IMG/VR virus record: IMGVR_UViG_3300017922_000003 | Coordinates: 1 to 64,000 of that record | Origin: a virus | Strand: one strand, 5' to 3' | DNA length: 64,000 nt | Shown: in pieces, positions 1 through 64,000 of the stretch | Layout of the letters: each line of letters begins with the position of its first letter | Position numbering within the stretch: the stretch's first letter is position 1 | Notes under the pieces: model-generated | What the model saw: only the letters and a program-made list of their open reading frames with translations | Databases searched by the model: none | Told to the model about the DNA's origin: nothing | Position numbers and translations under genes: made by a program

Positions 1-372
1 CGTGTAATGTTCCTTTATATACAATATTTCGTCAATCGCTTCTTTTATCTCTGGCAGTTCATCATCCTTTACCAAGACGCAGGTAAGATTTCTAACCATG
101 TCATCCTGCATAACCATCTTGAATCCTTTCAAGTTATCGTTCTGCTCACATTCTTCAATATCGCCAGGATATGTAAAAAGTTCACTTATAATGCTGACAA
201 AGTTATTATAGAACAATTCTTTCGCTGCCTGATAGTCCAGATCATCAACTTTTAGCAACGAATCTTTTATCATATACTTACCATTGTCTTTCTTATAAAG
301 AACAATAGAATTTATTTTCACACCACCAAAAACACAACATTTCTCTCTTCTAACCTCAGAAATTTTTTCCAT
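1..372 (-). CDS. Hypothetical protein, 3' end cut by window edge
   Basis: An open frame starts at ATG 372 behind a strong AGGAGGT site and runs off the left edge with no stop, giving the first 124 residues. The product is acidic and soluble, with no recognised domain. Residues around LYKKDNGKYMI and the following acidic stretch resemble the corresponding part of the next genes to the right (WK..EG.YI, then an acidic K/E-rich helix), so it may be a fourth, more distant member of that tandem family. It is the last gene of a leftward run in which every gene has its own ribosome binding site. Function unknown. Confidence 0.75.
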   Translation of the reverse strand, partial: MEKISEVRREKCCVFGGVKINSIVLYKKDNGKYMIKDSLLKVDDLDYQAAKELFYNNFVSIISELFTYPGDIEECEQNDNLKGFKMVMQDDMVRNLTCVLVKDDELPEIKEAIDEILYIKEHYT

Positions 373-451
373 ACCAATACCTCCTATAATTTTATTAATG
401 TTGGTTTCTTGCTCGTGTTGATTTTTACGGCAAATTTATTACCAACACTTA

Positions 452-811
452 TTACTGAGTTTTCTTCAAAATCATCAGGTTTTTTATCACTTTGCATATT
501 GTATAGACAGATTCAAATAAATCTTCGTCAAATTCCCTGCTGATTTCTAATAACCAATCGTATCCTTTATCCATAATAGAAATATGTTTATCGTTAAATT
601 CAAATTCACTAAAATCGTTATATGGGTCTTCAAGGAGCTTAACAACTTCTTCGATCTCTAGTCGTTTAGTTTCATCATAGTCATGGACTGGGTGAAGAGA
701 AGCGTGTATAGGGCTTTCAGAAGCTGCTACTCCTATATATAACCCTTCGTCTATTTTCCAAAATCCTTTATGTCCGTAACTCGGATCTGTTATGCTTATC
801 AAATGTCTCAT
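452..811 (-). CDS. Hypothetical protein, tandem paralogue family member
   Basis: A 119-residue acidic protein. I chose ATG 811 because the AGGAGGT site (818-824) lies 6 nt from it and directly abuts the alternative GTG at 817. It is clearly related to the neighbour at 823-1254: both open with a short hydrophobic strand, then WK-x2-EG-x-YI, then a Pro-Val/Ile-x-x-Tyr acidic helix, and both carry R-x-FDEDL with a Tyr and Cys shortly after. No enzyme motif, signal peptide or membrane segment is visible. It probably arose by local duplication. Function unknown. Confidence 0.8.
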   Translation of the reverse strand: MRHLISITDPSYGHKGFWKIDEGLYIGVAASESPIHASLHPVHDYDETKRLEIEEVVKLLEDPYNDFSEFEFNDKHISIMDKGYDWLLEISREFDEDLFESVYTICKVIKNLMILKKTQ

Positions 812-822
812 TTTCACACCTC

Positions 823-1254
823 CTATAACACCACAAATTTTGGTTCTCTTTTATCATCAATTTCCACAGACCATCTGTTATTAACAACAATGGCTGTGTT
901 GCTCTCATATTTTTCTGGATGTAGCTTTGCGTCACACAAGATATACGCACACTTGTATAGATCCTCGTCAAATCTTCTGGTTATATTAATGAACGAATTA
1001 TCGTAATGGGAAGTACTGCTGAATTCTACGGACGACTCGTGAATATCGTATCGATCGTATTCTTCTAACATGTCTTGCAAATTTAATTCAAGTGATTCAA
1101 TATACTGTTTCTTTTCTTCCTCATAATTGTCTATTGGAACAAGCACAGCTTCAGCGGGATAATAAGCATGTGCTTCTATATACTTTCCTTCCTTTGTTTT
1201 CCACACTGACATATGCTCATTGTCAACATTTGTCATGCTTAATAAGCACTCCAT
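823..1254 (-). CDS. Hypothetical protein, tandem paralogue family member
   Basis: A 143-residue protein. The start is placed at ATG 1254, 6 nt from a GAGGAGGT site (1261-1268). An in-frame TTG at 1260 abuts that site and is unlikely. It shares with 452-811 the WK-x2-EG-x-YI segment, the acidic Tyr/Glu/Lys helix and the RRFDEDL segment, so the two are paralogues. The C-terminal 30 residues (basic, then PKFVVL) are unique to this copy. Soluble, with no known domain. Only 11 nt separate its stop from the next start, consistent with cotranscription. Confidence 0.8.
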   Translation of the reverse strand: MECLLSMTNVDNEHMSVWKTKEGKYIEAHAYYPAEAVLVPIDNYEEEKKQYIESLELNLQDMLEEYDRYDIHESSVEFSSTSHYDNSFINITRRFDEDLYKCAYILCDAKLHPEKYESNTAIVVNNRWSVEIDDKREPKFVVL

Positions 1255-1256
1255 AC

Positions 1257-1718
1257 TCAAACCTCCTCAAATGAGAATGCATTATTTTGATACACCATGC
1301 ACAATTTTTCATCTATCTTGTACACGGCTTTTTCTGTTCTATCAAAGTACGGATCCATATATTTGCTCATTGTACTTGTTATTTTATCTAGCTTGCTGAA
1401 TATCTCTTCATAATAACTATCTACGACAATCCAGTAGCTGTCATCAAGATACAATCCAGACTTATCATATGAAGATATTACTGATACACGTGACAGATCC
1501 CATTTTCTGCTGGTAAGAGTCAAGACCATATTCTTTTTTATGTGTTCAACATCATCGCCCATATACCACTCATAAGCAACAACTTTTGTGTGGTTTTTGG
1601 CCGAATCGACAGGATTAGGTCCGGCACTTATAATCCTGCCATCCATAGTCTCATAAAAATTCAGGAACTTATCCTTCTTGTTGCAAATTGACGCTATAAG
1701 TTCCAATTTCTCAGGCAT
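1257..1718 (-). CDS. Hypothetical protein, probable distant member of the tandem family
   Basis: A 153-residue protein starting at ATG 1718 behind a GGAGAG site. The layout is similar to the two genes to its left: an N-terminal strand, then YETMDGRII in the place of WK-x2-EG-x-YI, and a central SYWIVVDSYYEEIF segment in the place of the LEISREFDEDL region. Similarity is weak, so family membership is an inference. Its stop overlaps the region carrying the ribosome binding site of the next gene, which suggests translational coupling. No known domain. Confidence 0.75.
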   Translation of the reverse strand: MPEKLELIASICNKKDKFLNFYETMDGRIISAGPNPVDSAKNHTKVVAYEWYMGDDVEHIKKNMVLTLTSRKWDLSRVSVISSYDKSGLYLDDSYWIVVDSYYEEIFSKLDKITSTMSKYMDPYFDRTEKAVYKIDEKLCMVYQNNAFSFEEV

Positions 1719-2210
1719 TTAATCACTCTCCTCTACATACATTATTCCGTTTCGATTAGCAAATCTATATTTAGACGTTATATCAACTTCTTCTTTATCC
1801 TTTAATATTTTCATCGCTTTCTTTCTAAGTTGTTTTCTCACATCTCGATGCAAGTACAGGTAGATAGTCCTGCCGTCTTCACCACCAGCGAATGGAAATA
1901 CTTTGATGTACCTCAAATCTTTCTTTTTCACCAAGAGTCCAAGAGCGTTGTTGAGCTTTCTAACAGTCTTTATTGAAACTCCTTCCTCTCTCCATTCAAA
2001 TTTCAACGCTTTATCTCTAATGGCATATTTCAACAACTCGTTCACAAATTTATCGATTGCTTTCTGACCAAAGGCGATATACTTTATCTCAACTTCTGGT
2101 GTATCGCCAACGGCCTCAACCAGTTTTACCTCTCCATCAACTTCAACGAGGCATTTAAATCTAGTCATTAGCCAGTTTAGATAGTACGGAGCAAAAGCAA
2201 GTATCTTCAC
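1719..2210 (-). CDS. Hypothetical basic protein
   Basis: A 163-residue protein. I chose GTG 2210, 8 nt after an AAAGGAG site; the upstream GTG at 2219 would overlap that site. The product is Lys/Arg-rich with several predicted strands and a basic C-terminal helix (RKQLRKKAMKILKDKEE). A nucleic-acid or protein-binding role is possible but unsupported by any recognised motif. It abuts the 1718 gene with no gap and is the first gene of the leftward cluster that follows the 600-nt non-coding tract 2211-2818. Confidence 0.7.
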   Translation of the reverse strand: MKILAFAPYYLNWLMTRFKCLVEVDGEVKLVEAVGDTPEVEIKYIAFGQKAIDKFVNELLKYAIRDKALKFEWREEGVSIKTVRKLNNALGLLVKKKDLRYIKVFPFAGGEDGRTIYLYLHRDVRKQLRKKAMKILKDKEEVDITSKYRFANRNGIMYVEESD

Positions 2211-2818
2211 ATAAACCACTCCTTTAAAAGTAGAATATCCTGCATTTGCATTACATTTTCCAAAATAAAATGTCCTTCATATGAGTAACAAATACTTTAC
2301 AGAGGCCAGCGATACTCACTAACCCCTACACCACACAATACACACCCTTATTACATAACATACTAGTCTTAAGTACTACGCATACTACATAACACTAGCT
2401 TGCATAAATACACACGTAATGCCACTTAAACCCTCATCACAACCACTGTATAAACACTTTGGAGGATTGAAGTTTTGGCCGAAATGTGCTGATCTCTTCA
2501 TGTGCTGGGTGGAAAATTTACAAGAATGTGTACGAATATACGTAAATAAGGGGAAGAATACTATTCACTCTCGCTATTCGGCTCACAGACAGGCACACAA
2601 CGCCCTGAGTATAGCCTCATAGATCCCCCAACGCACCGGATATACAGCAAAACAGCCTAACTTCAGCACTAATATTCAGTCGTTCGACCTAATTCAAGGG
2701 CAATAGGCTCCACGGAGCCATGCGGGTTTGAGGTCTATTGACGCCAAATTTCCTACACAGTGGGGCGACAGAGTACGCCCATAAATATTTGGTCATTTGA
2801 CTGAATTTATACAAGCAA
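2211..2818. other. Non-coding tract with repeated intergenic motifs
   Basis: No credible gene on either strand: frames of up to 67 codons lack ribosome binding sites. It holds one copy of the leftward element TTCATRAGCTGGGTGG (variant, 2497-2512, preceded by GATCTC), a CCAGCGA box near 2307 and a CCCCCAACGC box near 2628. The same three boxes recur in the tracts at 3981-4580 and 5565-5937. The middle (2330-2440) is low-complexity TAC/ACA-rich sequence. This is probably the regulatory leader of the 1719-2210 cluster. Confidence 0.5.
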
Positions 2819-3046
2819 TTATTTCCACCATTCGAACCCTCCGCCGGCGGACTCCATAATTTCGTTCTTCTCTTCCTGCGTGAGTTCTCTGACTCTATAG
2901 AAGCAACCACAACTAGAACACGTGTAGAATGCGGAGTTACCTCTTCGCCAGATCTTCTCGCCACATCTCGAGCAGACGAAATATCTGTCGTCAGTGTCGT
3001 AGGGCCAGTACTTTATCTCCATATCCTTGTTGTCAAGATCTTCCAT
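2819..3046 (-). CDS. Small zinc-ribbon protein
   Basis: A 75-residue protein with two CxxC knuckles (CSRC near residue 25 and CSSC near residue 43) separated by about 14 residues, the spacing of a minimal zinc ribbon. The flanks are acidic, and the C-terminal tail is Gly/Trp-rich. The start ATG 3046 follows an AGGAGG site. Zinc ribbons of this size in phages are often nucleic-acid-binding or host-factor-binding proteins; the particular partner cannot be told. It is flanked by non-coding tracts on both sides, so it is probably its own transcription unit. Confidence 0.8.
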   Translation of the reverse strand: MEDLDNKDMEIKYWPYDTDDRYFVCSRCGEKIWRRGNSAFYTCSSCGCFYRVRELTQEEKNEIMESAGGGFEWWK

Positions 3047-3385
3047 TTCCTTCGCCTCCTTTATATTATCTGTTTAGATAACATATTCACCCAAAATCCT
3101 AAGGGTAATTGTCAGAAGACACGATTTCCTAAGGGTAAATACCTTACCCCGGCTATAAAAACGCCTTAGAATCCATTCTCGCAAGGAAAGTTGTTAATGC
3201 GCTTAAATAGCCGTTTAGCACAATCGCCAAATCGCGCAAACCCGCATAACACCGTTGGCGTTAATGCGAGTGGGTAAGTTCAGCGCAAATTCAGCGATTT
3301 CATGTCATTTTCGCTATTCAAGATCTGATCTTGTTTATATTATATCATAAGCTGGGATAAAACAGCCCGGGTTATTCACCCGGAA
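3047..3385. other. Non-coding tract with direct repeats and hairpins
   Basis: No gene seen. It contains two direct repeats CCTAAGGGTAA (3098-3108 and 3128-3138, 30 nt apart). The second forms a 6-bp hairpin with the following TTACCC. A degenerate copy of the iteron-like GTTGTTAATGCGCTTAA lies at 3188-3204. A TCATAAGCTGGG element is at 3345-3356 and is followed on the plus side by the hairpin CCGGGT-TATTC-ACCCGG. On the minus strand TATAAT follows that element. Confidence 0.5.
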
Positions 3386-3760
3386 CTACTTCTCTCTCGC
3401 AAATCTTTCTTTAGCAGAAATTGTATTCAGAGTACCGTCGTTCTCAATGAGGCGTTTAAGCCAATCGGTATTTGAGTCGTTGTCCCAAATTGTTTCCGGT
3501 ACCCTATTATATTCTTCCCCGTCTTTGTAGAATATAATTTCGTAAACGTTAACGTCGTCCTGGTCGTGGCGAGTTGTTCCCTCGTCCACGAAGTACTCAT
3601 CACAACCAGCGAACAGCATCGCATCCAGCTCACATTCTGCTGCGAGCTTAGCGATGTTTGTGTCTTCTGAGATCTCGCTATGACCATAGTCGCCTACAGC
3701 CAGATCCCAAGCCTTCCATGTTGTTGCTAGTCTTAACTTATCACATTCTATTAACATCAT
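3386..3760 (-). CDS. Hypothetical acidic protein
   Basis: A 124-residue acidic protein starting at ATG 3760 (ATGATG) behind a GGAGG site. Longer frames extending upstream overlap the next gene and have no binding site. Its sequence is Asp/Glu-rich (YEIIFYKDGEEYNRVPETIW) with Trp-containing strands and no recognised motif. It follows the 72-residue gene by 1 nt, so the pair is an operon. Possibly a small modulator of a host protein, but nothing in the sequence proves this. Confidence 0.7.
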   Translation of the reverse strand: MMLIECDKLRLATTWKAWDLAVGDYGHSEISEDTNIAKLAAECELDAMLFAGCDEYFVDEGTTRHDQDDVNVYEIIFYKDGEEYNRVPETIWDNDSNTDWLKRLIENDGTLNTISAKERFAREK

Positions 3761-3761
3761 A

Positions 3762-3980
3762 TTACTCCACCTCCACAAGTTTTGTTGTGTAGCTAACGTG
3801 GAACTCGTCATACATGAGTTCTTCGCCGTTGAATGTAACATGCACGGCGTTTTGATTTGCAAGCACTTTTTCGTGCTCGCCAGCGATATATTCAATTGCT
3901 TCATTTTTGCTATCAAATATTTCTTCTTCGAATGTTTCTACGTCATTGTCATCTACTATATATGTTTCCACTTTCCACAT
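3762..3980 (-). CDS. Hypothetical small acidic protein
   Basis: A 72-residue, strongly acidic protein. The start ATG 3980 has a TGGAGG site 6-8 nt upstream; the longer frame to 4013 has none. The pattern (short strand, acidic loop, helix EAIEYIAGEHEKV, two strands) looks like a small alpha/beta domain. It is first of a two-gene leftward operon, about 54 nt downstream of the conserved element at 4034-4049, which is the best placed copy for that element to act as a control site. Function unknown. Confidence 0.7.
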   Translation of the reverse strand: MWKVETYIVDDNDVETFEEEIFDSKNEAIEYIAGEHEKVLANQNAVHVTFNGEELMYDEFHVSYTTKLVEVE

Positions 3981-4234
3981 GACAACCTCCACATATTTTA
4001 CCCACTCAGCCACTTGCTGAAGTGGGAGATCTTTTCATAAGCTGGGTGGTACATAGGTAAGTATATAAGATACTGCCGATAAGTATTTTACATATTTACT
4101 CACGCACCACCTATACTCTTACACTTTCACAACCAGCGACTATTACCCCACCACCCCCGTACTAACACTCTTAACTGTCTTGAGACATAAGAGCTATCGT
4201 ACATCCCCCAACGCCTTTTTCTCGCAGACTTTTG

Positions 4235-4403
4235 CAAGGTCGTTAACGCGGGCTTTTTCAAAGTCGTTACCCTTTGGGCAACGGCTGGAATTCAAAGTCG
4301 TTACCTACGTCTCGACCTGAGATTCAAGGTCGTTAACGCGTTGCGTCTCGACTCGAAATTCAAAGTCGTTACCTACGGCTCGACTTGTTTTTCAAGGTCG
4401 TTA
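4235..4403 (+). repeat. Six iteron-like direct repeats, CAARGTCGTTA
   Basis: Copies begin at 4235, 4259, 4293, 4325, 4361 and 4393 (spacing 24, 34, 32, 36, 32). Two forms occur: CAAGGTCGTTAACGCG-like (4235, 4325, 4393) and CAAAGTCGTTACC-like (4259, 4293, 4361). The spacers repeat a CTCGAC core. Two inverted copies lie at 10114-10124 and 10146-10156, 32 nt apart, just downstream of the first late promoter. Regularly spaced direct repeats of this size are typical of replication iterons or operator arrays; which applies is not decidable here. Confidence 0.7.
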
Positions 4404-4417
4404 ATGCGCTTAACTTT

Positions 4418-4460
4418 AAAAAAATCCCCCTCGCCAGCGCCGATAGGCGTGGTGAGAGGG
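4418..4460 (-). terminator. Leftward intrinsic terminator
   Basis: On the minus strand a GC-rich hairpin (CCCTC.CC.GCGCC against GGCG.GG.GAGGG; an outer AGGGGG/CCCCCT stem is also possible) is followed by a run of seven T (plus 4418-4424). It lies about 120 nt after the stop of the 4581-4865 gene and would end that operon. Confidence 0.7.
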
Positions 4461-4580
4461 CAAAAGGGGGTGAAAAGTTGGTAACTCAGGGTTGCTTCGG
4501 GAACCAAGTCACGTTGAGTAACTTGATTCTCGGAGTAACCCTCCCCAGGGACAGGTGGGTCCCCGGGGAGATGATGGATA

Positions 4581-4865
4581 TTATTTAGATTCGAAGCGAA
4601 CGAGGGAAATAAATTTCAGAATATTTCCCTCTCGATTAGTTTGAGTTTTACCATCGACGAGAGGTATAGAGATTTGCCACCCCTCGACGAAAGTCTTAGC
4701 AGACCTTATCGGGAGCCAGCTCTGTTCGTACACGCAGTTAACAGTTTCGCCAGATGGCGTCTTTAGCACGCCACCACGCCTATATGGTTTAACAGTTTGT
4801 GGTGAGCGCTTATATTCCAAAATCTCTGGATCTACTTTAACAATTCTTTTCTGATTCAAACTCAT
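4581..4865 (-). CDS. Hypothetical basic protein
   Basis: A 94-residue basic protein with no recognised domain. The start ATG 4865 follows an AAAGGAGGA site and lies inside the 3' end of the 4837-5112 gene, so the two are translationally coupled. It has a strand-rich C-terminal half and a Tyr/Arg/Gly-rich middle (PYRRGGVLKTPSGE). Its coding DNA starts with a 10-bp perfect inverted repeat near its 3' end (GAGGGAAATA/TATTTCCCTC, about 4603-4631), one of many hairpins in this part of the window. Confidence 0.65.
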   Translation of the reverse strand: MSLNQKRIVKVDPEILEYKRSPQTVKPYRRGGVLKTPSGETVNCVYEQSWLPIRSAKTFVEGWQISIPLVDGKTQTNREGNILKFISLVRFESK

Positions 4866-5112
4866 TCAAATCATCCTCCTTTAAATTTTTACCAACCTCT
4901 GGCTCGGTCGGCTTGATTTTGCTCACAAAACGTTTCCATTTACCAATGAGTGCTTCCTTAACGCTCCAAAGAACGAGCGCAAGAAGAGCACCTAAGAAAC
5001 CAAAGAATATTTCTCGCACAACAACACCCCTTCCGGAAAAGATTTCTACACTGGCAACAACGGATGGTAGTGCCAACATAGACAAAGTGAAAATAAGGAT
5101 TAGTTTTCGCAA
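4837..5112 (-). CDS. Small membrane protein with N-terminal signal-like segment
   Basis: About 91 residues from TTG 5112, placed 9 nt from an AAAGG site; GTG 5121 in the same frame is the alternative. Residues 2-20 (RKLILIFTLSMLALPSVVAS) look like a signal peptide or signal anchor. A second hydrophobic segment (FFGFLGALLALVLWS) lies near residues 35-50, then a basic stretch and an acidic tail. Two membrane segments and a charged C terminus fit a holin or other small phage membrane protein, but no lytic enzyme is nearby, so the role is open. Confidence 0.6.
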   Translation of the reverse strand: MRKLILIFTLSMLALPSVVASVEIFSGRGVVVREIFFGFLGALLALVLWSVKEALIGKWKRFVSKIKPTEPEVGKNLKEDDLNEFESEKNC

Positions 5113-5126
5113 AGTGCACACCCTTT

Positions 5127-5162
5127 CAAAAAGATTTCCCTGCCGGTGGGGAACCGACAGGG
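5127..5162 (-). terminator. Leftward intrinsic terminator
   Basis: On the minus strand CCCTG-x-CGGT pairs with ACCG-x-CAGGG around a 4-6 nt loop and is followed by AAATCTTTTT. It separates the 5232-5564 gene from the membrane-protein operon to its left. Confidence 0.7.
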
Positions 5163-5183
5163 ATATGGGGTAAAAGTGCATAG

Positions 5184-5198
5184 TTCATGAGCTGGGTG
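5184..5198 (-). promoter_or_regulatory. Copy of the leftward TTCATRAGCTGGGTG element
   Basis: TTCATGAGCTGGGTG on the plus strand, CACCCAGCTCATGAA in the transcribed direction. On the plus side it continues into a hairpin GGGTGT/ACACCC ending at about 5216. It lies 72 nt upstream of the start at 5112. Other copies: 2497 (variant), 3345, 4034, 5627 and 5746, all in the same orientation and all on the upstream side of leftward genes. Confidence 0.55.
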
Positions 5199-5231
5199 TA
5201 GCCGGATGACCACACCCAACTCTGATTGAGT

Positions 5232-5564
5232 TTATGCCTCTTGTAGACGGGTAACGGCAACGATTCTGCCGTTTTCCCGTACTGCTGACTTCCCGGTGTC
5301 GGGAGCCAGTACGTCCGTTCGACTGGTTTTAGATGCAACCAGCGACGAGGTTATATAGACAGTGCCATTTTCTGGTTCAGGGATACCCTCGATATCCCCG
5401 AACACTGTCTTCACGACGGGGATTTCAAACCCGTCAACGTTCATGCTTCCATTAGGCACCTGTTGCACTGAGGCTCGTGCGACGGTACCGGATGGTTTAA
5501 TCTCTAATTTTCCCCTATCGGTCTCAATGACCAGGGGGTGGGGTGTCAAATTCACTAACTTCAT
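5232..5564 (-). CDS. Conserved phage/bacterial hypothetical protein (NLTPH-type)
   Basis: A 110-residue protein starting at ATG 5564 behind a GGAGG site. It has the hallmarks of a widespread small family seen in phages and bacteria: an N-terminal VNLTPHPLVI strand, PSG-x-VAR, a central G-x-I-x-G-I-P-E-P turn, YITSSLVA, and R-x-DVLAPDTG followed by VR-x2-GRIVAVTRL. To my knowledge its function is undefined. The DNA is packed with nested inverted repeats (for example AACGGC/GCCGTT, GTACTG/CAGTAC, GACAGTG/CACTGTC and GACGGG/CCCGTC). Confidence 0.85.
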   Translation of the reverse strand: MKLVNLTPHPLVIETDRGKLEIKPSGTVARASVQQVPNGSMNVDGFEIPVVKTVFGDIEGIPEPENGTVYITSSLVASKTSRTDVLAPDTGKSAVRENGRIVAVTRLQEA

Positions 5565-5937
5565 AAGTAACCTCCATATATTTATCCCCCGCCGGACACA
5601 TTCCGGAGGGAGAAGATTTTTAATACTTCATGAGCTGGGTGCCTCGGAATAGCAACACAACCAGCGACAACCAAGCACATAAGAATGTACTTGAGTCGTT
5701 GATAGTATTGCTACCGAGACACGGCTCAATCCATACCAACTACAATTCATAAGCTAGGTGGTACATATGGTGATTCAGTTCGACTGCCGACCAAGGTAAC
5801 CACTCGGCTTTGTCCCCCAACGCGCACGTGCTACAATAGAAGGGGCAAGGGAAGGTGAGAAGGCCATGCTCATCAGACTCCCGAAGCCTTCTCTTGTGGG
5901 AGTGACGAGAGGGCCGAAGCCCCCTCGTTTCGCAGAG
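5565..5937. other. Structured non-coding tract between RNA polymerase and the NLTPH gene
   Basis: No gene seen. It holds two copies of the leftward element (5627-5641 and 5746-5761), a CACAACCAGCGAC box (5656-5668) that can pair with GCTGGGTG, a stem CTCGG..TAGCAA/TTGCTA.CCGAG spanning about 5643-5715, and a CCCCAACGC box near 5816. Nearest the polymerase stop are two stem-loops (GAGAAGGC/GCCTTCTC at 5857-5893, and CGAG..GGCC/GCCCCCTCG at 5906-5927). These may end the polymerase transcript or protect its 3' end; no long T run follows. Confidence 0.55.
5627..5641 (-). promoter_or_regulatory. Copy of the leftward TTCATRAGCTGGGTG element
   Basis: TTCATGAGCTGGGTG lies 63 nt upstream of the start at 5564. 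It forms the left arm of a stem GCTGG-GTG/CAC-aa-CCAGC with the CACAACCAGCGAC box at 5656-5668. In the leftward direction the element is followed by AGTATTAAAAAT, which is A+T-rich and could be part of a promoter. Confidence 0.55.
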
Positions 5938-8550
5938 TTATTCTCGGTAATTGACAAGGAAGTCGGCTATTTCAGCCTCCTTGTCGTATGCGTCTTTGTC
6001 CAGACACTGTACGTCCGGACAATTTTCAGTTGCTTCCTCATAGACTCCGCGGAGGAAGTCACCACGGAGTTGAGGAAGACCGAACCACCAGAGGCAGACG
6101 ATGTCATCGTCATCGTCTCCTCCGATCCATTCGGCGTCCTTGTAACCAACGACGATTACATCTTCAGGTAGATATGCCGTGGTTACTTGGACTGTTGGGA
6201 TCCTCTTAAGAACAGGATCCCTTTGGAGCCTAAACGTGAGCTGAGAGAGGACTTTATTAACGGCATCTGGACCAGCCGCTATGAGGTCCTCTCTCTGTTT
6301 CTTACTCAACGTTGTATTCATTTGGAGCAGTCTATTAATAGTTTCCGCTTTGAACGGAACGACCGCTCCTCTTTCGAAAGCGCCCGTAGCCATTCTGCCA
6401 CTTACAACGGGCAGTCTGGGTGTGAACGCAATCTTGGATCGTTTGAGTAAGAATTCCATATACTCAAACAGGCGGTCAAATGTATAAGTACCGCCTTTTT
6501 CTTCGGTAACCACGATTTCCATGGCCTTACGAAGTTCTGGACCAATCATTGTGGTACCGTCGTTCTTAATAAGGTACTTTGCCGGGAGCAATTTAATGCC
6601 TCTGACCATTAGAGGCTCGTCTACTCCCTTAAGTACCATCTTTATCTCCTTGTCAGACAGGCGTGTATCTTCCCATCTAACCTTTTCTGCCACCAGAGTC
6701 TTCACAAACTCGAGACTTGGTGGGACGGATGAGCTCTTCTCGAAAAGCTTGTTGAAAGCCTTCCTTCTGAGCTCATTCAGCTCTTTCTTCTTCATGCGGT
6801 CAATGCTCTTGGGACTATTTTCTTGAACCATTTCATCGACCTGCTGGAGAATCATCGTTATTGACTTGATATTGTCTATGATTCTCCTAATTTCCCACTG
6901 ATGTTTCTTAGCATGGTGCCTAAGCAGTGGGTTGAGCTGGCTGAACACGTCAGGAGATGTTGCTTTTTCCTGAGCGTACAGCATTGATTTCATGCGTACC
7001 CCTGTCGATCTGTCTACCGAGAGGTCTATGGTAACCTCTGATAGGCAGATATAGCACGGTACACCATTAACCGTGCCTTCAACGAGGTGCACGTTTTTGG
7101 GATCAACGTTTCGAGGAATAGTCACTTTCTCTTCCTCATTAAGATAAGCGTTCATCGCTATTGTTCCTGAAGCGAACAACGCTTTCTTGAGTCTTCTTGA
7201 TCCCTGGGAATCGAATACGAGATCAACTTGCATCTCGCGATCCCCAACCTTGGCCCGATAGTTTCCAGACCATATTCCAATGCCTTTGGACTTGAGTCCG
7301 CCAGCATTGAACTTGGCATTAACTGCGTGACCGTCGGCGTACAGTTCCTTAAACTTCTTGTTGACTAATACGCCATTGCCACGATTAGATACAAAACCGT
7401 TACTCAGGGCAGGAAAGCCCTTTTCACAGTTCTTTGGGATAGCTATAATAGCCTGTGTTGAAGCCTCAGGCATTTTATATGTCCCGTTTGGCAGTTCAGA
7501 GTACATCTTAATGTACTCCTTCCTGCGCTCACCCAGATCAACCGCAAAGTGCACGGCTGACTGGATTGTTCTCTTGACATCCGCTGTGTCCATCAACGGA
7601 TTCAAGAGGTACATCAGGAAACTGTAGTGATAATTCTTGTTCTTAGGTACAGCCAGTTTCCCGATGGAATTTGAACTAGAGAACGATGCAAAGTCCAGCA
7701 TGTCCTCTGTCCATTCTTTGCTCCCTTTGTAGGAAGCAAATGCTTTTTCAGGGAGTTTGTTGATTAGATCCCTGAATATTTCCTTATCGTCGTATGGGTC
7801 AACTTCAACCCATAGACGTTTGCTGATCCACTTATACTTTCCAGCAAAGCGGATCAGTTTTGATTTGAGAGTCCTGAAAAGGTCTCTCCGGTGGATCTTA
7901 TAGGCATATTTAAAGAGCGTAGAACTCTTTATCAGCCTATACGTCTTACTCTTCTGGTGATAAAAGAAAACACCAGAGAGCAGGACTTTGGAGTAGTATC
8001 TCGACAGGTGACCGAGATCATCTATGATGACCTCACCATCGAGGTCCTCACTGGACCATCGTGATGGATCATCATAGGGACTGCTGGTACTCTCGGTTTC
8101 GAATACCAGTGTTTCTTCCATCATTTCAACCAAAGGTTGCAACCTCTCAGGGTCGCCGTATGCTTCCTTGCGAGCCCTGAAAATGTCTGTTACAACCATG
8201 TGGTTGATTTTCCCGAAGGCTTTCTTTATCTCTTTCAATTCTGCCTTCGAGAAATCCTTTCCACACAATTGGAGGAATATACTCCATTCCTCCGCCGGTT
8301 TGTATATACCCTTGTTGGAACTGTTACCGGGTATAACCGGCATGGACTTTTTGTCCAACAGAGGCTGTATTACATTTGCCTCCATGGACAGTGCTACTTT
8401 CTCCTTCAATTGCTCAGGCACATATGGCGCTAAGTGCATAAGCAATCGAACTGGAATCCCTATGGAGTCCTTGAAATCTTTCAAGACTCTCAACTGACTA
8501 CGAAATTCATCGTAAGTCAGAGGGGTTTCCAGCTTCATGAGATCGACCAT
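5938..8550 (-). CDS. Divergent beta/beta'-type DNA-directed RNA polymerase (putative)
   Basis: An 870-residue protein starting at ATG 8550 after a GGGGGT site. Residues 777-816 match the beta' active-site barrel of multisubunit polymerases: R777-x-P-x-L-x-R, then hydrophobic strands, then GGDDDDD (D812-D816) where NADFDGD stands in RpoC. The Arg to first Asp spacing is 35 residues, the same as I recall for E. coli RpoC (R425 to D460). SGR at 717-719 recalls the YSGR segment upstream of that site. K-S-K422-GIGI in a Gly/Lys-rich stretch near residues 405-430 may be the beta-type barrel. By family knowledge, single-chain beta/beta' fusions exist in phages (YonO-like). Only 54 residues follow the Asp loop, so no bridge helix or trigger loop is visible; these may be on another gene. 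No T7-type polymerase motif was found. Presumed to transcribe the phage-specific promoters to the right. Confidence 0.7.
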   Translation of the reverse strand: MVDLMKLETPLTYDEFRSQLRVLKDFKDSIGIPVRLLMHLAPYVPEQLKEKVALSMEANVIQPLLDKKSMPVIPGNSSNKGIYKPAEEWSIFLQLCGKDFSKAELKEIKKAFGKINHMVVTDIFRARKEAYGDPERLQPLVEMMEETLVFETESTSSPYDDPSRWSSEDLDGEVIIDDLGHLSRYYSKVLLSGVFFYHQKSKTYRLIKSSTLFKYAYKIHRRDLFRTLKSKLIRFAGKYKWISKRLWVEVDPYDDKEIFRDLINKLPEKAFASYKGSKEWTEDMLDFASFSSSNSIGKLAVPKNKNYHYSFLMYLLNPLMDTADVKRTIQSAVHFAVDLGERRKEYIKMYSELPNGTYKMPEASTQAIIAIPKNCEKGFPALSNGFVSNRGNGVLVNKKFKELYADGHAVNAKFNAGGLKSKGIGIWSGNYRAKVGDREMQVDLVFDSQGSRRLKKALFASGTIAMNAYLNEEEKVTIPRNVDPKNVHLVEGTVNGVPCYICLSEVTIDLSVDRSTGVRMKSMLYAQEKATSPDVFSQLNPLLRHHAKKHQWEIRRIIDNIKSITMILQQVDEMVQENSPKSIDRMKKKELNELRRKAFNKLFEKSSSVPPSLEFVKTLVAEKVRWEDTRLSDKEIKMVLKGVDEPLMVRGIKLLPAKYLIKNDGTTMIGPELRKAMEIVVTEEKGGTYTFDRLFEYMEFLLKRSKIAFTPRLPVVSGRMATGAFERGAVVPFKAETINRLLQMNTTLSKKQREDLIAAGPDAVNKVLSQLTFRLQRDPVLKRIPTVQVTTAYLPEDVIVVGYKDAEWIGGDDDDDIVCLWWFGLPQLRGDFLRGVYEEATENCPDVQCLDKDAYDKEAEIADFLVNYRE

Positions 8551-8914
8551 TTTGTTACCCCCTTTTCAAAATTGACAGTTTAACGTCATGTCTGGGACGT
8601 GAGCTACCCGCTCATACCTGCCATCCGGCATGCATCAACGAGCAGTCGTTAGAGCTTAGTCGTTAACACATTCAACTAGTCCCCTACCGCACCTACTCTC
8701 ACAGCAAAGGGGCTAATTGAATTTTTGCGTTAACGGTGTTGCATACCGCTACGGTTCTTAACCAACGATGTTTCATACCACAATGGATTCTTATCCAATG
8801 GAGTTTCCTCCTTTCCAGAGCGATTAACCCGCTCATATCTGCCTGAGGCAGGTATCAGAGAGTTAATCAAAATAAAGCAAAAGGCGGGGGCCGAAGCCCC
8901 TCGCCAAAAAAATA
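8551..8914. other. Non-coding tract: stem-loops and 32-nt tandem repeat
   Basis: No gene seen. A 32-nt unit is repeated twice (8739-8770 and 8771-8802; CATACC at the start, TTCTTA-x-CCAA later). A strong hairpin at 8822-8868 has outer stem GATTAAC/GTTAATC and inner CTGCC/GGCAG. A similar but weaker one (GCTC..TGCC/GGCA..GAGC) lies at 8609-8643, and both contain CCGCTCATAYCTGCC. Copies of TCGTTA and GCGTTAAC resemble the iteron core. Confidence 0.5.
8868..8905 (-). terminator. Leftward intrinsic terminator with TTCG loop
   Basis: On the minus strand GGCGaGGGGC-TTCG-GCCCCcGCC is followed by TTTTGCTTTATTTT. It begins about 10 nt past the stop of the 8915-9439 gene and should end its transcript. 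The plus strand also carries an A/T run on the other side, but there is no rightward gene to end. Confidence 0.8.
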
Positions 8915-9439
8915 TCACTTAAGGTTCTTGCGAACCTCCGACAGAAGCTTTCCAGCCTCCGTCTGTCCCAGTTTCACCTGGGACTTTTGGGGCTTTTTGC
9001 CCCTTGAGGACTTTTCGGTCCTCTTTTTCCTAGTTTTCTTTTTCGAGGACTTCTCAGTCCTCTGTTCCTTTTTGACTGCCTTTACGACAGTCATTGAGGA
9101 GAATCTTTCGACCTCCTCTTTGTTTAGAGAGCTGAGCAGCCCCCTCGTCTGGACGAAGGCTACCCTCCTCTCACGGAGCCACTTATCTTTCAAGCGCTCC
9201 GTTCTTTTTAGGCTAGCCACTACTGTGGCGTAGCCTTCCTTACTATTGGGGTCCGGATAAAGTTCATCCATCCCCCTTTTAATCGTCAGCAAGGTGCTCT
9301 TTGCACCCGCTAACTTTGAGAGGACCATCTCGGCCCTCTCGTATTTTTCATTCAGGGTTTCAACCCTTTTCAGGGCTTCCGCCCTCCTTTTCTTTTCGAG
9401 ACCTTTCTCAAGGTCTCTTTTCAATTTCAACAAATCCAT
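8915..9439 (-). CDS. Lys/Arg-rich coiled-coil protein, hairpin-dense gene
   Basis: A 174-residue, highly basic protein starting at ATG 9439 behind an AAAGGGGG site. Residues 1-60 are Lys/Glu/Leu-rich and likely coiled coil. Residues 120-155 are almost entirely Lys/Arg/Ser/Thr, as in DNA-condensing or RNA-binding tails. A short amphipathic helix ends the protein. No family recognised. It precedes the polymerase gene in the leftward order, so a transcription accessory role is conceivable but inferred only from position. The gene's DNA is almost a chain of short inverted repeats (see findings). Confidence 0.75.
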   Translation of the reverse strand: MDLLKLKRDLEKGLEKKRRAEALKRVETLNEKYERAEMVLSKLAGAKSTLLTIKRGMDELYPDPNSKEGYATVVASLKRTERLKDKWLRERRVAFVQTRGLLSSLNKEEVERFSSMTVVKAVKKEQRTEKSSKKKTRKKRTEKSSRGKKPQKSQVKLGQTEAGKLLSEVRKNLK

Positions 9440-9700
9440 GATTTTTCCCCCTTTCTCCTCGCCACACCCATGGACTAGTGTGGGTCACAGGAGTAGAATT
9501 TAGGTCTTTTATTTTTAGTCAATAGGGTCATTACCCAGGACCCGAGCCCATTGCTCGTATCAACCCAACTGTTAACAGTCAGGCTCATATGAGGAATGAG
9601 CGTGGTAAAATAAAAATGTGTCCCCGGCGTGGGGCCGAGGACAAACCCCGTGTTGATTTACACAGCACACGGGAAAGCTGCGATACCCAAGGGGGAGGAT
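9440..9700. other. Intergenic region with two leftward stem-loops
   Basis: No gene seen. A terminator-like hairpin GTCC-CGGC/GCCG-GGAC (9620-9642) is followed on the minus strand by ACATTTTTATTTTACC. A perfect CCCGTGT/ACACGGG hairpin (9647-9673) precedes it in the leftward direction. The part next to 9439 is A+T-rich with GCTCATATGAG at 9571-9581, recalling the GCTCAT boxes of other tracts. Confidence 0.5.
9604..9642 (-). terminator. Leftward intrinsic terminator
   Basis: Hairpin GTCCTCGGC against GCCGGGGAC (minus-strand reading) followed by a T-rich tail, about 60 nt after the stop of the 48-residue gene at 9701. A second 7-bp hairpin just before it may strengthen termination. Confidence 0.65.
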
Positions 9701-9847
9701 TTATTCCTCCTCCTTGTTTTCCTCAGGCTCCTCGATGGGCATATTGCCCTCGAGGATTTCGCTTATACTGGCATATTCGCCAGCAAAGCTTTTCTCATCC
9801 ACCGTTGCTAGGCGGACAAGAAATTCAAGACCCTTTTTCCAATCCAT
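9701..9847 (-). CDS. Small acidic protein, first leftward gene
   Basis: A 48-residue protein with a hydrophobic/basic N-terminal helix and a strongly acidic C-terminal tail (Glu/Pro-rich). ATG 9847 has a near-perfect AAAGGAGGTGA site 6-8 nt upstream, the strongest in the leftward region, so it is probably well translated. It is the first gene of the leftward side, beside the divergent control region. Small acidic early proteins in phages often bind host enzymes; that is only an analogy here. Confidence 0.7.
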   Translation of the reverse strand: MDWKKGLEFLVRLATVDEKSFAGEYASISEILEGNMPIEEPEENKEEE

Positions 9848-10205
9848 GATGTCACCTCCTTTCAAATAATGTCTCCTACACCGGCTGAGAAGAAGGGCAC
9901 GGGCAAAAATCTCAGCCCCTCTACCACCCGGATATAGGAGCATAGTTCTCCCTCCCTGTAATCCTCTCTTTTTACATTCAGTACCCCCCTCTGTTTTCTT
10001 CACTTTTCCCAGTACTCCCTCCCTGTATACGAAGTAGATTCGTATCTTCCACGAATAATCCTCTCTTTTTATCTAACTGTTGTTATATCTACATATGAGA
10101 CGTGAACACCTTATAACGACCTTGAAAAAGCCGTTGCCTGAAGGGTAACGACCTTGAGTTTCAGGTCGTGCTGTAGGTAAGGAAAGAAAGGTGGAGGTGC
10201 GACTA
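9848..10205. promoter_or_regulatory. Divergent control region between leftward and rightward genes
   Basis: Leftward genes start at 9847 and rightward genes at 10206. The leftward leader carries a stem GGCTGAG/CTCAGCC within a larger fold (about 9880-9945). Two direct repeats of CTCCCTCCCTGTA followed by ATCCTCTCTTTTTA lie at 9948-9974 and 10015-10071; the second is split by a 30-nt insert with the palindrome TACGAA/TTCGTA. The rightward promoter is at 10081. The rightward leader holds two inverted iteron cores (10114-10124 and 10146-10156), and the second forms a hairpin ACGACCT/AGGTCGT (10148-10169). Confidence 0.6.
10081..10099 (+). promoter_or_regulatory. Late-type promoter 1 (TGTTATATCTA-N4-TGAG)
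   Basis: TGTTATATCTA at 10081-10091, CATA, then TGAG at 10096-10099 and CGTGAAC. It lies 107 nt upstream of the first rightward gene and should drive the terminase block up to 17716. It matches the motif found before most rightward blocks. Confidence 0.75.
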
Positions 10206-10952
10206 GTGTCCCAAAACAATGGACGAGAGTCTAAAAATAAAGAAATAGATCTCCTGTCTGAAGTGAGTAATGCGTTAGAGCGCAAGGAGAGGCAGAAGCG
10301 TAGTTTACGTGAGAAGTTAGCGTTGGCACGTGTTGGTAGTGGGGCAAACACGGGGCCGTTAGAGATACGCGATGTTGATCCATACATTGATTTAAGTGGT
10401 GTGGATGATGAGACGAGGGAGAAGATACAGCAGAGGCTCAGGTTACTTAGCAGGGGAATTAGTTTTACTGGTGTATTGAATTGCAAGGGGCACAAGGCGT
10501 GTCCTTACCGGGACGGTTGTCCATTTATTGGGTTGGAGCCCAAGGGGGAGAAGTGTCCTATGGAGATGGCGTCGCTGGATCGTATGTTTGACGCTTATTT
10601 TCAGAGTCTTGGTATAGATGGTCAGGATGCTGCGGAGATAACGCAGTTACAGTCCCTATTGGATTTAGAGCTTAAGATCATGCGTGCGAATGCGCAATTG
10701 AGTGAAGATGGGATGGAGCAGAGCACGTACAAGCAGGGACAGGACGGTTCGACGTTTGTTGAGAAAAAACAGCATCATTTGCTGAAGACGCTTGAGACCT
10801 TGCACAATCAGAAGATGAAGATGCTTAAGAGTTTCAAAGCCACGCGGGAAAGTCGCGATGTGGAAAGGGATGTCTTTGATTTATCCAACAGAATAAACGA
10901 GCTACACAAAGCCCAGGGGCAGAAATCTCGGGGTCAAGGGAGTGATAAATAA
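10206..10952 (+). CDS. Putative terminase small subunit / Cys-cluster protein
   Basis: About 248 residues from GTG 10206, 7 nt after GGAGGTG. An in-frame GTG at 10191 would include the binding site and is rejected. The N-terminal half is charged and helical. A cluster of Cys residues from residue 93 (C-x6-C-x5-C, then GEKCPME) could bind a metal. The C-terminal half is helical and Gln-rich with a basic tail. It is first in the operon that contains the large terminase, where small terminases usually lie; that placement is the main reason for the name. Confidence 0.5.
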   Translation: MSQNNGRESKNKEIDLLSEVSNALERKERQKRSLREKLALARVGSGANTGPLEIRDVDPYIDLSGVDDETREKIQQRLRLLSRGISFTGVLNCKGHKACPYRDGCPFIGLEPKGEKCPMEMASLDRMFDAYFQSLGIDGQDAAEITQLQSLLDLELKIMRANAQLSEDGMEQSTYKQGQDGSTFVEKKQHHLLKTLETLHNQKMKMLKSFKATRESRDVERDVFDLSNRINELHKAQGQKSRGQGSDK

Positions 10953-11839
10953 TGGTTGCTGGTAAAAGTGTTCTTGATTATTTAATTGGTGCTATTGGCG
11001 GAATGGGTAAGAGATGGAAGAAGGCAGCTGGTGCTGAAGCTGTTGAAAACGCCAAGGGTGCTTTAAATAAGGTGTTTGGAGCAATAGGTTTTCGTCGAGC
11101 CGGCAGACAGGCTGTGGTTGATGCAGGACAGGCTGCTGGTGGTGGCAGTAAGTTGTTTAGAGGTATCTTTGGTTTTGCTGGTGGTGACGCTGGTTTTGAA
11201 GCTAAGAACACCATCGCTGCTGTTTCCCAGCCATTAGCCGAATATGCTAGTGATGTTCAATACTATAGAACCTTGAAAGGTAAAGCTGCTGGAATAACAA
11301 AAAAGCTTAGCAAAGATACTCCTGAGAAAGTTAAAGCAATAGCCAAAAAGGTTGAAAATGCCTATGCAAATGGCGATGTCGATGCTATAAAGGCAGCCAA
11401 CAAAGATGCTTTTGATTACATAAAAACTTTGAAAAACGCAGACTACAGAGAACAAGCCGCAAAACAATTTAGAGAGACAGGTCTTGGTGAATTACTCAAT
11501 GCAAGAGGAATGTCACGATACAACTCTTCGTATGATCGTCTCAAAGGTAGTTTGAATCAAGTTGGGGCAGAAATTGCAGATGAAAAAGCTTTAACGAACT
11601 GGGCTGCTAATGCCTCTGCTTCTGATCTAAAAGCCTTGCGTGCTATTAAACCAGACACTGGTTTGAGTTTCTGGGGAAAATCAGCTGTAGCTGGAATAAC
11701 AAGAGGCGGTCTTGTTGGAGGGGTTGCAAGGGCTTCGCTACCATTCGTGGGAATAGGCGGTACCATATATGCTTTCAAGAAACCTTTCGAAATGATTGAT
11801 GTTGCTACCGAAGAGATAAAGAGAAACGGAGGGCTATAA
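10952..11839 (+). CDS. Ala/Gly-rich hydrophobic putative virion protein
   Basis: A 295-residue protein whose ATG overlaps the previous stop by 1 nt (TAATG). The N terminus has a glycine-rich amphipathic segment (YLIGAIGGMGKRW) and the centre is a long Lys/Ala-rich helix. Near the C terminus a hydrophobic stretch (SAVAGITRGGLVGGVARASL) looks membrane-active. Compositionally it resembles the next gene, and both resemble ejection or inner-capsid proteins. No family recognised. Placement before the large terminase is unusual for ejection proteins. Confidence 0.6.
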   Translation: MVAGKSVLDYLIGAIGGMGKRWKKAAGAEAVENAKGALNKVFGAIGFRRAGRQAVVDAGQAAGGGSKLFRGIFGFAGGDAGFEAKNTIAAVSQPLAEYASDVQYYRTLKGKAAGITKKLSKDTPEKVKAIAKKVENAYANGDVDAIKAANKDAFDYIKTLKNADYREQAAKQFRETGLGELLNARGMSRYNSSYDRLKGSLNQVGAEIADEKALTNWAANASASDLKALRAIKPDTGLSFWGKSAVAGITRGGLVGGVARASLPFVGIGGTIYAFKKPFEMIDVATEEIKRNGGL

Positions 11840-11840
11840 C

Positions 11841-12752
11841 ATGCCTTCTGCTGCATATTTTCTCAACAATGACGTAACAGCACAGTCTCAAAGTGATGCT
11901 CTTGCTGCTACCGGTGGAGCATTAAAAGCCGGGCTGGGACTTGGTGGAGCGTGGTTTGTTGAAGAAATGCTTGCTGAACGCATGGAGCTGGCTCCGTTCC
12001 AAAAAACCGGGAGAATTACCAGTGCTATTAGCGAAAGGATATTTGGTTTAAAGGGAGTAGGATTGCATCAACTTTCAGATGTTAACTATCCACTTGCATT
12101 TAAAGAAAAAGCCAATGTATTGTTGTGGCGTAACAGGTACGCCCGTAAAGCTGCTAAGTACGTAAATGCTTCGATCGAAGGGAAAGCTGCCGGTGAGTTC
12201 TTGAGTTCTGCGGTTAAGGCTGGAAATAAGACTATTTCACTCAAAACACCCACAACCCTATTTGGTTTTAAAACTGAAAATCAGGGGTTGCTCTTCAATA
12301 TGAATTTAACTGGCGGAGGAAAGAAATTTTCTAAAGGATTTATAGGTCAGGCGAGAGGCAAGATAGCCAGTCTTATTAAGAGTAAAAATTATGCAGCTGC
12401 AAAGAAACTCGGTGCCTATGCCACTTCTGTACTTGGTCAGTCTATAGGTTCTTACATAATTGCCTTTGATGTCGCCAGCACGGTGGCTATGGGAATCAAT
12501 CTGGCACGTGGAGCATTTAACTATTTTGAAGGTTTGGGACAGGCTGCCAAAGCTTATGCGCGCGAGTCCATAGGATCCGAAAACTCTGTTGCTGTTCCGG
12601 ACTTTGTTGATTCTCAGGCCAATCAGGCTATGAGACAGGCGAATGTGCAGGAACTTATGCAGTCCCGACAGCAGACGGTTATGCAAAACACGAACGAAGC
12701 TTCCATGCTGAAAAACAACCCATACAAATTTTACAGATATATTGGAGGTTGA
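11841..12752 (+). CDS. Ala/Gly-rich hydrophobic putative virion protein
   Basis: A 303-residue protein starting 2 nt after the previous stop. It has hydrophobic Gly/Ala segments near residues 25-40 (GGALKAGLGLGGAWFVEEML) and 195-220 (QSIGSYIIAFDVASTVAMGI), with basic linkers between. The C-terminal 70 residues are polar and Gln/Asn/Met-rich. It has the same general character as the preceding gene but no clear residue-by-residue homology by eye. Likely a structural or DNA-ejection protein; the function is inferred from composition only. Confidence 0.6.
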   Translation: MPSAAYFLNNDVTAQSQSDALAATGGALKAGLGLGGAWFVEEMLAERMELAPFQKTGRITSAISERIFGLKGVGLHQLSDVNYPLAFKEKANVLLWRNRYARKAAKYVNASIEGKAAGEFLSSAVKAGNKTISLKTPTTLFGFKTENQGLLFNMNLTGGGKKFSKGFIGQARGKIASLIKSKNYAAAKKLGAYATSVLGQSIGSYIIAFDVASTVAMGINLARGAFNYFEGLGQAAKAYARESIGSENSVAVPDFVDSQANQAMRQANVQELMQSRQQTVMQNTNEASMLKNNPYKFYRYIGG

Positions 12753-12756
12753 TTTC

Positions 12757-14466
12757 TTGTCAACCAAAACACTTAATATGCAACAGCAATACCAGAAGAT
12801 GGCTCAGGAGTATCTTGGTGTGGATTATGAGCTTGAGCAAATGTGTGTTGACTGTGTTCTCAGAAGACTTGAGAACGATATAAACGAGCACCGAATACCT
12901 TGTAAACCTCTTGAAAAAGGTACGATAGATGATCAGATACCTCAAACTAAAGATGATTATTTACTTAAATTAGCGGAAGATCCCGCATTCTTTTCAAAAG
13001 AGATGTTTGAAATGGAATTGCGAGGATTTCAAAAAGAGATATTGTACTGCACGTCCCGTAGGAAAGTGCTCAGGATTTGTCGTAGAGCCGGTAAGACTGA
13101 AGCGATGGCTATAGCTGCTATCAAGCACGCCATTACACATAAAGATCAGGAAATACTGGTCGCTGCTCCCATGGAATCACAGGTTAAAAATCTGTTTGAA
13201 AAGATGAACAAGCATCTTATCAATTCAGAAGCGTTGCGTAATTCCGTGATTAAACAATCCACAACCAAAACACGGCTCTATCGTTCAAAACCTTTTGAAC
13301 TTGCGTTCAACAACGGGTCTAAGATAGAAGGTTTTACTACTGGGTCTCAGGGTGCCAAGAATATTCGTGGTCAGGACGGTTCTATGATTGTGCTGGACGA
13401 GGTTGACTATATGAACAGACCGGATATAGAAGCCATACTCGCTATCTTAGCAACCAGTCCAAAAACCACGCTTATAGCAAGTTCCACACCCTCGGGCAGA
13501 CGAGATTACTTCTATCAGTGGTGTCATTCCTCTTCATTTAAAGAAATACATTATTCCTATCAGGATATAGAAATATACGATCCCAAACAGGACAGAGAGT
13601 TTAAAGAACAGTACGATAAAGAGGCGTACGAGCGTGAAATCCTTGCCATGTTTACCCTTATGGAATCGGGCGTTTACAGGCCTGACAAGATCCAGCAGAG
13701 TATAGAAAATTACAGTTTTGATGACCCATACAACGTACCTGAAGGGCTATACACCATGGGGGTTGACTGGAATGAAACAGCTGCTGGTGTACAGATTGTA
13801 GTGGTGCGTTACGAGCCTGATAAAGGCAAGTTTAGAACGTGCAATGTGTTGGAAATACCTCCATCTCAATTCACTCAGATAGAGGCTGTGGAGAAGATTA
13901 TCGACCTCAACACCATGTATCAGCCGCGCAAGATAATGCTGGACGCCGGTTATGGTAATACCCAGTTCCAGATGCTTCAAAAACATGCTGAACAGCACCC
14001 GGAATCAAAACTGGAAGAAAGGCTGGAGATGATACCGTTCCAGTCCAAGGTACATCTTGTAGATCCCGCGACAGGCAACAAGGTTAGCAGAAGCATAAAG
14101 ACCCACATGGTTTCTATAAGTGCGCGTTATGTGGAAAACAATCGTATTATCATGCCAGCTTCAGAAGATTATCCTGGCAAGCTGGTAGGTATTATGCGTA
14201 ATTACGCCATTGAAAAGATAGGCAGCAACGGTGAGCCTCAATATTCCAAAGGAAAGGTTCACATATTGGAAGCATGGATACTCGCCATGTACGGCATGTG
14301 GAAGATAAGCGAAGATGGCGGTGGATTCAATATGAGAAATCCAATCATTGTTAAAACAGAACGAGACAAGAACAGCAAACAAAGCGTTAGACGTAGTTTC
14401 AGACGCTCTCGTGGTGCTCTGGACTTATCGCGTGGAGCGCTTGGCGGTAGGAGGCGTTGGACTTGA
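12757..14466 (+). CDS. terL: Terminase large subunit
   Basis: A 569-residue packaging motor from TTG 12757, 7 nt after GGAGGT; in-frame TTG 12742 precedes the site. ATPase domain: deviant Walker A C-R-R-A-G-K113-T, Walker B IVLD214-E215, and coupling motif SSTPSG (242-247). The C-terminal RNase H-like nuclease has acidic residues at MGVD337W and IMLD396AGYG, and a later Glu in HILEAW. Order and spacing fit a full-length headful or cos terminase. The C-terminal tail is very basic (RRSFRRSRG). It overlaps the next gene by 4 nt. It translocates genome DNA into the prohead through the portal encoded at 17775. Confidence 0.95.
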   Translation: MSTKTLNMQQQYQKMAQEYLGVDYELEQMCVDCVLRRLENDINEHRIPCKPLEKGTIDDQIPQTKDDYLLKLAEDPAFFSKEMFEMELRGFQKEILYCTSRRKVLRICRRAGKTEAMAIAAIKHAITHKDQEILVAAPMESQVKNLFEKMNKHLINSEALRNSVIKQSTTKTRLYRSKPFELAFNNGSKIEGFTTGSQGAKNIRGQDGSMIVLDEVDYMNRPDIEAILAILATSPKTTLIASSTPSGRRDYFYQWCHSSSFKEIHYSYQDIEIYDPKQDREFKEQYDKEAYEREILAMFTLMESGVYRPDKIQQSIENYSFDDPYNVPEGLYTMGVDWNETAAGVQIVVVRYEPDKGKFRTCNVLEIPPSQFTQIEAVEKIIDLNTMYQPRKIMLDAGYGNTQFQMLQKHAEQHPESKLEERLEMIPFQSKVHLVDPATGNKVSRSIKTHMVSISARYVENNRIIMPASEDYPGKLVGIMRNYAIEKIGSNGEPQYSKGKVHILEAWILAMYGMWKISEDGGGFNMRNPIIVKTERDKNSKQSVRRSFRRSRGALDLSRGALGGRRRWT

Positions 14467-15881
14467 AATTATCTGATCTAAAAAAGAATAAATATATAGG
14501 CGAATATGTTGGTGAAAGCGATTCGAGCAAAGAAGAAAAGGCAAAAAGGCCCGTTGAGGAAGAGGAATTAGACGAACGACAACTCGCACTGCGTAAAGCT
14601 ATTAGAAAGTTAGAGCTGGCAGAAAGTGCTATGAACAGCCTTTCTGACACCACCACGCAGGAAGCGAACGATTCCTACGTGGAGATCACACCAACCAGAG
14701 ATGACGTGATAGAAGCGTTACAAAAGTTAAGGGAAGCCGGAGGAAAGGTTTCGCCACCATCTACAGAACAGCCCACGGGCGGAAATCTCGGATCCGGTAA
14801 TCAGCCAACATCTCCTTCTGGCGAAGAACCCACAGAACATGATATACCAATCAAAGAATACGATCCCGGCGACCCCAGTAAAATCACATTCGACGATTAC
14901 ATGTACGCTGCGGATATAGTCAAATATTCCATACCACCTGCAGAGGCATTTGAAAATTCTGAAGACCTTATGCCTAAATTTACGGGTGGACATGTCAGGT
15001 ACGGCGACAATGTATTTGTGGATGAAAACGGTGATGTCGTTACGCTGGAAGAAGGCGATCCAGAACCGGTGGAACCGTGTATCCCATCTGGTTCATGGTT
15101 CAAACGCTTCCTTCTTAAGTTAGTGTTAAACGAAGGACTGGAAGTGGACTTTATATGGTTGTACGGAAAGATCTCTTTATGTCCCATGACAAAGATTTGG
15201 AACACCATATGGAGTAAATTGAAAGGCATTAAATTGAGCCTTCCGTGGCCCGTTGGTGATATAAACATCGGTGAAAAACTGTTCGGCTGGATTCCCTACA
15301 TCTATCTTCCTGAAGAAGCTGCTTACTGGCTGGCCAAGAAAAAGCAGGAGACAATGTGCAGACCTGTGTACCTTTTAAAGAGTTACAGCTGCCATAAAAT
15401 TTCCAGAAACGCATTCCTCGAAGCGCATCCAAATGACAGACTGGCACAAGAGGTTGTCAGTGAAATAGATTCACCGGTAGCAAAGAAATTCAGAGACTCT
15501 GATGTCTTGGAAGAGTACAGCAAGTACAACGAAAATACAGCTGATGCCATACTGGCATTTGTCAATATGAGCAAGCAATTGTTCACTGGAGTAACTCCAC
15601 CCACGTTAGATCAGTACGAAAATATACAGTATCAGATAGATGTGCAAGTACCTAAAGACCTGTTCATTCTCTGCGGTTCAAATACGCTCAGCAGTGCCCT
15701 CAATGCTTTTGAAAATGGTAACAGAGATAAAGGAAACGGTATTTTAAACAAAAGAATTATGAGGCTGTTCAACATGCGAAAGAGCAGGGATTTGGAAACT
15801 ACCATTGCAGATATTTCCGAATACAGAATGAATACAGGATTCTACTATGTTGAAGACGGAATTTTCCCGGGTGATAGATAA
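14463..15881 (+). CDS. Unknown protein between terminase and portal
   Basis: About 472 residues from TTG 14463, 8 nt after AGGAGG; TTG 14457 is too close to the site. The N terminus is Lys/Glu-rich helical, then a Pro/Gly/Ser-rich linker (residues 95-130). The central part is Trp/Leu-rich (GDINIGEKLFGWIPYIYLP) with several Cys, and the C-terminal half is helical. It is translated in overlap with terL and shares 1 nt with the next gene, so it belongs to the packaging operon. A virion structural role is likely, but no family is recognised. Confidence 0.6.
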   Translation: MKLSDLKKNKYIGEYVGESDSSKEEKAKRPVEEEELDERQLALRKAIRKLELAESAMNSLSDTTTQEANDSYVEITPTRDDVIEALQKLREAGGKVSPPSTEQPTGGNLGSGNQPTSPSGEEPTEHDIPIKEYDPGDPSKITFDDYMYAADIVKYSIPPAEAFENSEDLMPKFTGGHVRYGDNVFVDENGDVVTLEEGDPEPVEPCIPSGSWFKRFLLKLVLNEGLEVDFIWLYGKISLCPMTKIWNTIWSKLKGIKLSLPWPVGDINIGEKLFGWIPYIYLPEEAAYWLAKKKQETMCRPVYLLKSYSCHKISRNAFLEAHPNDRLAQEVVSEIDSPVAKKFRDSDVLEEYSKYNENTADAILAFVNMSKQLFTGVTPPTLDQYENIQYQIDVQVPKDLFILCGSNTLSSALNAFENGNRDKGNGILNKRIMRLFNMRKSRDLETTIADISEYRMNTGFYYVEDGIFPGDR

Positions 15882-17716
15882 TGAAAAGAAGAAAGAATGG
15901 CGTTAATGTAACGTACAACAGAAATAAAAAGAACAGTGATTACAGGGTACATCCTTTGCAATCAGGCGGTGATCCCGAAGTAAGAGTTGCCGCAATGACT
16001 GTTATGAATTACTTCAAGGAAAATCAGGATAAATTGCAGGTTCCAAAAGGCGATGAGCAACAGGTAAAGGACATGGTTTACCACACCGATGAATATGAGA
16101 ATGGGGAAAAGCAAAATATGGACGCGGCAATGAATATGTTCAAATCCGAACAGGAATCAGAAGGAAATAGCTTTTTGCCCATAGCCGCGAATGTAAAAGG
16201 ACTTGCAGGACAGTTCAAAAACCGTACAGAGAAACTTGTAGAAACGTTCAAAGGTTTTGATCCAGAAGCGGACGCACCCATTGTTATGATGCTCGAGTAC
16301 AGCGAAGCTGCGTATGATTACGTAGTCGATGTGCTTAGATTAATGCAGAATTCTGAAGACATGGAAGCAATGGGATGTTGCCTACTAGTTTACCTTCGCA
16401 TGATGGGCATACGTAAAAACTCAATTGATGTGGATATAAACACAGCGGAAGATCTTGAGAAAATCAAGGAAGCGCTTAAGAAATGGAAGAAGGTTCTCCA
16501 AACTGCATCCTCATTTTTTGATCTTCTAAACAGTCTTGCAAACTCACTTATGAAGATAATACGTTCTGCCATGATGATGGCAACATATGCATTGTTGGAT
16601 GCAGTGCGGGAAATATACAACGACCTTACCGAAGGGGTGCGTGAATGGATAACAGACGCCATGGGGAATGTCGGAATCAGCATGTGTTCCGATGACGTGG
16701 TAAACATACTGAGCACATCCGACTTCGAGAGCACCGATGAGGTAATGAGCTATATCAGTATGATACTCAGTTCAAATCCTGATATAAAGGGAGCAGACGC
16801 TCAGGAAAAGGTATCAGCCTTGTTTGATTTTCTAAAAAGTACCAATGACAATGTCTCAGATATTGAAGGAGAACTTAACAGGCGTATACAATCAATTCTG
16901 GGGGATAAAAAACTCACCCAGCAGGATATCTGTGGCACCTGTCTGCCCTTTTACCGTATGACCAAAGAGATAGTTGTGAAGTCTTTTGATAACCTTGACG
17001 CAACCGTGTTGAATTTGATGGACAAATGCCTTGCCTCTATTCCATCGTTACCTTCACTACCCAGAGAGTCTGTGTTGCTAAGGTACTCAAAACTACTTAT
17101 AAAGATAATCGATAAGATATTGGAACTAGATCTGGAAGGTTTTCACGTAACGATGAACCAATGCACAAAACGTTTCGGCGGTGTGAGGGATATATCTGAA
17201 GCACCCGCCGGTGATCTCGAGAGTCCCGCTACCGGCGAAACAGACGAAAGGCAAACTGGTAATAAACCTATCAAGGACAATGATTACGAAATTGGTAATT
17301 TGTTTGGTGTCGATATAGATAGCCAGACACCGAAAGAAGAAACAACAGGCAATATTACAGAAAGATTGCCGCTACCCCCGGAAATTGAAGCTGAACTTGG
17401 TGTTCCCACAAACATTTCTGAGATAGTTGAACGCAGTATTACGGACTTGGGAGGCATGTTGCCGGAACTTGAAGAACTGTATAAAACCCTTGGTTCATCA
17501 GATTTAGAGGGTTTGATTAACGCATTATTACAGTCCACCGATGGTGACCTGGGCTCTCTCTTAGAATTACTTGGTCTCGATCCTAATGCCTCTACACAGG
17601 AAATACTTATGGCACTATACGATTTCCTAAAGCGTGTTGGGGACAGGCATGTAGGAGACAAATCAAGAATATTACGGCTAAGTGACAGGATAGATGAAAT
17701 CATAAACACTTTTTGA
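15881..17716 (+). CDS. Unknown large helical protein upstream of portal
   Basis: A 611-residue protein whose ATG overlaps the previous stop. It is mostly helical, with a long central region containing Leu/Met-rich segments (residues 200-260), scattered Cys, and a Pro/Glu/Thr-rich linker near 440-500 before a C-terminal helical domain. It is the last gene of the first rightward block; promoter 2 starts 30 nt after its stop. It may be a large structural or internal head protein. No recognised domain. Confidence 0.6.
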   Translation: MKRRKNGVNVTYNRNKKNSDYRVHPLQSGGDPEVRVAAMTVMNYFKENQDKLQVPKGDEQQVKDMVYHTDEYENGEKQNMDAAMNMFKSEQESEGNSFLPIAANVKGLAGQFKNRTEKLVETFKGFDPEADAPIVMMLEYSEAAYDYVVDVLRLMQNSEDMEAMGCCLLVYLRMMGIRKNSIDVDINTAEDLEKIKEALKKWKKVLQTASSFFDLLNSLANSLMKIIRSAMMMATYALLDAVREIYNDLTEGVREWITDAMGNVGISMCSDDVVNILSTSDFESTDEVMSYISMILSSNPDIKGADAQEKVSALFDFLKSTNDNVSDIEGELNRRIQSILGDKKLTQQDICGTCLPFYRMTKEIVVKSFDNLDATVLNLMDKCLASIPSLPSLPRESVLLRYSKLLIKIIDKILELDLEGFHVTMNQCTKRFGGVRDISEAPAGDLESPATGETDERQTGNKPIKDNDYEIGNLFGVDIDSQTPKEETTGNITERLPLPPEIEAELGVPTNISEIVERSITDLGGMLPELEELYKTLGSSDLEGLINALLQSTDGDLGSLLELLGLDPNASTQEILMALYDFLKRVGDRHVGDKSRILRLSDRIDEIINTF

Positions 17717-17745
17717 AGCGCCCTACGTAAACTAAGGACCCATGC

Positions 17746-17764
17746 TGTTATATCTACCTTCGGG
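17746..17764 (+). promoter_or_regulatory. Late-type promoter 2 (TGTTATATCTA)
   Basis: TGTTATATCTA at 17746-17756, then CCT-TCGGGTGGTGAAC, which resembles the TGAG-x2-GTGAA tail of other copies. It lies 19 nt upstream of the portal ATG (17775), so the messenger leader would be very short. It heads the portal-protease-decoration-capsid block. Confidence 0.75.
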
Positions 17765-17774
17765 TGGTGAACGC

Positions 17775-19250
17775 ATGGGTCTTTTCGATTTTTTTAAGAG
17801 GAATAAAAATAACACCAATGCACAAAAACACAATATTTACGATGACGCTGAATTAGAATCTGCCAAGAGGGTAGTTAAGAATGAAAGCGAAAATTGGCAG
17901 AAGATGTACGACTACGATACCACCAGCCTTGAGGTTTTTAAGGCCATCTCTTCAGATTCCACTCTCAGGCAAATTGTTGCCAGATATATAGAGGTTACTC
18001 TCAGGCAAGGATTTACCATTAAAAGCGACGACGAGGAGATAAACAAAAAGCTTCACAAGAGATTGCTGGAAATAGAGATCGCTTCAGGAAGCAAACTGTA
18101 CATGATCTTACGCAAGATGATGCATGATCTGATTGCATATGGCAACGCTTTTCTTACACTGAAACGCAATGCTGCCAATTCTTCAGGCAAACCATACGTG
18201 TTTATTGACGGTTCGAAGCTGGAACCGGTTTCGGCTGTTTTTCACGTTGACCCTTACAACATGATGGTTTCCAGAAACAAACATGGCAGGATCGTTGGAT
18301 ATCGTCAGGATATCAACATGAACGACTGGAAATATGACTACACGTGGTATGCAGATCCAGACAGGGAAATCATTCCCCTTGGTACGGGTGGCAAGAGGTC
18401 ATCTGGCGTGGTTACGTTTGATCCCAATGATGTAGTGCACGTTAAGTATGATGAATCCAATCTTGCTTTTGGCAGGAGTTTCTTGCTGGAAGCCATAGAA
18501 GATCTTCTTATCTTAAGACGTATTGAATCCGTTATTACCCGCATGATCGACGAAGGCGAATTTTACGTAAAGATCTACACGGTTGGAACAAAGGAATCCC
18601 CCGGTACGAAAAAACAGACCATGGCTGCCAAAGAGATTATAGAGGACAGCGTACCGGAAGAGTTCTTGCTCATACCCGGCAACCACGATATTGACTTCAA
18701 AGAAATGTCTTCGCTGAAGGATCTCAAGGAATATGCCGAATATTTCAAGAGACGCTACTACGGTGCTCTTGGTGTTTCGCCGGTTTCCATGGGTGAACCC
18801 GGAGCAGCCAATAGAGCCACAGCGGACTCTTCTAACGAAGGTATGTATGACAAAGCAAGAGATTTTCAGATGATTCTTTCCAGCGTTTTGGAATCCACAC
18901 TGATGACTCATATCGTTATGGATTTGGGTTACTCGCCGGAAGATCTGGACGAGCATTCCATGCCAAAGGTAGTGTTCCCCGATCCCGACGTAGATAAGGC
19001 TATCAAGCTGGAAAACGAGGCAACACATCTATACGAACACTTTGCCATAACACGTGAAGAGATGAGACGAAAGTTAGGTATGGAACCAATCGCCGATGAT
19101 GATAAGGGTACTTACCTGCATCAGGTAAAGATACCGATTATAGAGGCCGAGGCTAGAGCCAAAGCCAAAGCTGCCATGGAAAGCGGTTCTGCTGATACAG
19201 ATAACCGTGTGCAGCCACAGAATCAACATTCTAATGGAGGTAATGAATGA
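17775..19250 (+). CDS. Portal protein
   Basis: A 491-residue dodecameric-type portal through which DNA enters and leaves the capsid. I chose ATG 17775 (MGLFDFF); the upstream extension would run through the promoter. Portal family features: early DSTLRQIVARYIE, MHDLIAYGNAFL in the wing/stem region, the strand VFHVDPYNMMVSRN, FDPNDVVHVKY followed by FGRSFL, a long helix with SVITRMI, and VSPVSMGEPGAANRATA before the C-terminal helices (crown). The tail is polar and Gln/Asn-rich. It overlaps the following protease gene by 4 nt. Confidence 0.9.
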   Translation: MGLFDFFKRNKNNTNAQKHNIYDDAELESAKRVVKNESENWQKMYDYDTTSLEVFKAISSDSTLRQIVARYIEVTLRQGFTIKSDDEEINKKLHKRLLEIEIASGSKLYMILRKMMHDLIAYGNAFLTLKRNAANSSGKPYVFIDGSKLEPVSAVFHVDPYNMMVSRNKHGRIVGYRQDINMNDWKYDYTWYADPDREIIPLGTGGKRSSGVVTFDPNDVVHVKYDESNLAFGRSFLLEAIEDLLILRRIESVITRMIDEGEFYVKIYTVGTKESPGTKKQTMAAKEIIEDSVPEEFLLIPGNHDIDFKEMSSLKDLKEYAEYFKRRYYGALGVSPVSMGEPGAANRATADSSNEGMYDKARDFQMILSSVLESTLMTHIVMDLGYSPEDLDEHSMPKVVFPDPDVDKAIKLENEATHLYEHFAITREEMRRKLGMEPIADDDKGTYLHQVKIPIIEAEARAKAKAAMESGSADTDNRVQPQNQHSNGGNE

Positions 19251-20767
19251 TGGACAAAGGAAGTTTTGTAACCAACGCCACGTTTATACCGGATAACAAA
19301 AACGAAGACTCACAGAACCTGAAAACGTGGATAGTAGCCACTCATTCAGATCTTGAGATAAACAATAGAATTTATCCCGGATATGTGATGAAAAGAGAAG
19401 TAAAAACTTGGACATCGCCCTATCGCAAACCTGTTTTGGCTCATCACGACGATAATGCTGATGCCATAGGTAGGGTTTTAGAGGCTTATTACTTTGACAG
19501 TGCCGACAAGATGTCTGCTGAAAGACTTATAAATAAGGAAATAGATGTTCCTGCAGGTGCTTCTGGATTCATTCTTCTCAGAGCAAATATAAGCGATCCC
19601 AGGGCAATAGACAAGATTCTTGACGATCGTTATATGACGGTGAGTATAGGTTTCGCATCACACCGTGCCGTTTGTTCTATATGTGGCAACAACTGGGCAG
19701 AAAAACCATGTAAGCACATACCCGGAAGAAAGTACGATGACGAAAAGGCTCTCTTGATCATGGAGAGTATGGATTTCAAAGAAATCAGTTTTGTTAACAA
19801 TCCCGCTGATGTACATGCGCAGGTTGTTATCAAAGAAAAGGAGGACGCTTCAATGGAGATAGACGCAAACAAAGACAACGTAACTGTAAGTGGCGACGAA
19901 ATGGAAAAACACGCAGTGAAGATTCCCAAAGCAAAGAAATTAAAGGATATGACATTTGAGGAATTCTATCAGGTTGTTTTACAGGAAGACACGGAGGAAG
20001 AAAACGAGAAACAAGCTGCATATATAGATGAAGAACAAAACAATGAGGAGGACAGCGAAATGGTTTCACAAGAGAAGTTTGAGACTTTACAGAAACGTTT
20101 CGATGAGCTCTACGATTTCGTTAAAGGCCTACTTATAGACAAGATCATAGAGGCAAAGAAAGCTATGGGTGTTAAGGGCTACGATGACGAAGAGTTTGTT
20201 GAAAAAAAGCGTGAGATGTACCTAAAAAGAGATCTTCAGATTCTTACCACCATCGTTGACGAATTGAACGAAACGATGTTTGAAGAAGAATGTGAAGAAT
20301 GCGAGAGCGACGAGAAAACAGAAGAAGATGCACAGGAAGAAACAAATGAGGAGACAACAACAGATGAGGAAGAAACTACTGAAGCAGACGGCGAAAATGA
20401 AGAAAAAGATGCCGAGGAAACAGACAACGAAGAAGAGGTAGAAACAGATACTGAAGAATCAGAAGAAACAGATGAGGATGCAGAAGAAACGGAAACAGAC
20501 GAAGAAGAAACAGATAACACCGATGAAGATACGGATAAGAATGAAGATTCAGATGAAGAAAATGTTTCCGAAGATGACAAAAACGAAGATAGTGAAGAAA
20601 CCGAAACTGAGACTGACAGCGAAGAAGAGGCGACAAACGAAGATAAAGAAGACGTTAAAAACGGGGGTATCACTCGTGAAGACCCACCTAGTGTTATGTC
20701 TAATGGTGCCACCAGTAAGAAAGTCGAAAATTCACAAGATGTCGCAAGACGAAAACTAGGTATTTAA
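19247..20767 (+). CDS. Prohead protease fused to acidic scaffold
   Basis: A 506-residue protein. Residues 1-200 resemble S78-type prohead proteases: AHHDD (H66/H67) followed by IGRV, and MTVS133IGF as the nucleophile strand, then a Cys/His cluster (C-S-I-C, KPCKHIPG) that may bind zinc, and SFVNNPAD. Residues 205-330 include a coiled coil. Residues 345-480 are almost only Glu/Asp/Thr/Asn, typical of scaffold that is digested during maturation. Two well-placed internal start sites (ATG 19853 and ATG 20060) may give free scaffold. The start ATG 19247 overlaps the portal stop. Confidence 0.8.
   Translation: MMDKGSFVTNATFIPDNKNEDSQNLKTWIVATHSDLEINNRIYPGYVMKREVKTWTSPYRKPVLAHHDDNADAIGRVLEAYYFDSADKMSAERLINKEIDVPAGASGFILLRANISDPRAIDKILDDRYMTVSIGFASHRAVCSICGNNWAEKPCKHIPGRKYDDEKALLIMESMDFKEISFVNNPADVHAQVVIKEKEDASMEIDANKDNVTVSGDEMEKHAVKIPKAKKLKDMTFEEFYQVVLQEDTEEENEKQAAYIDEEQNNEEDSEMVSQEKFETLQKRFDELYDFVKGLLIDKIIEAKKAMGVKGYDDEEFVEKKREMYLKRDLQILTTIVDELNETMFEEECEECESDEKTEEDAQEETNEETTTDEEETTEADGENEEKDAEETDNEEEVETDTEESEETDEDAEETETDEEETDNTDEDTDKNEDSDEENVSEDDKNEDSEETETETDSEEEATNEDKEDVKNGGITREDPPSVMSNGATSKKVENSQDVARRKLGI
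19853..20767 (+). CDS. Possible nested scaffold protein from internal start
   Basis: Within the protease gene, AAGGAGG at 19837-19843 stands 9 nt before in-frame ATG 19853, just after the protease domain ends. Translation from here would give a 304-residue, highly acidic scaffold without the protease. This mirrors the nested scaffold start known inside some phage protease genes. A second site, GAGGAGG before ATG 20060, could make a shorter form. This is an inference from start-site quality and domain boundary. Confidence 0.45.
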   Translation: MEIDANKDNVTVSGDEMEKHAVKIPKAKKLKDMTFEEFYQVVLQEDTEEENEKQAAYIDEEQNNEEDSEMVSQEKFETLQKRFDELYDFVKGLLIDKIIEAKKAMGVKGYDDEEFVEKKREMYLKRDLQILTTIVDELNETMFEEECEECESDEKTEEDAQEETNEETTTDEEETTEADGENEEKDAEETDNEEEVETDTEESEETDEDAEETETDEEETDNTDEDTDKNEDSDEENVSEDDKNEDSEETETETDSEEEATNEDKEDVKNGGITREDPPSVMSNGATSKKVENSQDVARRKLGI

Positions 20768-20784
20768 ACAGGAGGTAAGAGAAG

Positions 20785-21858
20785 ATGCCTAAGAAAGTAT
20801 TTGGAGCAAAGATAAATAAGATGAAAGAGTATTCTGATGGCGATCGCATAGGCGGAGGTTTGAAATTTAGGCCCGCTCCATATCTCCCCATTATAACAAT
20901 GGACAAACAAACAGATATGGGCATCGTCATCAAGAAAGGTACCATCGTTTCACTCGACTCCAACGGATATATTGTTCCAGCCAATGGCGGAACTGCTCAG
21001 GATGTTCTTTATTCATCCACAGATATCGAAGAAGGCGTTATTGACCTTGATTCATTTGGTGCAACAAATGACGCGGTTGCTGCAACAGGAGATTGTGGAT
21101 CGGACATTCCAGCAAACACACCGATTGGAGTCGCACAATACGACATGTTCCAGTGGGACATGGAAGCAGATCCTTGGTACCAGATTCAAAGAAATGTAGC
21201 CATTTTGGAAGACAGAATGGTTCTCTACGCATTGGGTACATACAACAACATCTTCAATCAGAACGGAACAGTAGATTATTCAGGTTACACATATTCTCCA
21301 GGACATTGGGTAGTTCCTGATGGAAACGGTTATCCCGTTCCAATAACAGCAGATTCACTTGCTGCAACAGTTACAGTAACCAACCCAAAACCACAGATGG
21401 TAACGGAAACGGTAACCCTTTCAGGAGATCCTGTTGACATTGAAGCATGTACAGCAATCCCCGCACTTGTAGAAGGCGAATATCCTGAATCAGGTTATGT
21501 CGGAACATTCATGCTCGTTTCCGGTACAAACACTGTCTATTTAGGTTCTGTAGATGCAGACAGAAACGTAGATGTTGGCGGAGCCTCAGCTGCAGATTAT
21601 ACGCTTGTTTACTGGACATCAGATGTTGACACAGCAATAGAATCAGTCGAATCAGATGTTGAAGGCGTACTTAACCAGCTCGTAGGTAGAGTTGTAAGAC
21701 ATGTTGACCTTTCCGGTGACGATTCAGACATGATTTCTGGTTTTGACAAAGTCATACCAGTTCCCGGACTTGGATTACCAGGAACAGAAACAGACGGTTA
21801 CGGAGACGGCGTAGATGCAACAACAGGAGAAGGAGTAGTAATACAGCTCCAATTTTAA
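20785..21858 (+). CDS. Putative capsid decoration/stabilisation protein
   Basis: A 357-residue protein starting at ATG 20785 behind AGGAGG. It is Gly/Thr/Asp/Val-rich and mostly beta. The N-terminal segment (residues 45-75, IVIKKGTIVSLDSNGYIVPAN) has the strand-turn pattern of small head-decoration beta-tulip domains. The middle (residues 190-260) looks like a separate beta domain. It lies between scaffold/protease and capsid genes, where decoration proteins are typical. The gene shows the ACA- and GGA-rich codon use of highly expressed neighbours. Confidence 0.6.
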   Translation: MPKKVFGAKINKMKEYSDGDRIGGGLKFRPAPYLPIITMDKQTDMGIVIKKGTIVSLDSNGYIVPANGGTAQDVLYSSTDIEEGVIDLDSFGATNDAVAATGDCGSDIPANTPIGVAQYDMFQWDMEADPWYQIQRNVAILEDRMVLYALGTYNNIFNQNGTVDYSGYTYSPGHWVVPDGNGYPVPITADSLAATVTVTNPKPQMVTETVTLSGDPVDIEACTAIPALVEGEYPESGYVGTFMLVSGTNTVYLGSVDADRNVDVGGASAADYTLVYWTSDVDTAIESVESDVEGVLNQLVGRVVRHVDLSGDDSDMISGFDKVIPVPGLGLPGTETDGYGDGVDATTGEGVVIQLQF

Positions 21859-21914
21859 TCAGTGAAGAATTTAACACCGCAAGGTAGATTATCACGCACG
21901 AAGGAGGAAAAGCG

Positions 21915-23162
21915 ATGCCTAACAAAGTAAATAACGCGTACAGACAATTTAAGGATTTTGTCGCTGAAGAGGCATATAAAAACATAAATTTAGATAAGCT
22001 TGAAGAATTTTATAAACAATTGGGCGTTGAAGATTTTGACAAATTTCTCGAAAGGGATACAAAAGCCGAACTGGTCAGAAACATTATAGAGAACAACGGT
22101 TATGTCAGTATGGATCATGCACAATTCGATTCAGAAGGCAACAAGAAAATAATGTTCAAAGACCTTGTTGGTATGCCCGATTTCTCTTCAGTATTTCCAA
22201 CCACAGTTACCAAGATGGTAATAGAAGCAACAGAACCATCTGTAACGCTAACTCCTATGTTAGAGCAAGTTCCATTTAAGGGCATCAGTACAAGATTACC
22301 AGCAATTACAGGTGATGCATGGAACTTCGATATAGCAGAAGGAGACGAACCACCCGAGTTAACAGCGAAACTCGGTGCTTGGAAACAGGTCACCATGGGA
22401 AAATCAGGTGTGGCTGTCCAGCTAACCGACGAAGCACAGAAATATTCCAATTACCCTGTTATGAACTTCCTTATAACAGAAGCAGGAAAAGCACTCAAGA
22501 GATGGAAGGAATACAAGGTAGCCCAGATGCTCAACTCAACATCAAACAACACCGTTACAAGCGGTTCCGGACTAGACGCAAGCGGCTCTGATAACGACTC
22601 ACTCACATTTGACGATCTCGTAGATGCCATGGTAGCCATTATAAACAACGGAGCCAATCCAAATCTTATAATCATGCACCCACTTGCATTCTCAATATTC
22701 TTAAGAAACCCATCATTGAGAGCATTCTTCTTGCTTACAGGCGGAAGACAGGGCGATGTTATAAATTGGCAAGGGCCACAGTTCCAGAAGACTTTTGAAC
22801 AGTTAGGAACATGGGAACAGAAACCTGCACAGGGTCAGCAGGTAAGCAAGATAAACTTCCCATCTGGAATATTCGGAAGACCGATGTCAATAGTTCTCTC
22901 AAACTACATGAGCTTCAATACATCAACTGACGCAACAGAAATTATAGTCGCAGATTCAGAAGAACTTGGATATCTCATGGTTGACGAACTTCCAACAGCT
23001 GAAAAAATGAGAGACGGCAAACATGGTATTGACAGATTCCAGATCATCGAACGCTATACCGTAACGCCTAAGAACGATTACAAAGGCGTAGAGCTTATGA
23101 GCGGTATTAAGGCTGTTAAGGGTTACGATCCAATAGCAACACTTGATCTTAGCTCAGCTTAA
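21915..23162 (+). CDS. Major capsid protein (HK97-fold)
   Basis: A 415-residue protein starting at ATG 21915 behind GGAGGAAAAG. An N-terminal helical region (residues 1-60) is followed by FSSVFPTTVTKMVIEATEP (N-arm/E-loop entry), LTDEAQKYSNYPVMNFLITEAGKAL (spine-helix region), NLIIMHPLAFSIFLRNPSL and a C-terminal domain ending near ELMSGIKAVKGYDP. This order is typical of HK97-type capsid proteins of contractile phages. Codon use (GGA, ACA, AAC, ATA) is markedly biased, consistent with very high expression. It is followed by a strong terminator at 23198. Confidence 0.88.
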   Translation: MPNKVNNAYRQFKDFVAEEAYKNINLDKLEEFYKQLGVEDFDKFLERDTKAELVRNIIENNGYVSMDHAQFDSEGNKKIMFKDLVGMPDFSSVFPTTVTKMVIEATEPSVTLTPMLEQVPFKGISTRLPAITGDAWNFDIAEGDEPPELTAKLGAWKQVTMGKSGVAVQLTDEAQKYSNYPVMNFLITEAGKALKRWKEYKVAQMLNSTSNNTVTSGSGLDASGSDNDSLTFDDLVDAMVAIINNGANPNLIIMHPLAFSIFLRNPSLRAFFLLTGGRQGDVINWQGPQFQKTFEQLGTWEQKPAQGQQVSKINFPSGIFGRPMSIVLSNYMSFNTSTDATEIIVADSEELGYLMVDELPTAEKMRDGKHGIDRFQIIERYTVTPKNDYKGVELMSGIKAVKGYDPIATLDLSSA

Positions 23163-23197
23163 TAGATAACCCATCCACATAGCACTTTCCTACATTA

Positions 23198-23225
23198 GGC
23201 CGCTCTAAACGGGCGGCCCTTTTTA
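23198..23225 (+). terminator. Intrinsic terminator after capsid gene
   Basis: GGCCGC-TCTAAACGG-GCGGCC followed by CTTTTT, 36 nt after the capsid stop and immediately before the tRNA gene. Confidence 0.85.
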
Positions 23226-23226
23226 T

Positions 23227-23301
23227 GCCAGTGTAGCTCAACGGAAGAGCAGCTGATTTGTAATCAGCAGGTTGGGGGTTCAAATCCCTTCGCTGGCCCC
23301 A
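23227..23301 (+). tRNA. tRNA-Thr (anticodon TGT), CCA encoded
   Basis: Cloverleaf by eye: acceptor GCCAGTG/CGCTGGC (one G-T pair), anticodon stem GCTGA/TCAGC with loop TTTGTAA (anticodon 23259-23261, TGT, reads ACA), T stem GGGGG/CCCTT with loop TTCAAAT, and CCA at 23299-23301. ACA is very frequent in the capsid, sheath and fibre genes, so the tRNA probably supplements the host pool. It sits between two terminators inside the late gene block. Confidence 0.93.
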
Positions 23302-23310
23302 GAATCACGA

Positions 23311-23327
23311 GGGCATATGCCCTTTTT
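23311..23327 (+). terminator. Intrinsic terminator after tRNA
   Basis: A perfect palindrome GGGCAT/ATGCCC followed by TTTTT. A further structured segment (23342-23397: CCGGT..TCAC/GTGA..ACCGG, then GCCGGC-ATTTTTATTT) lies between it and promoter 3 and may be a second terminator. Confidence 0.75.
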
Positions 23328-23409
23328 ACAGGACATATACCAGCCGGTTATCTTCACTTCGGGCCGTGAGCACCGGAGAACGGAGAGCCGGCATTTTTAT
23401 TTATTTGGC

Positions 23410-23427
23410 TGTTATTTCTATTTAGGG
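23410..23427 (+). promoter_or_regulatory. Late-type promoter 3 (TGTTATTTCTA)
   Basis: An exact TGTTATTTCTA at 23410-23420 followed by TTT-AGGGAGTGAGAAT; the TGAG box is replaced by AGGG. It lies 17 nt upstream of the next ATG and heads the connector/sheath block. Confidence 0.8.
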
Positions 23428-23437
23428 AGTGAGAATA

Positions 23438-24601
23438 ATGCAGATAAATTCGGTATATCCGTCTAGTGGTGCGACCAATATAAGCAGGATGGTTACGATA
23501 GAAGTTGAGTTTGATATGGCTGTGGACACGACCACAGTTAGCGATGCCAATGTATTACTTCAGGAAAGTGGCACAGGTTCGGCCATAGCCTCTACCATAA
23601 GTTTTTCTAATGATGAAACAATTATGTACGTCAAGCCAGACCTTGCCCTTGACCCGGAAACAACCTACACATTCAAGGTAGTTGCAACCGATTATATGAC
23701 CGGTCAGACTATAACGTCTCAGACCAGCAGTGCTCTTACCAGCGACTGGATATCGCGCTTCACAACAACCTCTACATCTTCAGCAGACGAATCAGGACCT
23801 CTTTCGGATGAAGATCCCATGTATTCGGATATTGTTGCACCTGAAGGTTATATAGGCAAATTGCGTTTTATGAGCGCATTTCCCAGACACGCAGTTGTGT
23901 TCGGCACGGAGATAAAACTCGAGTTTTCTAAGAAACTTGATCCCACACAGGCATTCAGTTCGTTAATTGATATACAGCATGCATCTCTTATAGACGGCGA
24001 GATGTTTGATTTTACGCCCAGTTATTCAGTTAATGAAAACGTGCTTACCATAAATTTTGATTCCCTCAGGGGAAACTGCTATGTGAGTATTTACGTCAGT
24101 CAGGGTCTTGAAGCAGATGATGGTAATACGCTCAGCGAACCTGTAGAAGTAGACTACTTCACTCGCATATATCCTACGTTTTTCCAGACACGGGCCATTT
24201 ATTTGAGGCTTGGCAATCTTCGCAGTTTGATTATGGAGAAAGACGTTTACATGGCTTTGTTTGACGCAATAATAAGGCTTGAGAATTTGGCAGGTAAGCA
24301 GATACTGGACAACACCAGCGCAAATATTACGCAAACAGATAGATCCTATGTTGTTGATAGAGCCATGCTTACGCTTTACGAAAATGTTATAGCTGCCAAA
24401 GAAGCTCAATCCGGAGATTCTATGAGTGTTGGTTCTTTCAGGGTAGACATAGGTCCTTCCAAAACATCCATGGTTGAGTATCTCAACAAGAAGGTTAAGA
24501 GCGAGGAACGTTCCATTGAAGCCGATTCAACACTTGATTATGCTAGAAGATCAGCAAACAGAACGATACTGTTCTCCCGTGACTGGAGGACCGTACAATG
24601 A
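23438..24601 (+). CDS. Ig-like domain protein fused to putative head-tail adaptor
   Basis: A 387-residue protein from ATG 23438 behind GGGAG. Residues 2-110 match the pattern of bacterial Ig-like (Big_5/SbsA-like) domains: SVYPSSGATNIS, VEFDMAVD, then YVKPDLALDPETTYTFKV. A second, similar domain (LEFSKKLDPT, then YVSIYVSQGLEADDGN) covers roughly residues 140-240. Residues 250-387 are helical and resemble head-completion adaptors placed after capsid genes. The Ig-like part may decorate the neck or bind surfaces. Confidence 0.65.
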   Translation: MQINSVYPSSGATNISRMVTIEVEFDMAVDTTTVSDANVLLQESGTGSAIASTISFSNDETIMYVKPDLALDPETTYTFKVVATDYMTGQTITSQTSSALTSDWISRFTTTSTSSADESGPLSDEDPMYSDIVAPEGYIGKLRFMSAFPRHAVVFGTEIKLEFSKKLDPTQAFSSLIDIQHASLIDGEMFDFTPSYSVNENVLTINFDSLRGNCYVSIYVSQGLEADDGNTLSEPVEVDYFTRIYPTFFQTRAIYLRLGNLRSLIMEKDVYMALFDAIIRLENLAGKQILDNTSANITQTDRSYVVDRAMLTLYENVIAAKEAQSGDSMSVGSFRVDIGPSKTSMVEYLNKKVKSEERSIEADSTLDYARRSANRTILFSRDWRTVQ

Positions 24602-25005
24602 ACGAACCAATTTTAAAAAGGTTAAAAAAAGCAATTGAGGACTATGGTAACGACTACATATTGCGTCACCGAACTGACACCGGTCCTAGAGATATTATTT
24701 TCAGGGGTATAAACGATCTAATTACTCCACAACGTTCACTTGCGGATGCATTGAAATATTTCAATCTGGGTTCTAACAAAGACGTTTCCATACGTTTTTA
24801 TATTGACCCATACAGCTTAGATGCTGCTCCACAAGAAAAAGACATAATCTTCGATGTTAACAGAGGCCCGGATGGAATAACTGTGCCTATACAGGTTAGA
24901 GAGGCTTACAGAATAAATCACGTGGGGTATGTGGAAATCGATAATACCCTGTTATTTCTAGAACTGGTCTGTAACAGAGAGGAGATGGGATCTTGGAACA
25001 GGTAA
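24598..25005 (+). CDS. Putative head-tail completion protein
   Basis: A 135-residue protein overlapping the previous gene by 4 nt (ATGA). N-terminal helix, then strands including VSIRFYIDPYSLD and GYVEIDNTLLFLEL. Size and place (after adaptor, before tail terminator) fit the neck protein series of contractile phages. An exact copy of the 11-nt late promoter core lies inside it at 24950-24960. No specific family recognised. Confidence 0.55.
   Translation: MNEPILKRLKKAIEDYGNDYILRHRTDTGPRDIIFRGINDLITPQRSLADALKYFNLGSNKDVSIRFYIDPYSLDAAPQEKDIIFDVNRGPDGITVPIQVREAYRINHVGYVEIDNTLLFLELVCNREEMGSWNR
24950..24960 (+). promoter_or_regulatory. Intragenic exact match to the late promoter core
   Basis: TGTTATTTCTA inside the 24598-25005 gene, followed by GAA-CTGG instead of N3-TGAG. 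It lies 33 nt before the TTG start of the next gene, a distance like that of genuine copies. It may be a secondary promoter for the tail terminator and sheath, or a chance match. Confidence 0.4.
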
Positions 25006-25565
25006 ACGCAAACAGTTATGACCTAAATATTATATATCCCGTCATTGAGGAAAATTTCTCCGATTACTGTTCAGAAAACGTAAATGTCGTTCCCTACAAA
25101 CCATACAACGAGTTTTCCGAGATGATAGCAAAAGGTCCTATTTTGACATACAGACTATACGAGAGAAAGTTAGCGTCTTTAGACAGCGACCCTCTTACTG
25201 GTGGCACGTTTACGAACCCGATTTTACTCGAAGAGGATTTTGATCAATACCGGTTTTCGTGCAAAACAAGCAGATATGTATTTTACGACAACCTTTTAGA
25301 ATTCACAATCGGTTCGACAAACGCAGGAATGAGGGACCTTGTTAGAGATGAGTTTGAAGACTTCATGCTGGTGGCGTCGGTCAATTTACGAGAGGCCGGC
25401 ATTAAGCAGATCTATCTATGGGAGCATCAGCCTGACGATTCGATAGATGTTGATGGCACTAACACTTACATTTCAACAGTCAGGTATTTTGCAAGAACAC
25501 GCAAAGAAATAACAGCTTCCGAAGGATTGCTTAAGAGCATAGAAGTTAGCGTAACAGTTGATTAA
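24993..25565 (+). CDS. Putative tail terminator protein
   Basis: A 190-residue protein starting at TTG 24993 behind GAGGAGATGG. It contains mixed alpha/beta elements: residues 45-60 (GPILTYRLYERK), RFSCKTSRYVFYDNLLEFTIGS, and the helix RDEFEDFMLVASVNLREAGIKQIYLWEHQPDD, then YISTVRYFARTRKEI. This layout (strand, long helix, final strands with an aromatic YFARTR segment) and its place directly before the sheath fit a tail terminator/completion protein. The assignment is by context. Confidence 0.55.
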   Translation: MEQVNANSYDLNIIYPVIEENFSDYCSENVNVVPYKPYNEFSEMIAKGPILTYRLYERKLASLDSDPLTGGTFTNPILLEEDFDQYRFSCKTSRYVFYDNLLEFTIGSTNAGMRDLVRDEFEDFMLVASVNLREAGIKQIYLWEHQPDDSIDVDGTNTYISTVRYFARTRKEITASEGLLKSIEVSVTVD

Positions 25566-25579
25566 AGGAGGAAAAATCA

Positions 25580-27199
25580 ATGACTAAGTATCCAAACTTA
25601 CCCGGCGTTGAAGAGTACGTCTACGACGGTGGGGCAAGGGTTTACATAAACAACTCTCTTCCAGTGGCTCTGGTGTTTGGAACTGTAACCAGCGATTCGT
25701 TTGACGATGGAACGCCCATTAGATTCAACGAACCCTATCCAATCCCAAACAGTTCAGCGATAACCGCACTGTTCTCTGCACAATCATTAGGCAAAGCACT
25801 TGGCGATGTTTACAAAGGTTCCAACCAAACAGTTACGCCTGTTGGCGTCAGAGTGGGTTACAAATCAACAGAATTTGATGCAACCACGGTTGCAAAGAGT
25901 GGAACAGATGATTCTGAAATAGCCAGTCCCGGTGCGACAGGCGCTGTTAGTGCAATAAACACTGAATATACAGGTGATTGGAATGGTACGGTAAGACTCG
26001 ATGTACTCACCGATCAGACAGCAGCAGATTCGTTGGCCGGACTCACGATAGGCGTTTCATTTGACGGTGGAAACACTTATGAGTACGGGCTGGAAGAAGT
26101 TGAAGTGACAGATGAAAACAATACAATAAGCATACCTTCCATAGGTTTAGAAGTTGCATTGACCGCAGGAGCAGTTGAAGACACAGCACTATCAGCAGGC
26201 GATTACATAACATTTGACGTCACATACGGTTCAACACCCGCAAATAACGATGAACTTTATGCTGCGCTTCAGGATGCATACGATGCAGTTGAAGGCTACG
26301 AAGCAGATTACGTATTCTCACCACTGGCCAAACTTGGCATGGAAGTATCAGACGCTACAACAGCAGCCCCAAGTGGTTCTGTTGATAACGGAGAGGACGC
26401 TGCAGATCTTAGCTTTGTTTACCAGTTTGCGAGATTTGCATATGACAATTCCACAATGAGCAGACAGTGCATCGGTTTTGTCGGTGTGGAGACACCAACC
26501 AACTATGGAAGAAGCTACATAAAGACATGGGTAGATGGACTTACATTACCCGATCTTTACAAAACAGATACAGATACCATGAGCGGCGAAGCTCTAACCG
26601 ATCCTGAAGGTTCTTACATCGACATGGGCAAAAACGTTGTCGTTGTTCTGGGACACGGACAGGTACAGGGCAGAGACGGACTTGACGATCTTTGTAATTA
26701 TGCTGGCGGAGTTATTGCGTCTGTTGGTGTAGGACAGGGAATCGTTAAAACTATATTGCCTCAATGCTCACTGGCCTACGATCTCAGCCTTAACGAAGCA
26801 AACACTGCAGTTGGAAACAGAATAACACCACTTTACTACGACAATCTAGTTGGCGGAAACGTAAGGATCATGGTAGGCAGAACAGCCGCTAAATCTTCAA
26901 GTTCCTTCACCAAAGTCGGAACCATGAAGGTAGTTAACTACACCTTGAACGCAATGAGAAGAATAGCCGAGAGATATCTGGGTAAACGTAATAGTGCGAT
27001 AAACAGAGAATCGATGAAGACACAGATGCAGACAGTTATTGTCAACGGCGTTGAAAGCGGACTTTATGCCGGCGGAACTATAAACGTGAACGTAGGCACA
27101 GCCAGATCTCTTGGAACGGTAAACGTAAGATGCGTTCTCAGGCCATACGCAGAAATCGAAGACGTAGTGATCTACTCTACCTTCGAACAGGTAGTATAA
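25580..27199 (+). CDS. Tail sheath protein
   Basis: A 539-residue contractile sheath subunit, ATG 25580 behind AAAGGAGG. The N-terminal third contains an inserted beta domain (residues 115-215, Thr/Asp/Gly-rich). The core follows with FARFAYDNSTMSRQCIGFVGVETP, GKNVVVVLGHGQV and YAGGVIASVGVGQG. The conserved C-terminal sheath domain follows: NVRIMVGRTAAKSSSSFTKVG, VVNYTLNAMRRIAERYLGKRN, VNGVESGLYAGGTI and a final strand ending YSTFEQVV. The gene has highly expressed codon use. It is followed 14 nt later by the tube gene. Confidence 0.9.
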   Translation: MTKYPNLPGVEEYVYDGGARVYINNSLPVALVFGTVTSDSFDDGTPIRFNEPYPIPNSSAITALFSAQSLGKALGDVYKGSNQTVTPVGVRVGYKSTEFDATTVAKSGTDDSEIASPGATGAVSAINTEYTGDWNGTVRLDVLTDQTAADSLAGLTIGVSFDGGNTYEYGLEEVEVTDENNTISIPSIGLEVALTAGAVEDTALSAGDYITFDVTYGSTPANNDELYAALQDAYDAVEGYEADYVFSPLAKLGMEVSDATTAAPSGSVDNGEDAADLSFVYQFARFAYDNSTMSRQCIGFVGVETPTNYGRSYIKTWVDGLTLPDLYKTDTDTMSGEALTDPEGSYIDMGKNVVVVLGHGQVQGRDGLDDLCNYAGGVIASVGVGQGIVKTILPQCSLAYDLSLNEANTAVGNRITPLYYDNLVGGNVRIMVGRTAAKSSSSFTKVGTMKVVNYTLNAMRRIAERYLGKRNSAINRESMKTQMQTVIVNGVESGLYAGGTINVNVGTARSLGTVNVRCVLRPYAEIEDVVIYSTFEQVV

Positions 27200-27212
27200 G
27201 GAGTGATTGCGA

Positions 27213-27833
27213 ATGCCTATAACTGACAATTGGAAAGATTCTTCGACCATCACAGGTAGTGATATTTATGTTGCTGTTGGAGACGTTGTAATAGGAACCG
27301 GTACCGGTTTGGTTTTGGATGTAACAAGAGATAAGAGACCGGCTTACACATTTGGTTCTGTTGATCCAAGAGCCATAGGTAGAGGCGTACGACAGATCAC
27401 AGGTATGATGAATGCGGTTAACATAAAAACCAGTGTAGTCTTTGAAATAATGTCTCAGACAAATGAAACGATATCCATGCTTGTAGAAAAAGATGAAGTT
27501 GAAGAAGGATCTACAGAAAAACTTAGCAGAGGATTTCAAGATTACAAACTTGATGGTAGTTGGCAACCTAGAGAGTATGGAGGCCACTGGCTTTCTGCAG
27601 ATGTAAAACCCATCTTATTGGACGAACTGCCGCCTGTTAATTTAGTTCTCATAGGAATGAATGAGGCAGGATTAAGTACCAAGATGGCAGTTAACGGTGT
27701 TGAATTTACATCCGTACAGTGGGCCATAACAATGGATGATGTAGCCAGCGCAGAAAGAGTTTCATTCATCGCTAGATCTTACCAACCTCTAGCACTTACA
27801 GACGGAGAAGATTACGGACCAGATTACTTATAA
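27213..27833 (+). CDS. Tail tube protein (paralogue A)
   Basis: A 206-residue protein from ATG 27213, 9 nt after AAGGAG; TTG 27207 in the same frame is too close. It begins with SGSD/TGSD-like ITGSDIYVAVGDVVIG and has YTFGSVDPRAIGRGVRQITG near residue 40, the signature shared with 28227-28814. The mid part is polar and the end is a strand pair. Place directly after the sheath makes it the main inner-tube candidate. It is followed by a strong terminator. Confidence 0.8.
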   Translation: MPITDNWKDSSTITGSDIYVAVGDVVIGTGTGLVLDVTRDKRPAYTFGSVDPRAIGRGVRQITGMMNAVNIKTSVVFEIMSQTNETISMLVEKDEVEEGSTEKLSRGFQDYKLDGSWQPREYGGHWLSADVKPILLDELPPVNLVLIGMNEAGLSTKMAVNGVEFTSVQWAITMDDVASAERVSFIARSYQPLALTDGEDYGPDYL

Positions 27834-27852
27834 CATTTAAATAAAACCAATT

Positions 27853-27875
27853 GAGCCCCTTAGGGGGCTCTTTTT
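27853..27875 (+). terminator. Intrinsic terminator after first tube gene
   Basis: GAGCCCC-TTAG-GGGGCTC followed by TTTTT. Promoter 4 begins 7 nt later, so two transcription units meet here. Confidence 0.85.
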
Positions 27876-27881
27876 CATTGC

Positions 27882-27899
27882 TGTTATTTCTACTCTGAG
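27882..27899 (+). promoter_or_regulatory. Late-type promoter 4 (TGTTATTTCTA-N3-TGAG)
   Basis: An exact core at 27882-27892, CTC, TGAG at 27896-27899 followed by GTGAAT. The GTG start of the next gene is 11 nt beyond, so the TGAGGTG segment also serves as the ribosome binding site. Confidence 0.85.
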
Positions 27900-27909
27900 G
27901 TGAATAGCC

Positions 27910-28221
27910 GTGTCCAGAATGCTCGAATATTATCACCGGGTTGAAGCTATCCTGCATGTAATCGTTCATATGGGAGATGATGGCGAGATTCTTTGTCATC
28001 AATCTTTACTGTTTACCCAGATGAGGTTTTTCGATGACGGTTGCATTGTGTTTGGCGATGATGAATTTATCACTCACAAAAATGTTTTGACCGAATCGGA
28101 AAAGAAAATCGACAGAGACTTGCATCCCAAACTCATTTTAAAGAAACCACATATGAAACTTATGATCGAGTTTCTGGATAAAAAATCATTTGGCATCCTC
28201 AATAAATGGATTAAGGAGTGA
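27910..28221 (+). CDS. Hypothetical protein in the tube cluster
   Basis: A 103-residue protein starting at GTG 27910 behind GAGGTGAA. It is His-, Asp- and Phe-rich in the first half (HVIVHMGDDGEI) and Lys-rich at the end. No tube signature, signal peptide or known motif. It is first in the unit that contains three further tube-like genes and the chaperone pair, so a tail-assembly role is likely, without further detail. Confidence 0.65.
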   Translation: MSRMLEYYHRVEAILHVIVHMGDDGEILCHQSLLFTQMRFFDDGCIVFGDDEFITHKNVLTESEKKIDRDLHPKLILKKPHMKLMIEFLDKKSFGILNKWIKE

Positions 28222-28226
28222 ATCTA

Positions 28227-28814
28227 ATGCCCGTAACTGGTTCGGACGTAATTATATCGATAGATCAGACCATGATAGCAACGGCAACAAGTCTTAGTTA
28301 TTCAGTTTCCAGAAGAAAATTGCCTGTCTATACATTTGGTAGTGTTGATCCCAAAGCTTTTGGCAGGGGGGTAAGGCTAATAAACGGAGTCTTAGATAAT
28401 GTAGTAATAAGTGGAAAGAGTATCCAAAGGGTTCTCGATGAGAAGATGAAGGAAATGGGACCCATCTTTATTTCAGATAAATCAGATCTCGTTCTTTACG
28501 AACAGGCACTTGCCAATATGTTTGGTGAGGATTTTCCTTTCAAGAAAGAAGAGATTCAGGATAATGAAGGCAATACATTTGCTATTAAAATGCCTTCTGC
28601 GGTCCATCTTGACCAACTGCTTCCTGTTGACATCATTATGTTAGGCGCCAGTGAAAAAGGAAAGTTCGTAAAGACGGTTATCAACGGCGCTGAATTTACC
28701 ACACACAGAACGACTATCTCGATGGATCAAACGACAATGGTAGAACGAGTTGAATTCATAGCACAATCAAACAAGCCCATGAGCGAACTTGATGTGGTAA
28801 TGCCCAACGAATAA
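28227..28814 (+). CDS. Tail tube-like protein (paralogue B)
   Basis: A 195-residue protein from ATG 28227, 8 nt after AAGGAG. It is clearly homologous to the 27213 protein: both start with P-V/I-T then GSD, contain YTFGSVDP-x-A-x-GRGVR-x-I-x-G, an LLPVDI/ELPPVNL strand, NGAEFT/NGVEFT, and end with ERVEFIA/ERVSFIA. It may form the tube tip, initiator or terminator ring, or a second tube layer. Being separated from paralogue A by a terminator and promoter allows different expression levels. Confidence 0.8.
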   Translation: MPVTGSDVIISIDQTMIATATSLSYSVSRRKLPVYTFGSVDPKAFGRGVRLINGVLDNVVISGKSIQRVLDEKMKEMGPIFISDKSDLVLYEQALANMFGEDFPFKKEEIQDNEGNTFAIKMPSAVHLDQLLPVDIIMLGASEKGKFVKTVINGAEFTTHRTTISMDQTTMVERVEFIAQSNKPMSELDVVMPNE

Positions 28815-28825
28815 GGTGATTATAT

Positions 28826-29428
28826 ATGGATAGTACGCAGATACTATCTCCTTCAGACACATTAATTTACGTAGAAGTTTGGCCTAAGAAGCAACAGCTT
28901 TGGCTGGACACATTGCTTTCTATGTCTGTCAGCACGGACATGAGTATGAATCCTGTGTGGAATCTTGGCGAAAATTCTGTCGCTGGACATACAACAGGAA
29001 ATTTAATAGTTGCCGGATCCCTTGTTTTTCCAAAGACATCTGGTGCAACGTTCGAACATGTCTTAGCAAAGGCGAGAAGAGGATTTTTGTTGTCCGAAGA
29101 CAGATTAAGCAAGGTAAAAGCAACCAATGATTTGAGAGTGGTTCAGGAACACGAGCTAAGTTCAGGCTCTCTTTTTGATATATATACCATTTCTCTAAGC
29201 GAACTTGATGATCCATCAAACGGCATACCAATGACTGTGTTTAAAGACGTGAGGATCATGCAGTCGGATGAACAAAGTCAATCGGGCAACACAATAAGTG
29301 CTGTTGCTTACAAATATATGGCTCGTAATATGTATCACCGTTCTACGCTGGGTGATGAAATGAGTTATGAATCCAGTAGCAATACAGGTTCATATCTGGA
29401 ACGAAGAATAAAAGTGATAATGGGTTGA
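28826..29428 (+). CDS. Tail tube-like protein (paralogue C, diverged)
   Basis: A 200-residue protein. Weaker similarity to A and B: SPSDTLIYVEVWP at the start, NPVWNLGENSVAGHTTGNLIVAGSLVF in place of YTFGSVDP...GRGVR...G, and a similar distance to the C-terminal strand. The same alternation of strands with one helix (FEHVLAKARRG) suggests the same tube fold. Probably a specialised ring of the tube or of the baseplate-tube interface. Assignment by pattern and neighbours. Confidence 0.6.
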   Translation: MDSTQILSPSDTLIYVEVWPKKQQLWLDTLLSMSVSTDMSMNPVWNLGENSVAGHTTGNLIVAGSLVFPKTSGATFEHVLAKARRGFLLSEDRLSKVKATNDLRVVQEHELSSGSLFDIYTISLSELDDPSNGIPMTVFKDVRIMQSDEQSQSGNTISAVAYKYMARNMYHRSTLGDEMSYESSSNTGSYLERRIKVIMG

Positions 29429-29432
29429 TGAT

Positions 29433-29996
29433 ATGGAACAGTGGCAGCTAGAAGAACTTAAAAATAATATGTATTTTTCCGGTAGCTCTATAAACCTGTA
29501 CATTGGCGGAACGGAAAGCCAGCCATTTTCAGGCGTAGAACTTTCCTGCTCTTATGTTCAATTTTCACCAAACCAGACCGTTCTGCCCGTTTATGGCATT
29601 TACTCATCCGAACCAACACTGTTCGGTCAGGGGAATTCCATTGCCAGGGGTACAATAGGTTTTAATTTCACGCTTGCTACCTATCTAACTGGTCTGGCAA
29701 ACGAGGAAGATGCTGAATATTATGAAGGCAGCAAGGCAACATGGAAACAAAAAGTTACCGTTATGGACAACGGAAGCATATACGTGCCTATGTGGAAGAT
29801 AGTTTTTGTTGGTAACACTATTCAGACTATGGCTGAAACAGAAATTCCTGTTATCGTGCCAACCATAACGCTGTACGACACATTCTTTACCGGAGGTGTT
29901 GTTACAGGGGCTCCTGACGGCAATCCCGTGCAGGATATCTATCAATTTATGTCCAAATCATATAGACGAGACGATATAAAAACAGACGTGATATAA
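29433..29996 (+). CDS. Tail tube-like protein (paralogue D, diverged)
   Basis: A 187-residue protein. The segment VLPVYGIYSSEPTLFGQGNSIARGTIGFNF corresponds to the PVYTFGSVDP..GRGVR..G signature of paralogues A and B, so it likely shares the tube fold. Other strands, including VTVMDNGSIYVPMWKIVFVG, are consistent. It starts 4 nt after paralogue C and precedes the chaperone genes. Likely a tube initiator/terminator-like component. Four such genes in one tail cluster is more than usual. Confidence 0.6.
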   Translation: MEQWQLEELKNNMYFSGSSINLYIGGTESQPFSGVELSCSYVQFSPNQTVLPVYGIYSSEPTLFGQGNSIARGTIGFNFTLATYLTGLANEEDAEYYEGSKATWKQKVTVMDNGSIYVPMWKIVFVGNTIQTMAETEIPVIVPTITLYDTFFTGGVVTGAPDGNPVQDIYQFMSKSYRRDDIKTDVI

Positions 29997-30009
29997 CGGA
30001 GGTGTCATT

Positions 30010-30444
30010 GTGGCAGAAGAACAGGAAGTAAAACAAGGACAGGAAGAAACGCAGGACTTTGATATGGAAGTAGATGCTAGCAAAATGATACAACAGGCAA
30101 ACGAAACGGTCAAAAACGAAGCGTTGAATATTATCAAAGAAAAAGATCCTGAACTTGAGAATAAGATTAAGGAATTGAAGGAAGAGCACGGCGAGGTTTA
30201 TCTGTACATATTCGATCCAGAACAGTTCTATATCTATAGACCCGTTAAGCGAGGAGAGTATGTAAGAATAATGAGTCAAGCTGAGGACGAAGACGATACG
30301 CAGCTCTTACTTGTCAACTCATGTGTTCTCTATCCGAAGGTTCAGTTTGATGATTCTACAAAAGCCGGAACCATCGATGTGCTTGTTAACTTAATCATGT
30401 ACGCGTCGAACTTCGCTTCAAACAATCCCGTGGTGAAACTGTAA
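30010..30444 (+). CDS. Putative tail assembly chaperone, first product
   Basis: A 144-residue, acidic, soluble protein from GTG 30010 behind ACGGAGGTG. An N-terminal acidic helix, then VYLYIFDPEQFYIYRPVKRGEYVRIM, a pattern common in tail assembly chaperones that precede the tape measure. The next frame begins 1 nt after its stop in the +1 frame, as in gpG/gpGT-type pairs. Chaperones of this type bind the tape-measure protein during tail assembly and are absent from the virion. Confidence 0.6.
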   Translation: MAEEQEVKQGQEETQDFDMEVDASKMIQQANETVKNEALNIIKEKDPELENKIKELKEEHGEVYLYIFDPEQFYIYRPVKRGEYVRIMSQAEDEDDTQLLLVNSCVLYPKVQFDDSTKAGTIDVLVNLIMYASNFASNNPVVKL

Positions 30445-30445
30445 G

Positions 30446-31123
30446 TTGAAGGATATTGCTTTAATATCCATTTTGATAAAGTACAAGGCCAAATATGGCA
30501 ATGTGTACTTTGTTGAGCTGCCTGTCAACAACAAAAGTATTTTGTATATTGCCCGTCCGCCCAGCGTGAACGAGGTAGAAAACTGGCAGGACACGGTTGA
30601 CAATTTGGATCTAAACGATGTAGCAGCTTCGTCTGTGGTTGGTTATATGTGTTTTGAGGCAGCATACGAAAGAAAGAAGCCCCAAAACGGCAGCGAGTAT
30701 TACGCAAAAATAAAAGATCCATACTTTGATGATTCCATCGCATATGATCTAGGCCTAACTGTCTTGGAACAAACTCCTATAACATTTGATGATATATCAA
30801 AGACACTGGAAGAGGAAACAAAACTTTCCGCTGCCGGAATGGTTGCGTATGATATAGCTACGCTAACTGGACAGCCTATAGACGACCTAAAGGATATGTC
30901 AACCGAGGTTTTACTGAAACTGTACGATTTCATTATCAAGTCGACCGGTCAGGAAGATATCTTTAAACGCTTGCAGCTAGGCAATACTCAACCGCAAGCC
31001 GAACAACAACCACAACAAGAAGGTAAATTCAAACAGGAAGATTTAACGGAAAATTTCGAAAAGGTACAAAAGGAGTTTGAAAAGTTTTTGAGAGGTGATG
31101 ATAGTGGACAACAAGATGATTGA
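30446..31123 (+). CDS. Putative tail assembly chaperone, second product
   Basis: A 225-residue protein. The only start near the beginning is TTG 30446, with no good binding site, so expression probably depends on coupling or on +1 frameshifting from the previous gene at AAA-CTG-TAA. Its N-terminal part (YFVELPVNNKSILYIARPP) parallels YIFDPEQFYIYRPVKRGEY of the first product, so the two look paralogous. The C-terminal third is Gln-rich (QPQAEQQPQQEG) with a charged helix. It likely works with the first product on the tape measure. Confidence 0.55.
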   Translation: MKDIALISILIKYKAKYGNVYFVELPVNNKSILYIARPPSVNEVENWQDTVDNLDLNDVAASSVVGYMCFEAAYERKKPQNGSEYYAKIKDPYFDDSIAYDLGLTVLEQTPITFDDISKTLEEETKLSAAGMVAYDIATLTGQPIDDLKDMSTEVLLKLYDFIIKSTGQEDIFKRLQLGNTQPQAEQQPQQEGKFKQEDLTENFEKVQKEFEKFLRGDDSGQQDD

Positions 31124-31394
31124 CTCTCTTTTGGAAAACGCAGACGAAATTATGAATGCGCTTGAAGTGTTAAATGCTTGGGATCCACCAAAGTCAGGTT
31201 CCAAGAAACGAAAGGAAATGCCCAGAAGTTACTTCCTGGATCCAAAAAATCGCAAGTATCCATACAAAAAGAATGGAAAGATCTCTTGCGAGGGTCTCAG
31301 AAGTGCAATAAGAGTGGCAGGATTACAGGGCGATACCAAGATCAAAAAGAAAGCTCAAAGATTATACGAAAAACATTGCAAGAAATCTAAGTAA
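31104..31394 (+). CDS. Small basic protein with conserved YFLDP..RKYPYK segment
   Basis: About 96 residues from GTG 31104, 8 nt after AGAGG; upstream ATG 31098 is too close. It overlaps the chaperone end by 20 nt. The second half (SYFLDPKNRKYPYKKNGKIS, then LRSAIRVAGLQGD) has the look of a small helical domain found in many phage proteins, sometimes fused to prohead proteases; function unknown. Strongly basic C terminus (KKKAQRLYEKHCKKSK). Confidence 0.6.
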   Translation: MDNKMIDSLLENADEIMNALEVLNAWDPPKSGSKKRKEMPRSYFLDPKNRKYPYKKNGKISCEGLRSAIRVAGLQGDTKIKKKAQRLYEKHCKKSK

Positions 31395-31441
31395 TACTTT
31401 AAATAATTAAAATGCGGGTTCAAATATTTGCACTTCCACAG

Positions 31442-31460
31442 TGTTATATTTAATATTGAG
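31442..31460 (+). promoter_or_regulatory. Late-type promoter variant 5 (TGTTATATTTA-N4-TGAG)
   Basis: TGTTATATTTA at 31442-31452, ATAT, TGAG at 31457-31460, then AACAATAAATTGGAGG. One core mismatch (C to T). It lies 25 nt upstream of the 25-codon frame at 31485 and 120 nt before a strong terminator, forming a tiny unit. Confidence 0.6.
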
Positions 31461-31484
31461 AACAATAAATTGGAGGTGCGATAT

Positions 31485-31562
31485 ATGATGGATGACTTCA
31501 CTATGCTCGAACTCGCTAAAGCAAAAAACAAACAATTGCTGAAAGAATTAGGTATAGAGTGA
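31485..31562 (+). CDS. 25-residue peptide
   Basis: A short frame, ATG 31485 (a second ATG follows at once), with TGGAGGTG 7 nt upstream, one of the best binding sites in the window. The product begins MMDDFTMLELAK and ends with a Leu/Lys/Glu-rich amphipathic helix (KQLLKELGIE). It has its own promoter variant and terminator. It could be a small functional peptide or a leader for regulation. No homologue recognised. Confidence 0.55.
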   Translation: MMDDFTMLELAKAKNKQLLKELGIE

Positions 31563-31579
31563 GCATATCATAGAGAAAG

Positions 31580-31609
31580 CGGCAGTCCTTTGAGGGCTGT
31601 CGTTTTTTT
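31580..31609 (+). terminator. Intrinsic terminator after the 25-residue peptide
   Basis: CGGCAGTCC-TTTGA-GGGCTGTCG (9 bp with two G-T pairs) followed by seven T. Confidence 0.85.
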
Positions 31610-31673
31610 GTTACCCGGCTCTCTTGCTCGACTTTAGCGCGGTCCACGACTGATCAAATATACGCATCACCCC

Positions 31674-31691
31674 TGTTATTTCTACCCTGAG
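31674..31691 (+). promoter_or_regulatory. Late-type promoter 6 (TGTTATTTCTA-N3-TGAG)
   Basis: An exact core at 31674-31684, CCC, TGAG at 31688-31691, then ATGAAATC and an AGGAGG site before ATG 31717. It drives the pair of secreted HExxH proteins. Confidence 0.85.
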
Positions 31692-31716
31692 ATGAAATCA
31701 CACAGGAGGTATAAAG

Positions 31717-32190
31717 ATGAAGTATGTTGTTTCTATTCTACTTATTCTCTCGCTTGCTACACTTTCCTTTGGGTTTACTTTTACCGACATCGTCGACAAT
31801 TTCTGGGGTAGAGCAATATTTGGGGGTTATTTTGCCTTCATGGCCTATCAGATACTTGCACCCAACCCCGTTGTATTTGAAATACCACTCGGAAACACAA
31901 TTGCAGGAATGAATGCCGGTCCATTTATTGTTGTGAACAGCAATGTTACCGACAAGTACAAAGACATTTATGTGGGTCATGAATATGAGCACCTTTGTCA
32001 ACACGCCGTATTTGGCATGTGGGGACACGGTCCTTTTGTTATGTTTGAAGCTGCGAGACAGCATCTTACAGGTAACGACTGGTATCTAGATAACTGGTTC
32101 GAGGTACTTGCCAGAAGAGTTGGAGACTGGTCTGAAGATGGATCGCTTGAAGTTAAATTTATACCTATTTTAACCATTGAGGGTGATTGA
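31717..32190 (+). CDS. Secreted HExxH protein (putative metallopeptidase) 1
   Basis: A 157-residue protein, ATG 31717 behind AGGAGG. Residues 1-19 are a clear signal peptide (basic start, then VVSILLILSLATLSFG). The mature part has a hydrophobic strand (YFAFMAYQILAPNP) and H-E-Y-E-H-L-C-Q with a later DNWFE near residue 131 that could supply a third zinc ligand. HExxHxxQ resembles short zinc-peptidase cores such as those called DUF4157 in injection systems. It may act on the host envelope after export or be virion-attached. It is a paralogue of the next gene. Confidence 0.65.
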   Translation: MKYVVSILLILSLATLSFGFTFTDIVDNFWGRAIFGGYFAFMAYQILAPNPVVFEIPLGNTIAGMNAGPFIVVNSNVTDKYKDIYVGHEYEHLCQHAVFGMWGHGPFVMFEAARQHLTGNDWYLDNWFEVLARRVGDWSEDGSLEVKFIPILTIEGD

Positions 32191-32654
32191 TGATGAAAAA
32201 ACTTTTATTGACAGCTATTGTTCTCAGTCTATGTGCAACATTCTTTGGATTTTCATTTACCGAACTTGTGGAGCATCCTCTTGGCAAAACGATTGTAGGG
32301 GGATATTACACTTTAATGGCATATCAGGTAATCAGTCCATACCCACTTGTCATAAGATATCCCACCACACGTTGCTCCGGCATAAACTGGGGACCTTTTA
32401 TTGTGGTTGACAGCGAAGCATCATATAGCTCGCAACTAAATACAGTGGCACACGAAAGGGAACATCTATACCAGAACGCTGTTTGTAGTACAATCATATT
32501 CACTATTTTCTATACACTGGAGAGTGTCAAACAATGGTGTATAGGACACGATTATTATATGGACAACTGGTTCGAACGCCTTGCATATGACATCCAATGG
32601 CGCTACGCCAACGGTAAAGTGATCAATTATTTTACGGTAAGTTTGGAGTTCTAG
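32190..32654 (+). CDS. Secreted HExxH protein (putative metallopeptidase) 2
   Basis: About 154 residues from ATG 32190 overlapping the previous stop (ATG 32193 also possible). A signal peptide (MKKLLLTAIVLSLCATFFG) is followed by a region parallel to paralogue 1: F-S/T-FTEL/DIV, G-x-x-I-x-GGYY/F-x-x-MAYQ, GPFIVV, H-E-R-E-H-L-Y-Q and DNWFE-x-LA. Conservation is highest around HExxH and DNWFE, as expected for a catalytic pair. It has extra Cys residues that may form disulphides outside the membrane. Tandem duplication within a late transcription unit. Confidence 0.65.
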   Translation: MMKKLLLTAIVLSLCATFFGFSFTELVEHPLGKTIVGGYYTLMAYQVISPYPLVIRYPTTRCSGINWGPFIVVDSEASYSSQLNTVAHEREHLYQNAVCSTIIFTIFYTLESVKQWCIGHDYYMDNWFERLAYDIQWRYANGKVINYFTVSLEF

Positions 32655-32748
32655 GTACATTTAGTCTACCAGAGGTAAAAGTCCTCTTAGAACGCATCCT
32701 CGCAAGGATATGAGGGTATTCTGGGAACATATACGAGAAGTTTTGCAA

Positions 32749-32780
32749 CCCGTCGTTTAGCAGCGGCGGGTTTTGTTTTG
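32749..32780 (+). terminator. Intrinsic terminator before the giant virion genes
   Basis: CCCGTCG paired with CGGCGGG across TTTAGCAG (one T-G pair), followed by TTTTGTTTTG. Confidence 0.8.
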
Positions 32781-32783
32781 GGT

Positions 32784-32801
32784 AGTTATTTCTAAATCGA
32801 G
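32784..32801 (+). promoter_or_regulatory. Late-type promoter 7 (AGTTATTTCTA-N3-CGAG)
   Basis: GTTATTTCTA at 32785-32794, AAT, CGAG at 32798-32801 and GCGATGGC. Two deviations from consensus (first T to A, TGAG to CGAG). Nine nt downstream is ATG 32810; the CGAGG segment doubles as ribosome binding site. Confidence 0.75.
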
Positions 32802-32809
32802 GCGATGGC

Positions 32810-35800
32810 ATGAACCTTGACGAACTGAGAAAGTATGCACAAGAGGCAGAACAAGTTCATGAAGAAGCGTCAAGCAATTTCAATCTTGGCGGTCTGTTGC
32901 TCGCAGGTACCGCTGCGCTTGCTATGGGAACTCCCGTTCGCAGCATGCTCAAACGTGTGGAATTCAGTGTATTTGGGTCTTTGCTCGAAACACGCTGGGG
33001 TCGGAAGTTACTTTCGAGGGCAGGTGTTGAAGCTTCTCAAAAAGGATTGGAACAAGCTTTTGGAACAATAGGCGGTAATTATTCAAAAGCAGGTTCCAGC
33101 ATATTCTTGCGCTCTATTGAAAAGATGCCCGATATCACGTTGGGTGGATTTACCAGAGCAGCAGGAAAAAAGATACTTGGTGCGGATGCAATAAAAAAGA
33201 TAGACGACTTTCCGCTCGATATAGGCGCTCTTTCTATGGAATCTTATCTCGCATTCAGGGTTGCCTCCACAGTTACCGGACAGCGCGATAACGATCAAGG
33301 TTACTTTAAATATGCTGCTACCATAGGACCTATGATTGCCGGTATGGCCTTCGGATATCGAAAGGCCGGCGACATGGTTCAGGAGGTTCTCAAACGAACA
33401 GGTTATGACGAGGTAATAGCAAAGGGACTCTCGAAAGTAAAGAAAGCCGGTTTGAAGGTAACTGCATTTAGAAAAGCGATACGTGAAGCGTCAAGTTCGG
33501 GCATAAGTCTGGGTAGGATTATAAAAGGCGCTCCGGGAGAATGGTCTAGGCTAAAGGGATTGTATCGCCAGTTTGCCGGCGAAATGGCAGAGGACGATAT
33601 CGTTGAATCAACAGACAGTCTGAGACAGTTGATCAGCGTGGCAAGAAAATACAGTAGTCAGGTTGATTCTGCAGGCGATGAGGCAGGTAAGCTTTATGAA
33701 ATGTTTGAACCTGCAGCGAGGGAGATAGAAGACCGTTTTCAGGTACGTTCGCCCGGACTGCTGAACGAACTGCTTGGATTGAAAACCCCTAGTGTTGAAC
33801 AGATTATCAAGCAGGGAGACGTTATAAGCGAAGATAATGTTAAGGCATTGCGTAGATTCTCGAAGGTCTTCGGGGTTGATCTATCCAAGGTATCTGCTGG
33901 CGAGGGCATCTCAATGAGTAGGGCAGGATCGTTGTTGCCTATTGCTTCTGGCAGAAGACGAACACTGGATATGTTCTACAAAGCAGCAACGAGTTTCCAT
34001 ATACCATATCTGAATTTCAATCCACTTGCAATATTCCAACCAAGACTGTTCAGAGAGTATGCAAGGCGTCCTGTTTACGGTGTTATGGACGCAAAAGAAG
34101 CTATCCCTTACATCATGGGTGGAAAATCCAAGAGTGGAACGATCGGTGAATTTAGCTATGAATATCTCCAGAAGCTGGGTATTTTAAAGTCAGGCAAAGA
34201 AGCAGAAGGAGCCCTGTTAAAAGCCGCAACCCGTTCTCAGTTACATGTTTCTGGTGGCAGGTCGTTCCTTTCGGTTGATTTAAAAGACATCGAATCCTTC
34301 TTGGATACCGATCACGCAGGCAAACAGGCAAGGGATATGCTCGAAAATGCTCTAAACCGCAATCGCGGAAGGCTTGTTGTAGATGTTACAGAGCATTTTG
34401 GAGAGGGCTATCTGCTTCCAAAGAGTGATGTAGGCGGCGCATTCGCACGTTCATACTACATGCAGTCAGGCATGTTGCTGCCAGGCAGACAAGAAGCCGA
34501 TATGAACTGGTGGCAAAGAGCCGATTTGCCCTTTACCAACACCGAAAATATTGAAGAACCTATATTTAAACGATTTTATAAAAGTATAAAGAGATTTGTT
34601 GGCGGTTCAAAACTCAAAAGAGCTCTTGCTGCAGCTGGTGGGCATGCAGGAAAAACAACCGAACAGCGATTAAACAACCAATTCTGGGGAGCAAGAGAGA
34701 TATACAAACTGTTCAGACAAATGGGAATTGGTGATATTCCCGAGGATGTCATACAGAAGATATCAAGAAACATCGGCGATGGACCTATAGAGTTTGGTGG
34801 TATAAAGAACACTCAGGACATAGTCAACTCGTTCTACAACTATCTAAGAACGGTCCCACGCTTCAGAAGTGCTTCTGATGATGTTGCGAAACTGTTCAGA
34901 ACTGTTGGTCCTACAGATTACGAGTGGCATATATATAGAGAACTCAAACATTTTAAACAAACAGGCATGGAGCCAAACAGAGAATGGCTTGACGCCATCA
35001 TATCAAGTTCCGGAGAGTCCCGGCTGGATATTATGAAGCGTTCCGTAACCATGGGTCTTCTGCAGAATGTAGAAAACCCAGAACAGGTTATAAAAGGTAT
35101 GGCCGGCTCATATAATAAAGGATTCATAGACAACCTGCTCAGCATGGCAGAATACGCAAAAAGGGAAAGAGCGGTTTACAGTGCTGCGATAGGTGAGATG
35201 AGTGCCAGTAAGGCGACCGAACAGATTCTTGATATGGGTGGAATTCAGCGTTTCTATGGAAGCATAAAGTCACGACCGTTCAGTCCAAGATGGTTCAAAA
35301 ATGTGCGCATTATGACCGCTTACGAGCAGGTACCCGAGGAAAGGGCAAAGATTTCCAGCGCCAACGTTAACCTGTTTATTCGACGTACACAGGGTCCTTT
35401 CAGCACAAAGGAAGGCTTTGCCAAGCAACTGCTTCCTACTACCGATACTCGAGCCAGCACAACAATACCCGGTGTACTAGGCTTTTACTTTGCCGACAGA
35501 CCCGTTCAATTGCTCGAAGAAATAGGACTGGGAAGACCATCTTACGATCGTCCAGGTGTTCTTATAAAACTTCTCAATCAGCTGGGGTTCAAACAGGCTG
35601 GTAAGTTCGTCGGACCAAATGCGCTGTACTCAATATCATCTGTGATATTCAAACGTGTCATGCCGGTATTTTTTGCATATGAATTGTTCAAATATCTGGA
35701 CTACAAGACAGAACAACTGATGGGAGAGAGCCCTTCAGACCTTGCGGTTGAGGGAGCCAAGAAGGTTATAGAAGGTCTTAATATAGCAGCCGAGAAGGTC

Positions 35801-38518
35801 GGCATGGTTGGCGCCATGGAATATATGCACAACTATCTACCCGGCCTCTTGCCTCTTGCAACAGGTATGGCAGCAAGTTATGCCGCCGGACCTTTTGGGT
35901 TCTTTATGGGTGCCGGTGCTGGAGCTTTAGCAGAAAACATGCCACGTGCCAAAGAAACGATTCTCGAATTTGAGGGCATGAAGGATGTTGATGTAAGAAG
36001 AGGTAGATACTGGCACTTTGGCGTTCAGCCATTTGTCGGCGGAAAGGTTGTAACAAGGCGACCACATTTGATGCACCTGGCACAAACAGACTGGCAGTAC
36101 ACCGACGTTTTGTGGGGATCCAAGAAGGAATATTGGCAGCATCGCTCGTGGATGCCAACACCTGAAAATCTCTTTGGTCTTAAGAAAGTATTGCAACCTT
36201 ACTACTTCGAAAAGAAAAATCAGTATATGAGGCCGTATCCGGTAACCGGAGAGTCTGGAATAACAGACTTTCCTATCGTTGGAAATCTTGCTGCTCCGTT
36301 AGCAAGTGCAATGAAACCACTCAGAAAGTTTGCGGATATTTCAATAGAACCTTCATATGGTTCGACTCAGAAAAACGCGATGCAGGTAGGTTCTATGCCG
36401 GGATTCAGTCTTATAGAAGCCAAACAGAGGCAAACAGACGAAAGAACCGGCATACTGCCGTACCCTCAAATAGATTATGCACCGGAAATTGAATCTGCTC
36501 TAGCAGGACAGGTACGCAATGCTGTTGACGATGTCGCTGACTACCTTGGTCTGTTTGGTTTTATGGGCGCCAATGTTTTGGGTTTCAACACAACACCTCA
36601 GTCAGAAGAACCAAGACTGGCGCATTCGGGATTGGCTTATTCCAGACAGTGGCAATATTACCGCATGCAACTGGGTGATCCGTTTGGAAACACCGAGCTG
36701 CTCAGACGTTTTATTGTTAGAACCAACCCAACATACACGCTTGATTACATAAATCCTGTACCGAACGAATATTTTAAAGAGAACTTTCCATGGTTGCCTA
36801 AAGATTATTACTACAGTTTCTATCAGGGAGATGTTTACAGAAAGATAGGGGCTTACGGTGAAGTTAGAGGCCCCGGTCCGGGTTATGAGGCAACTCACAA
36901 GCTCTACGATAATTACGGCATGATTGATCGTTATCTTATTATGTCCAATATTGCTCCTTATTCAAGAGAACAGCAGTATCTTGAAAAGGATGCCGTTAAA
37001 TTGATGCGTTCTGATCAGGTAAGCCCGGAAGTGCGATACAGGCTTTATGAAGCCAAGCTCGGAGCCGAAGATATGAGGGAAAAATACAACTTCAAAGAGA
37101 AGGTATTTTCCAAAAAACTTGAGACTACCGAAGTAACGCTTGGTAGTTATCTGGGCAGCGGACAATTTGAAATGCTTCGCGAAGGAGAACCTACGGGGAT
37201 TAAAGTCAGGGTTGCCGGTCTTGCACAAAGTGCTGAACAGATAGCGGCGAAAATTTATGAAACACAGCTTGGTGTTAGCTCTGCAGAAGCATTTGGCAAA
37301 GCAGAGAGGTATATGGAAGACATTAACCAGAAACTGGCTGCGCTCAGTGGCAAGACAGTTGATGTTAGGGTGGCAGCTGACGAATCTGAAAGGTTTGTCT
37401 ACCGATCGTCTGAAGACATAACCATGCCAGCCATATTCCCTCAAATGAGCGGAATGATGAGGTCAAGGCAGGAGCTGACGCAAAAAGAAAAACACTGGAT
37501 GGACAGAAGGGCTGTACTCGGAGACAGTGTTGTTGGTGCGTTATGGGAAGACGTTGCACACGCCAACGTGTTCTTTATGGAAAAATTTGCCGGTGTTCAA
37601 TCACCAGAAGAATATTATAAACGCTATGTGACGTACGGGAAAGAAAGACGGTTGTGGCAGCATCCTATAGAGGATTTTGTCAAACCTGTATTGAGTAACA
37701 TCGCTGCTTCCGGTCCTTTAGACGCCATGTTGCACGGCGGTTACTTGGGACTGCTGAGCGCAGGGATGGGCAATAGAATATTTGGTACCATGCTCGGTGG
37801 TGCTATGGGTCTTGGTGCCTCTATAGCGACGCCCCCAGGTTGGGTCCCTAATAAAACCAAAGAAAGATGGGCACTGGAAGCACGCATGGACGCCATGCAG
37901 ACGATACGGAATGAGTACACAGGCGAAAGAGAGCGAACCATGCTGGGAGCCGATCACATCGCCGATATTGAGAACGCAAGTTACAGGTTGCCGAGGGTCG
38001 AACGCGAGTTTTTTGAAGAATTTGTCAACGCTCCTATAAGCAAACGTGAGGAACTAATGAATATAACACCGCCTTACATGCAAGCGTATTTAAAACATTT
38101 TTGGCAGTTAAAGGACGTTTCAGTCGAAGCAAAGTTGAATAAAGGAACAATACCCCAGAATGCTTATGAGATAGATCTGAGCGAATATAGAGAATATACA
38201 GATAGTGTAACAGGTAACTATGATGAGGCTCTTGTGAGCAACCCGCTTATTGATCTGGATAAATACAGGGCGTTGCAGGTTGTGAATAATTTCAGCGACT
38301 ACACAAAGTTTGGTGTGTACGCTGATGAGATAACCAGTGCCAAAACAAGCTTGATAGACATGGAGAAGCTGTACGGTGAGCAATGGAACCAGCACAACCA
38401 ACTATTGACATCCTATGTAGGTTTGCAAGACATCGCAGCCATGAACAACGGGTATATGTCTAAGTTTTCCATAGCTCCCCACTACGACGGTGTCAATCTT
38501 GTTTACAACAGCTATTGA
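32810..38518 (+). CDS. Giant virion protein, probable tape measure or internal tail protein
   Basis: A 1902-residue protein. It follows the chaperone-like genes and precedes the hub, the usual place of the tape measure. It has hydrophobic Gly/Ala-rich segments at residues 26-45, about 1010-1045 and about 1640-1680, which would suit membrane insertion during DNA delivery. Long helical stretches alternate with loop-rich parts (Tyr/Pro/Trp-rich, residues 1080-1400), which is atypical for a pure coiled-coil ruler. No enzymatic motif found. With the next gene it forms a two-gene unit behind promoter 7. Confidence 0.65.
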   Translation: MNLDELRKYAQEAEQVHEEASSNFNLGGLLLAGTAALAMGTPVRSMLKRVEFSVFGSLLETRWGRKLLSRAGVEASQKGLEQAFGTIGGNYSKAGSSIFLRSIEKMPDITLGGFTRAAGKKILGADAIKKIDDFPLDIGALSMESYLAFRVASTVTGQRDNDQGYFKYAATIGPMIAGMAFGYRKAGDMVQEVLKRTGYDEVIAKGLSKVKKAGLKVTAFRKAIREASSSGISLGRIIKGAPGEWSRLKGLYRQFAGEMAEDDIVESTDSLRQLISVARKYSSQVDSAGDEAGKLYEMFEPAAREIEDRFQVRSPGLLNELLGLKTPSVEQIIKQGDVISEDNVKALRRFSKVFGVDLSKVSAGEGISMSRAGSLLPIASGRRRTLDMFYKAATSFHIPYLNFNPLAIFQPRLFREYARRPVYGVMDAKEAIPYIMGGKSKSGTIGEFSYEYLQKLGILKSGKEAEGALLKAATRSQLHVSGGRSFLSVDLKDIESFLDTDHAGKQARDMLENALNRNRGRLVVDVTEHFGEGYLLPKSDVGGAFARSYYMQSGMLLPGRQEADMNWWQRADLPFTNTENIEEPIFKRFYKSIKRFVGGSKLKRALAAAGGHAGKTTEQRLNNQFWGAREIYKLFRQMGIGDIPEDVIQKISRNIGDGPIEFGGIKNTQDIVNSFYNYLRTVPRFRSASDDVAKLFRTVGPTDYEWHIYRELKHFKQTGMEPNREWLDAIISSSGESRLDIMKRSVTMGLLQNVENPEQVIKGMAGSYNKGFIDNLLSMAEYAKRERAVYSAAIGEMSASKATEQILDMGGIQRFYGSIKSRPFSPRWFKNVRIMTAYEQVPEERAKISSANVNLFIRRTQGPFSTKEGFAKQLLPTTDTRASTTIPGVLGFYFADRPVQLLEEIGLGRPSYDRPGVLIKLLNQLGFKQAGKFVGPNALYSISSVIFKRVMPVFFAYELFKYLDYKTEQLMGESPSDLAVEGAKKVIEGLNIAAEKVGMVGAMEYMHNYLPGLLPLATGMAASYAAGPFGFFMGAGAGALAENMPRAKETILEFEGMKDVDVRRGRYWHFGVQPFVGGKVVTRRPHLMHLAQTDWQYTDVLWGSKKEYWQHRSWMPTPENLFGLKKVLQPYYFEKKNQYMRPYPVTGESGITDFPIVGNLAAPLASAMKPLRKFADISIEPSYGSTQKNAMQVGSMPGFSLIEAKQRQTDERTGILPYPQIDYAPEIESALAGQVRNAVDDVADYLGLFGFMGANVLGFNTTPQSEEPRLAHSGLAYSRQWQYYRMQLGDPFGNTELLRRFIVRTNPTYTLDYINPVPNEYFKENFPWLPKDYYYSFYQGDVYRKIGAYGEVRGPGPGYEATHKLYDNYGMIDRYLIMSNIAPYSREQQYLEKDAVKLMRSDQVSPEVRYRLYEAKLGAEDMREKYNFKEKVFSKKLETTEVTLGSYLGSGQFEMLREGEPTGIKVRVAGLAQSAEQIAAKIYETQLGVSSAEAFGKAERYMEDINQKLAALSGKTVDVRVAADESERFVYRSSEDITMPAIFPQMSGMMRSRQELTQKEKHWMDRRAVLGDSVVGALWEDVAHANVFFMEKFAGVQSPEEYYKRYVTYGKERRLWQHPIEDFVKPVLSNIAASGPLDAMLHGGYLGLLSAGMGNRIFGTMLGGAMGLGASIATPPGWVPNKTKERWALEARMDAMQTIRNEYTGERERTMLGADHIADIENASYRLPRVEREFFEEFVNAPISKREELMNITPPYMQAYLKHFWQLKDVSVEAKLNKGTIPQNAYEIDLSEYREYTDSVTGNYDEALVSNPLIDLDKYRALQVVNNFSDYTKFGVYADEITSAKTSLIDMEKLYGEQWNQHNQLLTSYVGLQDIAAMNNGYMSKFSIAPHYDGVNLVYNSY

Positions 38519-38528
38519 GGTGAGATAG

Positions 38529-41500
38529 ATGGCAGAGGAAAATGATAAGTTAGAGCAATTGCGAAAAGCGTTCGGAGATAGATTTTACAAAAAGATAAGA
38601 AGTGGCGAAAAACCCACACTGGATGATCTACTGCTAGCTCGAAGCATAGACAGTGGTAATCTAAAACACTTCTTTGCCGGTACCGGAGGTAAGCCATTTG
38701 CCAGTGCAGACGGTGTTGAGGTTTCCACCGAAATGGCAATGCACATGATGGGATCATCCAAGTTTGATGTTGCCGGGAGACCAACCGGAGATTTCACCAT
38801 GATTCCTCTGCTGCCTCTTGTTAAGCGTTCCGGTCAGGAAACAACACCGCTCATGCTCGGTTCCAGAGGAAGTTCCCCTAAAATATTTGTTAGAACAGGG
38901 AAGTTGATACCAGAACGCGAGGGCATGGAACCATATGTTTTTACAGAAAAATTTTTGAATGATGTTGCAGGCCAACGTTCTCTAGACCAGAGTGTTTACC
39001 TTCCATTTGCGAAACGCAATCCTTTCAGGCACGGAGAAATAGAATCTACAAAACCACAGATAATCGTTGATTCCGAAGGCAGGGTTCGATTGACTTCGTC
39101 ACAACGTATCTATCCCAATTCGCCTGATGTGAAAAATCTTACATACGAAGTAACCGGTTATCGTGTTGGTAACAAGCGTTACACGCCTGAAGAGATGGTA
39201 AGACTCAGTAAACAGGGCTTTCACGAAAATGTTGAAGGAAGAGAATTTTGGCATGAAGGTATAAGAGATAAACCAGAGCCAATTGTGAAACTACGGCTGG
39301 AATCAGAACAGGGATTAGTTTTTGAAGAAGAGTATGACATTGGCAAACTTGAAGCAGAAGAGAGACGAATCATTAAACAACTTTCGGATGTTAAAGCTGG
39401 TGACGTTGCTTTAAATCAATCCGATCAGGCTGTGAGAAGAATGGCCGCACAGTATGCAGATCAAGCGTATGGTGGGCAGATAGCAACAGAAATAACGAGA
39501 AATATAAAAGAAAGCGGAAGAAAACTTACCGATTTCACTATAAATGATTCCGATGTTTTCTTTGACATAGAAAGTGTTTCAAGACCGACGAAGGGTGACT
39601 TTTATATCACTCAGCTTGGTGTTGCGAAAGGTGCCTCGGATCCATATAGTGTCCTTCCAACCTACATGTTCAACACAGAAGCCGCAAGAGAAGCACTGGA
39701 ATATACACCCGGAGGAAAGTTACAAGAAGCAGGTAAAGTTGCACGACGCATGATAAATGTGATTAATAGAAAGAACCCCAGATTACAAAAGGGTGAACAG
39801 ATAGCAGGCAGTGTTGCTGATATGCGTGCCGCTCTTGGACTTACAGGAGAAGGAAAACCAAGGTTTATAGGATATAACATATCGCGTGATGGCGGTTTTG
39901 ATATTCCCGCGCTCATAGAAAAAGGCGTCCTAACAAAGCAAGAAGCCGATGAACTAGAGGTTGTGGACCTTTTCAAAACTATACAGCAAAACAGAAGAGC
40001 GGTAGAACAGGTTTATGGAATAGATCTGAGCGAAGGATTGTCCCTAGAGAATGTTTACAAACAAATGTATAGAAGATTTGAAGGTAAAGAAGCAATGGCG
40101 GGACAATCACATAACGCTGCATTTGACGTTGAAATGACCAGATACGTGTACAAAAGATTGCAGCCATTTATGGAAGCAAAGCGAAAACTAAATACACCGA
40201 CATCCAGAGTACAGATGTTAACAAGAAATAGACTTGAGAGTATATTCAGTGGCGCTATTAAAGACAGAAATCTTTCTCCTATGGGTAATCAATACAGCTT
40301 CGATCCTATGGGCAGACTGGTTTACAGCACCAGGCTGTCCAAAACTAGAATGGAGCGCAGAGGAGGACTGGGACTTTTTCACGAAGGAACATACGATTAT
40401 ACAAAAGGTAATATTAGAGGTAAATTTAATATTGCCGGCAAAGACGCTATGTTAACGATAGAGAACACAGAGTATGCCGGCGAATTTAAACCATACTATT
40501 CACGCGCAAGCCAGCTGGATAATATGCTAAAAGACTTTACTCCAGAAAAAATTTCCACACGTGCTGCTGGAGAAGTTGGTCAAATATTCGAAGCAGTTAA
40601 CACAGATAGATTATTAGAATCTATAGCAGGAGCTGCGGATGAAGATATCTACTCTGTTATTGGCGGAAAGATACCAAGCGGAACTGTAGGTATCTCGGGT
40701 AACCCAAAATTTGTAGGTCAGGCATACGCCTTTATGGGGGAAATGGCACAACGCACAGGATTGGCTAGCAAAGAAAACATTGCTAAATCCATTAACTTAT
40801 CCGCTGGCTATTATGGAAAGTACGGCAACCAAGTCGGAGAGGTTTTTGCCAGCATGGAACTTGGAAAGATGTATGCAGATCAACTTGGTGGAAGACAAAT
40901 GGTTGAACTGTTAAGCAGTGCGTTTGGAGTGCAGGCAGGAGCCAGAGTTACTTTAGAAGACCTCAGATCAATAACCACAGCTGGCGGCATAAATATTTAC
41001 GCTGATAAGAACTGGTATTTCAGACAGGCTTCCGAAAGCGTGAAACGACCGATTTCAATTGCCGAGATGATAGACGCAATGAAGGACGCTCGCAAACCAA
41101 GAGACATGGTGTTAAAAGATATAATGCAGTCCATATCTACGATGTTCCAAAGCAGTAATGTGAACATCACACCGTCAGAGATTAGAAAATCCTTGGGCGT
41201 TGGACTTACAGATTTTACTGACCAGGTATCGAATATACGCAGGAGTTTTGAAGATTTCACCAAGGAAATATTCACCACATATCAGAGAGGCATTGCAGAT
41301 ATGGCTGAGAACATTGGCGATCTTCAGTATTCCTTGCTGAAGCAGGGGAACATACCTCAGGATGTTATCAGTAAATATGCTCAGTTGTTAAGCGATGAAG
41401 TACGGCAGACAGGCAAAATTGATGTAGAAGGTGCTGTTAGAAAAATTACAGCCAGTGCGAATCTTTCTAATGAACAAATCGATGTACTTAGAAGATTATC

Positions 41501-44273
41501 CGATCAGGTCATCAACGTCCCATACGTTACGGAACATTTTGGGATGGTAGGAACAAGCATACGAACCATGCCCGAAGACGTCATAGATGAACTGACCAAC
41601 ATACTTGATGTTGAAGGACTTGAAGGAATAAGAGATGTAAAAGCCGGTGTGTTGGCTCAAGAACTTGCGGATATAAGTGAAAACAGACTCAATCAGGACC
41701 AGCTTGAGATTTTAGAGAAAGGTATTAATAGAATAGCTGGAGACGACAATTTTATATACAATGCAATGGATGCGGCCGAAGGTGCCACTGATTACGAATC
41801 ACTTTACCGTCCCACTATTATCCCCGCAAGAGGAATAGGTTCAAGCGTTGCAGGCGTGCCACAAAAATATAGGTATACAGAAACCACTCTTAGCGAAGCG
41901 GTTTATGAACCGATAAAAAGAAGACATATACAGGAATTGATACCCGGCACTTCGAGCTTACTGCGTTCAAGGGCAGATTACTCAACAACAGCGTTTGAGC
42001 CCATATCACCAGAACATCTCCTTAATCCAAGCGAAAAGATTAGAAGAAGCATCGAGAGCGGTTCAATTGATACCAGAGATGTTCTAAAACACAGAATATT
42101 GCAGGTTATGGGTTCAGAAATAGAAGAATTTCAATCGGGAACAAGGGAAGAATTGGCAGCTCTGACAAGGGTTAACAATCTCACAAAGACCATATATTCA
42201 GATTCATATATACCTCCTTCTAAACGTTTGATCAAAATGGGTAAGCAGGCTTTCTCAGAAAGAATGTCCAAATATATAGGTACGTCCGTTGATATGGGCA
42301 AAACATACAAAGACTATACCAAGTTGTACAACAGGTTTTTATGGGCAGAATTGAATTTGACATACAACTCTCCTGGCGGTAGAAATATTTCAGGATCCTT
42401 CGATGAGTTTATCACCAATCTCGATACGGATTATGAGGTTCTCGCAACACACGCTTCAAAAAGGGCCAGTCAAAACGCTTTCATGGTTCTCAATGGAATG
42501 GAAGAGGCTGGCGGTCTTTTAGAAAGAAGCGGCGACAGAGCGTTTATGGAAGTATCCATGCTCAACAAATTGATGGAATACAGAAGACAGTTTACAAACC
42601 AGAGCGAAGCCGTGGCTGGATTCGGGGTGTCTTTGACCGAAAATACAGTTACAGTGGCGGGAAAAACCTACGATGTCACAGGGCTCATGGAAGAATCCAA
42701 TGATTTTGTCAAGCTCATGAGACGGGCTAACAAGATACAAGGCATTCGCAATACGCCAATCGCACAGATGGCAACAAATATAGGAATAGCAGTAGAAATT
42801 GCAAAAAGACCCGATCTCGTTACGATTGGTGATAAGACTTTACAGGAAGTAAGTGGCGATTTAAGATTAGGAAATCTTAGATTGAATGATTTACTGAGTG
42901 GTAAAGTAGAGAATTTGGACATAGGTAGTTTTATAAAGCTGAGTTCGTATTCTCCAGAAATACTTGCCAGCGTGTACGGAGTTAAAACAACCTCGGCTAT
43001 GATGCAAAAACAGGATATCGAAAACATGGTATTCTTTTCCACCATGGACACACAGGATTTAGGAGATAACGCAACTCCTGAAGATCTTGAAAATTACTAC
43101 AGAATGCAGGCGCTTATCTCTGATGAAGTTGCAGATGCTTACCAAGCTGAAGGTGCGGACATTCCAGACTCTCAAATTGTAAGAGCCATGATGGGACTGA
43201 ATGAAGGTGGAGAAGTTCCTCCGGAAGTTATGTACACGCTCACAGAAGGTATGGAAGTAACCAGAGGCGGAAGACGTTACTCTGTTGAAAGCTGGATAAA
43301 CACAAACGTGCTTTTGCGAGATATAGAAACAGACGAACTTACTGCGGTTAGTGTTGGTAGTCAGAAGATAAAGTTTTCGGAGCGTTCTTTCTCTGCACTA
43401 TTTTCAAATGTATATGCAGAAGCTCAACCCAACGCAGCTGACGCCAAAGCGCAACAGGCACTGGTGGATACATTCTACAAGAATTTCAGCGAAGATCTAA
43501 CATTTGAAACCCCGGATGAAATGATAGAAAAAGCGCCGAAAATTCTGGATGACTACAGAGCGTTCACGCGTGTCCTTCACGGTTATATGAATAATACAAA
43601 ACAGTATTCATCGTCATCACTTATGAATTATGTGGATAAGTTGCAGAGAAGAATAAAGAGCGGTAACTATTCCGAAGACACCATCAATACATATAGAAGG
43701 ATACTCTCTATTATGTCACAAGAAGAGGTTTCAAGAAACATCGTGGATAATCTGGGGACATTGAGCGATGAAAGTGTAGAGAAAGCCATTTCTGATTTCG
43801 GATATATGTACGGCACCGACCCAAAAATAGACAGATTGTCGTTGAATTTTGGCACTCGCCAAACAACAGAACAGGCATTCAGTGATCACGAGACACGAAA
43901 ACTGGCAGAGAAGATGGGGATAGATACCTCTAAACAGGGTAAAGAAACAACGCAACAATCGATGAAAAAGATGGATTACAATTTTTGGAAGAAAGCCAGT
44001 AGATACGCTCCTGTTGCTGTAGGTATGTTTGGGTTCTTTGGACTCATGGGAGCTATGTCTTCGGTTCAGGCAAAACAGGAAGCAGAACAGGCAAAACAAC
44101 AACAGGTAATGAACACCATATCGCTGACTCCCTCGTTAGCAAAACAAATGAGATATCAGCCCAGTCAGCCGGAAGTTTCCGCAGCAATAAATGCAGAAAA
44201 TACTTCAAAACAGCAGTTGAGTGCTTACACTCAGGCTCTTGGCATGAGCAACGCATATGTGAGACACGGTTAA
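38529..44273 (+). CDS. Giant virion protein with embedded DEDDh 3'-5' exonuclease
   Basis: A 1914-residue protein, ATG 38529 behind TTGAGGTGAG. Residues about 335-540 contain all motifs of a DnaQ-like DEDDh exonuclease: FFD346-I-E348-S (Exo I), GYN..GGFD458-I-P (Exo II) and H528-N-A-A-F-D533-V (Exo III). The rest is helical and polar. A single hydrophobic segment (about 1825-1845) lies near the C terminus, followed by a Gln/Lys-rich tail. It sits between the 1902-residue protein and the baseplate hub, so it is presumably in the tail. Such a nuclease domain in a structural protein is unusual; it may be delivered with the DNA. Confidence 0.75.
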   Translation: MAEENDKLEQLRKAFGDRFYKKIRSGEKPTLDDLLLARSIDSGNLKHFFAGTGGKPFASADGVEVSTEMAMHMMGSSKFDVAGRPTGDFTMIPLLPLVKRSGQETTPLMLGSRGSSPKIFVRTGKLIPEREGMEPYVFTEKFLNDVAGQRSLDQSVYLPFAKRNPFRHGEIESTKPQIIVDSEGRVRLTSSQRIYPNSPDVKNLTYEVTGYRVGNKRYTPEEMVRLSKQGFHENVEGREFWHEGIRDKPEPIVKLRLESEQGLVFEEEYDIGKLEAEERRIIKQLSDVKAGDVALNQSDQAVRRMAAQYADQAYGGQIATEITRNIKESGRKLTDFTINDSDVFFDIESVSRPTKGDFYITQLGVAKGASDPYSVLPTYMFNTEAAREALEYTPGGKLQEAGKVARRMINVINRKNPRLQKGEQIAGSVADMRAALGLTGEGKPRFIGYNISRDGGFDIPALIEKGVLTKQEADELEVVDLFKTIQQNRRAVEQVYGIDLSEGLSLENVYKQMYRRFEGKEAMAGQSHNAAFDVEMTRYVYKRLQPFMEAKRKLNTPTSRVQMLTRNRLESIFSGAIKDRNLSPMGNQYSFDPMGRLVYSTRLSKTRMERRGGLGLFHEGTYDYTKGNIRGKFNIAGKDAMLTIENTEYAGEFKPYYSRASQLDNMLKDFTPEKISTRAAGEVGQIFEAVNTDRLLESIAGAADEDIYSVIGGKIPSGTVGISGNPKFVGQAYAFMGEMAQRTGLASKENIAKSINLSAGYYGKYGNQVGEVFASMELGKMYADQLGGRQMVELLSSAFGVQAGARVTLEDLRSITTAGGINIYADKNWYFRQASESVKRPISIAEMIDAMKDARKPRDMVLKDIMQSISTMFQSSNVNITPSEIRKSLGVGLTDFTDQVSNIRRSFEDFTKEIFTTYQRGIADMAENIGDLQYSLLKQGNIPQDVISKYAQLLSDEVRQTGKIDVEGAVRKITASANLSNEQIDVLRRLSDQVINVPYVTEHFGMVGTSIRTMPEDVIDELTNILDVEGLEGIRDVKAGVLAQELADISENRLNQDQLEILEKGINRIAGDDNFIYNAMDAAEGATDYESLYRPTIIPARGIGSSVAGVPQKYRYTETTLSEAVYEPIKRRHIQELIPGTSSLLRSRADYSTTAFEPISPEHLLNPSEKIRRSIESGSIDTRDVLKHRILQVMGSEIEEFQSGTREELAALTRVNNLTKTIYSDSYIPPSKRLIKMGKQAFSERMSKYIGTSVDMGKTYKDYTKLYNRFLWAELNLTYNSPGGRNISGSFDEFITNLDTDYEVLATHASKRASQNAFMVLNGMEEAGGLLERSGDRAFMEVSMLNKLMEYRRQFTNQSEAVAGFGVSLTENTVTVAGKTYDVTGLMEESNDFVKLMRRANKIQGIRNTPIAQMATNIGIAVEIAKRPDLVTIGDKTLQEVSGDLRLGNLRLNDLLSGKVENLDIGSFIKLSSYSPEILASVYGVKTTSAMMQKQDIENMVFFSTMDTQDLGDNATPEDLENYYRMQALISDEVADAYQAEGADIPDSQIVRAMMGLNEGGEVPPEVMYTLTEGMEVTRGGRRYSVESWINTNVLLRDIETDELTAVSVGSQKIKFSERSFSALFSNVYAEAQPNAADAKAQQALVDTFYKNFSEDLTFETPDEMIEKAPKILDDYRAFTRVLHGYMNNTKQYSSSSLMNYVDKLQRRIKSGNYSEDTINTYRRILSIMSQEEVSRNIVDNLGTLSDESVEKAISDFGYMYGTDPKIDRLSLNFGTRQTTEQAFSDHETRKLAEKMGIDTSKQGKETTQQSMKKMDYNFWKKASRYAPVAVGMFGFFGLMGAMSSVQAKQEAEQAKQQQVMNTISLTPSLAKQMRYQPSQPEVSAAINAENTSKQQLSAYTQALGMSNAYVRHG

Positions 44274-44281
44274 ACCGCCAT

Positions 44282-44299
44282 TGTTATTTCTACACTGAG
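44282..44299 (+). promoter_or_regulatory. Late-type promoter 8 (TGTTATTTCTA-N3-TGAG)
   Basis: An exact core at 44282-44292, CAC, TGAG at 44296-44299, then AGGCGGTGG. The GTG start of the hub gene is only 5 nt beyond TGAG, giving an extremely short leader if transcription begins near TGAG. Confidence 0.85.
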
Positions 44300-44304
44300 A
44301 GGCG

Positions 44305-47300
44305 GTGGTTGCCATAAACGTTTACACACCCGAATACTTCAATGCTGACATAGACGATTTGACAATAATAGGCGCGGTTGCCCTACCGGGCGGGCCGGCC
44401 AATATTAACATATCAGATCTCCCTAAAACGGCGGTTAGCAGCACGATCAACGGTAATACAAGCGTCAAAGACACCGGTCGCAAAGAGACTATGTTTGTCA
44501 TTACCGCTATATTCACAGATGAGTTTGTCAAAGACAGGGTTTATATAGAACACCCTGTTGCTCCGTTGCCTCTCCCATGCAGTATGACTGCTCTACTTGG
44601 TGAACTTCAGGCAACCCCTTATGTCCCTATTTATTCAAAACAACTTTATTCTCTTCTTGGTTTTAATGAAGATAGTTACAGCTATGATACCGGTTTAACT
44701 GCTGTCCTTACATCTATAAAGGTTCAAAGCATAAACGATTTCAACCATGCTTATCAGGTAGATATGCAGTTCAACCTAACAAATATGAACGCAGCTTGTG
44801 GCGGACTTGTATCATTTGTTGATAAAGACGACGACAAGGAAACAAGCAGACTGTTTATGTACTCGTCTGAAGACATAATAAAGCGCATAGACGATCCAAA
44901 AGGTGAAAGAGAAACTACTTTAGCAGATGAACTACGCACAAGTGCTTTGTTTGAAACGTTTAATCTAGGAATCGATTTATATACCATACAGAGCAAAATA
45001 GAACAGTATAAAGACAAAATAGCTGAATTGGCAAAACAAACGTGGGGTACGAACAAAGAAAAAGAAGTAGAGAGCGAACTTGAAAAGATGCAAAGTATGT
45101 ATCGCGAACTCAAGCAAAACATAGAAACTTCAAATACCGCTTTGCTCAAAGAAGCCAGTGATCTGGCAAAGGACAGTCACGCAGTTGAAGTTTACAATGC
45201 AAACGAAGGTTCAAGTACCGCAACAAGAATAAGATTCAATACCCTGTCCAGTGTTGCTATTGGATATGACAACATTGTTTCTCCAATTTATTTACAGGAC
45301 TCAGAAGTTCCAATCCATATTTTAACAGGACGTTCTCCAACCAGCGGTACGGTATCAGTTGTAGTTAATGATACACGTGATATAGCAGCGGTAAAGGCAC
45401 TCCATTCTAAGTTACAAAGAATGATCAGAAAGCTGGAATTTATGAACAACACATTGCCGTGCTCGGTTGAAAATGAACTGACCAGTATGTTCAATATGGA
45501 TAACATAACGCTCACCAGAATGGATGTACAAACACCAGAAGAGACACAAAACACATTTATTATGAGACTCAATTTTGCTTCCGGATATTACTCAGATATA
45601 AACGAGAAACTAACCTATGTAAATTATGCCATTCAAGAAGAAGTAATGAAGGCTATAGATGAAGCAATATTCCCTAAGAATAGCACATCCATAGGAAAAA
45701 TCTTGGACGATGGATGGATGAAAGATTACAAAAAAGACGATGAAGTGGCAGCTTTCATGGTCAAACCATATGTTGAATTATTACGCTCAACATATCGCGG
45801 AATATCTTCAATGACACTGGGCATAACACTTCTAATAGAACTGATCAATCGAAGCGATCCAGATACAGTCGAATCTCTTGTCAAAGCTTTAAACAAGATG
45901 ACTAACAATAAATTCAGCAATCTAATAAACCCTGGGTCCAAAAATAACAAGCTGGTTCTAGAATACACATTAGAATATCCCAAGTATTCCCAAAAGGCAA
46001 GCAAGGCTCTTTTAGCTGGTTTGAGTTTATTTAGAGAAGAAGCCTATAAAGAAGGCATTAAAGGGGCTACATATCAAACAGCAATTGATTTAACATTTGC
46101 CTCTAAAGACAAAACGTTACCTTTATCGTTACAACGCCTTATGGGTTTCAGAACAAGAACAATTGTTCCTGAGGAAACTTCCAGTCGTCGGCAACTTAGT
46201 GGTTTATTTCCTACGGTTTCTATTCCCGGCGGTGCAAATGCTAACAGCAGAAATCTATTTTTGCTGGCAGGAAGAGAAATTACACTTGAGGATGGAACAA
46301 CAAAGATATTTGGAAAAGAAGTTATTGACCGAGGCTTATCCGATTCTATCGCCACATATGAAAACAAAGCGTTGGAATTTGCAAAAACAAACAACGATAT
46401 AGAGATATATCCAAAATTGAATAAAATACGACAGATGGTTAACGATGTAGATACTGAATACACACATAACATAGACATGCTCTCCAAAGTAATTAACACC
46501 AATGAACCCATGACAGAACAGGAAATAAAGATCAAATATCATTTTTTAAAGGCACTTTATATTGAAGCTTTAATTGAATTCGGCAGATTCAATACAACAT
46601 CACCGGAGAATCTAAGGGAACTTGAGTACCTTTCCGGTCTCAGTCAAACAAATATAAGGGAATTTTTTAACAGATACAGTACCGCAGAAGAAGCAGCTTC
46701 GGCCTTAGAACAACAATTTAACGTTCTTGCCGAGGAGCCTCGCAGAATCAATGATGTTACCAGACGCAGCGATGTTAACCTAAATGAAGATTATATTCCT
46801 ATCCTTATAGAAACAGAAGTCGATTCACAACCAATGAAAACGGTATGTGATCGTGTTGGTAAATCTTCTATAAACAACTTTGATGTAAGCATGGCAGACA
46901 AATTGTTTAGCGACTTCGAAGGCGCCGAAAAGATGGAAGATATATCCTTCGTTCCGTTGAGGGTGCATAACATAAAACAAGATTCAGCATTTGAAACGCC
47001 GGATATAACAGATGTATTCTCCGAAGACTCGGATTATTTCTTTTCCATTCCTGATGTTTCCGGTACCGTGCTTGAAGATACGTTTAGGCAAGTGGGAAAA
47101 ATTTTGATTTCTTATATCGTCAATGGCAATGGCGACGATACAGAAAATTCAAAAATGGACCGAATCAGGCGACTTGTTTCCTTTCCGGAGCTTGGCAGTC
47201 CCGTTTATATAACATATATCAACGATATGGCCAAAGGTCTCGAGTACATCACATATCCACACAACATCGAATATCTTCCCGCTTTTGGAACCAAGATTTT

Positions 47301-50300
47301 TGATATCGTAAACAATTATTACATTGAAGACGCCAAGCCAATGGTTGACCTAAGCAAATTCTATATTGGCAACGCATTTGATATTGCAGAGATTAAAAAC
47401 ATCGTTACCGATTACAAAAACGCGGTTGACAAGAGCGGACAGGTAAACGCCAAGGGAGAACTGACGGAAATTCCTGAGGATAACGAGTTGGATCAGCTCA
47501 AGGCGTGGCTGGATAAGATCGCTGCAGATGCAGCAAAATCACTGGAACACGGCAACGAGAAGTATACCAATCACGATCAACTTAAATCGCTAAGGATCGA
47601 TCTACTGTCGCACGATACACTGACCGTTCCTAGATCTGGAACCTCTGCAGCACCATCTAACAGTACTGTAGAAGAAAAAGTACAGGATGTAGAAAGTGCA
47701 AAAAAATGGGTTGAAGAGGAGTTAAAAGACGAAGAACCACGAACGGATCTTATAAACCAAAAGATTCGCGACATTATTAAAGCAACCACAGAAATAAACA
47801 AAACTAGAAGGCAAACAGAAGAAGAGGCACTGATAATTCCAAACGATACCGCAACAGATTTTAGAAACACAACGTTTGAGCAGGCTATAGACAACATAGA
47901 TAAATCCATAATGTCTCTAGACATGCTTTGTCCAGTAATAACCGTACAGTTTCGTTGGCCTAAGCGCAATATATTACTGACATCTTCACATCTATTCTCC
48001 TATAATGGCGTAGTCAGCGTCGATATATCGAAAGCAAAGGACAATCCCGGACACACAGCGGTAATAGTTCTTTCAAACACCACAGGTAAGTTGGTACAGG
48101 AAACCAAAAACAATAGACAGGAGATAGGAAACACTCTAGATAGCCTACTCATAACTCCGGGGGTAGATGTTGACGTTTATGAAGGTGTGGGCACGAACAA
48201 AAAGCTCGCATTCAGGGGAACTATAAGCAATGTGCAATTTGGAACAGAAGTGTCCATTGTTGCCACGGGTCACGGAGGAGAATTGATGACCCCCGTATTT
48301 GCGTCAAACGAAAAACTTGGCGGGATGGCTACCAGCCCAAGAGAAATGGTTGTTGACGCGCTCATGAAAACAGGAAGTGAACATTTTGGGGTTAACGAAA
48401 ACGGTTTCTTCAGAATGCTTCTCAAGAGCGTGTTTGCTGGATCATCGCTCGATTATCTCAAGGCGTACTCGGATAAATATATATTCAGAAAATTGAGATA
48501 TCGAGATGCACTATCAAGCATATACTTCCCCGACAAATACTGGCCTATACTCGGACAATTTCGTGATCACACAGGAGCAAACAATTTTGAGCAGTATGGC
48601 GCAGACTATTCAGCGCAACCGGGGTACAGTGCATGGGATGTTGTTACAGACGCTGTGAGAAGAGTACCGGGTTTTGTGGCATACGTAGTAGATTACGACA
48701 GTGGAGATTCACGACTGTTTTATGGAAAACCCGACTGGTACTACAAATTCACCAAGATCATATCACCAGAATTTTGGACACGCATCGGTAAGGAAAAGAA
48801 AGAGAGTGCTTACGACAAGCTTAAAGCAGCAGTAGAAACGTTTAAGAAGCAAACAGAAGATAGATTGGGTAAGTTAACGGACGACATAAAAACAGATTCA
48901 ACGGAATATCAGATAACAAAAACGCCCGACAGCATGGTAAAGAAAATCAATGTCGGAAAAAAAGAATTATATATAGACACATCCTGCCCCGTCTATGAAT
49001 TGCCTGAATATTACGAAGGCAACGGAGATTGGATTGCCGGAAAGATACTGGAAGATTACAATGGAACACCGTATATTACTCCAACTCACGTTATTGACGG
49101 TGACACTTTCTATTTCAAATCGCCTGACGGTCAGGAAAAAATAAGGTTACTTGGTGTGGATACGCCAGAAATCAACGATGAGTATTATGCCGAAGAAGCA
49201 TATGAAACATTATGCCAACTTCTTGGGGTAAAACCAGCTCAGGATACAGAAAATACCAATTATAGCAATGCAAATGGTTTTGACGGCAGAAATATAATTG
49301 CATATTACACAGGAACCACAGATTCCTATGGTCGTAAGGTTTGTAGAATATATGTTGAGATAAACGGAGAGTACATAGATGTTGCAAACACATTATTGTT
49401 AAATGGATATGGAGACTTCTTCATGCCGCAATACCACGAACTTTCCACGCCTTACATGAGAGCCGAAAAATATGCTGTTGTTAACAAGCTCGGCGTCAAA
49501 GAAAGTTTGAGCGACGAAAATGTGAACGCCATAGTTAACACCACAGACAATTCTATCAATAACAGAATAAAGATACTGGATGAAACAGCAGATGATCTTG
49601 AAGAAAAATATCTGTCCGTTAAAGATTGGCTCAACAGATATTATCACGGCAAAAAGGTTGTCGAAGGCGCCGGCAAGTATATACATAGGGCGTTGCACTG
49701 GATATCTAAATACTACTCAGACGTGGATTCCTTTGTTATGCAATGCAAACGCAAACTGGTAGATCTGAGAGATTCACTGAACGAGGGAAAAGAATCTGAT
49801 AGTATCGACAGAATTGCTCTTGGTTTGTTAAGAAGACCACAGGGATTCATAAATACACTGCGAATGATTTTAGAATCGCCCATGACTGAGCTGCAAAACA
49901 ACTTCAAAAACGCAATAGGTACGTACATGGAAGGGGTAAGAACACAGTACAAGATTAAGAACCTGAAAGAAATGACTTCAGATGGCACCCAGTCCTCGGA
50001 TCAAATGTTAAAGCAACCATTTTATACCGGTACGGTTAAGCCGTTCCCTGGAACAAAACATTTCCGTAATTACTGGACTGTGACAGGCGGGCTTAATCTG
50101 ATTGACAACGGCGTGTTTACCAGTTCTGATAATGTTGCAAACAGTATAACAGTCAGAGGATTAAGAAGAACAGCACAGATTCCCCTGTTCGGAGCCGTGT
50201 TTAAATTCTTCCAGTGGCTTATAGGACTGGCACCAGGAGCAGACGAAGTTGATGGAAACATGGCGTTGTACAGAGTGATGTTTGACGACAACATTCCTGA

Positions 50301-51144
50301 ATATATGAAACGCTCTCTTGTTTACGAAGATGAATGGGCAGACACAACACAGACAAGGATCTTGGTTGGAGCCACCGTCCTTGCACAGAGTTTAAGCAAT
50401 ATGTATCAGGGTGAGATAACTATACTGGGTAATTCCGAGATAAAACCCCACGATGTCATTGTGCTTTCGGATGAATTCAATGACATGTACGGTATGGCTG
50501 TTGTTAAGAGCGTCAAACACCATCTTGGAGGTCAGTTGGGTTTTGTTACCAAGCTAGAAATTGAACCCATGATGTCGTTCAGGGACCTGCATTCATCAAT
50601 GAGCGCGACTATATTAAAAACACTTCTTGGTATAGCAGCAATAGCAGCGTTATGGTTCTTTATACCACCGCTTGCCGGGGCAATAACACCGGCAGCATTG
50701 ATGGGATCCGCTGTTTCTGTAATGGTTTTCAGACTGGCGCCTATGTTTGTTAAAAGCCAGTTTTTGGACTACACGGATATTGTAAAACCAAGTCTTGAGA
50801 TAGACCCAAAGGACAGTTCTGTTATAGAAAGTGGTCAAATGAATGATACTTATGGAACAAGCAGTTTTTTGTATAACCCCATAATCATAAAACCGCTTAT
50901 GCAACACAACAAACCAATGACAGCTGGATTGGGTGGATATAAGTTGAACGAACTTAACGCTCTTTCTTACAGATTACAAAAATGGCGAGAAATGTGGGAC
51001 AACGTCAAACTGGGAACAAAAGTATTCGGAACGGCATGGAGCATGATATTTAATTACGCTCGATCGTGGCTCAACTCGGCACTCCATGACATTGAGATAG
51101 CCAAGATGACTGTTGAAAGAATGAAGGGGTATGAACGTGACTGA
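44305..51144 (+). CDS. Giant baseplate hub protein with embedded SNase-like nuclease
   Basis: A 2279-residue protein; GTG 44305 is the only plausible start. Residues 1-170 form a beta-rich N domain, and residues 200-1200 are mostly helical. Residues about 1205-1320 and 2015-2095 (GEITILGNSEIKPHDVIVLS, then VVKSVKHHLGG) have the strand patterns of gp27/hub-type proteins. A complete staphylococcal-nuclease core lies at about 1595-1715: I-D1598-G-D1600-T, I-R1614-LLGVD1619-TPE1622 and YGR1677, all catalytic positions kept. Two hydrophobic segments follow at about 2105-2155. It likely joins the tube tip to the baseplate; the nuclease may meet host DNA or cell-surface nucleic acid. Confidence 0.8.
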   Translation: MVAINVYTPEYFNADIDDLTIIGAVALPGGPANINISDLPKTAVSSTINGNTSVKDTGRKETMFVITAIFTDEFVKDRVYIEHPVAPLPLPCSMTALLGELQATPYVPIYSKQLYSLLGFNEDSYSYDTGLTAVLTSIKVQSINDFNHAYQVDMQFNLTNMNAACGGLVSFVDKDDDKETSRLFMYSSEDIIKRIDDPKGERETTLADELRTSALFETFNLGIDLYTIQSKIEQYKDKIAELAKQTWGTNKEKEVESELEKMQSMYRELKQNIETSNTALLKEASDLAKDSHAVEVYNANEGSSTATRIRFNTLSSVAIGYDNIVSPIYLQDSEVPIHILTGRSPTSGTVSVVVNDTRDIAAVKALHSKLQRMIRKLEFMNNTLPCSVENELTSMFNMDNITLTRMDVQTPEETQNTFIMRLNFASGYYSDINEKLTYVNYAIQEEVMKAIDEAIFPKNSTSIGKILDDGWMKDYKKDDEVAAFMVKPYVELLRSTYRGISSMTLGITLLIELINRSDPDTVESLVKALNKMTNNKFSNLINPGSKNNKLVLEYTLEYPKYSQKASKALLAGLSLFREEAYKEGIKGATYQTAIDLTFASKDKTLPLSLQRLMGFRTRTIVPEETSSRRQLSGLFPTVSIPGGANANSRNLFLLAGREITLEDGTTKIFGKEVIDRGLSDSIATYENKALEFAKTNNDIEIYPKLNKIRQMVNDVDTEYTHNIDMLSKVINTNEPMTEQEIKIKYHFLKALYIEALIEFGRFNTTSPENLRELEYLSGLSQTNIREFFNRYSTAEEAASALEQQFNVLAEEPRRINDVTRRSDVNLNEDYIPILIETEVDSQPMKTVCDRVGKSSINNFDVSMADKLFSDFEGAEKMEDISFVPLRVHNIKQDSAFETPDITDVFSEDSDYFFSIPDVSGTVLEDTFRQVGKILISYIVNGNGDDTENSKMDRIRRLVSFPELGSPVYITYINDMAKGLEYITYPHNIEYLPAFGTKIFDIVNNYYIEDAKPMVDLSKFYIGNAFDIAEIKNIVTDYKNAVDKSGQVNAKGELTEIPEDNELDQLKAWLDKIAADAAKSLEHGNEKYTNHDQLKSLRIDLLSHDTLTVPRSGTSAAPSNSTVEEKVQDVESAKKWVEEELKDEEPRTDLINQKIRDIIKATTEINKTRRQTEEEALIIPNDTATDFRNTTFEQAIDNIDKSIMSLDMLCPVITVQFRWPKRNILLTSSHLFSYNGVVSVDISKAKDNPGHTAVIVLSNTTGKLVQETKNNRQEIGNTLDSLLITPGVDVDVYEGVGTNKKLAFRGTISNVQFGTEVSIVATGHGGELMTPVFASNEKLGGMATSPREMVVDALMKTGSEHFGVNENGFFRMLLKSVFAGSSLDYLKAYSDKYIFRKLRYRDALSSIYFPDKYWPILGQFRDHTGANNFEQYGADYSAQPGYSAWDVVTDAVRRVPGFVAYVVDYDSGDSRLFYGKPDWYYKFTKIISPEFWTRIGKEKKESAYDKLKAAVETFKKQTEDRLGKLTDDIKTDSTEYQITKTPDSMVKKINVGKKELYIDTSCPVYELPEYYEGNGDWIAGKILEDYNGTPYITPTHVIDGDTFYFKSPDGQEKIRLLGVDTPEINDEYYAEEAYETLCQLLGVKPAQDTENTNYSNANGFDGRNIIAYYTGTTDSYGRKVCRIYVEINGEYIDVANTLLLNGYGDFFMPQYHELSTPYMRAEKYAVVNKLGVKESLSDENVNAIVNTTDNSINNRIKILDETADDLEEKYLSVKDWLNRYYHGKKVVEGAGKYIHRALHWISKYYSDVDSFVMQCKRKLVDLRDSLNEGKESDSIDRIALGLLRRPQGFINTLRMILESPMTELQNNFKNAIGTYMEGVRTQYKIKNLKEMTSDGTQSSDQMLKQPFYTGTVKPFPGTKHFRNYWTVTGGLNLIDNGVFTSSDNVANSITVRGLRRTAQIPLFGAVFKFFQWLIGLAPGADEVDGNMALYRVMFDDNIPEYMKRSLVYEDEWADTTQTRILVGATVLAQSLSNMYQGEITILGNSEIKPHDVIVLSDEFNDMYGMAVVKSVKHHLGGQLGFVTKLEIEPMMSFRDLHSSMSATILKTLLGIAAIAALWFFIPPLAGAITPAALMGSAVSVMVFRLAPMFVKSQFLDYTDIVKPSLEIDPKDSSVIESGQMNDTYGTSSFLYNPIIIKPLMQHNKPMTAGLGGYKLNELNALSYRLQKWREMWDNVKLGTKVFGTAWSMIFNYARSWLNSALHDIEIAKMTVERMKGYERD

Positions 51145-51391
51145 TATAACAATATGCAACGTGCTAAACATAGATTTTTCCAAGAACACTGTAAAGGTTA
51201 AGTTGGACAAGGAGATTAAAGAAGTATCTTTTGCATACTTCGGACTTCAGAGTGATCTTATTGATGAAACAAAATATACAGCTGCGGTTATTTTGCAGGG
51301 AAACGTACCTGCATTTGCGCTTGTATTTCCCAAGAAAAGCAAAATGAGAGAACTGAGCATAAGAGATTTCAAATGCTGCATCATGACTTGA
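51131..51391 (+). CDS. Small baseplate-associated protein, OB-fold-like
   Basis: An 86-residue protein overlapping the hub gene by 14 nt, ATG 51131 behind AAGGGG. It is strand-rich, with a KNTVKVKLDKEIKEVSFAYFG segment and a later VILQGNVPAFALVFPKK. Size, strands and place between hub and gp25-like gene suggest an OB-fold spike or hub accessory protein, as in gpV-type spikes. No diagnostic motif is seen, so this is a contextual guess. Confidence 0.55.
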   Translation: MNVTDITICNVLNIDFSKNTVKVKLDKEIKEVSFAYFGLQSDLIDETKYTAAVILQGNVPAFALVFPKKSKMRELSIRDFKCCIMT

Positions 51392-51400
51392 GGTGTTTAC

Positions 51401-51784
51401 ATGGCTATCGAACAAAGTGAACTGGACAAGAAATTTGAACAGAAAGAAAATGAAACCAAAACAGGCATACAGTCTCAAAAGAACGGTAAGTTGTTGGCTT
51501 CTGACTCCAAAAACGCCAACGCGTTTGTAAGGGTCAAGGAAGATCGTATAGAGATTGTTGTTAATGAGAAGGTTGGAATCGTCATTACACCAGATGGTAT
51601 TTACACACAGGGACAGTTTCAACTCAACGGCACGCCTTTAGACAACAAGAAACTCGGCATGTTCGTGGACAATCCTGCAGACATGCTTTTCATTCCACCA
51701 ACAATGGTAACACCAATTATGCGCTACTTGCCCGGCAATCCCCTTAAACCCATCATTAAGATGAAGAGGAGGCTGGGAGTATGA
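51401..51784 (+). CDS. Putative spike or baseplate protein
   Basis: A 127-residue protein, ATG 51401 behind GAGGTG. A polar N-terminal helix is followed by a run of short strands, each with one hydrophobic face (AFVRVKEDRIEIVVNEKVGIVITPDGIYTQ split over residues 40-70). This fits a small beta-helical or trimeric spike stem. The C terminus is Pro/Met/Lys-rich. It overlaps the gp25-like gene by 4 nt, so it belongs to the baseplate operon. Spike function is an inference. Confidence 0.5.
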   Translation: MAIEQSELDKKFEQKENETKTGIQSQKNGKLLASDSKNANAFVRVKEDRIEIVVNEKVGIVITPDGIYTQGQFQLNGTPLDNKKLGMFVDNPADMLFIPPTMVTPIMRYLPGNPLKPIIKMKRRLGV

Positions 51785-52212
51785 CCGGAGATTTTGCGTT
51801 TGATAAAACAGGCGATTTAAAGATCAACAGCAACGACATAGAAGTTTCCAGTGATATAGAAGCTATAGCTCAATCACTCATGACACGCATAGCCATGCCC
51901 AGCGGGGAATTCAGATACAACACCCGTCTTGGTTCAGAACTGCAATCCATTTTATCCAGTGTGAAAACACATGGCGCAGATCGCAGAAAATTAGAGCAAA
52001 TGATAAGCCGTGAAGTTCAAAGGGCTTTACATAAATCACAGGCAGGCTCAACGTTGAATATTAATCCCATAGTGAAGATCAAAGACGATAAACTGTTTGT
52101 TCGCTTTCAGATCATTTATGAAGGACACGCTGCTGAAATAAGCGGGTTTGTATTCACTGACGAGGGATTTGAATACAACTACGACGTTGAGGAATACAGG
52201 AGGCGTAACTAA
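51781..52212 (+). CDS. Baseplate wedge protein, gp25-like
   Basis: A 143-residue protein of the gp25/lysozyme-like baseplate wedge family. Recognisable features: an N-terminal D-x-TGDLKINSNDIEVSSD strand pair, EAIAQSLMTRIAMPSGEFRYNTRLGSEL in the middle, the helix REVQRAL and C-terminal VRFQIIYEGHAAEISGFVF. Length is typical. It overlaps the preceding and following genes. It forms part of the wedge that ties the baseplate to sheath initiation. Confidence 0.85.
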   Translation: MTGDFAFDKTGDLKINSNDIEVSSDIEAIAQSLMTRIAMPSGEFRYNTRLGSELQSILSSVKTHGADRRKLEQMISREVQRALHKSQAGSTLNINPIVKIKDDKLFVRFQIIYEGHAAEISGFVFTDEGFEYNYDVEEYRRRN

Positions 52213-53351
52213 TGCAAATAAAGAATTACAGTCAAATAGCAAATGAAATCGTTGCTCAGATAGAAAATGAGCTGGATATCACCACACCACCAGGAGGCGT
52301 GGTTCAAACGCTTTCCAATATCGTTGGTGGTGAGATATCCAAGCTGTACGTTTTTCTCAATCAGGTTACAAATAATCTGTATATCGGCGATGCCGGTGGT
52401 GAATTGCTGGATGCCTTCGGTTCCATCTTTGGACTCGTGCGCAGACCTGCCAGATACTTTGATACCATAACAGGGATCAGGTTCTATGTTAACTCCGGTA
52501 CTCTAGGTGATGTGATAGCAGCCGACTATTTTACCGCAAACGATGTAACGGTAACTGACGGTAAAAATGAATTTGCCGTGCAACCAATTACCCTGACCGC
52601 AAACGATCTATCCAAACAATATGTGGAGGTTGTTTGTGAACAAACAGATGTTTCAGATGCATTGGCGGAAAGAAACACTATCACTACCTATACACCAGAT
52701 ACAGATGGGTTGTATGTAACCAATCCTGCGGATATAAAGCTTTACACAATGGAAGAAACGGACGAGCAATTTAGATACAGGGTTTCGAGACATCTTGCTA
52801 TCAACCGGATGGCTGACAATAGGCAGTACAGATTAAGCAACAAAGCTTCTTTAAGAATTGCAGCTTTGACTGTAAGTGGTGTAGCAGATATTTATATAAA
52901 AGAATACACTTCCGGGGGCGGAAGCTTTACTATTTATGTGGTTGGGGAGGATCTCAACAATGATTCTCTTTTGCCTCAACAGGTCGCAAATGGATTAAAC
53001 TCTATCATTCCTTACGGAACACAGTTTAAAGCCACGTTACCTACAAAAACAAAAATTTATGTTGAGCTTAGTGGCAACTACAGTTCGACTACAGATATGC
53101 TAAATGAATTGGAAGACGTTCTGAGAGACTATGTTGATGATGTGAGAATTGGCAGTGAGTTGAACCTCAAGGATTTCGAGCGCCTTATAACCCAGACCAC
53201 CGCTTCGTACGGGACAACCAGCGACATAAAGGTATTTGCCGCACAAGACGATACACTCGGAGTCGAACACAGAAGGTTGTTAACAGACAGTTACCAGTGT
53301 CTTGACAACGAAAAGTTGATGTTGGCACCATCAAGCGCGGTGGTGATATGA
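52212..53351 (+). CDS. Baseplate wedge protein, gpJ/gp6-like
   Basis: A 379-residue protein. The N-terminal segment DITTPPGGVVQTLSNIVGGE and LYIGDAGGELLDAFGSIFGL are characteristic of baseplate J (T4 gp6-like) proteins. A beta domain follows (IRFYVNSGTLGDVIAADYFT), then the EETDEQFRYRVSRHLAINRMADNR helix and the C-terminal ferredoxin-like part (SGVADIYIKEYTSGGGSFTIYV). It shares 1 nt with the gp25-like gene. It makes the wedge ring that changes shape when the tail contracts. Confidence 0.88.
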   Translation: MQIKNYSQIANEIVAQIENELDITTPPGGVVQTLSNIVGGEISKLYVFLNQVTNNLYIGDAGGELLDAFGSIFGLVRRPARYFDTITGIRFYVNSGTLGDVIAADYFTANDVTVTDGKNEFAVQPITLTANDLSKQYVEVVCEQTDVSDALAERNTITTYTPDTDGLYVTNPADIKLYTMEETDEQFRYRVSRHLAINRMADNRQYRLSNKASLRIAALTVSGVADIYIKEYTSGGGSFTIYVVGEDLNNDSLLPQQVANGLNSIIPYGTQFKATLPTKTKIYVELSGNYSSTTDMLNELEDVLRDYVDDVRIGSELNLKDFERLITQTTASYGTTSDIKVFAAQDDTLGVEHRRLLTDSYQCLDNEKLMLAPSSAVVI

Positions 53352-53352
53352 T

Positions 53353-55665
53353 ATGGAATTTCTTGAATTAAACTTCACTCCTCAGCTTAAACCTGATCCA
53401 TCCCGAATATCGTACGTGGATGGATTATTAACACTGGAATCTCCATTTAGTGTTGAATATGATGTTTACAAAAGAAATATAGAGAAACACACAGGCTGGG
53501 AATACTACGACACCACCACGTCAAAACAGCTTGATCTAGGAGACGAACACATGGTGAGGATAGTTCCTGAAGGCTGGAAACTTGGATACGGAATAGATCT
53601 CGCATTTCCAGTAAACACAGTTAATGACAACAATCCTTACTATAATTCCGCAAAAGAGAACACACCCAGCACGTATATTGCCAAACAAAATGAAGATTCC
53701 AACTGGAATACGTTACTCAGAGGCATGACAAAGCAGATGGCTGATTTGCTCGAATCTTCTACTCAAGCAAGTCTAGAACACTCTGCAACACCACCAAGTT
53801 TCTTTGAGCCGTGGTGTGACAACACGATTCTGGTTAGCGAAGCAGAACCGGTTGGCGATAACTATGTTCTGAAGGGTGATGACATTACGCTGGATAACAT
53901 AGCCAGCCTCGATAACGTTCTTCCCAGCAGGTTCACATATAAAGAGACTATAGACCGGATACCCAAACAACCTCAAATAGTCTTTGAAGCTCCACATTTG
54001 CAATTCAATACAGTAAACGGCAATGAATATGTGAAGTTCTACTTGAACACCGGCACTAACGAAATAATAGGATTTTTGAGTGGCTGTGGAGAAGTTGTCT
54101 ATCGCGTGCCTTTAAGTATTTCCGGCAGCAACATAGGATTTTTTTACAGCCCGGATATGTTCTTTATCCTGCAAAACGACGGGTTATATTATCTGGATCT
54201 GGAACATTCTGTCGATGAACAAACACCCACGCAGATATCTTCCATATCAACAACAGGACATTATCTTATCGTTGTCCCGGGTGGATTTGCAATATACGAC
54301 AGCGGTTTTAAACTGTATTCTGCCAGATACGATTACTACACAATTATCAACGACAGTATCCATGTCATAGATGATTACAGTTTCATAACCGCAACAGACA
54401 GGGTAACTATCACATTGAATCCTGAACACTCACTTATATGGACATCTGAAGATGACAGAAAACAGATGATGGGCCTGTTCCGCTCGTATCACCAGAGTTT
54501 AATTGATTTTAATATAAGAGGCGAGCTTTTTTTAAGCAAGAACGCCACGCATAGCGAGGAATCACTAACAAAAGCTTTAGAGGCAATGGGTATAGACTGT
54601 ACAGTCATTTCCACGGAAGATCTTTATTCCCTAACAGACGATGAGCAAACAGCGGTTCTGGACGCTATGGATAAAGAGGTAACCTATTCGGAACTGACTG
54701 TTATAAACTACGACCATATCCGCAGCGGATTGGAACACGCCGTCACGGACTTAACCGATACCAGTCAGCCGGGAATTATAGATATTCTGTCCGAAGATCC
54801 TATTCCTAAAGTTATTTACGGTGCCGATAATCCCGTGATTGTCTCTGATAAATTGCAGATAGAATCGTTTAGCGGTACCACTCACAATCCAGAGTATCAT
54901 GTTGCAGACACAGGCATTTTTGTGTACGGAACCAGCGAGTTTATTAAAGTGCCGCAAGGAGACGAAAACAAATACGTTAAGCTTTCGGGCAACACACTGA
55001 CAGCTAATGAAGATCAATCAGGTCTTGAGATAAGTTATATCAAAGACAATGTGGTGAGTGAAGCTACGCTAAGCTTTTCTCCCAACGGTGATGTGTTTGA
55101 AGCAACCGTTCCTGATTACGACAGAGATCTCGTTATACAAGATGATCTCTATTTACTCACGGACGAGATACTGTATTCCTTTGACGGAAAGACGGTTAAT
55201 TTCTCTGAATCGGCGACGGGATATATTGTCTATGACACATCAGATGAGTTAAGCATGAGTAATATAAAGGACTATGTTTTTGGACTGTTGGAAGCCGATC
55301 TCAAACCGGAAATTGTTGATGCCGATCCTTCCTATACACTCGAGGCGGAAATTTATAGAGAAGATGGTTATCTTTACCTTAACGCACAGGTTAAAGACAA
55401 CGATGTTGTTGTGCCAGCAAGAGGAACGATCGAGGTAGACAATGCGGGTTCTGTTAAAACACTAAGTCCGCTTTTATACGGCCCGCTGATTATAGACGAA
55501 AATCCACAGGGCGATTACAGCGTGAGTGTGGATATAGATGAGGTTTATCCCTTTGCAGGTACCAAAACCTATGTTTCACTACAAACTACGCTCTCAGGCT
55601 ATTTTCGAAGGGATTCTGGGCGTTTGCACAAGACATATCTACCACTGGAGTTTGATGCTGTATGA
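53353..55665 (+). CDS. Large baseplate/tail protein of unknown family
   Basis: A 770-residue, strand-rich, acidic protein immediately after the gpJ-like gene and overlapping the next by 4 nt. The N-terminal 120 residues (LELNFTPQLKPDPSRISYVD, then WEYYDTTTSK) are Tyr/Pro-rich; later parts carry repeated beta elements of 60-100 residues. Position suits a wedge connector, tail-fibre socket or gp7/gp10-like protein. No catalytic or carbohydrate-binding motif seen. Confidence 0.6.
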   Translation: MEFLELNFTPQLKPDPSRISYVDGLLTLESPFSVEYDVYKRNIEKHTGWEYYDTTTSKQLDLGDEHMVRIVPEGWKLGYGIDLAFPVNTVNDNNPYYNSAKENTPSTYIAKQNEDSNWNTLLRGMTKQMADLLESSTQASLEHSATPPSFFEPWCDNTILVSEAEPVGDNYVLKGDDITLDNIASLDNVLPSRFTYKETIDRIPKQPQIVFEAPHLQFNTVNGNEYVKFYLNTGTNEIIGFLSGCGEVVYRVPLSISGSNIGFFYSPDMFFILQNDGLYYLDLEHSVDEQTPTQISSISTTGHYLIVVPGGFAIYDSGFKLYSARYDYYTIINDSIHVIDDYSFITATDRVTITLNPEHSLIWTSEDDRKQMMGLFRSYHQSLIDFNIRGELFLSKNATHSEESLTKALEAMGIDCTVISTEDLYSLTDDEQTAVLDAMDKEVTYSELTVINYDHIRSGLEHAVTDLTDTSQPGIIDILSEDPIPKVIYGADNPVIVSDKLQIESFSGTTHNPEYHVADTGIFVYGTSEFIKVPQGDENKYVKLSGNTLTANEDQSGLEISYIKDNVVSEATLSFSPNGDVFEATVPDYDRDLVIQDDLYLLTDEILYSFDGKTVNFSESATGYIVYDTSDELSMSNIKDYVFGLLEADLKPEIVDADPSYTLEAEIYREDGYLYLNAQVKDNDVVVPARGTIEVDNAGSVKTLSPLLYGPLIIDENPQGDYSVSVDIDEVYPFAGTKTYVSLQTTLSGYFRRDSGRLHKTYLPLEFDAV

Positions 55666-56561
55666 GAATAGGATATAGATTTTCAGATGAAGGCGACAGA
55701 ATACATGTCTATTCGTCTTCACTAAAGAACACGGAACTGCTAAGTTTTGATCAGGAATGGTTTACAACCCACAGCAAAGTACAATTAACCGATTCGGTTG
55801 ATTATCCCAATATTCTGGCCACGGACGTGTTTCATCCAGATACGGAACAACCGTTGTTTTATGTTATGAAACTGCCTCTTTTCAGCTACACAAAAGAAAA
55901 AGATATTCGCTCTGCTGTGAAGATGGTTAAGGGCGGAGAAGAAGTAGATGACAAACAATACTATGTTACTCATGACACGTCCAATATACTTCTCTACACC
56001 AATCTCAGAAACACAAACAGGCCGTATGAGGTTATTTATGCCCCTTATCCGGATTCCACACTATCACGAAGTTCACGATTGTTGTTGAGTGTTGAACCAG
56101 CTTTAACTCTAAACGATGATTATACAATCAGTTACAACGGCAATTACAGGCTCTCTCAGGAACTTTACGTGAAACCCGATCCGGACAAAACCGGCGTACT
56201 CACCCATTTATATACCGCCGATGCAACGGTACCATGGTATGTATTTATAAACAACATAACCACAAAGATGCTTCAGATTCTCCCAACAAGCAGAACAATC
56301 ACTATTGAGCTTCCGGCAAGAAGACTGGAAAAGAATCTGTATAAGGTTGATGCAAGAGACGTTCATTCTGTTCAGTGCGACGGAATTAATGTACTGAGCT
56401 GTTCCAACGACGGTTTTGTGCGTATGAAAACCAACGATTATGTAGTTACAACCAGCGTGAATATAAAGACAAAACGCAACATTGTCACAAGTAATTATCT
56501 TCCTTACGATTTCAGACCCACCATAAACAATTTTAACGAGTACAAACTCACTGCAATCTGA
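55662..56561 (+). CDS. Tail protein of unknown family
   Basis: A 299-residue protein whose ATG overlaps the previous stop. It is beta-rich with many Tyr/Asn/Asp residues and no long helix. It contains strand-like segments (YVTHDTSNILLYTNLRNTNR; RTITIELPARRLEKNLYKVD). It is the last gene of the hub/baseplate transcription unit, directly before promoter 9 and the fibre genes, so it may connect fibres to the baseplate. No family recognised. Confidence 0.6.
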   Translation: MRIGYRFSDEGDRIHVYSSSLKNTELLSFDQEWFTTHSKVQLTDSVDYPNILATDVFHPDTEQPLFYVMKLPLFSYTKEKDIRSAVKMVKGGEEVDDKQYYVTHDTSNILLYTNLRNTNRPYEVIYAPYPDSTLSRSSRLLLSVEPALTLNDDYTISYNGNYRLSQELYVKPDPDKTGVLTHLYTADATVPWYVFINNITTKMLQILPTSRTITIELPARRLEKNLYKVDARDVHSVQCDGINVLSCSNDGFVRMKTNDYVVTTSVNIKTKRNIVTSNYLPYDFRPTINNFNEYKLTAI

Positions 56562-56594
56562 CATTTAACCTTCCAAGAGGCGCCTCCTCTTCGC

Positions 56595-56612
56595 TGTTAT
56601 TTCTAAATTGAG
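56595..56612 (+). promoter_or_regulatory. Late-type promoter 9 (TGTTATTTCTA-N3-TGAG)
   Basis: An exact core at 56595-56605, AAT, TGAG at 56609-56612, then AGTTATC and, 39 nt later, ATG 56651 with AGGAGGCG. A short hairpin AAGAGG-CGCCT-CCTCTT (56575-56591) sits directly upstream. It drives the fibre block. Confidence 0.85.
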
Positions 56613-56650
56613 AGTTATCAACAAGACAGCGATCAGGAGGCGTTTCATAT

Positions 56651-57181
56651 ATGGCCGCAACAGTACAGTTAAGAATAACCTACGGAGCAGCACCGGGAAC
56701 GGTTGAAGAAAAACACGCTTTAAACATTCCGTTACTGTCTTCAGATGTAGGCGCAGATGGTGTAAATCCTTCGGACCATCCTATTCAAATTCCATCACAG
56801 GTAGGAGAAACCAATTACAGCTATGAAAGATACATACAATTCTATGTTGCAGACATAGATACCAGTCTTCATATAAATAACATTCGTTTCTTTACTGATT
56901 CAACCGAATTAATACCCGGGTCCACACTATATGCCCAGGTGAAATCCAAGGACAGCTACACGGCTCCTGTAGATACTGATGAAGCAGGCAGTACGGTAGC
57001 AGAGGGTTCTATTGTCCCGACGACCGAAGCAGAAGCTGTATCGATAACGGTTCCTGATGACGGAAATCTCACAACGGGAGAATATTCCAACTTTCTTGTT
57101 TTGCAATTAGCTCTTCCTTATGGTTCCACTAATTCCGGTGGCAGCACAAATATTTATTTCGTATATGACGAGGTGGCTTAA
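56651..57181 (+). CDS. Putative fibre or collar-type beta protein
   Basis: A 176-residue protein, ATG 56651 behind AGGAGG. Thr/Asp/Ser/Gly-rich, with strands AATVQLRITYGAAPG and RYIQFYVADIDTSLHINNIRFF and an extended low-complexity loop (residues 105-140, Ala/Val/Thr/Glu). It has the appearance of a jelly-roll-like small virion protein. First of the fibre unit, sharing 1 nt spacing with the next gene. No family recognised. Confidence 0.55.
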   Translation: MAATVQLRITYGAAPGTVEEKHALNIPLLSSDVGADGVNPSDHPIQIPSQVGETNYSYERYIQFYVADIDTSLHINNIRFFTDSTELIPGSTLYAQVKSKDSYTAPVDTDEAGSTVAEGSIVPTTEAEAVSITVPDDGNLTTGEYSNFLVLQLALPYGSTNSGGSTNIYFVYDEVA

Positions 57182-57481
57182 ATGAAGTGGAAATGGGTTG
57201 AAGTATATCCAGATGCAGAGATAGTTCAGGACGAAAACAGACATTACACGGATATAGATTTTGACAACTTAATTGGTTTCAAGATGAGACACACATCAGG
57301 CAAAGAATTTGAGCTTGATATTTTCAAAGGAAAACCAGTGCATTTTTACAGAAATTATATTCGCTATTCCAATCGATGGAATTACAAAACCGTAAAAACA
57401 ATAGCTGGTATTGAAAACGACCAATTTTACTGGTTCAAGGACAACGGGCAAGTTGAGCCTGTTGAAATAAACAAAACATAA
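57182..57481 (+). CDS. Hypothetical protein of the fibre unit
   Basis: A 99-residue, aromatic-rich protein (several Trp and Tyr; YPDAEIVQDENRHYTDIDFD, then HFYRNYIRYSNRWNYK). Strand-rich with no long helix. It starts 1 nt after the preceding stop. Small Trp/Tyr-rich proteins in such places may be fibre-attachment or receptor-contact proteins. No recognised domain. Confidence 0.55.
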   Translation: MKWKWVEVYPDAEIVQDENRHYTDIDFDNLIGFKMRHTSGKEFELDIFKGKPVHFYRNYIRYSNRWNYKTVKTIAGIENDQFYWFKDNGQVEPVEINKT

Positions 57482-57498
57482 ACAAGGAGTGATTTCTA

Positions 57499-57828
57499 GT
57501 GGCAATGAACACAGATTATCTAAATGAAATTGCCGACGCAGGAGGAGCAGTAGCCACACACATAATGCTCATCGATAATTCCGACACAAAAATCGATACT
57601 CTTAAAGCAGCCAATTGGACTGCAGCCAGCAACGGTACTATAAGACCAGGTTCAGACCTTACATTTAGTGTACCGGCTGGAACAACTGTCAAAGGCTGGA
57701 GAGCATACGATTCTGAAGAAGTAACAAACTATGGCGGAGCAGATTTCGCCACACCCGAATCGTTTGAAAACGATGGTGAATTTACAATAATCGCTGCGTC
57801 AACAGGTATTGTTCACAGCGCAACATAA
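57499..57828 (+). CDS. Small fibre-associated protein
   Basis: A 109-residue protein from GTG 57499 behind AAGGAG. The pattern ATHIMLIDNSDTKIDT, then GSDLTFSVPAGTTVKGWRAYDS and a C-terminal YGGADFATPESFENDGEFTI is typical of short phage proteins encoded with fibre genes (capping or tip-like beta sandwiches). Known members are virion proteins of undetermined function. It ends before a terminator-like hairpin, and the main fibre gene follows. Confidence 0.7.
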   Translation: MAMNTDYLNEIADAGGAVATHIMLIDNSDTKIDTLKAANWTAASNGTIRPGSDLTFSVPAGTTVKGWRAYDSEEVTNYGGADFATPESFENDGEFTIIAASTGIVHSAT

Positions 57829-57837
57829 TGACATAAC

Positions 57838-57870
57838 GGGGGCTGCAACGCCCCCATTCTGCCTTTCTTT
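57838..57870 (+). terminator. Intrinsic terminator before the fibre gene
   Basis: GGGGGC-TGCAAC-GCCCCC followed by ATTCTGCCTTTCTTTCTTT. The T tract is broken, so read-through to the fibre gene is probable; it may lower fibre expression relative to upstream genes. Confidence 0.6.
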
Positions 57871-57885
57871 CTTTGAGGTGATTTA

Positions 57886-59778
57886 ATGCCAAGACTCAAT
57901 TCAGCCAATAATGCTAATTCTACGTTAGCTGCTGGAATATCTGATGTTGATACTACGCTTACAATACAGGACGCTTCCGAATTTCCGGCAGCGCCTTTTA
58001 GATGTACTATATATGAAAGATATCCTGAAAATGGAGAGATAGTTGAAGTTTCAGCCGTTGATGGAACTACATTCACTGTAACACGCGGAATGGAAGACAC
58101 AACAGCTCAATCGTGGGATGCTGGTATGAAGGTCGGACTGTTTGGTACTGCAGGACAGTATGATGAACTTATCAGCGACTCTGACGTAGACAGTTCTAAT
58201 ACAGCGGACAAGATAGTTAAAAGAGACTCCAGCGGAAACTTCAGCGCAGGAACAATAACAGCTGCACTGAACGGAAATGCCTCAACGGCTTCAGCTCTAG
58301 AAACTTCAAGAACAATCGAGTTGACAGGAGACGTTTCTGGTTCTGCTTCGTTTGATGGTAGCAGCAACGCATCTATTTCAGCGACAGTAGCTAACAATTC
58401 ACATACACATACAAGTTCCAATATTTCCGATGCCACCGATTCCAACACAGCCAATATGATTGTCAAGAGAGATTCAAGCGGTGGATTTAGCGCTGGAGCA
58501 ATAACAATGGCCAGTGGTAATGTCGTGAACGATCTTGTTATAGATGGCAATTTAACAGTTAATGGTACTGAAACTATCGTTAATGCAGAAACATTAGAAA
58601 TTGCTGACAATGTAATGGTTTTGAATTCAAATTTTACTTCCGGAACTCCTACCGAACATGCCGGAATAGAAGTTTCAAGAGGAGACTCTTCAAATGTCCT
58701 ATTGAGATGGAATGAAACAAGCAATTACTGGGAAATGACGGAAGACGGTACAAATTATTACAGGTTGCTCACCACAGCTGATGAGGGCACAGGTAATGGT
58801 TTAGATGCAGATACACTAGATGGTAACGAAGCTACTCATTTTGCAACAGCGTCAAACCTTTCCAGTCATACTGGAGACACAAGCAATCCTCACAGTGTTA
58901 CATCAACTCAAGCCAGCTACGATAACACAACTTCTGGATTAACTGCCACTAACGCTCAGACAGCCATAGATGAAGTAGAAGGGCGTCTTGATACAGCTGA
59001 AAGTAATATATCATCACATATAGGTACAACAACCGGTAACCCTCATAACGTTACCAAGAGCGACGTTGGATTGGGCAATGTTCCAAATACCGATATTGCT
59101 TATTCAAGCACAATAGCTGCCGATGATTTCACACAGGCAGAGGTAGATAACCTTAGGGCAGCCAAATTGGATGATGGTACTACTCCTTGGACATCTAAAG
59201 CAGAAAGCACAGATAGTAGATTTCCAACAAGTGATGAGAAAGACGCTTTAGCTGGAACTGGAACACCGAGTAGTACAAATGTCTATGTAACTAATGATGA
59301 TAGTAGGTTAAGTGATGCCAGAACACCAACAAGCCATGATAATACACATCATTCTGAAACATATATAACTGAAGTATCAGACGACACTACTCCACAACTT
59401 GGAGGAAACTTAGACGCAAATGACAAAATAATAGGTAAACCAGTTATAAAAGACTATGGAGAGGAAATTAAAGCTCATGGTACAACTGGCGGTTCAATAA
59501 CCTGTGATATGCAGGATGGAAATATTCATACCATAACGCTTAATGCTGATACAACATTTACATTCTCCAACCCACCCGCAAGTGGAACAGCAGGTTCGTT
59601 CACACTTATGCTAAATCAAGACAGTACAGCGAGAACTGTTACATTTCCAGCAAGCGTTAAATGGGAAGGCGGGTCAGTCCCAGATTTATCAACTGTTTCA
59701 ATTCTTTATATCCTAACGTTTATAACAACTGACGGTGGAACAACTTGGTATGGCTGGCTTTCAGGAAGTGATTTCTAA
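57886..59778 (+). CDS. Tail fibre protein
   Basis: A 630-residue protein, ATG 57886 behind GAGGTGA. The N-terminal 90 residues (a beta domain with GEIVEVSAVDGTTFTVTRG) attach to the tail. Two copies of SNTAD/ANK/MIVKRDSSG-x-FSAGTIT follow, then NLTVNGTETIVNAETLEIAD, as in phage fibre shafts. Repeats then include SSHTGDTSNPHSV and NPHNVTKSDVGLGNVPN, and the C-terminal 100-residue beta domain is Thr/Gly-rich. Trimeric shaft by analogy. A host-receptor role is likely. Confidence 0.85.
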   Translation: MPRLNSANNANSTLAAGISDVDTTLTIQDASEFPAAPFRCTIYERYPENGEIVEVSAVDGTTFTVTRGMEDTTAQSWDAGMKVGLFGTAGQYDELISDSDVDSSNTADKIVKRDSSGNFSAGTITAALNGNASTASALETSRTIELTGDVSGSASFDGSSNASISATVANNSHTHTSSNISDATDSNTANMIVKRDSSGGFSAGAITMASGNVVNDLVIDGNLTVNGTETIVNAETLEIADNVMVLNSNFTSGTPTEHAGIEVSRGDSSNVLLRWNETSNYWEMTEDGTNYYRLLTTADEGTGNGLDADTLDGNEATHFATASNLSSHTGDTSNPHSVTSTQASYDNTTSGLTATNAQTAIDEVEGRLDTAESNISSHIGTTTGNPHNVTKSDVGLGNVPNTDIAYSSTIAADDFTQAEVDNLRAAKLDDGTTPWTSKAESTDSRFPTSDEKDALAGTGTPSSTNVYVTNDDSRLSDARTPTSHDNTHHSETYITEVSDDTTPQLGGNLDANDKIIGKPVIKDYGEEIKAHGTTGGSITCDMQDGNIHTITLNADTTFTFSNPPASGTAGSFTLMLNQDSTARTVTFPASVKWEGGSVPDLSTVSILYILTFITTDGGTTWYGWLSGSDF

Positions 59779-60218
59779 TGATAGCCGATAGATTGAGAAT
59801 GAAGAAAAAACCTTCTTCATATATTTATTATTATGGTGAAGGCAATGATAATTTAGATGCTCCTGATGGTTGTACTAAAGAAGAAGATTATATTTATATG
59901 TATGCAAGAGCTTCGGCTTGGGTAGTTACAGCAGCACAATACTCTCTTGAAAATTATAATAGTGTAGAAGCAGTTATGATTGGAAATATTAGGGCTGAAT
60001 GTACTAATTGGATTAAAGTAGCCATAAGTACTTATAGTAATATGTCAACCCTTGATAGTACGTTTGACGCAGAAGAAAGAATAGATAATGTTGTTAATCA
60101 ACTTTATACTATAACTTTGGACATATCTTCATTCAATAGCTCAAAGTATATTTATGTACTTACACGATCATCATACCCCTACTCTGCCAGTAAATTATAC
60201 TCAGTTAGATTAATATAA
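59778..60218 (+). CDS. Hypothetical fibre-tip or accessory protein
   Basis: A 146-residue protein sharing 1 nt with the fibre stop. MIADRLRMKKKPSS opens a short basic segment, then a Tyr/Ser/Asn-rich, strand-dominated body with few charges and an unusual run of Tyr (YIYYYGEGNDN). Codons are A+T-richer than upstream genes, as in recently acquired fibre cassettes. Could be a receptor-binding tip or fibre chaperone. A remnant of a similar start lies at 60238. Confidence 0.6.
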   Translation: MIADRLRMKKKPSSYIYYYGEGNDNLDAPDGCTKEEDYIYMYARASAWVVTAAQYSLENYNSVEAVMIGNIRAECTNWIKVAISTYSNMSTLDSTFDAEERIDNVVNQLYTITLDISSFNSSKYIYVLTRSSYPYSASKLYSVRLI

Positions 60219-60237
60219 AGAATTGGAAGGTGTAATT

Positions 60238-60276
60238 ATGATAGCAAATAGATTGATAATTTTGAAATTAGAGTAA
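60238..60276 (+). pseudogene. 12-codon remnant resembling the start of the preceding gene
   Basis: A binding site GGAAGG stands before ATG 60238; the frame reads MIANRL and six more residues, then stops at 60276. The preceding gene starts MIADRL with the same TTATGATAGC-type context. This looks like the surviving 5' end of a duplicated or swapped gene. It might instead be a translated tiny peptide. Confidence 0.5.
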
Positions 60277-60292
60277 ACGGAGAGTGATATAG

Positions 60293-60967
60293 ATGTATGT
60301 ATTAGTTGAGAATAATGAAGTTGTAAAGAAAGGATTACCCAAAACAGGACAACTAAGCGATGGTAGATGGGTTTCCAATTATCATTTGTTGCCTGAAGAA
60401 ACTTTACTTGCTGAAGGCTGGTTACCTCTGATAGATAATATTCCTGCTTATAACAGCGAAACTCATAGACCTGTTAGAACTGGTTTTGATATTTACCCAG
60501 ATAGAGTTGAAGCCGTTTATACACTTGAGGAAATATTGCCACCACAGATAACAGAAGAAGAATTACAGGATAGAGCGGTAAAAAAGATTATCAAAAAGAA
60601 TGTAAATGACCAGATAGCAAATGGTGAAATTTCAGGAAGCGAAGTTTATGAATATGAATCCTTCATAGATGAATGGAAAGCTGGAATTGCTTATTCAGCA
60701 GGTAACATAGTGAAGTATAATGAAAAGCTTTACAAGGTTTTACAAGCTCACACTTCACAATCAGACTGGACTCCAGAAAGAGCAGTTAGCTTATTTGCTG
60801 TTTATACAACTGGAATATCAGACTGGGTTCAACCAACAGGAGCTCATGATTGTTACAATGCTGGTGATATGGTTTCTTACAAAGGTAAAACATATAAGTC
60901 TTTAGTAGATGGTAATGTCCGGAATCCAGAAGAGTATGAAGGTAGATTGTGGGAACTACAAGAATAA
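60293..60967 (+). CDS. Putative fibre protein with two chitin-binding-type modules
   Basis: A 224-residue protein, ATG 60293 behind GGAGAG. Residues 1-110 are a charged domain. Residues about 125-165 (WKAGIAYSAGNIVKYNEKLY followed by KVLQAHTSQSDWTPE) and 176-224 (WVQPTGAHDCYNAGDMVSYK, GKTYKSLVDGN, then W) match the carbohydrate-binding module 5/12 (chitinase-type) pattern twice: Trp, Y-x-x-G-D/N-x-V, Y-x-x-K/G-x-x-Y and closing Trp. This suggests binding of surface polysaccharide. Confidence 0.75.
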   Translation: MYVLVENNEVVKKGLPKTGQLSDGRWVSNYHLLPEETLLAEGWLPLIDNIPAYNSETHRPVRTGFDIYPDRVEAVYTLEEILPPQITEEELQDRAVKKIIKKNVNDQIANGEISGSEVYEYESFIDEWKAGIAYSAGNIVKYNEKLYKVLQAHTSQSDWTPERAVSLFAVYTTGISDWVQPTGAHDCYNAGDMVSYKGKTYKSLVDGNVRNPEEYEGRLWELQE

Positions 60968-61118
60968 TGAATATAACAATTGACTAATATGTAATAAATT
61001 AGTGAACACGCAATACAATGCGTGGTTACAACCATATAAGGGGTTAGGTGGATGTTCACTAATAGACATCAAGTAAATACAACTAACGAAAACTAAAAAC
61101 ACAAACGAGGTCTTATAA
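60968..61118 (+). ncRNA. Possible structured RNA or leader before the repeat fibre gene
   Basis: No protein frame. A perfect 11-bp inverted repeat ATTAGTGAACA (60998-61008)/TGTTCACTAAT (61053-61063) encloses a second stem CACGCA/TGCGTG (61007-61024, taking 2 bp from the first) and a GGTT/AACC mini-hairpin. The layout is a branched fold of about 66 nt, 55 nt before GTG 61119. It is not a tRNA: loop sizes and conserved positions do not fit. It could be a regulatory leader or a processing site. Confidence 0.4.
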
Positions 61119-63968
61119 GTGTTTACCAATAGAGCTAATTTTAACCAAATAGAATTTAACGGACTAGCTCTTCAAGTAGAATCAGCTGGTTCTGAAACAA
61201 ATATCAGCGCCTCTGTAGAAATATCTGGGTACAAAGGTATTTCACTTGGTGCTCAGACAACAGTTTCTGTTGGTACCGAAAGCTCTGTTGGTAAATCGAC
61301 AAGTCTCTATTCCGAAACATCTGTAAGCATATCCACACAGCATGAATTTAGTATTCTAATTCGTGCGCCTCCTGCAGAATCTACAATAATAGCAGGAACG
61401 GAAAGTGATTTTTATAAATCAACAGATATTGGCATTGATGCAAATGTTAATATCAATACAGAATATTCCTTCCAAAAAGAAATATCAGACAGCTCAGAAA
61501 CACAAGTAAATGCTTCTGTTGAAAGTGGTGTAGAAAAATCTACACAGCTTAATGTTGAAACAAGTGTACTAATTGCTCCTGAAATTGATGGTTTTAAGAA
61601 AATATCAGATAGCAATGAAACATCAGTTATAATAGATACAGAATCAGACATTCAAAAATCATCTTCAAACAGTCAGGAAACACATACTTACATCAGTACC
61701 GAAGCTAATAGTTATAAAATAATATCATTGGCTAATGAAACAGAAATAACAGCAGCTACTGAACGTTCTGGTTTAAAAACTACTTCACTTGGAAAAGACA
61801 CCAATGTAGTAACTTCAACCGAGCATGATTTTTATAAAACAGCAACTGTTGGTAATGAAGCTAATGTAATTACCATAACAGAGATAGATGGTTACAAGAG
61901 TGTATCTGCTGGTGCTGAAACAAGTATTACAACAAGTACACAAACAGCATATACAAAGCTGGAAAAACGTGGTGCAGATACAAGTGTAATTATAAGCACA
62001 GAGCAAGCTGCAACCAAATCAGTTTCTGTAGGTGCTGAGACTTCAGTAACAGCAAACAGCGAATCATCTGTCAAGAAATTTACAGCTGACAGTATTGAAA
62101 CTGAAACCCTTGCAACGACAGAAATTAATGGCTATAAATCAATTTCAAATAACTCCGAAACAAATATATCAATATCTACCGAAGCAGGACTAATAAAATC
62201 TATTGAAAATAGTAATGAAGCCTCTATTAACGTCGCTTCAGAATGGGACGGTTACAAAAGTAATTTTATTGGTTCTGAAACAACTGTAGACGTACAAGCT
62301 TCAGGAACACCCAAAAAATCCGTGTCGGATTTTGCAGAAACCGATATCTCTGTCAATACCGAATCTGAATATTACACTGGCGGAACAATTGTTTTTGTTT
62401 CTACAAAAGGTTACGGTGAAAAACAAGTATCGCTTGGTTCTGACACCGATGTTTATGCAACAACAGAAATGTCTGGTTATAAAACCGCTTTTGCTGGTGC
62501 TGAAACACAGGTTGCTACCTCTACTGAAAGCTCTGTTAAAAAATATGTATCTAACGGTTCAGACACACAAATAAATGTTTCCACAGAATCACTATATACA
62601 CGTTCTGCACAAACGGCAGTGGTAATTTCTACTGAATATGCTGCTACAAAGTATGTTTCTGCTGGTGCTGAAACTTCTGTCATAACAAGTACAGAAAGCT
62701 CTGTACAAAAAGAAATTACAGATAGCAGTGAAACAAGTGTCCTTGTAAACACAGAAAAAAACGGGCAAAAGAAGATAATCAATTTTAATGAAACCGATAT
62801 ATTTGTAAGTTCCGAAACCGCTGAATATAAAAATCCAACTGTAGGTAAATCAGCTGTTGTAACCATTGATACATCTGGAAACGGGTCAAAACAAACGGAC
62901 AACGATTCCGAAACAACTGTATACGTAACACCAGAAATATTTGGACAAAAAATAATAGTCGATGAATCAGAGACAACAGTGAATATTTCTTCGACCTCAG
63001 ATGTATTTAAGACAGTTTCTCAAAGTGCACAGACGGAAATTGTTGTTTCTAGCGAATCAGAATATTCAGAATCTTCAAGCCGTGCTGGCGAAGCTACTGT
63101 TAACACAACCACAGACGCAGATGGTTATAAACATATTTCTTTAGGCTCAGAAACAAATGTTGGAGTATCCACCACAAGCAGTGTAAGTAAAGATGTAGAA
63201 CTCGGCAATACTACCAATGTAAATGCAACTTGTGAAACAAATGGTTACAAACAAATATCGAACCAATCTGAAACAAACATTGTTACATCTACTGAAGGAA
63301 ACGGTTTTAAAGCAACATCTTTGGCATTAGAAACAACTGTAAATGCTTCTACACAAATTGAAGCTATCAAACAAATTCCTGACAGCGCAACAACAACAGT
63401 GAATATATCAGCAAGTTCAGGATTATTTACAAGTAAATTTATAACATCTTCGCTGGATGCCATGGGAGTAATAATAACTCCGACCACAATAAGAAAGCGA
63501 ATAAGGGTATCCACACTAAAAAAACAGTCACTGACAGGAACAATCGAAGTGAATTCTATGGCTACAAACTCAATAAGTTCTACACTTCAGGCGCAGGCAT
63601 ACGAACCACCATGCATAACAAGCACCATATCTGCGGTAGCAGTGCCTGAAAATGAACACAAAATACTCTTTGGAGGTGAAAGCGGTAGCTATCTCGGCAG
63701 TATTGACGTTAGACAGCCGTCATCAAACAGCTATTCATACACGCTGGTTGATGGAGAAACAGACGCTGTTATCGGTCAATACAATGGCATGAGATGGGAT
63801 ATCGCGCGAGCTACCAACTCCAGAGGAGTAATATTAAAGGCCTCGACTAAAGCTGACAAAGACAAGCTTGTAAATATGCTTGACAATCCAGATTCACCTC
63901 TATACATGTTAAAGTCCGCAGGAAAACCCATTGTGATTGTTTTTAACAACACAGCATACATTTATTGA
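61119..63968 (+). CDS. Repeat-based tail fibre / beta-solenoid protein
   Basis: A 949-residue protein from GTG 61119 behind GAGG. About residues 27-765 are roughly 37 repeats of 20 residues with the pattern ETxVxxSTExxGYKxISxGA (a 60-bp unit, imperfect at DNA level). Such a 20-residue alternating Thr/Ser/Glu pattern predicts a long beta-solenoid or trimeric fibre shaft. A few units are interrupted (for example IRAPPAESTII near residue 85). The C-terminal 165 residues are non-repetitive and globular. No catalytic motif. Likely a long adhesin or side fibre. Confidence 0.8.
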   Translation: MFTNRANFNQIEFNGLALQVESAGSETNISASVEISGYKGISLGAQTTVSVGTESSVGKSTSLYSETSVSISTQHEFSILIRAPPAESTIIAGTESDFYKSTDIGIDANVNINTEYSFQKEISDSSETQVNASVESGVEKSTQLNVETSVLIAPEIDGFKKISDSNETSVIIDTESDIQKSSSNSQETHTYISTEANSYKIISLANETEITAATERSGLKTTSLGKDTNVVTSTEHDFYKTATVGNEANVITITEIDGYKSVSAGAETSITTSTQTAYTKLEKRGADTSVIISTEQAATKSVSVGAETSVTANSESSVKKFTADSIETETLATTEINGYKSISNNSETNISISTEAGLIKSIENSNEASINVASEWDGYKSNFIGSETTVDVQASGTPKKSVSDFAETDISVNTESEYYTGGTIVFVSTKGYGEKQVSLGSDTDVYATTEMSGYKTAFAGAETQVATSTESSVKKYVSNGSDTQINVSTESLYTRSAQTAVVISTEYAATKYVSAGAETSVITSTESSVQKEITDSSETSVLVNTEKNGQKKIINFNETDIFVSSETAEYKNPTVGKSAVVTIDTSGNGSKQTDNDSETTVYVTPEIFGQKIIVDESETTVNISSTSDVFKTVSQSAQTEIVVSSESEYSESSSRAGEATVNTTTDADGYKHISLGSETNVGVSTTSSVSKDVELGNTTNVNATCETNGYKQISNQSETNIVTSTEGNGFKATSLALETTVNASTQIEAIKQIPDSATTTVNISASSGLFTSKFITSSLDAMGVIITPTTIRKRIRVSTLKKQSLTGTIEVNSMATNSISSTLQAQAYEPPCITSTISAVAVPENEHKILFGGESGSYLGSIDVRQPSSNSYSYTLVDGETDAVIGQYNGMRWDIARATNSRGVILKASTKADKDKLVNMLDNPDSPLYMLKSAGKPIVIVFNNTAYIY

Positions 63969-63987
63969 TGTTATTTCTAACAGTGAG
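63969..63987 (+). promoter_or_regulatory. Late-type promoter 10 (TGTTATTTCTA-N4-TGAG)
   Basis: An exact core begins on the base after the TGA of the fibre gene (63969-63979), ACAG, TGAG at 63984-63987, then CGATGAAC. ATG at 63990 is probably the start of the next gene, cut by the window edge after 11 nt. Confidence 0.8.
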
Positions 63988-64000
63988 CGATGAACGTACA

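What the first reader, a model, noticed from the sequence alone, without database searches (positions are those of the whole stretch)
10081..63987. Phage-specific late promoter family TGTTATTTCTA-N3/4-TGAG
Exact or near-exact copies at 10081, 17746, 23410, 27882, 31442, 31674, 32784, 44282, 56595 and 63969, plus one intragenic at 24950. Almost all are intergenic, on the coding strand, 10-110 nt before the first gene of a block, and often just after a terminator. TGAG is commonly followed by GTGAA-like sequence. There is no -35 partner at 17 nt. An exact 11-mer is expected about 0.01 times in 54 kb by chance. No copy heads a leftward gene.
Basis: partly seen in the sequence, partly recalled or inferred. 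Interest (0 to 1): 0.88.

Follow-up and report, generated by a model that had tools for sequence, protein, structure and literature searches.

The report
Phage-specific late gene promoter family
A short DNA signal repeated ahead of the structural-gene blocks of an uncultured tailed phage is almost certainly the phage's own 'start late transcription here' promoter, a familiar kind of element with a new sequence; which phage factor reads it is unknown.

Summary
The motif is real. TGTTATTTCTA has 7 exact copies, all on the + strand, and is the commonest 11-mer in the record. Ten intergenic sites fit the consensus [TA]GTTAT[TA]T[CT]TA, plus an exact copy 32 nt before a gene start. Intergenic DNA is only 3% of the rightward block. 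No copy lies in the leftward block. There is no conserved -35 element. TGAG follows at 3-4 nt in 7 of 10 sites.

New evidence: a relative found in IMG/VR (L096; 51% terminase and 45% portal identity) carries the motif at the two orthologous intergenic sites it covers, before the portal gene and after the capsid-gene terminator, although the flanking intergenic DNA is unrelated. More distant relatives (MTATph1, KLEB27-3, ME3 and about 50 contigs) lack it.

The geometry (8-bp TATTTCTA, then about 5 nt to a purine, no -35) is that of T4 late promoters. Two relatives encode a divergent sigma-like protein in a module missing from this fragment, so host RNA polymerase with a phage sigma is favoured. 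The rival is an 870-aa ORF with a beta-prime-like signature (SGR...RxPT...DxDxD), a candidate single-chain RNA polymerase not confirmed by profile or fold. A separate minus-strand motif family marks the leftward genes.

The parts
10081..10099 (+). late promoter 1: TGTTATATCTA N4 TGAG, 99 nt before the first gene (10191) of the terminase operon
17746..17756 (+). late promoter 2: TGTTATATCTA (no TGAG), just before the portal gene; the portal start is most likely ATG 17775, not 17742
   Evidence: ortholog L096:5337 TGTTATTTTTA-T-TGAG at the same place
20692..20702 (+). possible weak site TGTTATGTCTA in the 3' end of the protease gene, 82 nt before 20785
   Evidence: L096:8054 has an exact copy at the homologous codon position in the same phase, so conservation may be at protein level
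23410..23420 (+). late promoter 3: TGTTATTTCTA, after the major capsid gene and tRNA-Thr, before the gene at 23429/23438
   Evidence: ortholog L096:10261 directly after a terminator
24950..24960 (+). exact TGTTATTTCTA in the last 56 nt of a gene, 32 nt before the next start (24993)
27882..27899 (+). late promoter 4: TGTTATTTCTA N3 TGAG, about 12 nt after terminator 27853-27870
31442..31460 (+). late promoter 5: TGTTATATTTA N4 TGAG, before a 25-codon ORF (31485-31562) that is followed by a strong terminator
31674..31691 (+). late promoter 6: TGTTATTTCTA N3 TGAG, about 60 nt after that terminator
32784..32801 (+). late promoter 7: AGTTATTTCTA N3 CGAG, about 12 nt after terminator 32747-32772, before the 1902-aa gene
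44282..44299 (+). late promoter 8: TGTTATTTCTA N3 TGAG, before the 2279-aa gene
56595..56612 (+). late promoter 9: TGTTATTTCTA N3 TGAG, before the tail-fibre region
63969..63987 (+). late promoter 10: TGTTATTTCTA N4 TGAG, before a gene that starts at about 64015
5938..8550 (-). 870-aa ORF; candidate single-chain two-barrel RNA polymerase (SGR 717, RIPT 783, DDDDD about 812); unconfirmed
   Evidence: motif counts; no profile, sequence or fold match

Best explanation
The motif is the phage's own late promoter. An 11-bp AT-rich element of the -10 type, TGTTAT(T/A)TCTA, with no -35 partner, is recognised under a phage-encoded specificity factor, and RNA starts about 5-7 nt downstream on the A or G of TGAG. 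It heads the separate rightward operons for packaging, head, tail and fibre proteins, several of them directly after terminators. Shown: sequence, statistics, placement, conservation at orthologous sites. Inferred: promoter function (about 0.87), late timing, start site. For the reader of the motif I favour a divergent phage sigma factor working with host core RNA polymerase (about 0.45), encoded in the part of the genome missing from this 65-kb fragment, over a phage RNA polymerase (about 0.3). The confidence given here is for 'phage-specific late promoter read under phage-encoded specificity', sigma or polymerase.
For: Enrichment and strand bias. Placement: 10 of 12 sites in the 3% that is noncoding, 8-99 nt before gene starts, or about 32 nt before a small ORF for 31442. 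No conserved -35. Terminators immediately upstream of several. Relative L096 keeps the motif at the orthologous portal and post-capsid sites while flanks are unrelated. Geometry equals that of T4 late promoters, TATAAATA at -13 to -6 read by sigma gp55 (PMC1524935). MTATph1, the closest named relative, encodes a sigma region 4 protein just after RuvC (PF08281, 29.6 bits, cut-off 25.7), and KLEB27-3 has an annotated sigma factor close to its RuvC gene.
Against: No transcript data. No sigma factor in this record, and the module where relatives keep it is not in the fragment. MTATph1 and KLEB27-3, which have the sigma-like gene, show no comparable motif. One lineage with only two members supports the conservation.
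Confidence: 0.8

Rival explanations
1. The motif is a promoter read directly by a phage-encoded single-chain two-barrel RNA polymerase, the 870-aa product of 5938-8550(-), as proposed for gp99 of Bacillus phage 0305phi8-36 and as YonO does for SPbeta late genes. (A special case of 'phage-encoded specificity'; it competes with the sigma version.)
For: The ORF has, in order and near beta-prime spacing, SGR, RxPT and DxDxD; this composite occurs in 0 of 1826 other phage ORFs and 2 of 20000 shuffles. Gp99 of 0305phi8-36, a known distant member of the phage group, is YonO-like and its authors proposed a 21-bp phage-specific promoter for it (PMC2147016, PMC7824862). YonO itself gave no Pfam match even at E 10, so a negative family search means little.
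Against: No family, profile, PDB-sequence or fold match; the predicted models are of too low confidence to use. The pattern was chosen after seeing the sequence. No homologue in relatives with the same late genes. The 0305phi8-36 motif lies in non-structural genes. Variable spacing to TGAG is unlike rigid single-unit promoters.
Confidence: 0.3
2. The motif is read by the unmodified host holoenzyme, perhaps with a phage activator.
For: TGTTAT resembles an extended -10 (TGnTAT).
Against: Under that alignment the last base of the -10 hexamer, normally T, is C in 10 of 12 sites; no -35; sigma-70-like sites are no commoner than in shuffled sequence.
Confidence: 0.1
3. The motif acts in RNA or as an operator: an mRNA processing, stability or translation signal at operon starts.
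For: Always on the sense strand, 8-99 nt before start codons; TGAG often overlaps the Shine-Dalgarno sequence.
Against: Sites follow strong terminators, where a new promoter is needed and none of another kind is seen; no common fold around the motif.
Confidence: 0.08

Closest known systems
T4 late promoters (TATAAATA, sigma gp55 with gp33 and gp45)
   Same: Near-invariant 8-bp -10-type element, no -35, predicted start about 6 nt downstream, found only before structural genes; TATTTCTA matches TATAAATA at 5 of 8 positions.
   Different: Conservation extends 3 bp upstream (TGT) and to TGAG downstream; gp55/gp33 homologues not found in this fragment.
21-bp promoter motif of Bacillus phage 0305phi8-36 (putative target of RNA polymerase gp99)
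   Same: Phage-specific repeated motif in the same broad myovirus group.
   Different: Reported in the non-structural right arm as a middle promoter; its letters are only in a figure and that genome was not in the collections, so the sequences were not compared.
YonO (SPbeta) late promoter
   Same: Late genes read by a phage-encoded system.
   Different: One start site upstream of yonK; its promoter sequence is undetermined (PMC5467207).
Early promoters of phiKZ/AR9-type phages (about 10-nt AT-rich element centred near -10)
   Same: Similar size and position of the conserved element.
   Different: Those are early promoters read by a virion multisubunit polymerase; AR9 late promoters are AACA-N6-T(A/G) (PMC7598289).

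Membership tests
Phage-specific late promoter (general kind) | Motif over-represented and confined to the strand and upstream regions of late genes | tested here: met
Phage-specific late promoter (general kind) | Position kept at orthologous genes in a relative | tested here: met
   L096:5337 and L096:10261
Phage-specific late promoter (general kind) | RNA 5' ends at the motif, late in infection | not testable with these tools
   no transcript data
T4-type (gp55) late promoter | 8-bp -10-only element at -13 to -6 without -35 | tested here: inconclusive
   lack of -35 and compatible spacing shown (consensus from PMC1524935), but the start site is inferred
T4-type (gp55) late promoter | Consensus TATAAATA | tested here: not met
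   TATTTCTA, 5 of 8 positions
T4-type (gp55) late promoter | Phage sigma gp55 and co-activator gp33 encoded | tested here: inconclusive
   no sigma region 4 in the fragment; relatives carry a sigma-like gene in the missing module; gp33 not tested
YonO/gp99-type single-chain RNA polymerase (870-aa ORF) | DxDxD metal-binding signature with RxP upstream | tested here: met
   weak, also occurs by chance
YonO/gp99-type single-chain RNA polymerase (870-aa ORF) | Detectable profile homology or two-barrel fold | tested here: inconclusive
   no match with YonO or beta-prime profiles; models too poor
Host sigma-70 promoter | -35 element and TATAAT-like hexamer ending in T | tested here: not met

The most novel reading that the evidence does not exclude
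The motif is the promoter of a new, highly diverged single-chain two-barrel RNA polymerase (the 870-aa ORF), which would give a polymerase of this class a matched late promoter family of at least ten sites.
Probability: 0.25. Interest if true: 0.75.

Novelty: new member of a known kind. Interest (0 to 1): 0.45.

Why it matters
It gives an operon map for an uncultured, divergent myovirus group and a compact, testable promoter. If the 870-aa neighbour proves to be the enzyme, it would supply the promoter sequence still undetermined for the YonO class in the sources read here. If a phage sigma reads it, it extends the T4-late style of promoter to a phage group related to 0305phi8-36.

Tried and rejected
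PWM and k-mer searches in MTATph1, KLEB27-3, ME3 and about 50 IMG/VR records found no comparable motif. The IMG/VR scan for TGTTATTTCTA-N3-TGAG gave 76 single matches, consistent with chance. An MTATph1 candidate (TTGGTTATATTTTAT) was rejected: equal on both strands and often inside genes. Attempts to find homologues of the 870-aa ORF failed, as did profile alignment with 54 YonO and 81 beta-prime sequences, AlphaFold without homologues (pLDDT 35 and 47) and Foldseek on the second model (nothing below E 1). The only portal match beyond L096 was too remote to use. The last scan, for the leftward motif, found no second genome with several copies.

Full report
Setting. The window is nearly all of a 65,339-base linear IMG/VR record. 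Positions 10 kb to the end read rightward: terminase, portal, protease-like gene, major capsid protein, tail sheath, three genes of 1902, 1914 and 2279 codons, baseplate J-like protein, tail fibres. Genes below 10 kb read leftward. The nearest named phages are Moorella phage MTATph1 (176,639 bases; terminase 31% identical), Bacillus phage vB_BauM_KLEB27-3 and Acinetobacter phage ME3, whose record cites homologies to Bacillus phage 0305phi8-36. These genomes are 177-235 kb, so the record is probably a fragment without the replication module.

The observation. Every coordinate holds. Seven exact 11-mers, all on the + strand, make TGTTATTTCTA the commonest 11-mer of the record; the relaxed consensus has 11 + and 1 - matches against 0.45 expected. 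Ten of twelve sites fall in the 3% noncoding part. Upstream of the motif only a G at -2 and a weak signal at -3 are enriched; there is no -35. TGAG follows at 3 or 4 nt in seven of the ten intergenic sites. Where a separate Shine-Dalgarno sequence exists further down (31442, 31674, 56595, 63969), TGAG is still there, so it is not merely a ribosome-binding site.

Comparative evidence. A terminase alignment found contig L096 (10.4 kb; 51% best-segment identity) among IMG/VR contigs. It has three motif copies, all on the coding strand, against 0.28 expected. One is just before the portal gene (TGTTATTTTTA-T-TGAG), the counterpart of 17746; one sits directly after the terminator behind the capsid gene, the counterpart of 23410. 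The intergenic flanks do not otherwise align well. This is strong evidence for selection on the motif. The portal alignment also shows that the portal starts after the motif, at about 17775. The third copy (L096:8054) matches 20692 but is in the same codon phase at the homologous C-terminal stretch of the protease gene, so there the conservation may be in the protein. More distant relatives lack the motif: it is specific to this lineage.

Mechanism. A strand-specific, operon-heading element that follows terminators is most simply a promoter. Its geometry is that of T4 late promoters: TATAAATA at -13 to -6, no -35, read by the phage sigma gp55 (PMC1524935). Laid on TATTTCTA, the start falls on the A (N3) or G (N4) of TGAG; this is inference. 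Two relatives encode a sigma-like protein in their replication module, near RuvC: MTATph1 CDS0074 (PF08281 above cut-off) and KLEB27-3 gp089 (annotated as sigma; Pfam support weak). The fragment has no such gene, as expected if that module is missing. I therefore favour host core polymerase with a phage sigma, at about 0.45.

The rival polymerase. The 870-aa leftward ORF 5938-8550 has SGR, RxPT and DxDxD at near beta-prime spacing; none of 1826 other phage ORFs and 2 of 20000 shuffles have the set. Some jumbo phages, 0305phi8-36 among them, carry YonO-like single-chain polymerases (PMC7824862), and for 0305phi8-36 a 21-bp promoter was proposed for gp99 (PMC2147016). But all direct tests failed or were uninformative, and the pattern was chosen after inspection. 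I hold the ORF to be a polymerase with about even odds, and to be the reader of this motif with 0.25-0.3.

Two motif classes. On the minus strand, ACCCAGCT(C/T)ATGAA occurs six times with at most one mismatch in its first 13 letters, all upstream of or between leftward genes; none on the + strand; 0.3 expected. One copy follows a terminator directly. This fits a second, leftward (early or middle) class and explains why no late motif heads a leftward gene.

Verdict. A genuine promoter-like family, of a well-known kind, with a new sequence; its reader is an open and testable question.

Noticed in passing
2510, 3357, 4047, 5197, 5640, 5759 (minus strand, 5' ends): A second motif family, (C)ACCCAGCT(C/T)ATGAA, six copies on the minus strand only, between leftward genes; the copy at 3357 directly follows terminator 3384-3366. 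Probably a leftward (early or middle) promoter or operator class.
   Followed up: partly
5938-8550, minus strand: 870-aa ORF without any database match but with an SGR...RxPT...DxDxD order resembling the catalytic barrel of RNA polymerase beta-prime.
   Followed up: partly
about 8617 and 8840, minus strand: GGCAG(A/G)TATGAGCGGGT occurs twice upstream of the 870-aa ORF.
   Followed up: no
31485-31562, plus strand: A 25-codon ORF (MMDDFTMLELAKAKNKQLLKELGIE) with its own late motif, Shine-Dalgarno sequence and strong terminator: a possible micro-gene.
   Followed up: no
23227-23301: tRNA-Thr (TGT) between the capsid-gene terminator and the late promoter at 23410.
   Followed up: no
27207-27833 and 28218-28814: Both genes match the same stretches of contig L040, so they are probably paralogues, perhaps tail-tube proteins.
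   Followed up: no
4230-4408, minus strand: Direct repeats around TTAACGACCTTGAA in a long noncoding stretch of the leftward block.
   Followed up: no
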